The position numbers and the translations under genes are program-made. Shown one piece after another: positions 1-49,086 of a stretch of 49,086 nucleotides of DNA. Every line of letters begins with the position of its first letter. Position 1 is the first letter of the stretch. The DNA is from Algicola sp. (GTDB taxonomy: Bacteria; Bacteroidota; Bacteroidia; Flavobacteriales; Flavobacteriaceae). The notes beneath the pieces are model-generated. The model was not told where the DNA came from and ran no database searches. It worked only from the letters and a program-made list of their open reading frames with translations. The stretch lies in NCBI GenBank assembly GCA_018222835.1, contig JAAEZN010000015.1:1-49086 (forward strand). Reading direction: 5' to 3'.

Positions 1-562
1 TTTGGCCGGGGTTTTAGATGTGAGCAGTTCTACCAAAGCAGCCCGATTTACCCGTTTTTGTGATTTATTCAATATTCCATCATTGGTATTGGTAGATGTG
101 CCCGGATTCTTGCCGGGAACGGATCAGGAGTGGAGTGGAATAATAATGCACGGTGCCAAATTGCTCTACGCCCTGAGCGAAGCTACTGTGCCAAGGGTTA
201 CTGTAATTACCCGTAAAGCTTATGGCGGCGCTTATGATGTAATGAACTCTAAACACATTGGGGCAGATTTTAACTTTGCATGGCCAAGTGCCGAAATTGC
301 GGTAATGGGGGCAAAAGGCGCCAGTGAAATCATTTTTAGACGTGAAATTGCTGCAGCCGAGGATCCAGAGGCTAAATTAAAGGAGAAGGAAGCTGAGTAT
401 GCCGATAAGTTTGCCAACCCATACAGGGCCGCCAAACGTGGTTTTATAGATGAGGTGATTCTGCCAAAAGACACCAGGAGCAAGCTGTTAAAGACATTTG
501 CCATGCTTGAGAAAAAAGAAGTACAGACTCCTTGGAAAAAGCATGGGAATATTCCGTTGTAG
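1..562 (+). CDS. Acyl-CoA (propionyl-CoA type) carboxylase beta subunit, C-terminal part
   Basis: The reading frame is open from base 2, so this is the last 186 or so residues of a gene that begins before the window. The protein is the carboxyltransferase C-terminal half of a biotin-dependent acyl-CoA carboxylase beta chain (usually about 510-540 residues), which moves the carboxyl group from carboxybiotin to propionyl-CoA or a similar acyl-CoA. Visible hallmarks are [13 protein letters not shown], the oxyanion-type segment [15 protein letters not shown], and the closing [10 protein letters not shown] that is typical of PccB-like chains. The family is clear; the acyl-CoA preference cannot be read from the fragment. 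No partner alpha subunit is in the window. It ends in TAG and is followed by a 434-bp gene-free stretch. Confidence 0.93.
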
Positions 563-996
563 TTTTTGGCAGTGGTTTGACATGAATTTCTACTGATAGA
601 TGGTGTGATTTTGAAATGAGAGACGTAGTGATAATTGGAAAATCTTAGTCGGTTATAGAGATTTCCCACTTCAATTTCGACTCCGCTCAATTTACTGGTT
701 AGAAATGACCTGAATGCTCTAAATATCATTTTGAGCGAAGCGATGAATCTTCAAAAGAGATTGTTTAACACTTTGCTCATATGTTTTACCTGGCTTTGAA
801 TGTCATGTCGAGCGCAGTCGAGACATGCTTTTAGCGAGACCTCAATCTTGATTTGGATTAAACTTGTAGTGAGAAGCATTTCTGCACTCTGATAACATTT
901 GCAACAGGTCCATGTTGCCCAAAGCGAGGGCAAACTTCTTATTGGCGCTCCATCTCTTTATTCTCTTTTCAAAATAGGTATTGTCCCTAGAGCTTG
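563..996. other. Gene-free stretch with flavobacterial palindromic repeats
   Basis: No plausible gene is visible between the carboxylase stop and the convergent oxidoreductase stop. The stretch holds three short motifs of a kind often scattered between genes in Flavobacteriaceae: TTTCGACTCCGCTCAATTT at 675-693, TTTTGAGCGAAGCGATGAA at 729-747, and a TCGAGCGCAGTCGA-centred palindrome at 804-827. It looks like a decayed or repeat-rich spacer between two converging genes. No clear T-tailed terminator is seen. Confidence 0.6.
804..827. repeat. REP-like palindrome (TCGA-type)
   Basis: The arms CATGTC (804-809) and GACATG (822-827) enclose GAGCGCAGTCGA, giving a small hairpin. Related sequences are common between genes in flavobacterial genomes (from memory). 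No function can be assigned. Confidence 0.5.
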
Positions 997-2058
997 CTAC
1001 AAGATCACTGTCTTGCCGGTTTTTACAGATTTATCGGCAGCTAGCACGATTTTTAAGCTGTTGACGGCATCATTTAAGTGATGAGTTAGGTCAATGTCGT
1101 TTACAATGGCATCAAGCAGATATTCTTGCTCCAATAAACAAAGCTCATCATGATCAGGTTCGTTTACTGTACTGATATGCTCATCTTTTCTGTTAAAGGA
1201 ACCATCGGTATTGAGTGCACTGTGGTGTACTTGTAAACTTCCGGTCTTGGTATGGGCCTCAACATCTTCCGAGGAGCCTTTATCCATATCACTAATGGAA
1301 ACACAGCCTTTTGGTCCGATTACATCTTTAATAAAAAATGCAGTTTCACTTATCATAGGTCCCCACCCAGCTTCATACCAACCTACGGAACCATCTTTAA
1401 ATCGTACCTGAAGTTGTCCATAATTGTACATGTTCGGAGCTATTTCGTCCGATAAGTTGGCGCCGATAGCGGATACGCTGATTGGCTCGGATTGGGTCAT
1501 GGAGCACATCACATCCACATAATGCACGCCACAATCCACAATGGGAGACATGGATTGCATCAATTGTTTATGGGTATGCCACTGCTTACCCGAACTTTGT
1601 TGGTTCAGATTCATTCGCATAACCAAAGGCTTGCCCAATGTTTTTGCCAGTTCGGTAAATTTTGTCCAAGTAGGGTGTACTCTCAAAATGTATCCCACGA
1701 CCATTTTTCGTTTCTTTTTTTGGGAAAGCTCAACCAATTTCTTAGCATCCTCGACAGTTACTGCCAAGGGCTTTTCTACAAAAACATGTGCGTGGGCTCT
1801 CAAAGCCATACTTACATAGGTAAAATGGGTATCTGGATAAGTATTGATGGAGACCACATCAGGGCATGTTGCTTCAAGAGCTTGTCCGTAATCCGAAAAT
1901 GTGGGTGCTCCATCCAGTTCTTTGGATAATCGTTCACGACTATCTGCTCCTCTGCTCACCAATCCCACTATCTCAAACCCATCCAATTTATGGTATGCTC
2001 TTGCATGGGATGTTCCCATGTTGCCACATCCGACTACCAATACCTTTAAACGATTCAT
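997..2058 (-). CDS. Gfo/Idh/MocA family oxidoreductase
   Basis: A 353-residue NAD(P)-dependent dehydrogenase of the Gfo/Idh/MocA family. The N-terminus has the Rossmann strand and loop VLVVGCGNMG (about residues 6-15), and the family's VEKPLA motif follows near residue 95, where the lysine normally takes part in catalysis. The C-terminal half is the usual alpha/beta domain, with GVHYVDVM (about residues 180) supplying the conserved aspartate/histidine region. These enzymes oxidise or reduce sugars, inositols or related polyols in the cytoplasm; the substrate is not predictable here. It is transcribed divergently from the MFS gene at 2245, across a 186-bp spacer. ATG start at 2058; full family length. 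Confidence 0.9.
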   Translation of the reverse strand: MNRLKVLVVGCGNMGTSHARAYHKLDGFEIVGLVSRGADSRERLSKELDGAPTFSDYGQALEATCPDVVSINTYPDTHFTYVSMALRAHAHVFVEKPLAVTVEDAKKLVELSQKKKRKMVVGYILRVHPTWTKFTELAKTLGKPLVMRMNLNQQSSGKQWHTHKQLMQSMSPIVDCGVHYVDVMCSMTQSEPISVSAIGANLSDEIAPNMYNYGQLQVRFKDGSVGWYEAGWGPMISETAFFIKDVIGPKGCVSISDMDKGSSEDVEAHTKTGSLQVHHSALNTDGSFNRKDEHISTVNEPDHDELCLLEQEYLLDAIVNDIDLTHHLNDAVNSLKIVLAADKSVKTGKTVIL

Positions 2059-2232
2059 TTCTTATTAAATTAAATCTTAAAGATAGGATAATCCTGATCT
2101 TAAACAGAGTCCCATGCAAATTGATGATGAGGTCCTAGTGGTTGATTTTATTTATTTTTCAACTACAACGTTATAAGTGTTTCCATAACATTAAACCTTT
2201 CTTAAAAGCTTTAGTGATCCATTGGGTATGAC

Positions 2233-2240
2233 TAATTTTG
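2233..2240 (+). promoter_or_regulatory. Possible -7 box next to the MFS start codon
   Basis: TAATTTTG matches the Bacteroidota -7 consensus TAnnTTTG. It ends only four bases before the ATG at 2245, so if used it would give a leaderless or nearly leaderless transcript. I could not find a TTG/TTTG at the expected upstream spacing, so this is weak. Confidence 0.3.
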
Positions 2241-2244
2241 TCGG

Positions 2245-3459
2245 ATGCAAAGGCAAAATCAAAAACCCAATTTTGAGTTTGTGGCCATGATGGCTGCATT
2301 AATGTCGATAGTGGCATTGGCCATAGACGCTATCTTACCTGCCATTTCTAACATTGGAGAGGCTATAAATAGTACCGACCCAACAGATAATCAGTTATTG
2401 GTTACTATGATTTTCTTGGGACTCGGGCTTGGACAATTGTTTTTTGGACCCATATCCGACAGTTTTGGAAGAAAACCGGTGGTCTATATGGGGTTCATCA
2501 TATTTTTGGTGGCCAGTTTTATCTGTTTATACGCTCCTTCGTTGGAAATAATGGTTATTGGTAGGATTTTGCAAGGAATAGGACTTTCTGCACCACGGAC
2601 CATTTCCATTTCCATTATTCGTGATACTTACGAAGGAGACTATATGGCCAAAATTATGTCGTTTGTAGTGGCATTCTTTATTCTGGTACCGGTCGTGGCG
2701 CCTGCCATTGGAAAGCTCATATTTGATGCCGCAGGCTGGAAGGCCATCTTCTATGTTCAATTGGTGTTTGTACTTATTGTGGCCATTTGGTTTTGGAAGC
2801 GCCAAAAGGAAACTTTGCATCCAGAATATAAAATACCTTTTACAAAGCACGTGTTTATCGATGGTATCAAAGAATTCATAAAGTATAAAGAAACAGTTGC
2901 TTTTACTTTAACCTCGGGACTTGTTACTGGGGCGTTTTTGGTGTATTTGAGCTCTGCCCAGCATATTTTTGAGGATCAATATGCCTTAAAGGAGATGTTT
3001 CCATACATTTTTGCGGGACTGGCCATTTCCATAGGTCTTTCCACTTTTTTAAACGGTACCTTGGTTATGCGATTTGGAATGCGTAAGCTATCTCTTATGG
3101 CTACCATTGCTTTTTGTATAATAGCCATTGTTTATTCCATCTTGTTCCTAAATTCTCCTAACCCCAGTATTTATGTTTTAGTAGGTTTTTTATCCATTCA
3201 GTTCTTTTGTTTAGGATTTATGTGGGGAAATTTCCGATCCATTGCCATGGAACCTATCGGCCACATTGCTGGTATTGGTGCGGCCATTAACGGATTTGTA
3301 TCTACTTTACTTTCCATACCGATAGCTACTTTTATCGGTGAATTTGTAAAGGATACAGTTTGGCCTTTATTTGCCGGATTGGCCATTTGCGGACTTTGTG
3401 CACTGACCATTTTTCTTTGGGTGAAGAAACCTAAAAGAAAAAGAGTGGCGACCACTTAA
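2245..3459 (+). CDS. Bcr/CflA-type multidrug efflux MFS transporter
   Basis: A 404-residue inner-membrane protein with about 12 hydrophobic helices. The N-terminal half contains MFS motif A in the form GPISDSFGRKP (about residues 73-83) after helix 2, and the first helix IVALAIDAILPAI is typical of the Bcr/CflA drug:proton antiporter subfamily. The role is likely export of small toxic compounds, with substrates unknown. The start is supported because homologous proteins usually begin with a short polar tail before helix 1, as here. Its stop (3457-3459) abuts the stop of the convergent anmK gene (3460), leaving no room for a separate terminator. It could also export cell-wall or amino-sugar metabolites, but nothing in the sequence shows that. 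Confidence 0.88.
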   Translation: MQRQNQKPNFEFVAMMAALMSIVALAIDAILPAISNIGEAINSTDPTDNQLLVTMIFLGLGLGQLFFGPISDSFGRKPVVYMGFIIFLVASFICLYAPSLEIMVIGRILQGIGLSAPRTISISIIRDTYEGDYMAKIMSFVVAFFILVPVVAPAIGKLIFDAAGWKAIFYVQLVFVLIVAIWFWKRQKETLHPEYKIPFTKHVFIDGIKEFIKYKETVAFTLTSGLVTGAFLVYLSSAQHIFEDQYALKEMFPYIFAGLAISIGLSTFLNGTLVMRFGMRKLSLMATIAFCIIAIVYSILFLNSPNPSIYVLVGFLSIQFFCLGFMWGNFRSIAMEPIGHIAGIGAAINGFVSTLLSIPIATFIGEFVKDTVWPLFAGLAICGLCALTIFLWVKKPKRKRVATT

Positions 3460-4548
3460 TTAATTGGTTACGGGAAGGAATACTTCACCACTGCAGGAGT
3501 CTGCCGTGGCACCGGTAACAGATTTCAATACGTTTGTTTTTCCTTCTGATCGCAGAACACCCATCAAGGCAAAAACCAAAGCTTCTTTGTAGGCGATCAA
3601 TGTTTTGTTTGGTACAACGACTTGGATTTCGCTGCCCAACTTTTCCTGAAGCGTTTCAATGAAAAAAGAGTTAAGCGCGCCCCCGCCCGTAGCCAGTAAT
3701 TTGATATCTGTTTTGCTACTGTTTTTGTGCTGATGCACTGCATTTGCGATTTGTTCGCAATTATGGTGGATAAAGGTGTGCAATAGGTCTTTGTTGGAAG
3801 TTCCCGAGTTTTCGATTAAAGGGAGAATCTTCTCGGAAAACCATTCAAAACCTGTGGATTTAGGGTTGGGGAGTCGGTAATACTCCAAGGAGTTCAATTT
3901 TTGGAGCAAGGTCTGGTCCAGTTTTCCTGAGCGTGCCAATTTTCCATCTTCATCATAGGCCTTGCCCATTTTATGGGTAACATAGTTTAGTGGCATATTG
4001 GCCAGACCAATATCATAAGCTATGCGTTCCCCGTTCTTGTCAAAAGAAATATTGCTGATGCCTCCCAAATTCAGACAAAAATCATATTCATGGAACAAAA
4101 GTTTGTCGCCAATTGGTACCAACGGCGCGCCTTGTCCTTTTAAGGACACATCTTTAGTTCTAAAATCACAGACTACTTTTTTCCCGGAAGTATTGGCCAA
4201 GAGTTGACCATCTCCCAATTGAAAGGTGATCCCTTCATCTGGTCGGTGGTGGGAGGTATGCCCATGGCTGGCAATAAAATCTACCCCTCCGTTAAGGTTT
4301 TGCATAAAAGCCTTGGTCTGTTGACCTAGGAAAACACCATACTCTTTGTGCAATTGTTCGTGGTCTTCTTCGGAAAGATGGATTGCATTTTTGAGATATT
4401 CCCGCATTTCGTCGGAATAATCGATCTCTGCGGTCTCTTTAATGGAAAAGTTCCATTTTCCTTCTTCCTCCCAAATATGGCAATAGGCAATGTCCAGACC
4501 ATCTAGTGAAGTTCCGGACATTAATCCCAAGACTTTATATATGCTCAT
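3460..4548 (-). CDS. anmK: Anhydro-N-acetylmuramic acid kinase
   Basis: A 362-residue cytoplasmic kinase that opens the 1,6-anhydro ring and phosphorylates anhydroMurNAc to MurNAc-6-phosphate with ATP. The N-terminus GLMSGTSLDGLDIAYC (residues 8-23) is the family signature for the phosphate loop. Further on, SHGHTSHHRP, LNLGGISN and ATGGGALN fit the ASKHA kinase fold of AnmK. Length matches the family (about 365-380). It is the last gene of a tightly packed minus-strand operon and overlaps the preceding methyltransferase by four bases (ATGA). Its product is the substrate of MurQ, encoded at 17342, and its neighbours encode a NagZ-like glycosidase and an AmpG-like permease, so the peptidoglycan recycling role is well supported. 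Confidence 0.95.
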   Translation of the reverse strand: MSIYKVLGLMSGTSLDGLDIAYCHIWEEEGKWNFSIKETAEIDYSDEMREYLKNAIHLSEEDHEQLHKEYGVFLGQQTKAFMQNLNGGVDFIASHGHTSHHRPDEGITFQLGDGQLLANTSGKKVVCDFRTKDVSLKGQGAPLVPIGDKLLFHEYDFCLNLGGISNISFDKNGERIAYDIGLANMPLNYVTHKMGKAYDEDGKLARSGKLDQTLLQKLNSLEYYRLPNPKSTGFEWFSEKILPLIENSGTSNKDLLHTFIHHNCEQIANAVHQHKNSSKTDIKLLATGGGALNSFFIETLQEKLGSEIQVVVPNKTLIAYKEALVFALMGVLRSEGKTNVLKSVTGATADSCSGEVFLPVTN

Positions 4549-5210
4549 ACCTTATTTATTTTAATGATCAAAGAAATCGGTTTCTGGTCATTGTTCAGGA
4601 CTTCCTTAATACTGAATTTACTATTTTCAACTTGATTCAATATGTTAACCCAATCTTCCATGGTCCGTGCATACCAAGAATGCCCGTCCGTAAAGTTGCC
4701 CGGCAGACCTTTCCAGGAATCGGAAAGCCATTGACATGTATAGGGTAGGTTGTTTTCTATCAAAAAATAGGGATGTAGGGTTTGAATCACAATCGAACCG
4801 CCTGTTTTTAACTGTTTTAAAGTGTTTGTCAATAACTCTTGGAGCCCTTCCTTCAGGTAAAGACAAAAGTTGAAGACTGCAACATCGAAAGGGGCATTTG
4901 GAATTGTTTTTCCATCAATAATATCCTCAAAAGTGAACACTTCAAAAGATTGTTTGCCTTGTTTTTTTGCCTCTTCTATCAAACCTTCTGTGGCATCCAC
5001 ACCAGTAGTTTTCCATCCCAGACCATGTATTTCACGGGCCAACCAACCCTCTCCACAGCCTATATCCACTAAGGAGTTACCGTCTAAAACCTTTAATGTG
5101 TCCAAGATGGCCGCATTCGTATATTTTCTGGAGGGAATGGCATTATTTTGAATAACCTTCACCCATTCTTTCGCATTTTTGTTCCAAGATGCCTTGATTT
5201 TATCACTCAT
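4545..5210 (-). CDS. Class I SAM-dependent methyltransferase
   Basis: A 221-residue protein with motif I as VDIGCGEGWLAREI (about residues 48-61), followed by the acidic end of strand 2 (TTGVDATEGLI) and FDVAVFNFCLYL as a post-motif strand. It resembles small-molecule methyltransferases (Methyltransf_11/25 type). The substrate is not known. It sits between the GH3 glycosidase gene and anmK, overlapping both by four bases, so it is translationally coupled to the recycling genes. A link to cell-wall sugars is only inferred from position; it may equally be a passenger. ATG at 5210. Confidence 0.85.
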   Translation of the reverse strand: MSDKIKASWNKNAKEWVKVIQNNAIPSRKYTNAAILDTLKVLDGNSLVDIGCGEGWLAREIHGLGWKTTGVDATEGLIEEAKKQGKQSFEVFTFEDIIDGKTIPNAPFDVAVFNFCLYLKEGLQELLTNTLKQLKTGGSIVIQTLHPYFLIENNLPYTCQWLSDSWKGLPGNFTDGHSWYARTMEDWVNILNQVENSKFSIKEVLNNDQKPISLIIKINKV

Positions 5211-6790
5211 ACCCGAAAAGTTTTTAATTGAATGGGAAGCTTGCCCTTGGCTTTGGTTTTGCCAAGAAAATGTTCAAAGGCAGCTTCTTGGAATTCAGGA
5301 AAATCCTGATAGATCAATGTTACATTGGAATTTGGTGCCAACTTTAAAATATCGAGAACATAGGGGTTGCCAAAAAGATAGATCAAAGTGTTCTTTTCTT
5401 TGATTAATTTTTGAATGGCCGATAGTGTTTTTTCATCAAACCCAAAATGGTCTTTAGGTTTTACTGCGGGTGGAAAAATGCTTAGTAGTATATTTTTGTG
5501 ACCGGACTGTAATGCGGTATCCAAATCCATGGCTTGTATTCCCGAATGAGTCGCTACTTGTTCCGCGAATTGATTCTTTTTTCCAGAATTTACAGAAACA
5601 TTCAAGAAGTTAGAAGACCTGATTTCTTCTGCCGAGAGCGGATTACCGTAAAGCTCCGTAATGGTATTTTGGGCAATTTCTTTGTTCAGCTTAGCATTGT
5701 TACTGTTCGACACCTTGGTAGAAGCATTTGGGGCGAAAACTTTTTGTTTTAGTGCCCAAACTCTTTCAAAGCTTTGTTGTATCTGTTTTTCGGAAGCGTC
5801 GTTTATGATTTTTGCAATGCCTTCCGCTACATTTTCGGTAAAGCAGAGTACATCCATGCCCGCTGAGAATGCGGCCGCTTCCAACGCCCCTTTTTCAGCG
5901 AACTTTTTGGATACTGCATGCATGTTCAGTGCATCGGAAATTACAACACCATTAAAGCCCAACTCTTTTCGGAGCAACTCGGAAATTATTTTTGATGATG
6001 TGGTCGAGGGATGGTCGGCATCTATCTGCGGCAAGAGCAAATGCCCGACCATAACAGAGTCAACACCTTTCTCGATCAGTTTTTTAAAGGGATATAATTC
6101 GCTTTCCAAGAGTTCTTCCAAAGATTTATCGATAATGGGCAATCCCAAATGGGAGTCGGTAGCCGTATCGCCATGCCCTGGAAAATGTTTAATGGAGTTA
6201 AGGGTTCCACTCTTGGCCATTCCTTTTAGGAATGCTTCTGCCTTGGAGAGTACACTGTTCCTATCATCCCCAAAAGACCGATATCCAATAACTGGATTTT
6301 CTGGATTGTTATTGATATCGACCACTGGGGCCAAGTTCCATTGTACACCTGCTTGTTTACAATCATTGCCAATGGCTTCGCCCACTTTGTAAACTAGTTC
6401 GTTATTGTTATTTAGGGCACCTAATGTAATAGCATACGGAAATTGAGGCGTGTTCTCGATGCGCATGGCAAGTCCCCATTCAGCGTCAATAGCTATGATC
6501 AAAGGAATTTGAGCAGCTTTTTGATATCGGTCTATAAGTTCCAATAACCGATGATAACTTTTTTCGTTGTGCACCACTTTCTTCTTGCCTTCGAAGTTGG
6601 TTGCGGCACTGGCCCTACTGTGAAAAAAACAAATGGACCCTATATGGTGATCCTTGATCATTTTTTCCATTTTTAGAACCTCTTCTTCGGTATCGTTGAT
6701 AAATACGGCGGGCATAAATAATTGTCCTACCTTCTGTTGTAAAGAAAGTGGTTCAGAGGTAAGTGTGTATGTTCGATGGGTATCAATCAT
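5207..6790 (-). CDS. GH3 family beta-N-acetylhexosaminidase (NagZ-like)
   Basis: A 527-residue glycoside hydrolase family 3 protein. The catalytic (beta/alpha)8 domain occupies about residues 12-340. It has the NagZ-type signature KHFPGHGDTATDSH (residues 201-214), whose Asp/His pair acts as the acid/base in NagZ enzymes, and the nucleophile region VISDALNM with Asp286. NagZ removes GlcNAc from GlcNAc-anhydroMurNAc peptides. E. coli NagZ is about 340 residues; the extra C-terminal region here (about 350-527) resembles the second domain of two-domain GH3 enzymes. I see no signal peptide, which fits cytoplasmic action after import. It overlaps ampG-like by eight bases and the methyltransferase gene by four. 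Substrate is inferred from motifs and from anmK and ampG neighbours. Confidence 0.9.
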   Translation of the reverse strand: MIDTHRTYTLTSEPLSLQQKVGQLFMPAVFINDTEEEVLKMEKMIKDHHIGSICFFHSRASAATNFEGKKKVVHNEKSYHRLLELIDRYQKAAQIPLIIAIDAEWGLAMRIENTPQFPYAITLGALNNNNELVYKVGEAIGNDCKQAGVQWNLAPVVDINNNPENPVIGYRSFGDDRNSVLSKAEAFLKGMAKSGTLNSIKHFPGHGDTATDSHLGLPIIDKSLEELLESELYPFKKLIEKGVDSVMVGHLLLPQIDADHPSTTSSKIISELLRKELGFNGVVISDALNMHAVSKKFAEKGALEAAAFSAGMDVLCFTENVAEGIAKIINDASEKQIQQSFERVWALKQKVFAPNASTKVSNSNNAKLNKEIAQNTITELYGNPLSAEEIRSSNFLNVSVNSGKKNQFAEQVATHSGIQAMDLDTALQSGHKNILLSIFPPAVKPKDHFGFDEKTLSAIQKLIKEKNTLIYLFGNPYVLDILKLAPNSNVTLIYQDFPEFQEAAFEHFLGKTKAKGKLPIQLKTFRV

Positions 6791-8063
6791 TTGAATCGGT
6801 TGTTTTTTTGCCGTAATCGGCAGGGTATTTTAAATAACGAAGCACAATAAATGCTGGCAAGGCGGCAATTACCACCCATATAAAGAAGCCATCATAACCC
6901 AACCATTCTTGTATGTAGCCGCTTAGCATACCTGGCAACATCATTCCGAGAGCCATAAAACCAGTTGCGATGGCATAATGAGATGTTTTTGAAGCTCCTT
7001 CGGCTATATAGATCAAGTACATCATAAAAGCGGCAAAGCCGAAGCCATAGCCAAATTGTTCTATGACCACGGTACCTACTACGGCATAAATGCTTGTGGT
7101 TTGTGTTACTGCCAACAATGCATACAGTGCGTTGGGCAGGTTTAATGCAAGCAACATGGGAAGCATCCACTTTTTTAGGCCGTCCCGAGATATTAAAATA
7201 CCGCCCAAGATGCCACCAAGTGATAACATAATTACACCAACAGTACCATAAATGGTACCAACGGCTTCGGTAGAGTAGGCCAATCCACCTACTTCCAATC
7301 CGTCCAGCAAAAAGGGCGATGCCATTTTAACCAATTGGGATTCTCCCAAGCGATAGGTTAGGATAAACAGCAATGCAACGCCGATTTGGTGCTTTCTGAA
7401 AAAGGTGGCGAATACTTCAAAAAATCCAACAGGCTTTTCTTTGGACTTTGAGGCGGGCTCCTCGAATTTGGGTGTTGTAAAAAAATTGGAAATGGTCAAT
7501 GCGATCATTAAAACTGCGGCACAGATCATAGTTATTGACCATGCTTTGGTATTGTCACCATATTGGTTCTCCAAAAAACCAGCAAAAATCACCAAAAGCC
7601 CCTGCCCGGTAACCATTGCCAATCGGTAAAAGGTGCTGCGAAGGCCTATAAAAAAAGACTGTTTTTTCTGGGTGAGGCCAATCATATAATACCCATCGGA
7701 GGCAATATCGTTGGTGGCCGATGCGAAAGCTGCCATCCAAAAGAACGCTAAGGTGATTATAAAAAATGAGTTCGAAGGTAGAAAAAGACCTATGCCCAAA
7801 AAGGCTAGGGAAATAATCAACTGCATGGCCAAGAACCACTTTCGCTTGGTGCCGTTAATGTCCACCAAGGGGCTCCATAATGGTTTAATTACCCATGGTA
7901 GATATAACCAGCTGGTATATAGGCCGATTTCCGCATTTCCAATGCCCAATCGTTTGTACATAATTACCGAAACTGTTACCACTAGAATGTATGGAATTCC
8001 CTGAGTGAAATATAAAAAGGGAATCCACAACCAAGCGTTTTTATCTTTTGGAGCTACATTCAT
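6783..8063 (-). CDS. AmpG-like muropeptide MFS transporter
   Basis: A 426-residue membrane protein with about 12 predicted helices and little else. The N-terminal LWIPFLYFTQGIPYILV and the first cytoplasmic loop region KRLGIGNAEIGLYTSW match the AmpG/acetyl-CoA transporter branch of the MFS (AmpG proteins carry a similar segment about their first two helices). AmpG imports GlcNAc-anhydroMurNAc-peptides across the inner membrane. Overlap of the neighbouring coding ends (four bases with the acetyltransferase, eight with the GH3 gene) and the presence of anmK in the same operon support a role in uptake of cell-wall fragments. The precise cargo (muropeptide, disaccharide or free sugar) is inferred. 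Confidence 0.87.
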   Translation of the reverse strand: MNVAPKDKNAWLWIPFLYFTQGIPYILVVTVSVIMYKRLGIGNAEIGLYTSWLYLPWVIKPLWSPLVDINGTKRKWFLAMQLIISLAFLGIGLFLPSNSFFIITLAFFWMAAFASATNDIASDGYYMIGLTQKKQSFFIGLRSTFYRLAMVTGQGLLVIFAGFLENQYGDNTKAWSITMICAAVLMIALTISNFFTTPKFEEPASKSKEKPVGFFEVFATFFRKHQIGVALLFILTYRLGESQLVKMASPFLLDGLEVGGLAYSTEAVGTIYGTVGVIMLSLGGILGGILISRDGLKKWMLPMLLALNLPNALYALLAVTQTTSIYAVVGTVVIEQFGYGFGFAAFMMYLIYIAEGASKTSHYAIATGFMALGMMLPGMLSGYIQEWLGYDGFFIWVVIAALPAFIVLRYLKYPADYGKKTTDSND

Positions 8064-8542
8064 TTGGGTTGTTTTAATAGGTTTTGATAAATACTTTTTT
8101 CGGACTTTTCTATGATTTTGGCACCTACGGTCTGTTCATAATAACTAGCAGGGCCAACCCCTCCAATAATGGCATAGGTGTATCCTATTTCTTTGAGAGC
8201 CAACAAGGCCTTGATCAATAAAATTTTACCAATGCCTTTGCCTCTTTCAGTTTCAAGAACCCCGGTCGGACCAAAAAAATTCTTAGCAGTGCTTTCAAAG
8301 CAGGAAAAACCTAAAATATCCTGTCCACGTTGCGCAATAAAACAGTTTACGGGCAGGGAAGTGAAGGCGGCTTCTGTTTCGTCCGCCCAATTTTTGCTGA
8401 AATGCTTCTTCGTCCAATCCACGACAATACTTTTTTCCGGAGTAATGGGCCTTTTAAAGATTACACCGTGATTTTCGAAGAGGTTTTTTTCCGCTTCAGA
8501 AATGTCGGGAAGGTCCAAAAGTCGAACAAGCATATCCTGCAT
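8060..8542 (-). CDS. GNAT family N-acetyltransferase
   Basis: A 160-residue acetyltransferase. The acetyl-CoA binding motif A is seen as ERGKGIGKILLIKALLAL (about residues 98-115), with a preceding strand GPTGVLET and a following YTYAIIGGVGPASYYEQ segment. The acceptor is unknown. It is the second gene of the operon, six bases after the GHL10 gene and overlapping ampG-like by four bases. In this setting an amino-sugar acceptor is a reasonable guess, since GNAT enzymes that acetylate glucosamine or muramic derivatives exist, but nothing in the sequence proves it. There is a second in-frame ATG at codon 4. Confidence 0.82.
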   Translation of the reverse strand: MQDMLVRLLDLPDISEAEKNLFENHGVIFKRPITPEKSIVVDWTKKHFSKNWADETEAAFTSLPVNCFIAQRGQDILGFSCFESTAKNFFGPTGVLETERGKGIGKILLIKALLALKEIGYTYAIIGGVGPASYYEQTVGAKIIEKSEKSIYQNLLKQPK

Positions 8543-8548
8543 AGGTGT

Positions 8549-10033
8549 CTATTTTAAGTTAAGAGGCTGCATAGCACTTTGGTTGCCATATGCATCACTT
8601 ATATTGATGTGTAAATCTTTCCGCAATTGTTTCTTTGTCAGGTTAAATTGATAGCACCCTTCTGCATCACTTTCCGAAAGGTATTCTTTTCCAATGAGTT
8701 GGGACTTTCCTTGTTTGATCACATATAGGTTTAAAAAACGAGGGATATCATCCGTATGCGCAACACAAAGGTCTAAGGTTGTATCGTTTGCCTCGACTGA
8801 ATTGATTGCGGGCAACTGTACCGCTCGTACTAAACGATTTAGCGGGCCTGGATTTTTTGAGGGCAAACGGTAAAACTTCTTTTGGAGTTTCTTGTTGATT
8901 TTTTCGTGCTGTCCTATCAAGGATTTTGCGCTGAAAAAGATATTACCGTCAATATTATCCAAATCCCTGGCAAGATTTAACTGCTTGGGGATTTCGTTGG
9001 TCTTTTTCCAAGCCTTGTCTGCATTATTCTTGATTTTATACGTGCCGTTCCCCACATAAAGATTAGTGTTGGGGGTATTTTTGGCCCACCAAGATGTGAT
9101 GATCTTATGGGATGCCACTGGATAGTCCATGCTCCAATATACTTGGGGCGCCAGATAATCCAACCAACCTTCTTGAACCCACAGCACGGGGTCGGCATAA
9201 AGGTCTTCATATGTGGTTTGTCCGGCTTTGGTGTCGGAGCCCAACGGGTCTGTACTCTTATTTTTCCAAACACCAAATGGGCTGATGCCGAACTGTACCC
9301 ATGGTTTGTACTTTTTTATGGTTGTATGGACATTTTTTACGAGAGAGTCCACATTGCTTCGCCTCCAGTCTTCTATAGATTGACCGGGCAGTCCATATTT
9401 TGAATAGGTTTTGGCGTCATCAAAAATTTCGCCCTCCTCTTTATAGGGGTAGAAGTAATCATCAAAATGAATGGCATCTATTTCGTATTTGGTAACCAGT
9501 TCTTCGATGATAAGATTGAATTTTTTCCTTGATTCCGGCAGTCCGGGGTCGTAATAATATTTTTTGCCGTATTTGATAATCCAGTCAGGGTGTTGATAAA
9601 AATCGTGTGATTGCGACAATGTCAGGGTATCAAGGCTAACGGTAGCTCTATATGGGTTGAGCCAAGCATGAAATTCCATGCCTCGTTTGTGGGTCTCATC
9701 GATCATCCATTTAAGTGGCTCGTTGAACCCTTTTGGTGCTTCACCTTCCTTGCCGGTCAAATATCTGGACCATGGAGCCAAATCGGTTGGGTATAGTGCG
9801 TCGCCTGCGGCCCTTACTTGAACAATGGCCGCATTGAAGTTCATTTTTTGATAGAAATCAAGGATTTGGATGTAATCTTCTTTTTTCTTGATTACTCCGT
9901 CGTTGGGGCTTTTTGGCCAATCTATGTTGGCCACTGTAGCAATCCAAACACCTCTAAACTCTTCTTTTGGCGCTTTGGTGGTAGCACAGGAAAGAAAAAC
10001 AAAGACAGGGATTATGTATAAAAATCGAAACAT
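8549..10033 (-). CDS. GHL10 family (YngK-type) glycoside hydrolase lipoprotein
   Basis: A 494-residue lipoprotein. The signal peptide ends in the lipobox FLSC with Cys16, so the protein should be anchored in the outer membrane or periplasm. The mature part begins with FRGVWIATVANIDWP, the hallmark of the GHL10 (former DUF187) family, and continues with FDAHLNPYR-like MEFHAWLNPYRA and IDAIHFDDYFYPY, the conserved acidic segment of this TIM barrel. Residues from about 400 form a beta-rich tail. The family is thought to hydrolyse glycans, with poorly known substrates. As first gene of an operon for muropeptide uptake and AnmK, it may act on peptidoglycan glycan chains or other amino-sugar polymers; this is inference. 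Confidence 0.85.
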   Translation of the reverse strand: MFRFLYIIPVFVFLSCATTKAPKEEFRGVWIATVANIDWPKSPNDGVIKKKEDYIQILDFYQKMNFNAAIVQVRAAGDALYPTDLAPWSRYLTGKEGEAPKGFNEPLKWMIDETHKRGMEFHAWLNPYRATVSLDTLTLSQSHDFYQHPDWIIKYGKKYYYDPGLPESRKKFNLIIEELVTKYEIDAIHFDDYFYPYKEEGEIFDDAKTYSKYGLPGQSIEDWRRSNVDSLVKNVHTTIKKYKPWVQFGISPFGVWKNKSTDPLGSDTKAGQTTYEDLYADPVLWVQEGWLDYLAPQVYWSMDYPVASHKIITSWWAKNTPNTNLYVGNGTYKIKNNADKAWKKTNEIPKQLNLARDLDNIDGNIFFSAKSLIGQHEKINKKLQKKFYRLPSKNPGPLNRLVRAVQLPAINSVEANDTTLDLCVAHTDDIPRFLNLYVIKQGKSQLIGKEYLSESDAEGCYQFNLTKKQLRKDLHINISDAYGNQSAMQPLNLK

Positions 10034-10043
10034 ATAAGCGAAA

Positions 10044-10080
10044 AAAAAGGCCTACGTATGCACTAAATGTAGGCCTTTTT
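10044..10080 (-). terminator. Rho-independent terminator after susC-susD
   Basis: A perfect 12-bp stem (AAAAAGGCCTAC at 10044-10055 and its complement at 10069-10080) with a 13-base loop. Read on the minus strand it is followed by a run of T residues (plus-strand A run from 10041). It lies downstream of susD and before the GHL10 gene, so it separates the nagB-susC-susD transcript from the six-gene operon, or attenuates read-through into it. Confidence 0.85.
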
Positions 10081-10124
10081 GCAAGATTAAATTAAACAAC
10101 TAACAACTTAAAAACAAAATTGTA

Positions 10125-11459
10125 TCAGATGGCTGGGTCATCTGGTGTATTGGTGTTATTATCTCTTTCCGTGTTAGGGTAAGGATAAAAGTTTCTATTA
10201 CGCTCCTCGTCAAAATTCTGAACGGTAGGGGTTGGGTCTGGTCTTCCGAATCTTCTACTATCCTCCAAACTCATTCCTGTTAAGAACAGTTCAGCTCTTC
10301 TGTTTTTGTAAACTTCATCCAACAGAACGTTAACCGAAGTATCCCCAGCATAAGCTGAAACATTTGCATTCACTCCAAAAATGTCATCGGTATCCGTCAA
10401 GACCAAGTTCAATGCTGCAACCGCAGCACCGTTATCGGGAGATGATTTTCTAAGATTGGCTTCGGCAATAATAAGGTTCATCTCGTCCGGAAGGTAAATT
10501 GGAATAGCTCCAGTATCTTCATTAAAGAAACCTGCCAAATCTTCAATCGGGAATTGGTTTTGATTTAGTTCATCCAAAGGAACCATGTAAAAATCAAATC
10601 TTCCGTCACCATCTTCAAATACAAAACTAGCTGGTAAACCAAAATTGTCCTGAGGCTTAAAGTTTGGAGCATTGTTTTGGTAGACCCTGCTCCATATTGG
10701 GTTAAGATTTCGCGTGTCGTAGGTGAAAATAGAACCAGAGGTTTGATCCACATCCGATGCTGCAGAAATGGCGGCATCGTAGTTGCCTGCGAACAGATTA
10801 AACCTTGCCAACATTGCATTTATGGTATTTTCCAAGTCGATGTCACCTCTCAATACCTCAGCTTCGAACTCTGCGGAGATCGGATTTGCAGCGATAGTGC
10901 TTTTAGCCTCGTTCAACAAGGCGATCGCTGTATTGTAACCTTCAATCCTTGATATAAAAGGGGGATTGTCCCTGGAAGTGGCAACGATAACTTGCTCATA
11001 ATTCTGTGCCATAGCTCCAATGCTCATAGCGTGAAAAAGTTTTGCATTGGCGATCAAACCACTTTTGGTTCCTGCATCAACATCAAGTTCAGCTGCATTT
11101 ACTGCAATATCCTCGGCAATACCTATAACTCTTAACATTGTAGTCCACAGTCCCACAACATTGGAGTTGGTGTTAGGGATATCCCCGCCATCTTCCAAAT
11201 CGATCATATTTTGGAAAGTAGTGGTGATTCCACCTTCTCTTGTAGTGATTGCAGGGGTCTCGATAATATATCGCATACCGCTCGTAGAATACAGTTCCTG
11301 CATTCCGATGGAAGTAGCCAAGATTCCTTCTCTGGAAGTAAATACCTGATCACTTGCTGCGGCGTTCGGGTTTTCAAAGTTTGTTTCGCACGATGTAATT
11401 GCCAATACGGTGGTTAGCAGGAACATCAGCTTATATGTAGAATATCTATAAAATTTCAT
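10125..11459 (-). CDS. SusD/RagB family nutrient-binding outer-membrane lipoprotein
   Basis: A 444-residue lipoprotein of the SusD/RagB family, which forms the lid over a SusC TonB-dependent channel and captures glycans or peptides. I start it at the ATG at 11459; the frame is open two codons further to a TTG. The signal peptide ends in the lipobox ITSC with Cys24, followed by ETNFENPN, typical of SusD proteins. The C-terminus carries YKNRRAELFLTGMSLEDSRRFG and FYPYPNTERDNN, the characteristic closing motifs of the family. It is 17 bases after susC and followed by a strong terminator. Neighbouring amino-sugar genes suggest peptidoglycan or chitin-like saccharides as ligand; the ligand is not shown by sequence. 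Confidence 0.92.
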   Translation of the reverse strand: MKFYRYSTYKLMFLLTTVLAITSCETNFENPNAAASDQVFTSREGILATSIGMQELYSTSGMRYIIETPAITTREGGITTTFQNMIDLEDGGDIPNTNSNVVGLWTTMLRVIGIAEDIAVNAAELDVDAGTKSGLIANAKLFHAMSIGAMAQNYEQVIVATSRDNPPFISRIEGYNTAIALLNEAKSTIAANPISAEFEAEVLRGDIDLENTINAMLARFNLFAGNYDAAISAASDVDQTSGSIFTYDTRNLNPIWSRVYQNNAPNFKPQDNFGLPASFVFEDGDGRFDFYMVPLDELNQNQFPIEDLAGFFNEDTGAIPIYLPDEMNLIIAEANLRKSSPDNGAAVAALNLVLTDTDDIFGVNANVSAYAGDTSVNVLLDEVYKNRRAELFLTGMSLEDSRRFGRPDPTPTVQNFDEERNRNFYPYPNTERDNNTNTPDDPAI

Positions 11460-11476
11460 TGTCAATTTTTTTAAGA

Positions 11477-14449
11477 TTAGAAGCTTACGTTTACACCTAA
11501 CTGATAGGTTCTCGGTATTGGCACCGTAGCAAAATCAAATCCTCGAACACCGTTACTCTGACCGGCAGCACTTACTTCTGGGTCCCATCCCGAATAGTCG
11601 TCCCAAGAGATCAGGTTACGTCCTACCAAGCTGAACTTAACATTGTCTATGTGTTCCCATTTTGGTTTTAGGGTATAGCTCAATGCCACTTCTCTTAGTT
11701 TTACAAAGGAGCCGTCTTCCACAAATTCTTCGAATATATTGGCTTGTGCACTTCCATATCCTTTAGGAAGTTCACCTGATAATTCTGCACCAACTTGTGA
11801 GCCTCCTCCAAAGATTACGTTATCCATCAACCTTCTGTTCCAGTTGAAAACATCGTAGCCTTGGATAGCGTCGAATTGAACTCTAAGTCCAAAATCCTTA
11901 TATGAGAATTCGTTGATCAAGGAACCGAACCAATCTGGATTCGGGTCTCCAATTACCTTGGATGCTTCACCGTCTTCTGTAGTTCCCCTGAAAGGATATC
12001 CATTATCGTCCAAAGCAATTGAACCATCTTCGTTTCTTGCATAAAACTGGCGATAGAATACACCTAATGGCTGACCTTCGATTACATAGTTGGTCGAGAA
12101 ACTGCCACCTATGGCAATTCTTCCACCACCTGCAACGTTGGTTACTTCGTTCTTGTTTTTAGAGAAAGTAGCGGTAACATCCCAGTTAAAGTCTTGGGAT
12201 TTGACCGGGGTTGCTCTCAATAATACCTCAACACCTGTGTTTTCAAGGTTCCCTACGTTTTCATAACGAGAACTAAAACCACTTGATGGGCCAAGTACCC
12301 TTTCAAGAAGTAAGTCTGTTACTTTTTGTTTGTAATAGGTAAACTCGATACCTAAACGGTTGTTCATAAATCCGGAATCGAAACCTAACTCAAACTCATC
12401 TTGTCTTTCAGGCTTTAGGTCAAGATTTCCTAGACGGGTATTGGGTGTAAGACTAACTGCTCCTGTTAATGCAGATGGGTCGTAATTGGTGAATCTTGAA
12501 TAGGCACCAAGCGCGGTAAGGTTACCTGCCTGACCCCAAGAGGCCCTTATTTTAAAGATGTTGAAAGCGTCACCAAAGGTGTTTTTCCAAAAATCCTCAT
12601 CGGACATTACATAGGAACCACTTGCTTTGAAGTAAAGTTGGTTACGTTCATCTTCTCCAAAAGAAGAGGCGCCATCCAAACGTACAGCTCCATTTATATA
12701 GAGTTTGTCCTTGTAGGAGAATGATTGTTGATAGAAAGCGCCCCAGTAAGAAATCTGCGAACGGCTTTCTCCTTGCTCCAAAATACTTCCACCTGTTGCA
12801 GTTTGAACCAATGGGGGTAGGCCTGTTGCATTTATGCCAACACGCTCACGTTCTTCATACTGCCAGGATCCTCCTACTGTCGAAGTTGACCTAATATCAT
12901 CAGTAAGCTCGGTTCTGTAGGTTACATTAAGGTCTGAGTTGTATTGAAAATTGTTCAAGTCAGCTCTTCTAGCATAGCCATCAGCATTTGGAGATGTATT
13001 GTTTATCGGAATATAAGCTGTAGCCGATTGGTTGTAATAGTCTATACCAAATGTGTATTTGGCACTCAAATTATCGTTGAATTTTGCATCTAAAGCTAGA
13101 CTGGTTATAAAACGATTGGTTTTCTGACCGAAATCGAAACGAGCTACTGCTTCAGCAGGGTTTGTTCTAGGAACCAAAGGAGATGTTACGGGATAAACTC
13201 CGGATTCATCTGGTGAAGGATCTATAGAGTTGTCACTAAATACATAACCTGTAATTGCCCCGTACGGGTTGTTGATTCCACCATTGGGTACATCTTTACT
13301 TACACTGCGTACATAATTGAATCCACCGGTAATGTTTAGCCAGTCAAATGCTTTTTGTGTAATGTTGGCTTTGAACCCGTATCTTTTAAAATTGGTGTTT
13401 TTGATGATACCCTCGTTATCCAAGTGGGAAGCTGATAAAAAGTAAGATGTTTTTTCAGTACCACCATTCATGGAAAGATAGTTTTCGATACCAAAGCCAG
13501 TGTCGAACAACTCATCCTGAAGATTATATCGGTCCACTTCGTAAGTTGCCAAGTTGGATCGGTCTGTAGGAACTTCCCAAGCCAATGGAACTGTGTTGTA
13601 ATCAATTTCTTTTCTAAGTTCGTTGATACGGGCATTGGTCATAAAAGTGAACTTGGGCTCACCGCTTCTACCTTGCTTGGTGAAAATCTGTACAACACCG
13701 TTACTTGCTCGCGAACCGTAGATTGCCGCAGCTGCAGCACCTTTGATCACCTCGATTTTTTCAATGTCGTTAGGGTTAATGTCCGCCAATCTATTTTGGG
13801 CGTTACCTCCCAAGTCCACCAGCTCGTTACTTGAGTTGCTGATAATAATTCCATCAATAATGTACAATGGATCGGAACTACCGGCGATGGTACTTGGTCC
13901 CCTTAAACGGATACTGATACCACCTGCAGGGTCTCCAGAGTTTTGTTGTACCAAGGCTCCTGTAATTTTTCCGGAAATGGCTTGGTCAATCTGTGTGGCA
14001 CCATTTTCCACCAATTGCTCGGCTTTAACCGATGAAATGGCATTACCTAAAGTCCTTTTGTTTACTCCGGTACCACTACCTGTTACAACCACTTCGTCCA
14101 AGCTCAAAAGGTCTTCGGCCAAGGCAATGTCGTTGGTAATGGTGGTAGTTCCACCGGCATCAATGGAAATTCTTTGTGATGTAAAACCTAGTGAGCTGAA
14201 AACTAGTGTGTAAGAACCCGATTCAAGGGTTGCTGTAAATGTGTAGTTTCCATCAAAATCGGTAACAGTACCGAATGATGAGTTTTCAATAAAAACCGAT
14301 GCACCTGCCAATGGAAGGTTGGTTCCGGTTTCTGTAACGGTTCCAGAAAAGGTGAATTGACTCTGGCCAAACGCGGAAAGCGTAGAAACCATGAGTGCGA
14401 AAAGCACCAATCGGAACCTCAATCCTAAATAGTCATGAAGTTTTCGCAT
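11477..14449 (-). CDS. SusC/RagA family TonB-linked outer-membrane receptor
   Basis: A 990-residue outer-membrane transporter. It has a signal peptide (about residues 1-28), a carboxypeptidase-regulatory-like domain (FSGTVTETGTNLPLAG onward, about 33-110), the SusC linker DEVVVTGSGTGVNKR, and a plug domain with LRGPSTIAGSSDPLYIIDG and the conserved IEKIEVIKGAAAAAIYGSR. The rest is the beta barrel ending in an aromatic residue (VSF). Length is normal for the family. Energy comes from TonB. It is 48 bases downstream of nagB, with no recognisable TAnnTTTG promoter in that gap, so co-transcription with nagB from the TGCA-controlled promoter is likely. That context points to import of GlcNAc- or MurNAc-containing saccharides. 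Confidence 0.95.
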   Translation of the reverse strand: MRKLHDYLGLRFRLVLFALMVSTLSAFGQSQFTFSGTVTETGTNLPLAGASVFIENSSFGTVTDFDGNYTFTATLESGSYTLVFSSLGFTSQRISIDAGGTTTITNDIALAEDLLSLDEVVVTGSGTGVNKRTLGNAISSVKAEQLVENGATQIDQAISGKITGALVQQNSGDPAGGISIRLRGPSTIAGSSDPLYIIDGIIISNSSNELVDLGGNAQNRLADINPNDIEKIEVIKGAAAAAIYGSRASNGVVQIFTKQGRSGEPKFTFMTNARINELRKEIDYNTVPLAWEVPTDRSNLATYEVDRYNLQDELFDTGFGIENYLSMNGGTEKTSYFLSASHLDNEGIIKNTNFKRYGFKANITQKAFDWLNITGGFNYVRSVSKDVPNGGINNPYGAITGYVFSDNSIDPSPDESGVYPVTSPLVPRTNPAEAVARFDFGQKTNRFITSLALDAKFNDNLSAKYTFGIDYYNQSATAYIPINNTSPNADGYARRADLNNFQYNSDLNVTYRTELTDDIRSTSTVGGSWQYEERERVGINATGLPPLVQTATGGSILEQGESRSQISYWGAFYQQSFSYKDKLYINGAVRLDGASSFGEDERNQLYFKASGSYVMSDEDFWKNTFGDAFNIFKIRASWGQAGNLTALGAYSRFTNYDPSALTGAVSLTPNTRLGNLDLKPERQDEFELGFDSGFMNNRLGIEFTYYKQKVTDLLLERVLGPSSGFSSRYENVGNLENTGVEVLLRATPVKSQDFNWDVTATFSKNKNEVTNVAGGGRIAIGGSFSTNYVIEGQPLGVFYRQFYARNEDGSIALDDNGYPFRGTTEDGEASKVIGDPNPDWFGSLINEFSYKDFGLRVQFDAIQGYDVFNWNRRLMDNVIFGGGSQVGAELSGELPKGYGSAQANIFEEFVEDGSFVKLREVALSYTLKPKWEHIDNVKFSLVGRNLISWDDYSGWDPEVSAAGQSNGVRGFDFATVPIPRTYQLGVNVSF

Positions 14450-14497
14450 AAAATTGAGTAGTTAATTGAGATTATTTTAAATGAGTTGTTGGTTTAC

Positions 14498-16408
14498 TTA
14501 TAGAAAATGGTATCGTACAAAACCTTCCATGGCTTCATATTCTGCCATGCCGAGTTCGTTATATCTATTTGCCGTATCCTTATTTCGTTGCTCCGCACGC
14601 TGCCAAAACTCGCGTTCGTCGTTACCTGGGAACATGGCACTGTCCTTTTGGGATTGGTGCTTAAATATGGCATTGATCTTACGGGCCATATCCTTGGGGC
14701 CGATCGGTACTGCCATTTCCATATCGGCAATATCCCATTCTTGCCAAGCGCCTCGGTAAAGCCATACGTAGCAGTTTCGAATCCAATCCACTCTGTCCTC
14801 TTTTAGTTTTTCCAATGCTTTGAAAATAATTTGAAGACACACTCTGTGTGTTCCGTGTGGGTCGGACAAATCTCCAGCGGCAAAAATCTGGTGAGGCTTC
14901 AATTCGTTGAGCAAGTCATATGTAATTTGTACATCTTCATCAGAAAGAGGCTTTTTGCGAACTGCTCCAGTTTCGTAGAATGGAAGGTTTTGGAAATGTG
15001 CGTTCTCTTCCGGTACACCACAGTATCTACAAGCAGCTAATGCTTCTCCTTTTCTGATCAGGCCTTTAAACTCCTGTACTTCTGGGCTATCCAGTTCCCC
15101 GGGCTTTTTATTGTCCAAGAACTCTCTAACTTCCTTTATTTTTTGTTTAAGTTCTTTATTGTCTTTTTGTACGTCGGTAGCAAAATCCAAGAAACGTATT
15201 ACTTCATCATCAAAAACTGCTATGTTTCCAGAGGTCTGGTATGCTACGTGTACATTATGTCCTTGATCTACCAATCGCAACAAGGTGCCTCCCATGGAAA
15301 TTACATCATCATCTGGGTGGGGACTAAAAATTAAAGAGGTTTTTGGGTGGGGCTGTGCTCTTTCTGGTCGTTGGCTATCATCTGCATTGGGTTTGCCACC
15401 GGGCCAACCTGTAATAGTGTGTTGTAGTTGGTTAAAAACCTTAAGGTTTATTTGTTCAGCTGAACCAATTTCTGCAATAAGGTTGCCCATTCCGTATTCG
15501 TTGTAATCTTCGTTGGTCAACTTTAGGATGGCCTTGCCCAGTTTTTCTGAAAGCCAAATGGTTGCTGTTTTGATCAATTTGTCGTCCCAATCACATTCTG
15601 TAGCCAACCAAGGCGTCTTTTTCCTGGTTAGTGATGAAGCGGCTGCCTCGTCCAGAACAAAATCACAATTGTCGTGATGCTGAAGGAAGGTGGCGGGTAC
15701 CGATTCTTTGATTTTTCCTTCAACAGCTTGTTGGACAATGCTGGACTTACCCTCGCCCCATGCCATTAGAATTATTTTACGGGCACTCATAATAGTACCA
15801 ACTCCCATGGTTATGGCACGTTTAGGTACATTCTCTTCTCCAAAGAAGTCACTTGCGGCATCAAGTCTTGTCATTGCATCCAATCGGATCAGACGTGTTT
15901 TGCTGTTCAAAGTAGAACCTGGTTCGTTGAAACCGATATGCCCAGTTCGCCCAATACCCAGTATTTGGATGTCGATTCCGCCTACATTTTTAATTTTTTC
16001 TTCGTAATCCTCGCAATACTTCCTTATCTCGTTCATGGATAGGTTCCCATCCGGAATATGGATGTTGTGTGGCTCAATATCTATATGATCGAACAAATGT
16101 TCGTTCATAAACCGTACATAGCTATGAATGGAATCGGGCTTCATTGGAAAATACTCGTCCAAGTTAAAAGTGATTACATTTTTAAAACTTAGTCGTCCCT
16201 CTTTGTGAAACTGCACTAAGTAATCGTACACCTTTACAGGAGTAGATCCAGTGGCCAAGCCCAAAACGGCTTTTTTGCCCTGTTCCTGTTTTTGGTTGAT
16301 TAAACTGGCAATTTCGTTAGCAACGGACAACGAAGCTTCATCGGAATTTCCATGGATAATAGTGTGGATTTTCTCAAATCTTAAATCTTCTTGATAAGGC
16401 TGGTACAT
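14498..16408 (-). CDS. nagB: Glucosamine-6-phosphate deaminase fused to a PIG-L deacetylase domain
   Basis: A 636-residue two-domain enzyme. Residues 1-330 are a NagB-type deaminase/isomerase (GlcN-6-P to fructose-6-P and ammonia): LGLATGSTP binds phosphate, NLDEY holds Asp84, and GIGRTGHIGFNEPGS holds His157 and Glu162. E. coli NagB is about 266 residues and has Asp141 where Thr155 stands here. Residues 355-636 form a PIG-L/LmbE zinc deacetylase domain with SPHPDDD (362-368) and DPHGTHR (516-522). The fused domain could deacetylate GlcNAc-6-P or a related amino sugar before deamination; this coupling is inference. Similar fusions are common in Bacteroidota (from memory). It heads the minus-strand unit and is divergent from the DeoR-type regulator. 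Confidence 0.9.
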   Translation of the reverse strand: MYQPYQEDLRFEKIHTIIHGNSDEASLSVANEIASLINQKQEQGKKAVLGLATGSTPVKVYDYLVQFHKEGRLSFKNVITFNLDEYFPMKPDSIHSYVRFMNEHLFDHIDIEPHNIHIPDGNLSMNEIRKYCEDYEEKIKNVGGIDIQILGIGRTGHIGFNEPGSTLNSKTRLIRLDAMTRLDAASDFFGEENVPKRAITMGVGTIMSARKIILMAWGEGKSSIVQQAVEGKIKESVPATFLQHHDNCDFVLDEAAASSLTRKKTPWLATECDWDDKLIKTATIWLSEKLGKAILKLTNEDYNEYGMGNLIAEIGSAEQINLKVFNQLQHTITGWPGGKPNADDSQRPERAQPHPKTSLIFSPHPDDDVISMGGTLLRLVDQGHNVHVAYQTSGNIAVFDDEVIRFLDFATDVQKDNKELKQKIKEVREFLDNKKPGELDSPEVQEFKGLIRKGEALAACRYCGVPEENAHFQNLPFYETGAVRKKPLSDEDVQITYDLLNELKPHQIFAAGDLSDPHGTHRVCLQIIFKALEKLKEDRVDWIRNCYVWLYRGAWQEWDIADMEMAVPIGPKDMARKINAIFKHQSQKDSAMFPGNDEREFWQRAEQRNKDTANRYNELGMAEYEAMEGFVRYHFL

Positions 16409-16452
16409 AATAAAATGTATAAAATTCTAGCAAAACGCTGAAAAGTTAAATC

Positions 16453-16484
16453 CAAATGTATGCAAAAAACTGCATTAAATGCAA
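16453..16484 (-). promoter_or_regulatory. nagB promoter (-7 TACATTTG, -33 TTG)
   Basis: On the minus strand TACATTTG (16460-16453) is an exact match to the Bacteroidota -7 consensus TAnnTTTG. A TTG lies 21 bases upstream (16484-16482), within the usual spacing. The -33 element falls inside the TGCA repeat array, so a bound regulator would block it. The start codon is 44 bases downstream of the -7 box. Confidence 0.7.
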
Positions 16485-16534
16485 TTAAATGCAAATAATG
16501 CAGAATAAAACTTGAAAACTGCATTTATTTGCAG
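16460..16534. promoter_or_regulatory. Phased TGCA operator array between nagB and the DeoR-type gene
   Basis: TGCA occurs at about 16460, 16471, 16480, 16490, 16499, 16520 and 16530, mostly 9-11 bases apart, that is, about one helical turn. Within it TGCATTAAATGCA (16471-16483) is a perfect inverted repeat around a central base, TGCAAATAATGCA (16490-16502) is near-perfect, and CTGCATTTATTTGCAG (16519-16534) is another dyad. The array overlaps the -33 elements of both divergent promoters. The likely ligand is the DeoR-type repressor at 16588, with a sugar phosphate as inducer; this is inference. Confidence 0.65.
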
Positions 16535-16560
16535 TATTTTGCGGTTATTAGTTACATTTT
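16528..16560 (+). promoter_or_regulatory. Probable promoter of the DeoR-type gene and murQ
   Basis: TTTG at 16528-16531 and TACATTTT at 16553-16560 are separated by 21 bases and match the Bacteroidota promoter except for the last G of the -7 box. The -33 element lies inside the right-hand dyad of the TGCA array. The ATG follows 27 bases later. Confidence 0.45.
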
Positions 16561-16587
16561 TAGGATTTATTTAACTTTATCCCACGT

Positions 16588-17337
16588 ATGTTAAAAGAAG
16601 AAAGACATCAGTTTATACTTAACGAGGTTGGAATCCATAATAGGATCTTACTGACGGATATAGCTGATCGGTTAAATGTATCTGTGGATACCATTCGTAG
16701 GGATATCAAAGAGTTACATAGTGCCAAGCAATTAAAAAAAGTGCATGGTGGAGCTGTTTCTCTTGGGTTTAATAATTATAATCCTACAGGAAAAAAAATT
16801 TATTCCTTAGAAAAAAAATCGCAAATTGCAGAAAAGGCGCTTGGACTAATTAAAGATGAACAAGTAATTTTATTGAGCGGAGGCACTACCAATTTGGAAT
16901 TGGCCAGAAAACTTCCTCCAAAAATAAAGCTTACCTGTTTTACTCCAAGTCTGCCCATCGCTGTGCAGCTTTTGAACAAGGACAATATTGAGGTGATTTT
17001 TATTGGAGGCCGATTGTCCAAAGACTCACAAATTACCATTGGTGGTAGCGCGATCAACATGCTGTCGGAAATAAAAGTGGATATCTGCTTTTTGGGAACC
17101 AACTCGATTCATCCGATGGAGGGGTTGACAGAATTTGATTGGGAGATAGTCCAAATGAAAAAGGCTATGATCCATAGTTCAAGAAAAGTGGTGTCTCCAT
17201 GTATATCCGAAAAACTTGGGTCCACCCAACGTTATAAAATATGTGGGGTAGAGGAGGTCGATGTAATGATTACGGAGTTGGAGCCTTGGGACATGAAGCT
17301 GGATGCATTTAAAAACCTGAACATACAAATATTATAA
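16588..17337 (+). CDS. DeoR/GlpR family transcriptional regulator
   Basis: A 249-residue regulator. The N-terminal winged helix has the DeoR signature LLTDIADRLNVSVDTIRRDI (about residues 19-38), followed by KKVHGGAVSL, the usual link between the domains. The C-terminal DeoRC domain (about 75-235) includes LLSGGTTNLELARKLP, a sugar-phosphate binding loop of the NagB-like fold, and FIGGRLSKDSQITIGG. Such proteins usually repress sugar genes and are released by a phosphorylated sugar. It is divergent from nagB and four bases ahead of murQ, with a phased TGCA array between, so it probably controls both transcripts in response to an amino-sugar phosphate such as GlcNAc-6-P, GlcN-6-P or MurNAc-6-P. 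Confidence 0.93.
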   Translation: MLKEERHQFILNEVGIHNRILLTDIADRLNVSVDTIRRDIKELHSAKQLKKVHGGAVSLGFNNYNPTGKKIYSLEKKSQIAEKALGLIKDEQVILLSGGTTNLELARKLPPKIKLTCFTPSLPIAVQLLNKDNIEVIFIGGRLSKDSQITIGGSAINMLSEIKVDICFLGTNSIHPMEGLTEFDWEIVQMKKAMIHSSRKVVSPCISEKLGSTQRYKICGVEEVDVMITELEPWDMKLDAFKNLNIQIL

Positions 17338-17341
17338 TATA

Positions 17342-18157
17342 GTGGTAGAAAAGCATATTAAGATTACGGAGGAGCCATCCAACTATGATGGTTTGGATGA
17401 AATGAATACATTGGAGATAGTGGCCAATATCAATAATGAAGATAAAAAAATAGCAGATGCCGTGGAATTGGTGCTGCCACAAGTGGCCAAAATCGTGGAC
17501 GAGACTGCCAAGCGCTTTGAAAAAGGTGGTAGGCTTTTCTACATTGGTGCAGGTACTAGTGGTAGGTTGGGCATACTTGATGCTTCCGAAATACCCCCAA
17601 CCTTTGGTATGCCTTACGACAATGTAATCGGTCTTATTGCCGGTGGTGACCAAGCTATACGAAAAGCTGTGGAATTTGCAGAGGATGATACCGAACAGGC
17701 CTGGAAAGATCTTAAGGAATACAATATAAACGAGAATGATGTGCTGGTAGGTATAGCTGCTTCGGGTACAACACCTTATGTTTTGGGCGGTATTGCCGAT
17801 GCCAGAGCAAATGGCATCCTAACGGCCGGAATTACGAATAACCCAGGTTCGCCTTTGGCGACGTCTGTGGATATACCTATTGAGGTGAACGTTGGCCCTG
17901 AATTTTTGACCGGAAGCACCCGAATGAAGAGTGGAACCAGCCAAAAATTGGTACTGAACATGATTTCTACTGCTTTAATGATACGTATTGGCAGGGTCAA
18001 GGGCAACAAAATGGTAAATATGCAATTGAGCAATACCAAATTGGTGGATAGGGGCACGCGTTACATAATGGAAGAACTTGGTCTTAATTATGATGAAGCT
18101 GAAAAAGTACTCAAAAAATACGGCTCGGTAAAGCTGGCCATTGATGCATTAAAGTAA
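17342..18157 (+). CDS. murQ: N-acetylmuramic acid 6-phosphate etherase
   Basis: A 271-residue SIS-domain lyase that splits the lactyl ether of MurNAc-6-phosphate into GlcNAc-6-phosphate and D-lactate. LFYIGAGTSGRLGILDASEI (residues 66-85) binds the phosphate and contains Glu83; Glu114 follows in KAVEFAEDD. Both positions coincide in number with the glutamates reported as catalytic in E. coli MurQ. GSTRMKSGTSQK near residue 190 is the second signature. The family is usually near 300 residues, so this is slightly short, lacking part of the C-terminal helical region. GTG start, four bases after the regulator stop. It links AnmK (3460) with NagB-PIG-L (14498), closing the recycling route to fructose-6-P. 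Confidence 0.96.
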   Translation: MVEKHIKITEEPSNYDGLDEMNTLEIVANINNEDKKIADAVELVLPQVAKIVDETAKRFEKGGRLFYIGAGTSGRLGILDASEIPPTFGMPYDNVIGLIAGGDQAIRKAVEFAEDDTEQAWKDLKEYNINENDVLVGIAASGTTPYVLGGIADARANGILTAGITNNPGSPLATSVDIPIEVNVGPEFLTGSTRMKSGTSQKLVLNMISTALMIRIGRVKGNKMVNMQLSNTKLVDRGTRYIMEELGLNYDEAEKVLKKYGSVKLAIDALK

Positions 18158-18165
18158 TGGGTCGG

Positions 18166-19284
18166 TTATTTCGGTACTAATCGGAAAATGCCTTTACCTT
18201 CTACACCTACATAGATAAAGCCATCGGGTGCTTGACGAACATTTCGGACCCGTCCCACGCCATCCAGTAACTTTTCGCGATTGGTAACCTTGTTGTTTTT
18301 GATTTCCAATCGTTCCAAATATTGAAAGGCTAAAGAGCCGACCAAGAGGCTGCCTTTCCATTTTGGATATTTATCGGAAGTAACAAATGTTGCCCCAGAT
18401 GGGGCAATGGATGGCGTCCACTGATAAACAGGTTGTTCCATTCCAGGTTTGTTTGTGTCATCGGTTATCTTAGTGCCGCTATAATTTATTCCGTAGGTAA
18501 TAACGGGCCATCCATAGTTTTTGCCTTTCTGTACAATATTTATTTCGTCGCCACCCCTTGGGCCGTGTTCATGTTCCCATAAAACTCCTGTTTCTGGGTG
18601 CAAGACAAGACCTTGGGGGTTACGGTGTCCGTAACTGTATATGGCTTTCTTGGCGTTGGGTTCGTTTACAAAGGGGTTGTCGTTTGGAACACGACCATCA
18701 TCATATAGACGATAGATTTTACCACCATCACGCGTAATATCCTGAGGATTTGTATCCCTGTCGCCTCTATCCCCAACGGAAAAGTATAGATATCCATTGT
18801 TGTCAAACTCGATTCGTGATCCAAAATGTTGTCCTCTGGTGGAATTGGGTGAAGCTTTATACAATACTTCTTGCTGCACTAATTTATTTCCGGATAGTTT
18901 GGCGCGCATAATTGCTGTGTTTCCACCCTTGCCTTCTCCTTCTTCCGAAGCGTAGGAAAAATAAATCCATCCGTTTTGGTCGTAATCAGGATGCAATTCA
19001 ATATCCATTAAACCACCTTGGCCTCGGTTATAGATTGCAGGCGCATTTTCAACTTCCTGAGTCTCTCCATTTTGACCAAGTATCAATCTTCCAGACTTAT
19101 CGGAGACCAAAATAGTATTGTTTGATAGAAAAACCATGCCCCAAGGGTTCTGTATGTCCTCTAGAACGAGTTCCTTGCTAAAATCAAGGGTTTCGGGGAC
19201 TTTTACGTTTTTGTCGGGTGTTTGTGCACAAGACGTACTGAGCAGTACAACGAAAAAATAGGGGATTAGGATAATTTTTTGCAT
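18166..19284 (-). CDS. PQQ-dependent sugar dehydrogenase (Gdh-B type) lipoprotein
   Basis: A 372-residue exported protein. The signal peptide ends in LSTSC with Cys19, so it should be a lipoprotein. The mature part is a six-bladed propeller of the soluble glucose/sorbosone dehydrogenase family: NPWGMVFLSN, GQGGLMDIELHPDY, RGQHFGSRIEF and EHGPRGGDEINIV are conserved loop motifs near the PQQ and calcium site. It likely oxidises aldose sugars in the periplasm if PQQ is present; many homologues in Bacteroidota have unknown substrates. It converges on murQ with an eight-base gap and is divergent from the giant gene at 19439. No link to peptidoglycan sugars is shown beyond position. Confidence 0.9.
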   Translation of the reverse strand: MQKIILIPYFFVVLLSTSCAQTPDKNVKVPETLDFSKELVLEDIQNPWGMVFLSNNTILVSDKSGRLILGQNGETQEVENAPAIYNRGQGGLMDIELHPDYDQNGWIYFSYASEEGEGKGGNTAIMRAKLSGNKLVQQEVLYKASPNSTRGQHFGSRIEFDNNGYLYFSVGDRGDRDTNPQDITRDGGKIYRLYDDGRVPNDNPFVNEPNAKKAIYSYGHRNPQGLVLHPETGVLWEHEHGPRGGDEINIVQKGKNYGWPVITYGINYSGTKITDDTNKPGMEQPVYQWTPSIAPSGATFVTSDKYPKWKGSLLVGSLAFQYLERLEIKNNKVTNREKLLDGVGRVRNVRQAPDGFIYVGVEGKGIFRLVPK

Positions 19285-19438
19285 ACTTTTACGTTAAAAT
19301 AACAGATTTTATAGATTAACGGCAATATTTTGATGCCGTGTGTGTTTAAGATAATCAGAATTATATAAGAACAGAAAATTACTATTAAAGAATATTGAGA
19401 CCCCAAATCTAAGTGTTCTTCTTAACAAGGCTTAACCT

Positions 19439-22400
19439 ATGCTCCCACAAAAAACAAGGCATTTACTATATGTCGTGTTGTTGGTGTCCATATCAATCTT
19501 CGGTTCAACAGTTTTAGCAAAGACTCATGTCGCAAAGATGCTGGTAAATATAGTATCCGGTACTGCAGAGTCCAAAACAGAGAACAAGATTCCCAACGCT
19601 ACGATCCAAAGAGCATCCTCCGAAGATATAGAGTTGTTCGCGACTGCTCCAATGTTTGCAACCATAATTAATGGTGCTAACGAAGAAGTGGTATGTCCGA
19701 ACGACGGAAGTACTTTGGCGAAATTCTTCTTGTGTGGTACAAGCGATATACGCACACTTACCTTGAGTCAATCCGGTAGCTCGTACGAGTGGCAACAATT
19801 AGATCCAAATTCTTGTGCACCTACCGTTGTAGGCGATTGTCCAACAATCAATAATGCATGTACTTGGAATACAGTTGGTATTGATCCCACTTTTGATCTT
19901 TCTGCCGCGGGTGAGTTTAGGGTACGTGTAGATTCAGGTCAATATTTCTATTTTAAGTCAACCCTGAACCCTTTGAACCCACAATTGATCAAAGAAGATA
20001 TAATTTGTGGCAACCCTGGCAGGGTAGAGGTTACCAATGTTCCTGCAGGATACGAGTATAGTCTGAACAGTTCTACTGGGCCTTTTCAGGATGATCCATT
20101 TTTTGACATCACAGCAGCTGGGGATTATCGAGTTTATGTTAGGTTAAAGAATGTTTCGGCAACCGCTTGTGTTTTCCCATCCAATCAAGTAACTATAGAC
20201 GATTTGGATATAAATGTCGATGTTACTGCCAACGACATTTTATGTAGTGGCGAGTTGGGTAGTATAGATGTAGCCGTATCTGGAGTACCTGGCTTTTATA
20301 CCTATAGACTGGTTAAAAATGGAGTTGCTGTGGATACCTTCGGACCCAATGGGGCAGATGCCTACACTTTTGCAAATGTAAGCCCAGGTACATATAGTAT
20401 TAGAGTAGAGACCAATAGCTGCTCAGAAACCATAACTACAGACATTAATGGAGACCCCATAGTTATAGGAGGGGGCATAAGCCCACTGGCTGTTTCTGCG
20501 ACCGCTTCGGATAGTTTTGGGTGTGGTGCCACTTCCGTAGATGTTAGCGTGACCACTAGTGGAGGAACCGCACCATATCGATTCAGTGTGGACGGAGGGC
20601 CATTTGGATCAACATATACCAGCAATGCCACCTTCTCTGTGGCTACCGCAGGCACATATAACATATTGGTGGAAGATGCCAACGGATGTCAGCGTACCGC
20701 AGCGGTTGATGTAGAAAATATTCCCCCCCCGATTTTTAGCTTTACAGAAGAAGATGCCAATTGTGGAGGAGCTAATAATGGACGGGTTACCATAAACGTG
20801 ACCAGCGGATTTGGATATGAAATTCTTTATAGTGTAGATAACGGAGCTACCTTCCAAATAAGTAATGTGTTCTCCAATTTAGCCCCCGGAAATTATAATG
20901 TTGTGCTCCGGTACGAGCAGGATTCGTTTTCGTGTACTACCGCACCCCAAGCAGCTACAATAGGTACACCTTCTACGATCACTGCTGCTGCAGTAGCAGA
21001 TAGTGAGCCTACCTGCTTGGATGAGAATGGAGGGCAAATCACCATTTCTGGAGTAGCAGGAGGAACAGCTCCCTATGAGTATAGTGTCGGGGCCGGTTTT
21101 AGCACAAATCCTGTATTTCCAAATTTGGGAGTTGGCACCTACACTCCAATGATTCGTGACGCCAATGGTTGTGTACAGGCGCTTCCCGATATCACATTTA
21201 ACGCTTTGAATAAGCCAACAGACATTGATTTTAGTATTTCCAGCTTGGATTGTATCACTACTACCGCCACTTTGGATTTAACGGTAACCGGAGGTTCGGG
21301 AACCTATACTTTTGAAATTGTAGCCCCTGCCCCAAGTGCTGTAAACAATGGGAACAATAGTACATTTACAGGTTTGGGATTGGGAACCTACACGTTTAGG
21401 GTAACTGATGATGAAGGCTGTTCATATGATGAAAATTATGCCATAACCGATATTAGTTCTATTGGTGTACAGGCTCAACAGACCAGAGTAGTAACCTGTG
21501 TTGGGGGCTCAGATGGCGAAGGACGTTTTTTGGTGGATGGATTCAATACCACTTATAGTTATAGTATTGATGCAGGCCCGGTAACCACAGGGCAAAACAG
21601 TAGTATTCTGCCTTTGACAGGATTAACGGCCGGTAGCTACGTGATTTCGGTAACCGATGAAGAAACCAATTGTACAGATACGGCAACTTTGGTGATCGAA
21701 GAACCGGCCACGGCATTTGCAATAGCTAGTCTCGATGTTACCGATATGAGCTGCCAAAACGGAAACATTGGAGCTGTTCGTATCAATACCGTTGGTGGTT
21801 GGGGCGGTAATCGCTATACCTTGACCCAACCCAATGGGGCAACTCGAGGGCCAAAAAACGGTAGTACATTTTCTAATTTATCCCAAGACGGAACCTATCA
21901 GGTAAGTGTAACGGATGCCAATGGGTGTACAGTGACCGATAGCTTTACATTGACCCGTTTGGCAGCGCCGACCCTGACTTTGGATAATGCAGCATCGGAC
22001 TATTGTTACGATAATTTTACCGCGGCTACTTTAGTAGTAAATGCTTCAGGCGGTTTGGCGCCTTATCGATATAGGATAAATGGAGGTTCTTTGGGCGCTA
22101 GTAATAGTTTTACTGGTCTAACACCAGGAACCTATACAATCCAGGTAGTGGATGCTAATGACTGTAGAGACACTGTTACCGCCACTATAGAGCCCCAAGT
22201 AATGGCAAGTGCAACTACTATCCAGGAATTGGATTGTGCAGGCCCTCCCGGTCAGATACAGGTAAATATCAACAATGGATACACCTCTTCCGGAGACTAT
22301 GATATTTACGAAGTCAGCATCAATGGTGCTCCATATACTTCGGACAATAACAATATTTCTGGGAACTCATTTGTGTACAGTATTCCAAATAATGGTTCCA

Positions 22401-25400
22401 TAATTTCGGATACCACCTTCCAGTTCATGATTACAGATGCTAGAGGATGTACCACGGAAACCAATACAGTGACTATTTCTCCACCAGAAACTATTGCGGG
22501 AACAGCGGTGGCTACGGATACCCAATGTGGGGACAATACCAGTGGATTGGTTGAACTGATTCCGGACACTACACAAGGAGTTCCGCCATACGAGTTCAGT
22601 AATGATAATGGAGCAACCTTTGGTACACAGAATATATTTTCTGGATATGGACCTGGCACACATGGAGGATTTATAATTAGGGATAGCCGCGGATGTGTGA
22701 GTCCACCATATACAGCAACCATAGCGCCAAGCGACCCATTGGATGCCACAGCGACACCAACTGATGCTGTTTGTGCAATAGGCTCTGTAAATGGATCTAT
22801 ATCCACTACCATAAACAATGGGGTAGGACCATTTGATTATGTTTTGGTGGATGAATTTGGAGGAATGGTAGCGTCTTCGACAGGAACAGCAAGTACAACC
22901 GTAAACTTTCCAAATTTACCTTTAGGAAACTATACCGTAATCACTACAGATTCACAAGGATGTGAGGACCGTGATCAGGTAATCATAGATCAAAACCAGT
23001 TAAACCTGACTCCTTTGGATGCAGCACCGCTCGTATGTTCAGATACTACATTTCCATATAGGGTTCAGGCATCAGGCGGAACAAGACCTTATGAATTCAG
23101 ATTAGTGGGAGATCCCACTTGGACGCTGGGTACTGGAGTTGGCAACGATATTTTCGATGTAACGGGTCTTGTAGTGCCCGGGGTAACCTATTTTGTTGAG
23201 GTAAGAGACGCATTGGGATGTACTTACATTGAAGAAATTGACCCTATTGGTCCTATCAATCCCGTCGCGGTTAACGCCACATCTTTGGCGGCTTCGTGTA
23301 ATGTGGCAGGTAGCGGTTCCATTGATTATGAAATCTCTGGTATTTCCGCACCAGGAAATTTTACGGTAACACTTCAGAATACAGATACGGGCGCAACCGT
23401 TTCCACCCAATCGTACAACGGAGAAACCATACCTTATACTGATACATTTACAGGTTTGGCACCGGGTAATTATCAAATTATTGTTACAGACGATACCAAT
23501 GGATGTAGCGGAAGTACTTTGGCTTTTATTGATATTAGTTCGGTATCCATAGCTATTGATAATTTTGTGGAAGCAACCTGTAACGTCGGGGCATTGGTAA
23601 CCGTAAGAGGTTTTGGTAGCACAGGTCCATATACCTACGCTTATGTGCCAAGAGGGAACCCTGCACCAGTAACATTTACCTCCGAAACAACATTTGAAAT
23701 ACCGGGTCCGTACCCGAACGATTACGACTTTTACGTGCAAGATGCCAATGGATGTACAGCACTGACCACCTTAACGGTTACCCAAGAAGCTGGGGTTCCA
23801 AACCCTATAATAGATGTAGTGAATCAATGTACCGCAACAAGTGGTTATCAAATTGATATGGTTTCCCCGCTTTCAACAGGTTCTGGATTGCCAGAGGAAA
23901 CCTTCCAGTACGATATTGGTAGCGGATTCCAGACAGGAACAACTTTTATAGTGCCCAACCCGGGAAGCTACGTTATTACCGTTAGGGATGGTAATGGATG
24001 TATCAATACGGTAACGGCCGAGGTATTCGATTTCTTTGCAATCAGTGCCGATGCTACCTCATACCCGACTTGTAACGCAGGTGATGGGGAAATTACGGTA
24101 AATACAACCGGAGGTAGTGGTACTTTTGAATATCAATTGAGAGATGCCGCCACATTGACCAATATTGGTCCAGCGCAGAGCACCAATATCTTCACTAACG
24201 TGCTACCAGGAGATTACAATATTCTGGTAACTGATTTAAACTCCAACACTTCGCCATTGTGCTCGGATGAAGCCATTGTAAATGTTTCTTTAGTGGACAC
24301 TCCAGTAATAACGGCGACGCCAAGCAGCGACGTTACCTGTTATGGAGCGGATAACGGGACTATTTCCGTGGAACTTCAACCGGGAAGCGATACCGATACA
24401 CCGATCAGCTATATTTTGTATCAAGGTTCAACATCCAATATTATTGCAGGTCCACAAGGTTCCCCTGTATTCGATGATCTTCAGCCCGATACGTATCAGG
24501 TAGAAGTTGTTTCGGACAGAGGTTGTACCGATCGCACGGGAAATATCATCATAGATGAGCCTACCGAATTATTGGTAAATGCGGTCAACACCGATTTTAG
24601 CTGTAATCCGTCCAGTAATCAATTCAGCACGGCAACCATTACTATTTATACTGATGATAATGGAGATGGAACAGGGACTCCGACAGGTTCGGGCTCTTAT
24701 ACTTATAGTATGAATGATGGCACCCCTCAATTTGACGGGACCAACTTCCAGACCAGCAATACATTTGAAGTAATTGATAACGGAACGGACCAAACCATTG
24801 TTTTAACGGCCAGAGACCAAAATGGATGTGAAGAAACCGCTACGGTAACCATCAATACACCAACCGATATTACCTTTAGTTACAATGTGAACCAGATTAC
24901 TTGCGATGCTTCAGGAGCAGGCGTAAGTCCAGGTTCAATAGATATTATTGTAAACGAAGGCCCAGGAAATTACGAAGTGGAGGTTTTACCGCTAGGTTCC
25001 GAACCGGCCCGTAGTTCGGGCGGAAGCGACAGGGTGAGCTGGGATATTTCCACCCCCGGGGATTATATATTCGCCGTGACCGATGTGGGTAGTGGAGGAT
25101 GTACTTATTTGACCGCCACCATCACCATGCCGGAATATAACAATATTGAAGCGGTTATTGCCGAGGTAGATCCTGTAACCTGTTTTAATGGTAGTGATGG
25201 CTCCATCAGTCTGGAAATCAATAATTATAGTGGTGCATACAATTATGAAGTATTTACCCGTGACAATGCCGGAGTTGAAACATCTACAGGGGTTACAGGA
25301 ACTTTTGATACCAATGCCCCTATAAATACACCGGAAATTATACAAAATGTGCCCGCAGGAAATTTGGTGGTCAGAATAGAAGCTTTGGATACTCCATTCT

Positions 25401-27748
25401 GTGATGCAGTGAGCAATGTTACAACAGTTCGCTCACCTGATAGGGCACTAATGGTCGATGCGATTCAGACTTCCCCCGTTACCTGTAATGTGCCAGGGTT
25501 TGGGGAAATTACAGCTACAGGTGATGGAGGCTGGGGCACATATGAATATCAATTGGTAGCTTCGGATGGTACTGTTTTGGTAGATTACCCGAACACCAAC
25601 CCCGTATTTGAAAATCTATCTACGGATACCTACACCGTAAATGTGCGTGATCTGAGAGGTTGTGAATCTACAATCGACATTGACCTGCCATTGCCCACAC
25701 CAATTACGGCAGATATCCAAGTGGTAAGCCCATTGGCCTGTAACAACGATAACAATGCAGTAATCGAAGCGTTTAACGAATCTGGAGGACAGGGAATTGG
25801 AAATTACTTATACCAATTGAATAGAATTACAGATGGTACAAATAGTGGTCTTCAAACCACGCCTAGATTTGCCAATCTGTCCGCAGGAGAATATACTATC
25901 ACCATTTTTGATGGTTGGAACTGTAGTTTTACCACCCTTCCGATCGATATTCAGGATCCGGAAATCGTAGTTGCCGAACTAGTGGAATTACAACCTCCAG
26001 GTTGTGGAAATTTAGGTAGGATGGAACTTACGGTAACCAATCCAGAACCAGGAGTGGATTATTTTTATCGTAGATCGGGAACTACCGATCCGTTTGTACC
26101 ATTTGGGGCCGGAATGACCAGCGTAGAGATTGCCGCGGATATTACATTGGATCCAGGGCCATTCCAGTACGATGTTCAAAATTCCAATGGATGTCCCTTT
26201 GAGAAATCCAACCAAATCTCGTTAGATCCAGCAGCACCTTTGGTAATTGATTTGGATTTGACCAATGCAACTATAAACTGTGCGGGAGAGGCAACGGGGA
26301 TTATACGTTCGGAAGCTTTTGGGGGTATCGGAAATTATGTATATACCTTGGTAAATTCCAATACCTTGCCTCCATCGGCAGCAACCATAGTTCGTCCTGC
26401 CCAAAACTCGGGTATCTTTAGGGAGTTGAATCCTGGCACGTATTATGTTTTTGCGCAAAGTGGAGGGTGCGAGGCCATATCAGACCCGATTATCATTGAA
26501 CCAAAAGACCCATTGGTGTTGGATTATTTAGAAGCTGTACCGGTAGTTTGTGCAGGAGACATGAATGGTCAGATTATAATTGAAGCCAGTGGAGGAACAG
26601 GGCAGATCAGATACTCCATTTCGGATACCTTAAGTGAGTTTTTTGAAGGTGATGACCCTTTGAACCCAAATAGAAAGACCTTTACCAACTTGGCACCAAG
26701 AACGTACGATATTATCATTCAAGATGATTTGGGTTGCACCATAACAAGAACAGTAGAGATAACACAGCCCATGGAATTGGTAGCAGGAGTTGCCAATACC
26801 ACTCCCGAAACTTGCATGGGCGACGCGGATGGAACTATGACTCTTGAAGTTACAGGAGGTACAGCTCCATACTATACCAGTGTAAACTCCGCAGATGATA
26901 GCGATTTTGTACAGAACAATAACCTATTCTTTGATAACCTCCAAGGGGGTGAAACTTATGTGGTATTTGTTAGGGATGCCAATGGATGTCAAACCAACGT
27001 CATCGTAGAAATAGGTATAGGAATCGATATTATTGCTGAACCTGTTGTGGAATACGGTTGTGAGGGGATATTCCCGAATAGTACGGTAACCGTTACTATT
27101 GAAGACCAGTCCCAAATACCCGACTTGCTATTCTCCTTGGATGTGGATGATATTACATTGGCTACAAATCAAAGAACATTCGGAGATCTTCCCGCAGGAG
27201 AGCATACTGTATATTTGTATCATGCCAATGGGTGTGTCACCTTCGTTGAGTTCGAAATAGATGCTTACGAACCGCTCACATTGGAAGCAACCAAAACAGG
27301 CCCCGATGAAATAACGGCAGTGGCTACCGGAGGTTTTGGAGAGTATGAATATTTCTTCCAAGGAGAGTCCTACGGAGAGGTGAATACCTTTAATGTTACA
27401 GTTGACTCGAACATAACCATTATGGTCCGCGATCAGAACGGCTGTGAGGCAACATTGGTAATGCCATTTAATTTTGAAGGAATGCCGGAGATGCCGAATT
27501 TCTTTACTCCGGACGGGGATAATCTGAACGACTACTGGTATCCAGAAAATCGGGAGTATTTCCCATATATCGATATCATTATTTATGATAGGTACGGTAG
27601 GGTAGTGGCCCGTTTAGATCAAGTAAAAAAATGGGACGGAACCTACAATGGCAAACCTTTGCCTACAGGTGATTACTGGTATGTGGTCTATGCAAACGAC
27701 AATGAAAAGCAACAGTTTGTAGGGCACTTTACCTTGTACCGCGAATAA
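19439..27748 (+). CDS. Giant SprB-repeat surface protein with T9SS type B C-terminus
   Basis: A 2769-residue secreted protein, one unbroken frame. A signal peptide covers about residues 1-27. From about residue 185 the protein is a chain of about 28 Ig-like units of 80-100 residues. Each typically opens with a cysteine (for example VTCYGADNGTISV), has GGxxPYxYS in the middle, and closes with DANGC or a variant, as in SprB repeats. The last 90 residues (PNFFTPDGDNLNDYWYPEN onward, closing PTGDYWYVV and GHFTLYRE) form the gliding-associated C-terminal domain that directs secretion through the type IX system and surface attachment. It is probably a mobile adhesin like SprB of Flavobacterium johnsoniae or another large surface adhesin. 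A PorP/SprF-type partner, often found downstream, is absent here; the next locus is the tRNA-Pro element. Confidence 0.92.
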   Translation: MLPQKTRHLLYVVLLVSISIFGSTVLAKTHVAKMLVNIVSGTAESKTENKIPNATIQRASSEDIELFATAPMFATIINGANEEVVCPNDGSTLAKFFLCGTSDIRTLTLSQSGSSYEWQQLDPNSCAPTVVGDCPTINNACTWNTVGIDPTFDLSAAGEFRVRVDSGQYFYFKSTLNPLNPQLIKEDIICGNPGRVEVTNVPAGYEYSLNSSTGPFQDDPFFDITAAGDYRVYVRLKNVSATACVFPSNQVTIDDLDINVDVTANDILCSGELGSIDVAVSGVPGFYTYRLVKNGVAVDTFGPNGADAYTFANVSPGTYSIRVETNSCSETITTDINGDPIVIGGGISPLAVSATASDSFGCGATSVDVSVTTSGGTAPYRFSVDGGPFGSTYTSNATFSVATAGTYNILVEDANGCQRTAAVDVENIPPPIFSFTEEDANCGGANNGRVTINVTSGFGYEILYSVDNGATFQISNVFSNLAPGNYNVVLRYEQDSFSCTTAPQAATIGTPSTITAAAVADSEPTCLDENGGQITISGVAGGTAPYEYSVGAGFSTNPVFPNLGVGTYTPMIRDANGCVQALPDITFNALNKPTDIDFSISSLDCITTTATLDLTVTGGSGTYTFEIVAPAPSAVNNGNNSTFTGLGLGTYTFRVTDDEGCSYDENYAITDISSIGVQAQQTRVVTCVGGSDGEGRFLVDGFNTTYSYSIDAGPVTTGQNSSILPLTGLTAGSYVISVTDEETNCTDTATLVIEEPATAFAIASLDVTDMSCQNGNIGAVRINTVGGWGGNRYTLTQPNGATRGPKNGSTFSNLSQDGTYQVSVTDANGCTVTDSFTLTRLAAPTLTLDNAASDYCYDNFTAATLVVNASGGLAPYRYRINGGSLGASNSFTGLTPGTYTIQVVDANDCRDTVTATIEPQVMASATTIQELDCAGPPGQIQVNINNGYTSSGDYDIYEVSINGAPYTSDNNNISGNSFVYSIPNNGSIISDTTFQFMITDARGCTTETNTVTISPPETIAGTAVATDTQCGDNTSGLVELIPDTTQGVPPYEFSNDNGATFGTQNIFSGYGPGTHGGFIIRDSRGCVSPPYTATIAPSDPLDATATPTDAVCAIGSVNGSISTTINNGVGPFDYVLVDEFGGMVASSTGTASTTVNFPNLPLGNYTVITTDSQGCEDRDQVIIDQNQLNLTPLDAAPLVCSDTTFPYRVQASGGTRPYEFRLVGDPTWTLGTGVGNDIFDVTGLVVPGVTYFVEVRDALGCTYIEEIDPIGPINPVAVNATSLAASCNVAGSGSIDYEISGISAPGNFTVTLQNTDTGATVSTQSYNGETIPYTDTFTGLAPGNYQIIVTDDTNGCSGSTLAFIDISSVSIAIDNFVEATCNVGALVTVRGFGSTGPYTYAYVPRGNPAPVTFTSETTFEIPGPYPNDYDFYVQDANGCTALTTLTVTQEAGVPNPIIDVVNQCTATSGYQIDMVSPLSTGSGLPEETFQYDIGSGFQTGTTFIVPNPGSYVITVRDGNGCINTVTAEVFDFFAISADATSYPTCNAGDGEITVNTTGGSGTFEYQLRDAATLTNIGPAQSTNIFTNVLPGDYNILVTDLNSNTSPLCSDEAIVNVSLVDTPVITATPSSDVTCYGADNGTISVELQPGSDTDTPISYILYQGSTSNIIAGPQGSPVFDDLQPDTYQVEVVSDRGCTDRTGNIIIDEPTELLVNAVNTDFSCNPSSNQFSTATITIYTDDNGDGTGTPTGSGSYTYSMNDGTPQFDGTNFQTSNTFEVIDNGTDQTIVLTARDQNGCEETATVTINTPTDITFSYNVNQITCDASGAGVSPGSIDIIVNEGPGNYEVEVLPLGSEPARSSGGSDRVSWDISTPGDYIFAVTDVGSGGCTYLTATITMPEYNNIEAVIAEVDPVTCFNGSDGSISLEINNYSGAYNYEVFTRDNAGVETSTGVTGTFDTNAPINTPEIIQNVPAGNLVVRIEALDTPFCDAVSNVTTVRSPDRALMVDAIQTSPVTCNVPGFGEITATGDGGWGTYEYQLVASDGTVLVDYPNTNPVFENLSTDTYTVNVRDLRGCESTIDIDLPLPTPITADIQVVSPLACNNDNNAVIEAFNESGGQGIGNYLYQLNRITDGTNSGLQTTPRFANLSAGEYTITIFDGWNCSFTTLPIDIQDPEIVVAELVELQPPGCGNLGRMELTVTNPEPGVDYFYRRSGTTDPFVPFGAGMTSVEIAADITLDPGPFQYDVQNSNGCPFEKSNQISLDPAAPLVIDLDLTNATINCAGEATGIIRSEAFGGIGNYVYTLVNSNTLPPSAATIVRPAQNSGIFRELNPGTYYVFAQSGGCEAISDPIIIEPKDPLVLDYLEAVPVVCAGDMNGQIIIEASGGTGQIRYSISDTLSEFFEGDDPLNPNRKTFTNLAPRTYDIIIQDDLGCTITRTVEITQPMELVAGVANTTPETCMGDADGTMTLEVTGGTAPYYTSVNSADDSDFVQNNNLFFDNLQGGETYVVFVRDANGCQTNVIVEIGIGIDIIAEPVVEYGCEGIFPNSTVTVTIEDQSQIPDLLFSLDVDDITLATNQRTFGDLPAGEHTVYLYHANGCVTFVEFEIDAYEPLTLEATKTGPDEITAVATGGFGEYEYFFQGESYGEVNTFNVTVDSNITIMVRDQNGCEATLVMPFNFEGMPEMPNFFTPDGDNLNDYWYPENREYFPYIDIIIYDRYGRVVARLDQVKKWDGTYNGKPLPTGDYWYVVYANDNEKQQFVGHFTLYRE

Positions 27749-27826
27749 ATACATTACCAAAAACATGAAACTTTATTTTTCTATAAAAGTTTTAAAGGTT
27801 CCGAGTTAAAATATCATCAAAATTTC

Positions 27827-27834
27827 TATTTTTG
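27827..27834 (+). promoter_or_regulatory. Original tRNA-Pro promoter -7 box, now in front of a truncated tRNA
   Basis: TATTTTTG matches TAnnTTTG and ends ten bases before the tRNA 5' end at 27845. It is the native promoter of the tRNA locus and now stands before the half tRNA left by integration. Confidence 0.6.
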
Positions 27835-27840
27835 CAATCC

Positions 27841-27885
27841 TTTTCGGGATGTGGCGCAGTCTGGTAGCGTACACGCATGGGGTGC
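27841..27885 (+). repeat. attL: left 45-bp direct repeat, 5' half of tRNA-Pro
   Basis: Bases 27841-27885 are identical to 40407-40451. The copy contains four T residues and then the tRNA-Pro sequence from its first base (27845) to the end of the anticodon loop and first stem bases. After that it departs completely (CTTAGT instead of CGTGTG), so this tRNA copy is truncated and cannot fold. It marks the left junction of the integrated element. Confidence 0.93.
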
Positions 27886-27979
27886 TTAGTTTTTCTGCTG
27901 AAAATCAGTATCTTTCATTCCATTTGCACAATTTTTGCACAAAAAATATCTGATTTTTAAGAATGTAAATCCTTTTAAT

Positions 27980-28552
27980 CTACTTCCAAAAATCCCAAAA
28001 CTTTTTCTTTGGTTTTTGCACTTGTGGTCTGTTCTTGAATATAATCCTACCGTCTTCGTCTCGTTTTGGAACTCTTGAAGTAGTACACCTGCAAAACTCC
28101 CTTGTACAGTCATCATTTGCCAACGGTAGCACCAAGTCATTTGTTATGGGGAATTTAGTGCCATCTAGAGATTTGGCGTGTTCGCAATCTGGGTCAGCAA
28201 TTATTTCTAGTTCCCATATAACACTTTGTGAACCTCCTGCTGTTTCAATTTGTGCATTGTTCACTTCCTGTGCTAATGACATCCTTTTGAATTTGTTGCC
28301 GTTTTCACCATCATATTCGGCTACAAAAACAGCCATTGAGTGATAAATGCCAGACTGGGTTAAGTAATTTCCTGCGGTATTCAAAATCATCCTGTTAAAC
28401 AAACTCCACATATAATCTTTTACGGAGGCATCTGGTTGCATTTTCTGGTATTGTTTAAAGTCCTCCTCTAATTGCTGTTCGCTTAGACCTAGAACTTTTT
28501 CAATATGGCATCCATGCCTATGTTTTAAAACATTGTAAGTAAAAGTCTTCAT
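27980..28552 (-). CDS. Hypothetical protein with Cys/His-rich C-terminus
   Basis: A 190-residue protein I do not recognise. The first 115 residues look helical and polar. The segment from residue 119 to 157 has DPDCEHAKSLDG and later DDCTREFCRCTT, giving Cys123, His125, Cys149, Cys154 and Cys156, a possible metal site. The spacing of DxxC, LDG and a terminal CRCT faintly recalls the C-terminal zinc part of Mu F-like phage head proteins, but the match is weak and I do not claim it. The end is strongly basic with tryptophans. It overlaps the upstream 79-residue gene by four bases (ATGA), so the two form a coupled pair at the left end of the element. Confidence 0.7.
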   Translation of the reverse strand: MKTFTYNVLKHRHGCHIEKVLGLSEQQLEEDFKQYQKMQPDASVKDYMWSLFNRMILNTAGNYLTQSGIYHSMAVFVAEYDGENGNKFKRMSLAQEVNNAQIETAGGSQSVIWELEIIADPDCEHAKSLDGTKFPITNDLVLPLANDDCTREFCRCTTSRVPKRDEDGRIIFKNRPQVQKPKKKFWDFWK

Positions 28553-28788
28553 TTTACTTGTTCAATTGAAAGGATGTCTTTAATCCTTACAGGAAAATCC
28601 AACCTTTTATCCCCTTCCAATTTGACAGTGACTACAATTTCGTGCAAATCTTGGAGGTCAGCGGTTAGGTTTTGTATCCTATCAAAATCGTTTTTGGATG
28701 ATTGTATGATACAGTTAATTTTCGTTCCATCTACTTTCTCAAGAACAATAAGTTCGTCAGCAAAGATTTTTATGTATTTCACCTCCAT
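28549..28788 (-). CDS. Hypothetical small protein
   Basis: A 79-residue acidic protein, start taken at the ATG at 28788 (the frame is open to a TTG at 28797). It looks like a small beta-rich domain: KYIKIFADELIVLEKVDGT, then KINCIIQSSKND and a second strand pair EIVVTVKLEGDKRLDFPV. I do not recognise the family. It is coupled by a four-base overlap to the 190-residue gene. A TATATTTG (28806-28799, minus strand) stands just before the start and could be its -7 box with almost no leader. Confidence 0.6.
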   Translation of the reverse strand: MEVKYIKIFADELIVLEKVDGTKINCIIQSSKNDFDRIQNLTADLQDLHEIVVTVKLEGDKRLDFPVRIKDILSIEQVK

Positions 28789-28874
28789 ACCTATCAATCA
28801 AATATAGCTGATTTTATGGAGTATAATTTGATGTTGGATTAGAGAGTGTACGTTACCTTATAGATACAAGGCAG

Positions 28875-28910
28875 CCCTATCAAATGGAAAACGAAATTTG
28901 AAAGTACCCC
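28875..28910. repeat. 36-bp dispersed repeat, copy A
   Basis: Matches 36083-36118 in the same orientation at 32 of 36 positions, with the conserved core TGGAAAACG and an ending AAAGTACCCC. It lies 87 bases upstream of the minus-strand small gene at 28549-28788. On the minus strand the shape resembles the repeated ends of IS21-family elements, which would make it a relic; it may instead be a shared regulatory site. Confidence 0.6.
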
Positions 28911-28973
28911 ACCCCTTTTAATTGATTAAGGTGTAAAATTAATATTAAGTTAATTGAAGCTTAGTTGCGAGTG

Positions 28974-30017
28974 TCAAACAATCCTATTACTCTTTTTTCT
29001 ATTACAGTTTTGACATAATAATTGAATATTATTAATCGAATTACTACCTCCTTTTGAGACAGGAATATTGTGGTCAAATTCCAAATTTTCTTGACTTCCA
29101 CAACTTACACAGCATTGTTTGTCCCTTTTCCAAACGGCTTGTTTGACGTGACTAGGTATTGGGGTTCTATAGTTTTTCTGTGAGTAATTTTCACTTAATT
29201 TACCTTGTTCAATTAGTTCTTGTATTGCTTCTGATTCCAATTGTTTCTTTCGTTCTTTTTCAAGTAATTCTAGCTTAACATGCTCTTTGTACTCTTTGTC
29301 CTTTTGTTTTTTTTGTTCAATTATTAATTGATTCTTTTTTATTTCCTCGAGTTGTTTTTGTTTTTCTTCTTCTAATTTATCCTGTAAGGCTTTCGCTTCA
29401 AGTTCTTTTTGTTCCCTAGCTAACCTTTTTAAGTCCTCTTCATTTTCTCTTAACAACCTTTCTTTCTCACTTTTTTCTTCCAATTCTTTTAGGTGGATTC
29501 TCCATTTTTCAGCTTTTTGTTTCCAAATTTGATTGTCTTTCTCCTTTTTCAATTCATAATCTTCGATGCATTTTATTTTAGCTTCTAAGGAAAGTTTTTG
29601 CCAATCAGTTTCTACTTTTAATTTGATATTATCTACATCTATATTGCTATGGTCTTCACCAGATTCCTTTCTTTCATAATATATATCTGTAACTATATTT
29701 TTAATGTACCTATCCTTTTTTTGGGAATAGTTGAACATTTTAAGTTGATTAGGATATGAAATCTTTTTCCATTCTTTATCATCTATATTTAAATTCGATT
29801 TTACCTTGACAGCAAGTTCTTTATCAAGCTTTTGGCGTTTTAAACTTTCAAAGAGTAACCAAAGTATAGGTAATGTTATTAACCAAACAACTAAACTAAT
29901 AAGGTATGCTAAATAGAGTAGGAATATGTTATTTTCAATAATACAGATTACTACTGCAGCAAATAACGGAGGTAAATAAATCTGTAGTTTGGTTCTGTCT
30001 TCAAATAGTTTCCTCAT
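28974..30017 (-). CDS. Membrane-anchored coiled-coil HNH endonuclease-like protein
   Basis: A 347-residue protein with three parts. Two hydrophobic helices occupy about residues 14-57. A long charged region from about 150 to 275, very rich in Glu, Lys and Gln (for example EEEKQKQLEEIKKNQ), should form a coiled coil. An HNH domain closes the protein (about 288-347): VWKRDKQCCVSCG, LEFDHNIPVSKGG and LLCQNCNRKK supply Cys303/Cys306, Asp315-His316, Asn329 and Cys335/Cys338. HNH domains cut nucleic acids in restriction, homing and defence proteins. Tethering one to the membrane is unusual and suggests action on incoming DNA, but no partner gene is evident. It is divergent from the serine recombinase gene across a 278-bp spacer with TAGCACA repeats. 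Confidence 0.85.
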   Translation of the reverse strand: MRKLFEDRTKLQIYLPPLFAAVVICIIENNIFLLYLAYLISLVVWLITLPILWLLFESLKRQKLDKELAVKVKSNLNIDDKEWKKISYPNQLKMFNYSQKKDRYIKNIVTDIYYERKESGEDHSNIDVDNIKLKVETDWQKLSLEAKIKCIEDYELKKEKDNQIWKQKAEKWRIHLKELEEKSEKERLLRENEEDLKRLAREQKELEAKALQDKLEEEKQKQLEEIKKNQLIIEQKKQKDKEYKEHVKLELLEKERKKQLESEAIQELIEQGKLSENYSQKNYRTPIPSHVKQAVWKRDKQCCVSCGSQENLEFDHNIPVSKGGSNSINNIQLLCQNCNRKKSNRIV

Positions 30018-30214
30018 TAAATAACTTCAATTAGATTTGAATTTATGGTTTGCTAAGTGTAAAATAGTATAAACGAATCTAAATGGCGAATTATTTAAAG
30101 TGAGTTTTTCAAATCAATAAGTTCTTAGCAAATTTTTAGAAAGGTATTGAGCGATAGGCTTAACTTAAGAATTTGGGTATGGTTAATATGCTAAAATCAA
30201 CCTATACCACATTC

Positions 30215-30292
30215 TAGCACACATAGCTAAACAGCAAACTGTGTATTTCAACGAATAAATTAGCACATGTTGAGAATAGCACAAATGTTTGA
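30215..30292. repeat. TAGCACA repeats upstream of the serine recombinase gene
   Basis: TAGCACA occurs at 30215-30221, 30261-30267 and 30277-30283. The last two are extended direct repeats of the form TAGCACA(n)TG(n)TTGA, 16 bases apart. They sit directly before the recombinase ATG at 30296. They may be recombinase binding sites or replication iterons. Confidence 0.4.
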
Positions 30293-30295
30293 ATC

Positions 30296-30889
30296 ATGAA
30301 AGCAAAGTACATTAGGGTAAGCACAACCGAGCAAAACACCCACAGACAAGAAGAAACGGGTATCAAACAGTACATTGACAAGTGTAGTGGTTCAATCCCA
30401 TTTAAAGAAAGACCATCGGCTAAGAAGCTGTTGACAGCTATTGATAAAGGTCATATCGATGAGGTTCAAGTAAAGAGTATTGACCGCTTAGGTAGAAACA
30501 CTTTGGACATACTAACCACAATAAAGGAATTGACCGATAAAAACATTGCTGTTGTGTCACAAAAAGAGGGGTTGACCACAATCATTGACGGCAAAGTCAA
30601 CCCAGTTGCCAACCTCATCATATCAATCATGGCAACACTATCGGAATTTGAACTTGCCCAGATAAGGGAAAGACAACTAGAGGGCATTGAAAGAGCAAAG
30701 CAGAGGGGTGTCTACGCTTCAAATGGAGGAAGTCAACCTTTATCAAGGGAAAAGTTCCTTAAAAAGGCTAAAAATGCGTTGTGCGCCAAACATCTGAATA
30801 ATGGAGAGAGCATTAGACGGGCTGCAAAACTATCAGGCGTATCCAATGCAACTGCTTTAAAGGTTAAGAAGATGGTATTTTCGGTTTAG
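30296..30889 (+). CDS. Serine recombinase (resolvase/invertase family)
   Basis: A 197-residue small serine recombinase. The catalytic start KYIRVSTTEQNTHRQ contains Ser9, followed by the conserved KSIDRLGRNTLDIL segment with the active-site arginines and the E-helix region IMATLSEFELAQIRERQLEG. The C-terminal part (GESIRRAAKLSGVSNATALK, about 168-187) is the helix-turn-helix DNA-binding domain. Length is normal (about 180-200). It probably resolves or inverts DNA of the element, or regulates its copy multimers. It stands 72 bases ahead of the primase-helicase gene on the same strand. A broken paralogue of its C-terminal half lies at 37858-38151. Confidence 0.92.
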   Translation: MKAKYIRVSTTEQNTHRQEETGIKQYIDKCSGSIPFKERPSAKKLLTAIDKGHIDEVQVKSIDRLGRNTLDILTTIKELTDKNIAVVSQKEGLTTIIDGKVNPVANLIISIMATLSEFELAQIRERQLEGIERAKQRGVYASNGGSQPLSREKFLKKAKNALCAKHLNNGESIRRAAKLSGVSNATALKVKKMVFSV

Positions 30890-30920
30890 GGGAAACCTAA
30901 TTCGGTAATTGATGAAATAA

Positions 30921-30952
30921 TCTTTCTATGGTTTAGTTAATTATTAGAAAGA
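30921..30952 (+). promoter_or_regulatory. Hairpin in front of the primase-helicase start
   Basis: TCTTTCTA (30921-30928) and TAGAAAGA (30945-30952) form a perfect 8-bp stem with a 16-base loop. The right arm runs into GAAGG, the likely ribosome-binding sequence ten bases before the ATG at 30962. In the RNA it could hide the start region and limit Rep synthesis. Confidence 0.4.
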
Positions 30953-30961
30953 AGGTTAAAA

Positions 30962-33900
30962 ATGAATATTACTGCATTTAGGGATGTGGAGTTTGACGAT
31001 GAGGGAAACCCAATCTACGATAATAATATCATCCCAAGAATTGAATATAATATTTCTATATCCACTTCTAAGCCAAAAGCAATATGCCAAAACAGTACCT
31101 TCACTAGTATTGATGCTTACTATAAGGAGGGCAATGGCAAAGAACCCGAAAAGGAAGTTGATGTTGATGGGGAAATCATAAAGGAACTTTGGGGTATAAG
31201 GGAGCAATTTGATATTGATGAACTCTGTGAGAAAGTCAACAATGAGAAGAAGAAACAAAAGCACGATAATACGGCAATCCTAAAGGGCAACTACGTAGGT
31301 GGGACAAAAGGAAAACATTGTAAACAAGGGGCAAACTATCTGTTTTTTGATATTGATATTAAGAGGGATGGTGATGAATCCCATAATCCCCATTTAGCCA
31401 GTAATAAGACTGCGTTGGCTAAATTGGTTAAAGTCCTCAATGAACATGCTGTATTTGTTTGGCGTTCTTCAAGTGGTCTGGGAGTGGCAGGTGTTTTATA
31501 TGTGCCAAAATTGGCAGGTGTGAAAGATACCCGAAAACATCTTGCAATTGGTAATGCCATCACATTGTATCTGGAAGATTTCATTCTCGAAGAGTATGGA
31601 ATCAAAGTTAAGTTTGACTCCGCCCAGAGCAAGTTCAGACAAATCCGATATTTGGCTCATCAGGAAGAAAGGGTGACCCTTAACCCAAGACCTACAGCCT
31701 TTCATTTTGAGGTTTCTGAAAACGAGGTGGACTATAATGGTTCAAAAGGTTTTGAATACAAACACTATAGACCAGAAGAAGGGTCAATTCGCTATCAATT
31801 TAATAAGGACAACCCAATCGAAAAAGTATTGAAGCGGTATGGTTTTACTTCGGTAAGCAATAAACGATATAAGCACCCTAAAACAACATCTCCTTCAACT
31901 GGTGTGGTATTGGGCGATGTCTTTTTCAATCATTCACAATCCTTTTCTGAAAAGCATAGTGTTTTCGATTCATATAGTCTAGCTGCTTTTTCCGAATACT
32001 TGTCCATGAGGGAGTTTGAGGAATACTTGAAATCAAAAGGCTACAAGCATAAGGGTATTGACTTAAGGGAACTCAAGAATCAGGCTGAATCAGTTACTGA
32101 TGAAAAGTCAATATGGGAAATCTCCCAGAAAGTAAAATTGGTGTCCGAGTCAGAGAGACGTAAATGGATTGAAAGCCTTAATGTTGAAAAAGAAGTCCGA
32201 CAACACTTCAACAATTATTTGTTCATAAAACAATTGTCAGTCCAATATGACCATTCATTAAAGATTAAACGGTTTGTCTCTGAAATATCACCTGATATAT
32301 TCGATTATGCAGATTGCAATGAAAAAATAGTGGTATGCGCAGAAACAGGTACTGGTAAAAGTACTGCTATCATAAAAGAGTTTGAAAAACTGCGACCAAA
32401 CAAAAGACTTTTATTTATTGCTCCGTTGACTGTTATTGTTGAACAGTTCAAGGATACGGGCTACCCATGTCTTACTGGAAGTAGTAAGGAAAACGACCAT
32501 GCAAAAGCATTGGATTCGAATGTTGTGATTGCCACTCAAGAACAGGCATTAAAGCACCTAGAACATGGTAAATTCGATTATGTGGCAATTGATGAAATCC
32601 ATAGCATGATTTCCGCTAACGGCTACAAGGATGAAGTCATTTCAGAACTAGCATTAAAACTCAAAGGTGTAATTCAATTAGGTTTGACAGGTACTCCTAT
32701 CCAATCTCTTTCTGATTTGGGATTCAAACTATTGAAAGTGGATTCGGAAAGCAAGCCAAATTTGGTGATACAGCGAAAGGATAATAGAAGACCAGAAAAA
32801 ATCATATTACAGCATCAAAAAGCTGTCAAGGGCAGAGCCATTTATAGAGTAAATTCGAAGAAAGCTATTGAAACAGTCGTTCATGAGTTGGTCAAGTTTG
32901 AATATAATCCAGAACAAATTGCCGTATTTGAAAGCTCTTTGGAAACGAAGTTAGGGAAGGATTACAAAGGGTTAGTTGTAAATCAGAAATTTGGTGCTGA
33001 TGTGAAGGTAGTACTCACTACCTCCTTATTGGATGAAGGGCTTAGTGTATATGATGAAGACTTCACCGATGTGGTTTTCATTGAAAATGATTATAGACCA
33101 AATCCGCAACCCTTGAAACAATTCATGAACAGGTTTAGGAATCAGGAAGATGGTAGGAGGTATTTTCATTATATGAGGGTTTCGAATGAAGATATTTCAA
33201 GAGGGTTTAAAAACACTTTTGAATCCGATAAGGTAATGTTGTCAGAAGAAGAAGGGAAAACGACTTATGGAGCGATGGGTAGTGATGATAAATTCATCAA
33301 TGGAGATGGTACAGTCAATGAGTATTATTTAGCCAATCATATCTCGGAGAGGTATTTTAATTCGTTTAGCAGGGGGGAGTTCAATGAGTATCTTAATCTC
33401 AATTATAACCTTGAGGTTGAAATAGACTGGGATTATCAAATCATGGAGGTTGATTTGCAAGAGCAAAAGGATGATAGGGAAAGTAGAATTTCAGACTTGA
33501 TTCTAAATCATTTGGATGAAGTTGAATCGGTTGTTCGTGTGCATACACTTGATAAAGTATTGAAACCTAAACTCAAGGTGGGTTACAGGGGTGAGAATGA
33601 ACAGTTCATCAAAACGAACTTAAGGCGATTTGAAACCATGTTAAAATGGATATTGGAAATCAGAGAATTGGATTTTGACCCGTATAAGATTATACTTTCC
33701 AAAGGGAAGTTGGACACGCCCAAAAATGTTCAAGCTAAAATAGAAGTCCTAAAAATGCAAATAGCTTTGATTAGACCTGTCATCAAAAGAGACCACAAGT
33801 TAAAATCAAAATATGATAAGTTTCTGGGAGAGGTGCGAAATCTTGAAGTAATTGATAAGACGAAAGTCTTTAGTCTTTGGGAAAAATACGTTGGACTGGA

Positions 33901-34093
33901 AAAACTCAAACTCTATATCCTCAATCACTTCATTGCCCTAAATACTAAGTGGTTCTATGATGCAAAAAATAGTATGTTTCGAATCAAATCGGAGTATCAT
34001 GAAATATGGAAAAGGCATTACAGGTCATGGTATGGTTTATTGCCTCATGACAAGGTTCAGTTGTCCATGTTTGAGGGGGATTTTACTTCTTGA
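30962..34093 (+). CDS. BT4734/VirE_N-type primase fused to a superfamily 2 helicase
   Basis: A 1043-residue replication-type protein. The N-terminal part (about 60-250) matches the BT4734/VirE_N family, an archaeo-eukaryotic primase relative: FFDIDIKRDGDE (128-139) gives the catalytic acidic pair and WRSSSGLGVAGVLYV the following conserved loop. The middle is a helicase with Walker A AETGTGKST (460-468), motif Ia FIAPLTVI, Walker B DEIH (544-547), motif III LGLTGTP, and a motif VI-like region FMNRFRNQEDGRRY (about 720-735). The last 250 residues are helical and unassigned. Primase-helicase fusions of this sort initiate replication of Bacteroidota plasmids and integrative elements. The ATG is preceded by GAAGG. 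It suggests that the element can replicate after excision. Confidence 0.88.
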   Translation: MNITAFRDVEFDDEGNPIYDNNIIPRIEYNISISTSKPKAICQNSTFTSIDAYYKEGNGKEPEKEVDVDGEIIKELWGIREQFDIDELCEKVNNEKKKQKHDNTAILKGNYVGGTKGKHCKQGANYLFFDIDIKRDGDESHNPHLASNKTALAKLVKVLNEHAVFVWRSSSGLGVAGVLYVPKLAGVKDTRKHLAIGNAITLYLEDFILEEYGIKVKFDSAQSKFRQIRYLAHQEERVTLNPRPTAFHFEVSENEVDYNGSKGFEYKHYRPEEGSIRYQFNKDNPIEKVLKRYGFTSVSNKRYKHPKTTSPSTGVVLGDVFFNHSQSFSEKHSVFDSYSLAAFSEYLSMREFEEYLKSKGYKHKGIDLRELKNQAESVTDEKSIWEISQKVKLVSESERRKWIESLNVEKEVRQHFNNYLFIKQLSVQYDHSLKIKRFVSEISPDIFDYADCNEKIVVCAETGTGKSTAIIKEFEKLRPNKRLLFIAPLTVIVEQFKDTGYPCLTGSSKENDHAKALDSNVVIATQEQALKHLEHGKFDYVAIDEIHSMISANGYKDEVISELALKLKGVIQLGLTGTPIQSLSDLGFKLLKVDSESKPNLVIQRKDNRRPEKIILQHQKAVKGRAIYRVNSKKAIETVVHELVKFEYNPEQIAVFESSLETKLGKDYKGLVVNQKFGADVKVVLTTSLLDEGLSVYDEDFTDVVFIENDYRPNPQPLKQFMNRFRNQEDGRRYFHYMRVSNEDISRGFKNTFESDKVMLSEEEGKTTYGAMGSDDKFINGDGTVNEYYLANHISERYFNSFSRGEFNEYLNLNYNLEVEIDWDYQIMEVDLQEQKDDRESRISDLILNHLDEVESVVRVHTLDKVLKPKLKVGYRGENEQFIKTNLRRFETMLKWILEIRELDFDPYKIILSKGKLDTPKNVQAKIEVLKMQIALIRPVIKRDHKLKSKYDKFLGEVRNLEVIDKTKVFSLWEKYVGLEKLKLYILNHFIALNTKWFYDAKNSMFRIKSEYHEIWKRHYRSWYGLLPHDKVQLSMFEGDFTS

Positions 34094-34407
34094 TTATAAT
34101 AGATTATGAAAATGTTATTTCCCCCTAAGAATCCTTTAATGACAAGGGTTTTAGTAGCTATTTAACAATTTTTAACAGTCAAAAAAGAACGAGATGTAAA
34201 AACAAGTAGAATAGGTTGGGTATTTCTCCTTTTTCTCCCCATCTAACACATCATATCCATTTTACTGCATTGAGATTTCGTCTAATCGTAATAGACACAA
34301 GGGTTTCTGTCATTTTGTGATTTGTACATTCCCATTATGGGATGTTTCATAAAATGAAGTTCAGTTATTGAAAATCTACCCAATTTTGGAGGTGAGATTT
34401 ATAGATT
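34094..34407. other. Gene-free stretch with a large imperfect dyad
   Basis: A 314-bp spacer between the converging primase-helicase and minus-strand 191-residue genes. It is AT-rich and codes for nothing I can support. Its main feature is an imperfect dyad at 34310-34357: TCATTTTGTGA (34310-34320) pairs with TCATAAAATGA (34347-34357) apart from one position, around a second, inner dyad CATTCCCATTATGGGATG (34327-34344). It may be a two-way terminator, or part of a replication origin. Confidence 0.5.
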
Positions 34408-34983
34408 TTACCTTTTTCTCTGGGATTCAAACATGATTATTTCAATCGCTCTGGTTGGGTGTATTTCATATTTGAAGTTTCGAGAAATCATTTTATGCAA
34501 TTGATTGTAGTCTTCATGTTCTGAAATCCTTTTTAAGCCTTCCAAATAGTTGAGGTATAGTTGAGGTTTGTCAATACCATAAATACTTTTCTTACCTGTC
34601 AAATATCTATATATACGACTGTCCCAAATGGCATAATCTTTAGGGTTAATAAAATGCAATAGCTTTGATAGCCCAACTAAAGAGTTGTTAATTGCCTTTT
34701 TAAGAACTTCTATTTCCCTAGTGTTCAAAATATGACCGCTTTTGACTGCATTTAACAACTTGAGAACTTCTCCTTTTTTAGCTAAATCTAAATGTATGAT
34801 AGTGGGCATCCAACCGTAAACAAAATGACTTGATATAACTAGACGGTGTTCATTGATTCCTCCTACAGGAATATGTTCAAAATATTTCAAAAATTCAGGA
34901 TAGGTTTGAATATAAGAATCATTTTCTGTCAACATGAATTTCTTCGCATCTTTAAGAATTGTTTCAAAGTTTAAGTTCTTCAT
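34408..34983 (-). CDS. Hypothetical protein, possibly OGG-like helix-hairpin-helix fold
   Basis: A 191-residue, largely helical protein. I do not recognise it firmly. LVGLSKLLHFINPKDYAIWDSRIYRYL (two joined motifs, about residues 102-128) resembles the SKxLHFxxPxxxPIWDSRV signature of 8-oxoguanine glycosylase-fold (OGG) proteins, and YGWMPT near residue 56 and IHPTRAIEIIMFE at the C-terminus look like conserved family motifs. A catalytic lysine cannot be assigned. It starts 16 bases after the HNH-HIT gene stop on the same strand, so the two are very likely one operon. If the fold guess is right, it would act on or bind damaged or modified DNA. Confidence 0.75.
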   Translation of the reverse strand: MKNLNFETILKDAKKFMLTENDSYIQTYPEFLKYFEHIPVGGINEHRLVISSHFVYGWMPTIIHLDLAKKGEVLKLLNAVKSGHILNTREIEVLKKAINNSLVGLSKLLHFINPKDYAIWDSRIYRYLTGKKSIYGIDKPQLYLNYLEGLKRISEHEDYNQLHKMISRNFKYEIHPTRAIEIIMFESQRKR

Positions 34984-34999
34984 GGTTTAAAATTGAATT

Positions 35000-35980
35000 T
35001 CAATATTGCTTATAATCTCCTTTTCCTGCAACCACATTTCTCACTCCTCCAACAGGATTCTCAACATCTTTTAGTCTTCTAGGTATTAAGTGCATGTGAC
35101 AATGAAAGACTGTCTGACCTGCATCTTCACCAACATTAAAACCAATATTGAACCCTGTGATATTATGGTCTTCGCTAGTTAGCTTCTCTTTTAGGGAGTG
35201 GGTCAATCGATTGATTGCATTTATCTCTGGTTGGGACAGTTCAAAATAGTCAGCACAATGTCTTTTTGGGATTATCAATACATGCTTTGGGGTAACAGGG
35301 TATTTGTCAAAGAAGGCTAGTGCCAGTTCATTTTCAGCAACTATGTTTCTGGTGGTATTACAGAAGATGCAATCTGACTTACGTTCGTCATATTTAACGT
35401 CCAAATCCCTGAAATCTGTCTCATCAGTATCACGTTTGTTGGCATTGCATGTGTAACATAGTGCTTGGTAATTGTCAATTGAATCTTCACCTCCATTGTT
35501 TTTTGGTACAATATGGTCGACTTCTAGGGCTTTTTCTTCCTTAGATATACCACACAGCTCACAGCGTCCATCAGCACGTTTAAGTACCTCGTATCTAATT
35601 GAACCAGAGACAGCCTTTCTGTTTCTTCTCCTGTGTTCCCAAATTTGATTTCCTCTTTTGCTTATGTAGTCACTAATCTTCAAATCACAAAGGGCTATAA
35701 GTTCTTGAACTTCACCAGAGGAAAGAGATTCATAGTCATTTAAAGTATAAATGTTCTTGTCCTTCTTTGCAATTTCATTTTTTCGAAGAATCCTTCCAAC
35801 CATATTGTTTGTTATTCCCTCATAATACTCCACTTGTGAGAAGTCATAACTTAGAATGCTTTGAGCTATGGTCTTCTTGTGTGCTACACCTCCATTTTCC
35901 AACAGTACCTTTATCATTACAGGTTGATAGATATGGGACATGCTCATCTTTTTTTCAATGAAGTCTTTTAGTTCACTCAT
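35000..35980 (-). CDS. HNH nuclease-HIT hydrolase fusion protein
   Basis: A 326-residue three-part protein. Residues 1-85 look like a winged-helix domain (IKVLLENGGVAHKKTIAQSI). Residues 125-185 form an HNH nuclease: Cys140xxCys143, Asp155-His156 in LEVDHIVPKNNGG, and Cys175xxCys178. Residues 200-326 form a HIT hydrolase: the entry motif CIFC (204-207), FDKYPVTPKHVLIIPKRH, and the histidine triad FHCHMHLIP with His293, His295 and His297. HIT enzymes cleave nucleotide phosphoanhydrides or AMP adducts; aprataxin, a HIT protein, removes AMP from DNA ends. The fused nuclease and hydrolase suggest DNA-end processing or a defence effector. It is followed by a small helical protein gene 16 bases later. 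All key residues of both domains are present. Confidence 0.88.
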   Translation of the reverse strand: MSELKDFIEKKMSMSHIYQPVMIKVLLENGGVAHKKTIAQSILSYDFSQVEYYEGITNNMVGRILRKNEIAKKDKNIYTLNDYESLSSGEVQELIALCDLKISDYISKRGNQIWEHRRRNRKAVSGSIRYEVLKRADGRCELCGISKEEKALEVDHIVPKNNGGEDSIDNYQALCYTCNANKRDTDETDFRDLDVKYDERKSDCIFCNTTRNIVAENELALAFFDKYPVTPKHVLIIPKRHCADYFELSQPEINAINRLTHSLKEKLTSEDHNITGFNIGFNVGEDAGQTVFHCHMHLIPRRLKDVENPVGGVRNVVAGKGDYKQY

Positions 35981-36082
35981 TGTGTGAAAATATTGAATAG
36001 ATGTTTACAAGGCAACTGCACCAGATGACATTTTCTACTGGTTGTTGAGACTTATTTGGTTGCTAGTACTATTTGAGGATAA

Positions 36083-36118
36083 CCCCATCAATTGGAAAAC
36101 GGAATTTTAAAGTACCCC
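36083..36118. repeat. 36-bp dispersed repeat, copy B
   Basis: The second copy of the repeat at 28875-28910, four mismatches, same orientation, 7.2 kb apart. It lies 103 bases upstream of the HNH-HIT start on the minus strand. A shorter shared word, TGCCTTGTA on the minus strand, follows both copies at different distances. Confidence 0.6.
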
Positions 36119-36257
36119 CTCCTCGATTTAAGAAATCATGTTTGAGACATATTTTGGTAAAATGGTTACTATAAATATTAGATTATACTCGGTTATTGAT
36201 TAATTAAATAATGAATTTGTGTAAATTGGAAAACCATTAACATTTAATATTACCGAA

Positions 36258-37769
36258 ATGCAAGCGAACATTTTCACCCATAAATTCAATATTATTATGA
36301 TTGTTTTGATTATGATATTTAATTTTTCATGTAGTCAAGAATCTAGTGAAGTGGAATCAAATGAGAATGTTGAAGATAATTCTAATTCAGAAGTTGATGA
36401 TTCTGATAATGGGGATGATGTTGAGATTATTTTTGAAGTTGAGGCAATTGCTCCAAACTATGGGTATAAAGGGGATGAAATAACATTGATATTGAATACA
36501 AATATACCTGCCAATTCAAAAGTTGATGTATTTATTGGTAATAACAAAGCTGCAATAAAGGAAATAAATGGAACTAATATAACTTTCATTCTCCCGGACA
36601 ATGAAATGAATTATTCTCACAGCTTATTTATTAATGATGTTGAGGTTGCGGGCTTTAATTATTTCTATTATCAAAATCAGTTATTTGATTGTACAGATTG
36701 TTATGAACAAGTTTATGATTTTGAGGATGATGAAGCAGAATCAGGTATTGGGGATGTTTATGAAAACGATGAAGAACAGTCCTTCTATTTGAGTGTTGCA
36801 AGAAATAATAACTACGATTACAAAACTTATTTAGTTGAAACCGATAAATATCTCAAAAAGGTATCAAAGACTTTATTATTCGACTCTAAATTGATTTCAA
36901 AGGCTATTTTCGAAGCCGATAGGTTTGTAGTTAGTAATAGTGAAGGTGTTTTTGCATTTGATTATACTGGAAGCATGATTTGGTCGTATGAAACGGAAAT
37001 TATTGATGCAGGTATGACGAGTACATATATTGGGTATACAAAAAAAAGTGTATTAAAACACAATGGGTTTTATTATGTAATAAAAAATGCCCAAGAAAAC
37101 TACCCTACAACACCATCTCAAATTGAAGTGGTCAAATTGAATAGTAATGGTCAATTTGTAAACTCCATTTATATACCAAATGCAAAGGGAGGGCAAGACC
37201 CAGTAACGTATGAAAATGCACAAACCGCAAATGAAATATTTTTGTTGGACAACAAAATTGTTGTGACATTTAATTATTGCTGTCTAGGTGACCATAATTC
37301 ACAGGGGGGGCATGCTATAATTGATGATTATGACAATATAGTGTTCAATTCAGAAAATGAGACACAAATAAACTCTACTAATGTTTTCGTTCAGGATGAT
37401 GCATTTTATTTCTTTAGAAATATATATGGTTCAACTTTCGAATTAGTTAAGATTGTTATGGATTCTGAAAATTATTTCCAAATTGAATTTACAAGAAATC
37501 TTGAAGGTGGGCTAATTGAATATTACAATGGTAAATATTTCATTTATGTTCACGAAGTTGGATTGTTGGTATTTGGTGATAATAGTTTTTCAAATCCAAG
37601 TTTTTTTATTCCAGATTCAATCGAGAATGAAAATTATGATGGACTTTTTGTGGACTTGAAAGTCATAAATAATCATTTATACCTTTTTGGTCAAAGGACT
37701 ATTGGTGGTGCAATAATTTACAAGGACTTATTAGGTAAGTTTGATTTGGATTATCTATTGAGTCAATAA
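36258..37769 (+). CDS. IPT/TIG-domain lipoprotein of unknown function
   Basis: A 503-residue surface or periplasmic lipoprotein. The signal peptide ends in IFNFSC with Cys25. An acidic linker rich in Glu, Asp, Asn and Ser (about 27-56) leads to an IPT/TIG-like Ig domain (about 58-130, IAPNYGYKGDEITLIL). The rest, about 155-500, is beta-rich with repeated blocks and could be a propeller; no catalytic motif is visible. The gene is strongly AT-rich compared with the chromosome outside the element. It is unusual cargo for a small integrative element, perhaps altering the cell surface. Neighbours are the HNH-HIT gene (divergent) and the broken recombinase gene (convergent). ATG at 36258. Confidence 0.75.
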   Translation: MQANIFTHKFNIIMIVLIMIFNFSCSQESSEVESNENVEDNSNSEVDDSDNGDDVEIIFEVEAIAPNYGYKGDEITLILNTNIPANSKVDVFIGNNKAAIKEINGTNITFILPDNEMNYSHSLFINDVEVAGFNYFYYQNQLFDCTDCYEQVYDFEDDEAESGIGDVYENDEEQSFYLSVARNNNYDYKTYLVETDKYLKKVSKTLLFDSKLISKAIFEADRFVVSNSEGVFAFDYTGSMIWSYETEIIDAGMTSTYIGYTKKSVLKHNGFYYVIKNAQENYPTTPSQIEVVKLNSNGQFVNSIYIPNAKGGQDPVTYENAQTANEIFLLDNKIVVTFNYCCLGDHNSQGGHAIIDDYDNIVFNSENETQINSTNVFVQDDAFYFFRNIYGSTFELVKIVMDSENYFQIEFTRNLEGGLIEYYNGKYFIYVHEVGLLVFGDNSFSNPSFFIPDSIENENYDGLFVDLKVINNHLYLFGQRTIGGAIIYKDLLGKFDLDYLLSQ

Positions 37770-37857
37770 CTTATAGTCTGTCATCATTTGTTTTTGAAAT
37801 TGAGGTACTTTGATAATGTTGATTTATAAGTAATAGGGAATTTCTTTAGCAATATTT

Positions 37858-38151
37858 TCAATTCAAAATTAGTCTTTTGACTTTCTGAACTGTACCCAAA
37901 CTTACATCACATAGTTTAGCTGTATTTCTCATAGAATGCCCTTCCTTTAATCGTTTTTGTACGTTTGAATACTTGGAAAGGAAAACATCTTTTGGTTCAC
38001 TAGAGCCTCTTAAACGTCCTTTATAAACTCCTTTTGCCTTTGCAATAGCAATTCCTTCACGCTGTCTTTCCAGAAGCGTCTCACGCTCCATTTCTGCTAT
38101 ATTGGCTAAAACAGATATTATCAACTTGAATGCAGAATTTGGTGACCCAAT
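37858..38151 (-). pseudogene. Truncated serine recombinase (C-terminal half)
   Basis: Only the C-terminal half of a small serine recombinase remains. The frame reads PNSAFKLIISVLANIAEMER and goes on to ETLLERQREGIAIAKAKG and the helix-turn-helix (GHSMRNTAKLCDVSLGTVQK). The N-terminal catalytic domain with its serine is missing; an in-frame TAA sits at 38152-38154, just before the homology ends. It is related to, but clearly distinct from, the intact recombinase at 30296. The DNA joins directly to the 3' end of the 254-residue gene, whose last codons are read from recombinase DNA in another frame, so a deletion or recombination made this junction. Confidence 0.8.
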
Positions 38152-38885
38152 TTAGCAACATCGTCAAAATACAATAATTTTATTACTACTAATAAAGTTT
38201 GATTAGGGTTTGAAAGATTTGCTTTTGTAATCTTTGTTTTATGTTTCCATGTCTTCACATCTTCTTCTGGAAACAAAGATTCAAAGAACCTAGATGGTGA
38301 GCCAGAGAGATATTTTATGGTTTCTCCTTGATTAAGTGAAAAAATAGCATCATACATTATTATTCTTGAAGCGGTTCTGTATCCACTATTTTTTAATGAG
38401 TACTTTAAATAATAATAATTTGAAATTGAATCAAATACTAGTTTTAGGTCATTTGTGTTAATTTTAATGAAAGGTCTTTTTGAATTGAATGCCCTACTTT
38501 CAAGTTCAACCAATTTTTCTGATTCTTTTACCGCGTTCTCCAAAAGACTGAGTTGAGATTTGGTAGAAATCTTAACAGAGTCTAAAACGCTGTCTAGTGC
38601 AACAATTTGATTTCGAGTTGTTTCTATGGTTTTTAAATTGTTAGAAAGTCCAATGTTAAGTTCATCTGTTCTTTTAAGGGTCATCTTGGCTGTTGATAAT
38701 AACTCCAACTCATCTTGCCTATCATTATAGGCGTTGATTATAGATAGGAAAAGAAATAGGAAAGCAATAATTTGATAACCTAAGGTTTTCAATTGACTTG
38801 TGGAATTGTCCACTTTGGCGATTAAGTTGAGTTCTCTAGCAGCAAAAAAACCAGAGATAACAATAAGGAGTACATTTACAAACAT
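38121..38885 (-). CDS. Membrane protein with coiled coil, C-terminus altered by fusion
   Basis: A 254-residue protein I do not recognise. Two hydrophobic helices (about residues 3-17 and 33-51) are followed by a coiled coil (about 60-135, ELNIGLSNNLKTIETTRNQI) and a beta-rich domain (about 140-240). The layout resembles predicted membrane sensor or stress proteins, with the soluble part outside or inside undetermined. The final residues GHQILHSS come from the out-of-frame DNA of the adjoining recombinase remnant, so the natural C-terminus is probably missing. Activity cannot be judged. ATG at 38885. It lies between the recombinase remnant and the integrase gene, all on the minus strand. Confidence 0.65.
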   Translation of the reverse strand: MFVNVLLIVISGFFAARELNLIAKVDNSTSQLKTLGYQIIAFLFLFLSIINAYNDRQDELELLSTAKMTLKRTDELNIGLSNNLKTIETTRNQIVALDSVLDSVKISTKSQLSLLENAVKESEKLVELESRAFNSKRPFIKINTNDLKLVFDSISNYYYLKYSLKNSGYRTASRIIMYDAIFSLNQGETIKYLSGSPSRFFESLFPEEDVKTWKHKTKITKANLSNPNQTLLVVIKLLYFDDVAKLGHQILHSS

Positions 38886-39031
38886 TGCAATACGTGAATA
38901 TTAGAATTTGGGAGTTTAAAATAAGGATTAATAATAACCTAACAGACTGTTCTTGTCGAATATAGGCTCAATTCTTGTTTGTATTATTAACCAAAGGTTA
39001 TTGAATGTGGTTTTTAAAGCTAGGGTCTTAT

Positions 39032-40294
39032 TTATTCCCCTGCTCTTATCCATTTACCATCCCTTACTAATTTATCCATTTGAGACATAATGGTTAGTTC
39101 ATCAAGTATTTTTTGATGTTCAGTGTCTTTAACCTCATTGGGAAGCCCTCTTTGATATTTGTGGTTGATAGAGGTAGGTTTATGACCCAACAGCGATTCT
39201 ACTACTAAATCATGTATTAAAAGATTTCCCGCAATTGTTCTAAAGATGTATCTGGGTGTTTTGGTGGAAAAATGAGGTTTGATGCCCATTACTTTTGATA
39301 TGCGTTTTAAAGTAGCCCCATATAGTCTATGTGTGTATTTGTCTGTGTTTGGGTCGGGTAGGAACGAGAAAACTCTATCACTTTCCTTGTCTCCATGTTT
39401 CTCAATCACTTTTAGTGCAAACGCGCTCAACATGTTGTCTACTGTTCTTCCACCTTCGGCTTTGTTTCGGTTTTTAAATCGTTTAAATACCAATCTTCCA
39501 TTTTGGATATTATCCCATTTTAGATTGGCAACATCGATAAAATCATGACCTCCAATGTGTATTTGAAACATAAAAATGTCTATGGCACGTTGCATATTTC
39601 TCTTGGTGGCTTTTGTTGCATTAGGATGCTCAAAGTGTAGCAAAGACTTCACATCACCAATATTCCATCTTTTGGCTTGGTGTTCAGGACTGGGAATATT
39701 CTTGATTAACCCTTTAAATGGTTCAGTTTGTTTAACTTCAAGATTCATTCTTCTTTTAGCCTCATTGTGGATTATTCTCATAGACCTTAGGTAGTATGAT
39801 ATACCTCCTTCCTTTGTTCCACTTTTTAGTTTGTGTAAACGATATTTCACAGCCCATTTGTAGGTTATGTCGTTTAAACCAAAGGGATTCTCTCCCATAT
39901 AACTCTTGACTTCCCTTTTTGCAGCTTTTAGGTTTTCCGTTTTCTTACCTTCAATCTCACGTTCTTTAATCAATTCATCTGTAAATTCATAGAAATCAAT
40001 GAAAGCAATATGCTCATCTAATTTCTTCCTCATAGCCCAAACTTCAAGGTCGCTCTCCTTTTGGAGTTGAACAAAAACATCGTCAATTGGTAAGTGCTTT
40101 ACAGGTTCAATCCTCACAAGCAATTTGCTTAAGGCTTCTTGTGCCTCCGCAGTTATTTTTGTTTTGCTTTTTTGATACTGTTTGAGGGATATATATTTGC
40201 GTTTTTGGGAAATAGTACAGTATATTTGCAGCTTGACTGGATAGCCCTTTTTGGTTTTTCTGCGTGTGTCAACAAATATTGAAGCTAATAACAT
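39032..40294 (-). CDS. Tyrosine-family integrase of the tRNA-Pro element
   Basis: A 420-residue tyrosine recombinase, start taken at the ATG at 40294 (a TTG lies further up at 40336). The N-terminal part (about 1-60) holds the Arm-type domain (YPVKLQIYCTISQKRKYISL), followed by a SAM-like core-binding domain (about 85-200). The catalytic domain shows GGHDFIDVANLKW (box I; the usual Arg seems to be absent, as in many Bacteroidota integrases from memory), TPRYIFRTIAG (box II Arg) and LLGHKPTSINHKYQRG, where His and the nucleophile Tyr are present. It reads away from the right junction and stands 112 bp from it, the normal position for an integrase that uses the tRNA-Pro site. Confidence 0.9.
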   Translation of the reverse strand: MLLASIFVDTRRKTKKGYPVKLQIYCTISQKRKYISLKQYQKSKTKITAEAQEALSKLLVRIEPVKHLPIDDVFVQLQKESDLEVWAMRKKLDEHIAFIDFYEFTDELIKEREIEGKKTENLKAAKREVKSYMGENPFGLNDITYKWAVKYRLHKLKSGTKEGGISYYLRSMRIIHNEAKRRMNLEVKQTEPFKGLIKNIPSPEHQAKRWNIGDVKSLLHFEHPNATKATKRNMQRAIDIFMFQIHIGGHDFIDVANLKWDNIQNGRLVFKRFKNRNKAEGGRTVDNMLSAFALKVIEKHGDKESDRVFSFLPDPNTDKYTHRLYGATLKRISKVMGIKPHFSTKTPRYIFRTIAGNLLIHDLVVESLLGHKPTSINHKYQRGLPNEVKDTEHQKILDELTIMSQMDKLVRDGKWIRAGE

Positions 40295-40406
40295 TTTGCA
40301 CAAGATTTGCACACAAATTAGTAAATATTCAGTCAAATGCTCTTTACATAAACGAATAAAATTTCAAATAGTTAGCATTAATTATCTGAAATTCAGTTAA
40401 AAAGCA

Positions 40407-40451
40407 TTTTCGGGATGTGGCGCAGTCTGGTAGCGTACACGCATGGGGTGC
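40407..40451 (+). repeat. attR: right 45-bp direct repeat inside tRNA-Pro
   Basis: Identical to 27841-27885. Bases 40411-40451 are the 5' part of the intact tRNA-Pro. Since the upstream sequence here comes from the element, the element has replaced the 5' half of the gene and restored an intact tRNA. Confidence 0.93.
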
Positions 40452-40484
40452 GTGTGGTCGCTGGTTCGAATCCAGTCATCCCGA
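40411..40484 (+). tRNA. tRNA-Pro (anticodon GGG)
   Basis: A 74-base cloverleaf without an encoded CCA. Acceptor arms CGGGATG and CATCCCG pair perfectly. The D arm is GCGC/GCGT, the anticodon stem CACGC/GCGTG encloses ATGGGGT with anticodon GGG, and the T arm GCTGG/CCAGT encloses TTCGAAT. It reads proline codons CCC/CCU. The 5' half is supplied by the integrated element, and the original promoter is now at 27827, 12.6 kb away; no clear TAnnTTTG box is seen in the bases before this copy. Confidence 0.95.
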
Positions 40485-40507
40485 CGAACCACTAAATAGG
40501 TGGTATC

Positions 40508-40550
40508 AAAGCACTGTCAACTGACTGATTGACAGTGCTTTTTGTTTTTA
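40508..40550 (+). terminator. Rho-independent terminator of tRNA-Pro
   Basis: AAAGCACTGTCA (40508-40519) and TGACAGTGCTTT (40530-40541) form a 12-bp stem with a 10-base loop, followed by TTTGTTTTT. It terminates the tRNA transcript 24 bases after its 3' end. Confidence 0.88.
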
Positions 40551-40637
40551 TTGCATTCATTTGAATTCATTTAAAACCATATAAAAGGTGTAGAGTTCGG
40601 TGAATGGTTCGGTACGTTCATTGTGCATAATTTAGAT

Positions 40638-40650
40638 AGCGTTTGACGCT
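40638..40650. repeat. Short palindrome upstream of the second integrase
   Basis: AGCGTTTGACGCT is a perfect inverted repeat around TTG, 52 bases before the integrase start. It could be an operator or a recombinase site; no support beyond symmetry. Confidence 0.3.
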
Positions 40651-40701
40651 GTTCATGGGTGTTTTGCAAACCTTTTTTGTCAAACCCAAAAGTTATGTAT
40701 T

Positions 40702-41937
40702 ATGCGCAATTCCAATACTTTAAAAGTACTTCTCTTCACACGGGACATTACCAATAATCCCCAAAAGCTGACCATTTATGCCCGCATCACCGTCAACGGA
40801 AAACGTGCAGAAATCAGTCTTAAACGTTATACCTCGGTGAATGAATGGGACGAAAACAAAGGAAGGCTCCATGGTCTAACCCACAAGGCCCGTTTATTGA
40901 ACAGCTACCTTGATGAGGTCTATGCTGCAATCATGGACACCCACAAGGTATTGTTGCGGGAAGAAAAGGTAATCACGGCACAGGCCATTAAGGCCCGTTA
41001 TCTAGGGCAGGACGAGCAACATAATACCCTACTTGAACTTATCGAGTATCATAACAAAACACAAAAGAGTGTACTCCGCCCCGGAACAATGAAGAACTAT
41101 TATGGGACCAAAAAGTATCTCTTTCGTTTTTTGGAATCCAAATACAAACTCCCCGACATCCGATTGAAACAATTGAACTATAAATTCATCACTGATTTTG
41201 AACACTATCTATTGAACGGCCCACATCTCCAAAAGGGAAAAAAATGTACCAATAATGGGGCCATGAAACACTTGGAGCGTTTGATGAAAATGGTCAAGCT
41301 GGGTGTTAAGTTGGAATGGTTAGAGAAAGACCCTTTCATTAACTATAAGCTCCGCTTTCATAAAACGGAACGCAGTTATCTAACGGAAAGGGAACTTAGG
41401 CTCATTGAAGAAACGGACTTCACTGGGGCAGGCTATGAAAAGGTCAAGGATGCATTCCTTTTCGCCTGTTATACTGGCCTATCCTATATCGATGTCCGGG
41501 AACTTGAAAAGAATCAACTGGTTTTGGGTATTGATGGAAACCAATGGATCTATACCAAAAGGGAAAAAACATCGGAAAGTGTAAAACTGCCCCTATTGCC
41601 CAAAGCAAAAGAAATCATTGAAAAGTATTGGGACAGTCCAGAGACTGATACCAAAGTGCTCCCTGTACTCTCCAACCAGAAGACAAACAAATATCTAAAG
41701 GAAATTGCCAAGGCCTGTGGTATTTACAAAACCATATCCTTTCATTCGGCCAGGCACACTTTTGCAACAACGGTAACCCTTTCCAATGGAGTGCCGATAG
41801 AAACCGTTTCAAAAATGCTCGGCCACACAAAATTGTCCACTACCCAGATCTATGCAAGGGTACTGGAGCATAAAATAGGGGAGGACATGCAAAACCTTAT
41901 AAATCATATGGAAATCAAAAAAGCAGCCGAAGGATGA
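40702..41937 (+). CDS. Tyrosine-family integrase of the second module
   Basis: A 411-residue tyrosine recombinase. The N-terminus (KVLLFTRDITNNPQKLTIYA) is an Arm-DNA-binding type 5 domain, the middle (about 100-215) is a SAM-like core-binding domain, and the C-terminal half is catalytic: CYTGLSYIDVREL (box I, with Ser in place of the common Arg), FHSARHTFATTV (box II, His-x-x-Arg), and KMLGHTKLSTTQIYARV with the His and the Tyr nucleophile. It belongs to the group found at the ends of Bacteroidota integrative and mobilisable elements. It is only distantly like the integrase at 39032. It is followed by a 262-bp spacer before the mobilisation genes. Confidence 0.93.
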   Translation: MRNSNTLKVLLFTRDITNNPQKLTIYARITVNGKRAEISLKRYTSVNEWDENKGRLHGLTHKARLLNSYLDEVYAAIMDTHKVLLREEKVITAQAIKARYLGQDEQHNTLLELIEYHNKTQKSVLRPGTMKNYYGTKKYLFRFLESKYKLPDIRLKQLNYKFITDFEHYLLNGPHLQKGKKCTNNGAMKHLERLMKMVKLGVKLEWLEKDPFINYKLRFHKTERSYLTERELRLIEETDFTGAGYEKVKDAFLFACYTGLSYIDVRELEKNQLVLGIDGNQWIYTKREKTSESVKLPLLPKAKEIIEKYWDSPETDTKVLPVLSNQKTNKYLKEIAKACGIYKTISFHSARHTFATTVTLSNGVPIETVSKMLGHTKLSTTQIYARVLEHKIGEDMQNLINHMEIKKAAEG

Positions 41938-41955
41938 TAAGGCTGTATTTATTCG

Positions 41956-41971
41956 GTCCCGCTTGCGGGAC
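41956..41971. repeat. REP-like palindrome GTCCCGC-TT-GCGGGAC
   Basis: A perfect 7-bp inverted repeat with a two-base loop, of a type often found between flavobacterial genes; it lies 19 bases after the integrase stop and could also act in transcript 3' end formation. Confidence 0.55.
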
Positions 41972-42153
41972 GAAGGAATAGCAAGAGGGTGATGCGCAAA
42001 TTGCGCCATCACGGTTGTTTTCGGGTCTTCAACAAGTTGAAAACCAGTTAATTGAATTGATTTTGGAATACTGTGCAAAATCTGGGGCTACAGTAGACTT
42101 TTCCAAAATCTACAGTAAATCCTTTGGGAAGCCCTGTAAACACTGGAAATTTT

Positions 42154-42174
42154 TGACGCAAAAATTGACGCAAT
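42154..42174. repeat. Direct repeat TTGACGCAA
   Basis: Two copies 12 bases apart (42154-42162 and 42166-42174), shortly before the BfmA-like start. They may be binding sites for the accessory mobilisation protein. Confidence 0.4.
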
Positions 42175-42199
42175 TTCACTAAAAAATAATATTCGGCCC

Positions 42200-42784
42200 A
42201 TGGAAAAGCAATCAACGAATGGTAGAACAAAGAAAGGAACCAATGGTTATTCCAACATCACGGTGAAGAAAGAAACGGCCACACGCTTTCGCAGTTATTC
42301 CAAAAGGTTCAACAAATCCCATAGTGAGGTACTTGACGGGATGATATGCCACTTCAAGGAGAACCACCTTGATCCTTTTGGCGAGGGAACAAAGATCATC
42401 CTTGATGGCATCAAAAAATTGGAGCGTCAGATGATGAAGAAATTCGATAGGCTCATTGCCATCATCAAGAACATGGAAAAGACGAGTATCCGGCCGACCT
42501 TTGAAATGATGCTGATACTTTACGAGGCCTATGTAAAGGATGGCAGGAAACCGAGACGTGAACCAGTCCAATTGCAGGAAGAGCGAATGGATTTTCTGGA
42601 GCCTAGGAATACCGTTCCAAAAATGGAGCATGATAGAATGCTGCAAGAATTTGAAAGCTATAAAAAGCATTGTAATGAAATCCTCCATAACGTGGAGAAG
42701 GTGGAGCCTATGATGGGAAAACCCTATCTGAAGATCAATATGGGTATCGGGGATTTTGAAAGCTTGAAAAATCAATTAAGATAA
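42200..42784 (+). CDS. BfmA/BtgA-like mobilisation accessory protein
   Basis: A 194-residue basic protein. The N-terminus (SNITVKKETATRFRSYSKRF, about residues 14-33) looks like a ribbon-helix-helix DNA-binding segment, and the rest is helical. It matches the general form of Bacteroidota BfmA/BtgA accessory proteins, which bind oriT and help the relaxase. It ends five bases before the relaxase gene, so the two are coupled. The name rests on layout and on the following DUF5712-type relaxase rather than on a catalytic motif. Confidence 0.8.
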   Translation: MEKQSTNGRTKKGTNGYSNITVKKETATRFRSYSKRFNKSHSEVLDGMICHFKENHLDPFGEGTKIILDGIKKLERQMMKKFDRLIAIIKNMEKTSIRPTFEMMLILYEAYVKDGRKPRREPVQLQEERMDFLEPRNTVPKMEHDRMLQEFESYKKHCNEILHNVEKVEPMMGKPYLKINMGIGDFESLKNQLR

Positions 42785-42789
42785 CGCTA

Positions 42790-43812
42790 ATGTACGTCAC
42801 CATCTCAGCACAGAAAATGGGCAGTACCTACAACTCCAGTGTGGGCAACTATGTGGAATATCTGGAAAAGGAAAACGAGGACAGATTACCTGAACAAAGG
42901 GAAGAGTTCTTTGACCAAGAAAACGACAGCGTAAGCCCTCAAACGGTCATCGATGAAATAGATGCCAATACGGCCAAACTAAGGCAGAAGGACCCGAAAT
43001 TCTATTCCATAGTGGTCAGTCCCAACAAAAGAGAATTACAAGCAATTGGAAATGATCCAAACATCCTAAGGGAATACACTAGGAAACTAATGGAGGACTA
43101 TGCCAAGAGTTTCCATCGCAACCAAGAGGTCAAGGCCGAGAACTTGAAATATTATGCCAAGATTGAACATGAACGTACCTATCGTGGCTTTGACAAACAG
43201 GTTCAGGAAAATGCACCATATCGAGGTGAAATAGCAAGGCTCAGGAACGAGATACGGAAAGTGGAACGGGGCGAATCCATGGGGAATGTCAATGAGCTCG
43301 AAAAAAGGATCAAAGAGCAAATGAGATTGGCCCCACACAAACAGAACGGGCAATTGGTGGCGGCAGGAATGCAAAAGGAAGGGCCACAGACCCATATCCA
43401 TATCATAGTCAGTAGAAGGGACGTTACGAACACCTACACACTTTCCCCGATGGCCAAGCACAAGGCATCCGAGGTTGAATTAAATGGAAAGACGATCAAG
43501 AGAGGGTTTGATCGGGACAACTTTTACCAAGCAACGGAGAAGACCTTTGACAGGACAACAGGCTTCAAAAGGAACTATGTGGAATCCTATGCAGGAAGAA
43601 AGGCCCATGCCAAAGAACCGGGAAAGTTCTTTGCCAAGGTGATGGGACTGCCCACCAAGGAAAAGGACATGGCCTTTAAGCTCCTAAAGACAATGGGGGT
43701 CAAAGCACCCAACATACCGACCAATAAAGTACAGATGGCAGTCAAGATCATCAAGGCACTTGGAAAGGGTATCAATCGGGCCAGGGGCACAGGTGAGGAT
43801 ATGGGCTATTGA
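42790..43812 (+). CDS. DUF5712 (BfmB/BtgB-like) mobilisation relaxase
   Basis: A 340-residue protein of the DUF5712 family, the relaxase-like partner of BfmA/BtgA proteins in Bacteroides mobilisable elements. FYSIVVSPNKRELQAIG (about residues 75-91) is a strand-loop of the relaxase fold; KYYAKIEHERTYRGFD (about 118-133) follows; and THIHIIVSRRD (about 199-209) has the His-x-His metal motif. The candidate catalytic tyrosines include Tyr119 and Tyr120. It should nick oriT on one strand and start transfer with the help of a conjugative system provided by another element. ATG at 42790, five bases after the upstream stop. Confidence 0.85.
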   Translation: MYVTISAQKMGSTYNSSVGNYVEYLEKENEDRLPEQREEFFDQENDSVSPQTVIDEIDANTAKLRQKDPKFYSIVVSPNKRELQAIGNDPNILREYTRKLMEDYAKSFHRNQEVKAENLKYYAKIEHERTYRGFDKQVQENAPYRGEIARLRNEIRKVERGESMGNVNELEKRIKEQMRLAPHKQNGQLVAAGMQKEGPQTHIHIIVSRRDVTNTYTLSPMAKHKASEVELNGKTIKRGFDRDNFYQATEKTFDRTTGFKRNYVESYAGRKAHAKEPGKFFAKVMGLPTKEKDMAFKLLKTMGVKAPNIPTNKVQMAVKIIKALGKGINRARGTGEDMGY

Positions 43813-43827
43813 AAACCAAAAAGTAGG

Positions 43828-43901
43828 TTGCGCCCTATCGGATTTTTGTTTTACGCTTATCTACCGGAACACTACAAAAACCCGATAGGATCCATGCGCA
43901 A
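43828..43901. repeat. Long interrupted inverted repeat
   Basis: TTGCGC (43828-43833) plus CCTATCGGATTTTTGT (43834-43849) face ACAAAAACCCGATAGG (43874-43889) and TGCGCAA (43895-43901); only one mismatch occurs in the 16-bp inner stem. It lies 15 bases after the relaxase stop. It may be a terminator of the mobilisation operon or a site for recombination or transfer. Confidence 0.6.
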
Positions 43902-43973
43902 AAGTTGGGGGTAAGATTTGGGGTTCTTGTTCTTAGATTTTTAAATAGTACACTTTTAGTTGACGTAGTTACA

Positions 43974-44111
43974 CTAAGGTCCAAGGCGAAACTATCAGTA
44001 TTCCAATTGATAGAGACCTGGTACAATAGAAGGAGGATACACTCGACATTGCACTATAAAACGATAGAGGGATTTGAAAACGAAATGTATAATCAAAAAT
44101 CAGCGGCATGA
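43974..44111 (+). pseudogene. IS3-family transposase C-terminal remnant
   Basis: The last 45 codons of an IS3-family (IS150-like) OrfB remain. VFQLIETWYNRRRIHSTLHY is the characteristic C-terminal signature, ending in YNQKSAA and TGA. The catalytic DDE domain is absent. The frame upstream (from 43905) is unrelated. Downstream TGTCCACTTTTTTGTTTCAA (44124-44143) resembles the right inverted repeat of such elements. It is a relic showing that an insertion sequence once stood at this border. Confidence 0.8.
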
Positions 44112-44123
44112 CTCTTAACTGAT

Positions 44124-44149
44124 TGTCCACTTTTTTGTTTCAAGTTCAC
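44124..44149. repeat. Likely right end of the IS3-type relic
   Basis: TGTCCACTTTTTTGTTTCAA followed by GTTCAC resembles the terminal repeat of IS150-group elements and stands 13 bases after the transposase remnant stop. The matching left end is not visible. Confidence 0.45.
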
Positions 44150-44164
44150 CTTATATTTTCTAAC

Positions 44165-44923
44165 TTATTTAAACCGCAACATGGACTCCAAAATGCCGTT
44201 TATTTCATTCCTTTTTTGCCGTGAGACGGGGATTTCCCTATCGTCTTTCATCAACACGGTGCCCCCATCCTTTTTCAAAATGCCCTTGACAAATTGGGGG
44301 TTGATCAAATGGGATTGGTGCACACGCAGGAAGCCATAGTCCTGTAACATTTCCTCAATTTCTTTCAGTGTTCGGCAAATGAGCAGTTTGTTCCCATCAT
44401 CGAAGAGAAAGTTCGTGTAGTTGTTGTCCGATTCACAACGCACAATGTCCCTGATCTCAACAATATGGTATCCGGCACCGGTGGGCAGGGCAATCTTGGA
44501 TAGGTCCTTCACCGTGCCCTTCAGATTGTGCCGCAATAGTTCCCATTGTTCAGGATAGGTTTTCTTGCGGCGTTTTTCCCAATTTGACAATGCCTGCACT
44601 ATACTTTTTTCGGTAATGGGCTTTAACAGATAATTGATGGCGCTGTACTGAAACGCCCGAATGGCATATTGGTCATAGGCCGTCGTGAAAATAATATCAA
44701 AATCGATGGGCAGGATTTTGTCCAGCAGCGCAAAACCGTTCAGGTTGGGCATCTCAATGTCCAGGAACAAAAGATCGGGGGTATGGGCTTGAAGATACTC
44801 CAAACCTTGGATGGAGTTGCAGAACGTCCCCGCGATCTTGTAGTCGGGATGCACCTTGGTGATGAGGTTTTTCAATACGTTCACGCAGTGCATTTCGTCA
44901 TCGATGATAATGATATTGGCCAT
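44165..44923 (-). CDS. LytTR-family response regulator
   Basis: A 252-residue response regulator. The receiver domain (1-120) has the acidic pocket IIDDE (residues 7-10), the phosphoacceptor Asp55 in LLFLDIEMPN, and Lys near KPITEKS. The LytTR DNA-binding domain follows from about 150, with VRCESDNNYTNFLFDDG and FLRVHQSHLINPQFVKGI. It presumably binds direct repeats upstream of its targets and is phosphorylated by the kinase encoded directly upstream. The kinase stop is two bases before its ATG, so the pair is one operon. Targets may be the divergent lipoprotein genes at 47.2 and 48.3 kb; this is inferred only from position. Confidence 0.95.
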   Translation of the reverse strand: MANIIIIDDEMHCVNVLKNLITKVHPDYKIAGTFCNSIQGLEYLQAHTPDLLFLDIEMPNLNGFALLDKILPIDFDIIFTTAYDQYAIRAFQYSAINYLLKPITEKSIVQALSNWEKRRKKTYPEQWELLRHNLKGTVKDLSKIALPTGAGYHIVEIRDIVRCESDNNYTNFLFDDGNKLLICRTLKEIEEMLQDYGFLRVHQSHLINPQFVKGILKKDGGTVLMKDDREIPVSRQKRNEINGILESMLRFK

Positions 44924-44925
44924 GG

Positions 44926-46959
44926 TTATCCGTTATAGGTTATGGTTATGCGGGTGCCCTCTGGCATGCCCTTGTCGTTTTCAAGATCCAAAATGTCCAG
45001 GTGCATTTTGGCCTCGCTGATATGGTTGTAGAGGGACAATCGCTCTTGGGTGATGCGTGTCCCCGCAGATGGATGTGTCTTTTTGGCTTTGCCACTTTCC
45101 TTTCGCCCAACTCCATTGTCCTCGATGGTGATCTGAAGTTGCTGTGAGGTGTCGAACGTGACCGAAAGTTTTTTTTCGGGCTTTCCGCTGGGATGCAGCC
45201 CGTGCCATATAGCATTTTCCACAAAGGGCTGCAACAATAGGGGAGGGATGGTAAATTGTGAGAGTGCCTCGCGCGAGTCACACTGGAAGGTATAGGAGAA
45301 ATCCTCGCCCAAACGACTTTTTTCCAAGGAGAGGTAGAGTTCCAGCATCTCCAGTTCCTCTTCCACGGTAATGGTATTTTTGCTGCTGTTCTGTAATATC
45401 GTGCGGAGCAGCACCGAAAAATTGTCCAGATATTGGATGGCATCCTCCTCCCGTGACAACATCACAAGGTTTTTGAGGGCATTGAGACTGTTGAAAATGA
45501 AATGGGGGTTCATCTGGGAGCGAAGGGCCAACATTTTCATATCGCGGAGACGTTCAGCAAAGGATCTCTTGATCTGTTCTTCCTTTTGCTTTTCCATTTC
45601 CGAATAGAGCTTGATCAACTCTTCGGTTTTTTGCTGTACCTGCTCGTCCAGTTCCTTGCGCATCTTTTCCTCCATGATCTGGTTCTGTTGCAGTTGCTCG
45701 ATCAATTTTTGGCTGGCCCTGTCCTTTTCCTTTTGGATGAGGAAGACCTTTTCCCCAAGCGCTATGGAGAAGCAGAACACTTCGCCCAGAAGCCCTGCTT
45801 GGAAGATGATGTGCTGTGCGTGTGGAAAATTGAACATACCATCCGGCACCAAATGCAATTTGTTGTAGTGAATAAAGGAGGAAACAAGAGCACCGATAAA
45901 AAACAGGCTCTGTCCCAACACAAAATATTTCATGAGCGGATGCTTCACTTTAAATATAATCCAAATGAATAGGGCAACATTCAGTGGCAGGACAATGAGG
46001 CGGACAATTAAGGATGCCATTGACCTGGTTTCACTGTACAAACCTTGATGAAAGATGAGAATTATATTGAGTAGGGCATATGTAAAACAGAGAATGGCCA
46101 AACCCACCAAAGCCTTTGATAGGTTTTGGTCAAAGGTTTTGATTTCCAGTAAATAAAGGATAAAGAAAATGTAAAAACCTATAAAGGTAAACTGGGCTGT
46201 TTCTATGGCGGTGTTGGAAAGTTGTGGTGCATACATTCCGAGGTTCCCTACCGTTGCCAGAGTGGCTTGCAATATCGCAAAGGCATATAAAATTTGAAAG
46301 AAAAGATAGCCGAGATAATAGAAATAGACCCGCTTGCGCAAGCGAAACCAAAAGGCCAAGGCAAATACAAGGATACAGCAGAGCGAAATGATATAGGTAT
46401 AGATAAAGGCGATGGAAGGGGCTTCCTCTGATCTGACCCCGTCCATAAAATCCAAATAGTCGGGCCTGGAATACAAGATCGGCATGTTGGTACGGCCCGT
46501 TTTGTAGTCATTGACGATACGGATATAGCATAGGGACCGCTGCAAGGGCAATAGTTCCAATGCTGTAAAAAAATACCATTTGGGCTCGGAACGTTCTCCC
46601 AAGGGGATTAAGTAACCATTTTTGAAATGCTCGAATTCCCCATCATTTTGCAGGTACAAATCCATGTGGAAACCGCTGTAAAAGAGGTAAGTGCTAAGCG
46701 AATCATGTGTGGTGTTTTCAAGCGGGAACTTGATCCAGATTGCCGTTTCCGGGGTGGTGGCAAAAGAGGAATCATACGCTTTCCAGCCGTCGGTTTTCAA
46801 GATTTTATCAAGGGATTCCTCCCGACTGCTCCGCAAAGCCTGAACTTCCGGATGGCCCACAAGGTCCACTCGAGAAGGAAGGGAATCGGCCCTGATCTGT
46901 GCGGAAAGGGAACACAGCCCCGCAAGGAGAAAAACAATGACCAGGGCTATTTTTTTCAT
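44926..46959 (-). CDS. 7TM sensor histidine kinase (LytS/YpdA-like)
   Basis: A 677-residue sensor kinase. A signal sequence (about 1-20) is followed by an extracytoplasmic 7TMR-DISM type 2 domain (about 25-165), seven membrane helices (about 185-395), a coiled coil (about 405-475, RKELDEQVQQKTEELIKLY) and a His_kinase domain with the phosphoacceptor His486 in RSQMNPHFIFNSLNALKN. The ATPase domain includes ENAIWHGLHPSG (N box) and EDNGVG (G1). It senses an unknown extracellular cue, maybe a carbohydrate since the DISM2 domain is of jelly-roll type. It is coupled to the LytTR regulator. ATG at 46959; it overlaps a possible tiny upstream ORF by four bases. Confidence 0.94.
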   Translation of the reverse strand: MKKIALVIVFLLAGLCSLSAQIRADSLPSRVDLVGHPEVQALRSSREESLDKILKTDGWKAYDSSFATTPETAIWIKFPLENTTHDSLSTYLFYSGFHMDLYLQNDGEFEHFKNGYLIPLGERSEPKWYFFTALELLPLQRSLCYIRIVNDYKTGRTNMPILYSRPDYLDFMDGVRSEEAPSIAFIYTYIISLCCILVFALAFWFRLRKRVYFYYLGYLFFQILYAFAILQATLATVGNLGMYAPQLSNTAIETAQFTFIGFYIFFILYLLEIKTFDQNLSKALVGLAILCFTYALLNIILIFHQGLYSETRSMASLIVRLIVLPLNVALFIWIIFKVKHPLMKYFVLGQSLFFIGALVSSFIHYNKLHLVPDGMFNFPHAQHIIFQAGLLGEVFCFSIALGEKVFLIQKEKDRASQKLIEQLQQNQIMEEKMRKELDEQVQQKTEELIKLYSEMEKQKEEQIKRSFAERLRDMKMLALRSQMNPHFIFNSLNALKNLVMLSREEDAIQYLDNFSVLLRTILQNSSKNTITVEEELEMLELYLSLEKSRLGEDFSYTFQCDSREALSQFTIPPLLLQPFVENAIWHGLHPSGKPEKKLSVTFDTSQQLQITIEDNGVGRKESGKAKKTHPSAGTRITQERLSLYNHISEAKMHLDILDLENDKGMPEGTRITITYNG

Positions 46960-47186
46960 TTTTCTATGTTTGAAATCGCATCGGCAGGAAAGACCAGGTT
47001 GTCAGGGCCTCCAATGATTCCTCCAATATATAAAATGATTCCATCCCCTGCACCACAAATTAGGGTTTGGTCATTGTGGACTAGAATTTGGTACCTAAAG
47101 ACACCATTCCCGAATTCTAAGTTGGACAGGCCAAATTCTAAATCAGGGTTTTTGGGGGAAGTGTTAACGGCTAAGTTTGTTTTCAT
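46956..47186 (-). CDS. Possible small ORF overlapping the kinase start
   Basis: An open frame of 76 codons whose stop overlaps the kinase ATG (ATGA), a layout that would couple translation. The sequence reads like protein in its second half (YQILVHNDQTLICGAGDG and ILYIGGIIGGPDN). I do not recognise it. Against it: the plus-strand promoter of the collagen-like gene (47151-47179) falls inside it, and a start at 47186 leaves only 23 bases to the divergent ATG. It could be a leader peptide or chance. Confidence 0.3.
   Translation of the reverse strand: MKTNLAVNTSPKNPDLEFGLSNLEFGNGVFRYQILVHNDQTLICGAGDGIILYIGGIIGGPDNLVFPADAISNIEK
47151..47179 (+). promoter_or_regulatory. Promoter of the collagen-like lipoprotein gene
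   Basis: TTTG (47151-47154), 17 bases, then TAAGTTTG (47172-47179) fit the Bacteroidota promoter consensus exactly. The ATG follows at 47210, giving a leader of roughly 25 bases. Confidence 0.7.
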
Positions 47187-47209
47187 TAGACATTTCAAAA
47201 AACCTCAAC

Positions 47210-48145
47210 ATGAAAACCACACGATTTTACACTCTATTTTTATATATGGCGGTATTGCTCCTTGCGTCATGCAGCGAGGAAACCGTCACGGGTCCCCAAG
47301 GTGAAACCGGGGAAACAGGTCCCATGGGCCCCCAGGGCATTCCCGGAAAGGATGGGGCACTCATCCTATTTGGCAATGGTGCTCCCACGGAAACCTTGGG
47401 CAACAACGGCGATATGTACCTGGACAGGGCGGGCAGTGAACTGTACGGGCCCAAAAACGATACCGGTTGGGGCACCCCCTTGCAATTGACAGGGGAAAAG
47501 GGCGATCAGGGCGATGCCGGAACGCCAGGTAGCAAATTTTTGAGCGGCACGGCAAATCCATCGACCGGGGAAGGGGCCGAAGGAGATTACTTCCTCAACC
47601 AAGAATCCGGTGACCTTTTTGGTCCCAAGTCGGCTTCCGGATGGGGCACCCCCATCAACCTCAAGGGCACGGCCAATGTAGTGGCCAGTACTTGGATGGA
47701 TTGGAAAACATGGAACGGTACAAATCCATATTACAGAGAGGCAACATATGATATTCCTGCGCCCATATTGAATGCCGTTGGGTATACTTCATTGGGAAAC
47801 ATGCTGTCCGATGGAGGTGTATTCTTGGTATATTTCACTGATCCTGGAGGGTATCAGCAAATTCCAACGCCCTTTATCGGAAGTATTGATAACTGGCAGG
47901 CTTTCTGGTATGCAAGAACGGGGAACTTTAGCACGTTCTATTTTGTTTTAGAATCCCTTGGATCATCATCTCTTCCACCATTCATGATAGACTTGTACAA
48001 TGGCAAAAAAATCCGCTATGTGCTGATACCTGCCGGTATTCAGATAAATGCTGCCAAGGCCGGGGAAAAGGAGTTTATGGATGCAAAGGCATGGCAGCAA
48101 ATGGACTATGACGAGGTAAAGGAATTGTTGGGGCTGCCGGATTGA
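47210..48145 (+). CDS. Collagen-like repeat lipoprotein
   Basis: A 311-residue lipoprotein. I start it at the ATG at 47210, where a signal peptide begins and ends in LLASC with Cys21; the frame is open eleven codons further up, but that start would spoil the signal. Residues 24-46 are Gly-X-Y triplets (GPQGETGETGPMGPQGIPGKDG runs on), with a further GEKGDQGDAGTPG block near residue 100. Between and after them is a duplicated unit of about 45 residues containing GDMYLD or GDYFLN and YGPK/FGPK followed by GWGTP. The last 150 residues are an unassigned globular part. It is probably a surface-exposed protein. It stands divergent from the two-component genes. Confidence 0.85.
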   Translation: MKTTRFYTLFLYMAVLLLASCSEETVTGPQGETGETGPMGPQGIPGKDGALILFGNGAPTETLGNNGDMYLDRAGSELYGPKNDTGWGTPLQLTGEKGDQGDAGTPGSKFLSGTANPSTGEGAEGDYFLNQESGDLFGPKSASGWGTPINLKGTANVVASTWMDWKTWNGTNPYYREATYDIPAPILNAVGYTSLGNMLSDGGVFLVYFTDPGGYQQIPTPFIGSIDNWQAFWYARTGNFSTFYFVLESLGSSSLPPFMIDLYNGKKIRYVLIPAGIQINAAKAGEKEFMDAKAWQQMDYDEVKELLGLPD

Positions 48146-48246
48146 TCCGGTCGGCCATGGGGCATGTCCATACCATTCTTTATCAAAACAGAATTATCAC
48201 TAATTAGTATACCTATGAAATATCCGTTGGCAAAATTTTTAAACTT

Positions 48247-48262
48247 CCCGATAATTATCGGG
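48247..48262. repeat. Palindrome CCCGATAATTATCGGG
   Basis: A perfect 16-base inverted repeat between the two lipoprotein genes, of the flavobacterial intergenic REP-like kind. It lies 62 bases before the next start codon and could act as a weak terminator or operator. Confidence 0.55.
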
Positions 48263-48323
48263 ACGAAAATGATTACCTGGATATTACATCTGACCGAATA
48301 AAAAAAACAATAAATATAAACAG

Positions 48324-49086
48324 ATGAAAACGACAACAAAAATCATGTATTTGTTCACCCTGGCCATAATAACGGGCAGTTGTTCCTCTGACGGGAATGA
48401 TGACCCACAATATAACCTAGATGCGCTGCAGGGAAAATGGTACCGGGTAGGGGGCAACAACCCGGATGCCAACGGTATGGAAGTCACGGTCACCAATGAT
48501 CAGGGCATCATAACCAATCCGGCAAATACCAGTTTACAATTGAACAATATTAAATGGAAAGACATAGAGGCCACAGGGGAAACCAATTATGAACACGGTG
48601 AACTGGGTTCCGACGGAAATTATTACAACGGGTCCATGGAAATGGGCCAGGACGATACCTTGAGGATCCGGGTCAATAGTTCCGGGGCCGGCAATGTGCA
48701 AAAATGGGTCAGGACCTTTATAGCTCCCTATACCGAACTGCACGAATGCGAGCCCTACGAACCGGATGCTTTTTCCATGGATCATGATGACCTTTGGTCG
48801 GAGCCCAACGAAGAGGATGAATTTCCTGGACTGCTCCCGGTATCAACGGATCCGGCCGGAGGGTATTATATCGTTACCTTGGAATCAACAGGGCCCCTAC
48901 CTTCCCAACCGTGGATAGATATTTCGGTTGCTGGCGAAGAAGTTCCCGTCATCAACGGTTCGTCCGCTGGAACCGATACCCCCCTTACCAGAAAAGTGGC
49001 CTTTTCGGCGCATCCCGGCATTGCCTATGACGTCATGGCAAAACCTTTTTACAATGCATCACCATCATCGGATGTTTATCCTGAAC
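48324..49086 (+). CDS. Lipoprotein, 3' end beyond the window
   Basis: A frame open from ATG 48324 to the last base, 254 codons so far. The signal peptide ends in IITGSC with Cys20, so this is a lipoprotein. An early LDALQGKWYRVGG resembles the opening of lipocalin-like or DUF-type lipoproteins in Bacteroidota, followed by a beta-rich part with NYEHGELGSDGNYYNGS and, from about residue 170, what looks like an Ig-like domain (GYYIVTLESTGPLP). No enzyme motif is seen. It follows the collagen-like lipoprotein gene on the same strand with a 178-bp gap including a palindrome. Function unknown. Confidence 0.8.
   Translation, partial: MKTTTKIMYLFTLAIITGSCSSDGNDDPQYNLDALQGKWYRVGGNNPDANGMEVTVTNDQGIITNPANTSLQLNNIKWKDIEATGETNYEHGELGSDGNYYNGSMEMGQDDTLRIRVNSSGAGNVQKWVRTFIAPYTELHECEPYEPDAFSMDHDDLWSEPNEEDEFPGLLPVSTDPAGGYYIVTLESTGPLPSQPWIDISVAGEEVPVINGSSAGTDTPLTRKVAFSAHPGIAYDVMAKPFYNASPSSDVYPE

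Follow-up and report, generated by a model that had tools for sequence, protein, structure and literature searches.

Anhydro-muropeptide recycling of the E. coli type runs through AmpG, NagZ, AnmK, MurQ, NagA and NagB. The locus described here follows the same sequence of steps, but it does so from one operon that includes a SusCD pair; NagA was not found, NagB is fused to PIG-L, and a GHL10 protein is present. In Bacteroidota, the nine-gene ampG/murTKQ cluster of Tannerella forsythia (Tanf_08345-08385) likewise places AmpG and MurNAc salvage in a single transcription unit (PMC7670621; PMC5790795, accessible portions). That cluster handles free MurNAc through MurT and MurK and is regulated by the two-component system GppX, whereas here we found the AnmK route, GHL10, DeoR, and SusCD; the accessible portions of both papers name no SusCD pair in the T. 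forsythia cluster.

SusCD-type PULs provide the other point of comparison. They share with this locus the bringing together of tandem susC/susD, glycan-cutting enzymes, an inner-membrane permease, and a local regulator: a tandem susC-susD pair was identified here (SusC by NCBIfam, SusD by fold), and GHL10 and GH3 in the operon are glycan-cutting enzymes by homology. Unlike in such PULs, most of the pathway here is cytoplasmic recycling. PULs are strongly depleted in the peptidoglycan enzyme families GH23, GH24, GH25, and GH73, although several predicted PULs contain them (PMC6499787, accessible portion). In the open-access literature, to the extent that its text was accessible, we found no description of a SusCD pair within a peptidoglycan recycling operon, and outer-membrane import of peptidoglycan pieces is hardly treated; the locus names a specific candidate transporter pair for it. 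The parts are known and the arrangement is new.

Layout of the locus and its recycling enzymes

The window (the whole stretch of DNA analyzed, 49,086 nucleotides from a marine bacterium) holds a nine-gene minus-strand operon within 3460-18157, with DeoR and MurQ divergent from it:

3460..4548, minus strand: AnmK (NCBIfam NF007144, 505.7 bits against a cut-off of 436; the sole AnmK match in the genome)
4545..5210, minus strand: class I SAM-dependent methyltransferase (Pfam Methyltransf_23; top PDB match 3e8s, 105 bits)
5207..6790, minus strand: NagZ-like GH3 beta-N-acetylglucosaminidase (Pfam GH3, 264.6 bits)
6783..8063, minus strand: AmpG-like MFS muropeptide permease (top PDB matches are the AmpG structures 9c3f and 8zgz)
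8060..8542, minus strand: GNAT acetyltransferase (Pfam Acetyltransf_1, 22.5 bits against 20.7)
8549..10033, minus strand: GHL10 lipoprotein, probable lytic transglycosylase (Pfam GHL10, 248.4 bits)
10125..11465, likely start ATG at 11459, minus strand: SusD-like surface lipoprotein (fold match of the AlphaFold model)
11477..14449, minus strand: SusC TonB-dependent outer-membrane transporter (TIGR04056, 627.5 bits against 368)
14498..16408, minus strand: NagB-PIG-L fusion, glucosamine-6-P deaminase-like plus de-N-acetylase (NF002557, 1070.9 bits against 384); first gene of the operon
16461..16533, no strand: putative operator array of seven TGCA boxes, between the divergent genes
16588..17337, plus strand: DeoR-family regulator (Pfam DeoRC, 141 bits; HTH_DeoR, 49 bits)
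17342..18157, plus strand: MurQ, N-acetylmuramic acid 6-phosphate etherase, GTG start (TIGR00274 equivalog, 317.9 bits against 302)

The first-pass annotation had described a compact, overlapping operon. This description was borne out: of the five junctions between AnmK, the methyltransferase, GH3, AmpG, GNAT, and GHL10, four are overlaps (of 4, 4, 8, and 4 nt), and the other is a 6-nt gap. SusD, SusC, and NagB-PIG-L follow GHL10 without a change of strand, after gaps of 91, 11, and 48 nt, so the nine genes probably form one operon. All the genes named in that annotation were found where it had placed them. Its labels hold for AnmK, MurQ, NagB-PIG-L, and SusC, which exceed their cut-offs; by contrast, AmpG, NagZ, and SusD score below theirs and are weaker than the labels implied. 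The annotation had also called for a comparison of gene order in relatives, and the GHL10-AmpG-NagZ-AnmK block recurs, whole and in one order, in 39 of the best 80 of 447 SusD-family loci (one of the 39 in Cytophagales), hence the arrangement goes beyond chance.

The permease is the genome's only match to TIGR00901. We call it AmpG-like since its score (187.1 bits) falls under the curated cut-off of 350, yet its best PDB relatives are AmpG; AmpG was present in 58 of the 60 genomes of the genus. Similarly, the GH3 protein is named NagZ-like because it does not reach the cut-off of the NagZ model NF003740 (173.1 bits against 207). It aligned with B. subtilis YbbD/NagZ (3bmx, 195.7 bits) through the KHFPGHGDT..DSH stretch, and by eye it has no apparent signal peptide. 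The GHL10 protein carries, by eye, an N-terminal lipoprotein signal and matched the catalytic domain of Cwp19 (5oq2) with 345 bits (E 7e-102) over 364 residues. Cwp19 has three CWB2 repeats, whereas the GHL10 protein of the window matched only GHL10 and, weakly, Melibiase in Pfam; according to the accessible part of the same study, GHL10 is a lytic transglycosylase domain that yields anhydro-muropeptides (PMC6016235). By this homology the lipoprotein is probably a lytic transglycosylase, which fits AmpG, NagZ, and AnmK because anhydro-muropeptides are what those three handle. A search of the PDB with the GNAT protein gave no good match. The activities given here for the operon's enzymes are those predicted from their homologs. 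With that proviso, the reading of the locus as a recycling pathway stands, as it contains a candidate for every step from anhydro-muropeptide to glucosamine-6-P.

The NagB-PIG-L fusion and the NagA step

NagA was sought in the window's genome with two queries. The best of all 25 candidates scored 28.6 bits, against the 225.65 needed, and a Flavobacteriaceae NagA used as query gave no match among the 12 best of 17 candidates. Since NagA was not found in the genome, the PIG-L half of NagB-PIG-L may deacetylate GlcNAc-6-P. Among 149 genomes examined, with the 12 best candidates per genome scored, NagA was undetected in 62 of the 78 that bear the fusion; a second NagA query recovered the same 16 genomes as the first multi-genome search, in which B. 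subtilis, which we take to have NagA, gave no match at 1e-40. This makes PIG-L a likely deacetylase in many Flavobacteriaceae in which no NagA was detected. In the NagB half, a Thr occupies the position aligned to Asp141, which we take to be the catalytic residue of E. coli NagB (GIGRTGHIGFNEP in 34 of 38 ORFs), and we regard this half as a candidate deaminase.

The SusCD lineage and its methyltransferase partner

The best PDB match of SusC was the SusC homolog 8aa4 (300.7 bits). The SusD-like protein scored 18.1 bits against a Pfam cut-off of 23.1 and gave only weak sequence matches in the PDB. Its AlphaFold model (pLDDT 85.8) clearly has the SusD fold, judged by matches to SusD structures (best Z 28.7 over 352 residues); the fold says nothing about the ligand because glycan and peptide SusDs score alike. 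Three of its relatives (L177, L183, and L109) exceed the Pfam cut-off, L059 has no match, and Cys26 is invariant in 49 alignment rows. The lineage is uncommon across the family: a single-protein query found a strong SusD match in only 7 of 149 family-level genomes, the window's included.

At least one cell-wall marker (AnmK, MurQ, NamZ, AmpG, or NagB-PIG-L, sought in the retrieved sequence, up to ~10 kb per side) lay near this SusD lineage in 56 of the best 80 of 447 loci, versus 0 of 40 loci of the same genus with an unrelated SusD (Fisher test, kinship ignored; the control being the first 40 matches below the strong SusD group, from one genus, about nine on shorter stretches). Of these best 80 loci, 36 are from Allomuricauda, Flagellimonas, and Arenibacter, and a marker was present in 18 of 31 genus-level groups. 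The remaining 24 loci, some on short contigs, had none of the five markers nearby; 23 of the 24 genomes concerned carry AnmK elsewhere. The lineage has a second set of neighbors, comprising a NamZ exo-muramidase, a sodium symporter, and MurQ (L182-L184, tblastn; confirmed for L183 by Pfam and NCBIfam). This set makes up a second coherent route, and MurT, a known MurNAc transporter, is itself a sodium symporter (PMC5790795, accessible portion). The neighbor label 'MurT_DUF5009' was rejected and left uncounted, MurT being a sodium symporter and the labeled protein having no Pfam family. An epimerase-like gene beside L033 fell under all cut-offs and was excluded as a marker.

The first-pass annotation had held that absence of SusCD from this locus in all relatives, together with induction by another polysaccharide, would speak against scavenging. 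Such a general absence was not seen: the SusD lineage occurs in 38 of 60 genus genomes, yet the other 22 lack it altogether, and at least four further genomes do not have it in the operon. SusCD as a fixed part of the locus is ruled out by 19 fetched operons that lack it and three that carry another SusC. At these three loci of the genus (L233, L239, and L244) an unrelated SusC (32-34%) sits in the same slot, and the SusD of L233 belongs to another Pfam family, SusD-like_2. SusCD bodies have also been exchanged in place.

The annotation had further grouped SusCD, GHL10, the acetyltransferase, and the methyltransferase as one set of extras. For the methyltransferase this grouping was upheld. 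Among the 67 operon loci (those of 114 with AmpG, NagZ, and AnmK; 47 were dropped), it was found in 44 of 45 with SusCD versus 1 of 22 without, and in 65 the two were either jointly present or jointly missing; the 45 versus 22 split gives no prevalence, since most SusCD operon loci were found by the SusD query. On the AmpG+NagZ+AnmK tree we counted at least eight SusCD changes (starred branches), the trees being quick searches without bootstrap in which the long branches L088 and L104 are unsure. Over 200 random pairings, the methyltransferase followed SusCD in 6 to 8 of 8 independent pairs (mean 7.7, opposite 0; median p 0.008, range 0.008-0.031). Two loci on short contigs, L251 and L252, lie outside the 67-locus count: L252 has no methyltransferase, and L251 has one; the genome of L251 (G161, 75% complete) gave no strong SusD match. 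For GHL10, on the other hand, the grouping failed. GHL10 is kept in 15 of the 22 operons without the lineage's SusCD, which rules it out as part of a scavenging add-on and makes it mostly core. GNAT was found in 25 of the 45 SusCD-bearing operons and in 5 of the 22 others, a distribution too mixed to assign it to either core or add-on.

Proposed function and regulation

We consider it probable that the locus joins a conserved self-recycling operon core to an exchangeable SusCD add-on for peptidoglycan scavenging. Scavenging had been suggested by the first-pass annotation, and the genomic context, together with the clean presence or absence of SusCD in a little-changed operon, speaks for it; the ligand we infer only. 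The core would consist of GHL10 (in most loci), the AmpG-like permease, the NagZ-like GH3, AnmK, MurQ, and NagB-PIG-L. Cutting of glycan, whether in the periplasm or at the outer membrane, would release GlcNAc-anhydroMurNAc units, which would be imported and then split. AnhydroMurNAc would be phosphorylated to MurNAc-6-P, from which removal of lactate would give GlcNAc-6-P, to be deacetylated (probably by the PIG-L half) and deaminated into central metabolism. The add-on would comprise the SusCD importer and its partner methyltransferase, often with a different DeoR lineage, and SusCD would take up external glycan or muropeptide fragments, derived from other bacteria or from the cell's own shed wall.

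The last of these sources leads to the most serious alternative, that the sole role of SusCD is to take back wall fragments shed by the cell itself, which would make the entire locus a self-recycling one with an improved outer-membrane step. DigH, which we take to be a GHL10 protein, is relevant here. In the accessible parts of the papers on Cwp19 (PMC6016235) and DigH (PMC12288456), relatives of GHL10 work on the cell's own wall, and the core without SusCD in 19 fetched loci is likewise compatible with self-recapture. Receptors with at least eight changes across the tree and with in-place exchanges, however, look more like an adaptation to outside food or attackers than like housekeeping, and we judge self-recapture alone to be unlikely. 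The same exchanges, and the unrelated SusC and SusD-like_2 proteins in the same slot, could also be expected if SusCD had no link to peptidoglycan and were a hitchhiker in a permissive slot, or a receptor there under pressure from phages or bacteriocins. This we find very improbable, as the same lineage lies beside different cell-wall genes elsewhere, in more than one order, and as the methyltransferase is missing where SusCD is missing.

It is also possible, though improbable, that SusCD serves chitin or another GlcNAc glycan, with nothing but the GlcNAc-6-P end of the pathway in common with the cell-wall genes. NagB-PIG-L and DeoR would suit GlcNAc of any origin, NagB and the GlcNAc-6-P steps are also used for chitin and GlcNAc, and chitin-binding SusDs were among the fold matches, although not at the top (8j0p, Z 24.6; 5j5u, Z 25.4). 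Against chitin, no chitinase or GH20 family was found among the operon genes by Pfam and NCBIfam, and AnmK, MurQ, NamZ, and AmpG, which recur beside the SusD lineage, act on muramic-acid compounds.

Returning to a recycling core with a scavenging add-on, the joint gain and loss of SusCD and the methyltransferase suggests that related species are able to move from salvaging their own wall to using the walls of others as food. A more specific proposal, which we advance tentatively and rather doubt, is that a mobile cassette of SusCD and a dedicated methyltransferase turns the self-recycling operon into a cell-wall-feeding one. In this proposal the surface parts of SusC and SusD would be swapped as a block, NagB-PIG-L would do the jobs of both NagA and NagB, and the methyltransferase, whose role we infer, would act on an imported substrate or product or clear a toxic by-product. 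If so, the enzyme flagged by its following the transporter through at least eight tree changes would be new to peptidoglycan salvage. The named transporter pair and the natural pairs of close relatives with and without it make the import question directly testable; L043 and L233, and likewise L046 and L231, are such pairs and sit next to each other on the AmpG+NagZ+AnmK tree.

DeoR might bind the TGCA array and so repress the genes on either side until one of the pathway's sugar phosphates is present. The boxes of this putative operator start at 16461, 16471, 16480, 16490, 16499, 16520, and 16530. DeoR lineages track SusCD only loosely. Across 81 such divergent regions, TGCA was observed 302 times versus 42 expected from single-base shuffles, and in the genome the three-box pattern occurs only at this site and at one on C99.

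Gene content and an optional importer module

The window maps to contig C22 of a 3.5-Mb genome; among named relatives, species of Muricauda, Allomuricauda and Flagellimonas are the closest. The first-pass annotation had proposed a locus for recovering peptidoglycan sugars, and every gene that it named was found in place by Pfam and NCBIfam domain matches. Nine of these genes form a run on the minus strand, in the order given here, and two lie on the opposite strand:

14498-16408, minus strand, NagB-PIG-L fusion
minus strand, SusC
10125-11465, minus strand, SusD
minus strand, GHL10 lipoprotein
minus strand, GNAT acetyltransferase
minus strand, AmpG-like permease
minus strand, GH3 NagZ-like protein
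4545-5210, minus strand, methyltransferase
minus strand, AnmK
opposite strand, DeoR regulator
opposite strand, MurQ

Genes overlap at four of the five junctions in the AnmK-to-GHL10 stretch. AnmK and the AmpG-like gene are each the single match to their family in the genome, and MurQ scored above its equivalog cut-off.

Among 60 genomes of the genus, the window AmpG had a strong match in 58 and the window SusD lineage in 38 (E 4.2e-107 or better). We fetched the AmpG loci of 24 genomes in which no SusD of this lineage adjoins AmpG; 20 of these genomes lack a strong SusD match altogether, and 4 (G165, G168, G173 and G180) carry the lineage away from AmpG. Two of these loci lay on short contigs and were left out of the count. 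The operon was without any SusCD in 19 complete loci, 7 of which also lacked GHL10, and an unrelated SusC occupied the slot in three, with a SusD of another Pfam family in one of them (L233). Altogether 114 loci were examined, and the 67 that contain AmpG, NagZ and AnmK were taken as operon loci. Lineage SusCD and the methyltransferase occurred together in 44 of the 67, and 21 had neither; L088 and L230 are the exceptions.

On a tree built from AmpG, NagZ and AnmK, the presence of SusCD needed 11 changes, 8 of them forced by starred branches. The methyltransferase followed SusCD in a mean of 7.7 of 8 independent pairs over 200 pairings, and never in the opposite direction (median p 0.008, range to 0.031). 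It also sits directly behind SusCD in otherwise near-minimal loci (Maribacter, Christiangramia and others). Because SusCD and the methyltransferase come and go together on an operon that is kept, we describe the operon as a core plus an add-on. What is new is the arrangement: known parts make up an operon for peptidoglycan salvage in which the SusCD importer is optional and exchangeable and is linked to a methyltransferase. The methyltransferase may act on a substrate within peptidoglycan salvage.

Neighbours and exchange of the SusCD pair

An alignment of the window SusD with six family relatives was used to fetch the best 80 of 447 named loci. A cell-wall marker (AnmK, MurQ, NamZ, AmpG or NagB-PIG-L) was present in 56 of the 80 and in 18 of 31 genus-level groups. 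As a control we took 40 unrelated SusD loci from within the genus, using comparable flanks and identical thresholds; none had a marker. The complete GHL10-AmpG-NagZ-AnmK block, constant in order, occurred in 39 of the 80, including one from Fulvivirga (Cytophagales); a Microscillaceae locus showed the block as far as NagZ on the fetched stretch. Elsewhere the lineage stands beside other sets of salvage genes: NamZ, a sodium symporter and MurQ (L182-L184); methyltransferase, AnmK, symporter and MurQ (L067, L185); MurQ and AnmK (L031, L094, L096); or NagB-PIG-L (L033, L090, L091). Pfam or NCBIfam confirmed NamZ, symporter, MurQ and AnmK in the examples L030, L031, L067 and L183. MurT, a known MurNAc transporter, is described as a sodium symporter (PMC5790795). 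AnmK was present elsewhere in 23 of the 24 genomes whose SusCD locus had no marker; NagZ adjoined AnmK in 7 of the 24 AnmK loci fetched. Against a link to peptidoglycan, a strong match to the single SusD protein was present in just 7 of 149 family genomes, its own included. Our prediction is that the ligand of the SusCD pair is peptidoglycan-derived.

In five operons of the genus (L177-L181), core proteins were 60-87% identical to those of the window and SusCD only 37-42%. Relative to L071, L074 and L115, this distant version replaces the SusC barrel and SusD body, with flanking genes unchanged. On the core tree the replacement takes three changes, and starred branches force every one of them, although one gain plus two losses would equally count as three. 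Between L071 and L178, DNA homology ends ~0.8 kb inside susC and resumes near the end of susD; in protein windows, the first 120 SusC residues were 83-85% identical, part of the barrel 25-33% and the SusD end 87%. Homology between L115 and L177 breaks at about the susC start. The swapped-in SusD lineage clusters with SusD of NamZ-type loci of the same genus. Since homology breaks in susC and returns near the susD end while the core is kept, the surface part of SusCD appears to be exchanged as a block; food or phages may drive the exchange.

We also noted that in G200, the closest relative, ~28 kb separates an operon of the window type from a SusCD locus with NamZ, symporter and MurQ (L183, L186). 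Two family relatives (L032, L034) have a SusCD-NamZ locus surrounded by two DeoR genes and a GH3-beta-lactamase protein (confirmed by Pfam in L032); a second SusCD-like pair follows. SusD-lineage loci in bins titled Chlorobiota and Thalassovita (L060 and L103; 69% and 52% identity to the window SusD) are perhaps mis-binned Bacteroidota contigs. The window genome itself has one NamZ close to the end of contig C160; the ORFs of the adjoining 10.5 kb, which lie almost entirely to one side of NamZ, showed no SusCD when read by eye.

Predicted chemistry and a candidate deacetylase

The solved catalytic domain of Cwp19 matched GHL10 at 345 bits (E 7e-102). Cwp19 is reported to be a lytic transglycosylase whose activity resides in the GHL10 domain, giving products that end in 1,6-anhydroMurNAc and some reducing-end products (PMC6016235). 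The best relatives of the AmpG-like permease were solved AmpG structures, and NagZ-type enzymes were among the best relatives of the GH3 protein. The anhydro form is the cargo of AmpG-type permeases and the substrate that AnmK phosphorylates. Given this and the GHL10, AmpG, NagZ and MurQ matches, the locus is predicted to cover the route that starts with glycan cutting and ends at GlcNAc-6-P, the chemistry matching at every hand-over. Read by eye, an acidic residue directly follows the lipid cysteine in all ten SusD relatives read, and none occupies the two positions after the cysteine in the six of eight GHL10 relatives in which the cysteine could be placed. Under the Bacteroidota surface-export rule for lipoproteins, SusD would lie outside and GHL10 would face the periplasm.

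NagA was not found in the window genome: all 25 candidates were scored, and the best reached 28.6 bits where the cut-off is 225.65. A family NagA used as query gave no match there with 12 of 17 candidates scored. The genome carries two NagB-PIG-L fusions, at 14498-16408 of the window and at 4547-6445 of contig C7. At E 1e-60 or better, 78 of 149 family genomes had the fusion, 77 of them above cut-off; NagA-like genes, at E 1e-40 or better, were present in 16 genomes, with 7 above cut-off. All 16 also had the fusion, none of the 71 genomes without the fusion had NagA, and 62 of the 78 with it had no detected NagA. Of the 38 ORFs read, 37 had the PIG-L motif HPDD, which we take to be the zinc site (the exception is truncated), and all 38 had DPHGTH. 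Since GlcNAc-6-P needs deacetylation and NagA was not found, the simplest reading is that PIG-L would supply the deacetylase. A search of open-access literature gave nothing on PIG-L in NagA's place.

Regulation and flanking genes

The 81 regions that run from DeoR to NagB or SusC contain 302 TGCA boxes, where single-base shuffles predict 42; the commonest spacing is 10 bp. The window array has seven boxes, and no 179-bp stretch of its contig outside 16200-16800 reaches five. Within the genome, a three-box pattern is confined to this array (three overlapping occurrences) and one site on contig C99; its reverse, the control, had no match. The array is retained in loci without the SusD lineage (20 NagB-adjoining regions with a mean of 4.3 boxes, range 1 to 7), so its regulatory role would extend to the core. 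DeoR regulators usually respond to sugar phosphates. The DeoR genes form two main lineages that agree only loosely with SusCD: 18 of the 20 beside NagB in loci without the SusD lineage belong to one, which also holds 24 from SusD loci.

Near the locus, 19439-27748 encodes a protein of 2769 aa in which nine stretches match SprB repeats and which carries a type IX secretion domain at its C-terminus. Further along, 28974-43812 holds HNH proteins, a 1043-aa helicase, one full integrase, one integrase-like protein, a DUF5712 protein and a HIT-HNH fusion that weakly resembles the ThsC and PtuB defence proteins; by its content, this stretch looks to be a mobile element that may include defence genes.
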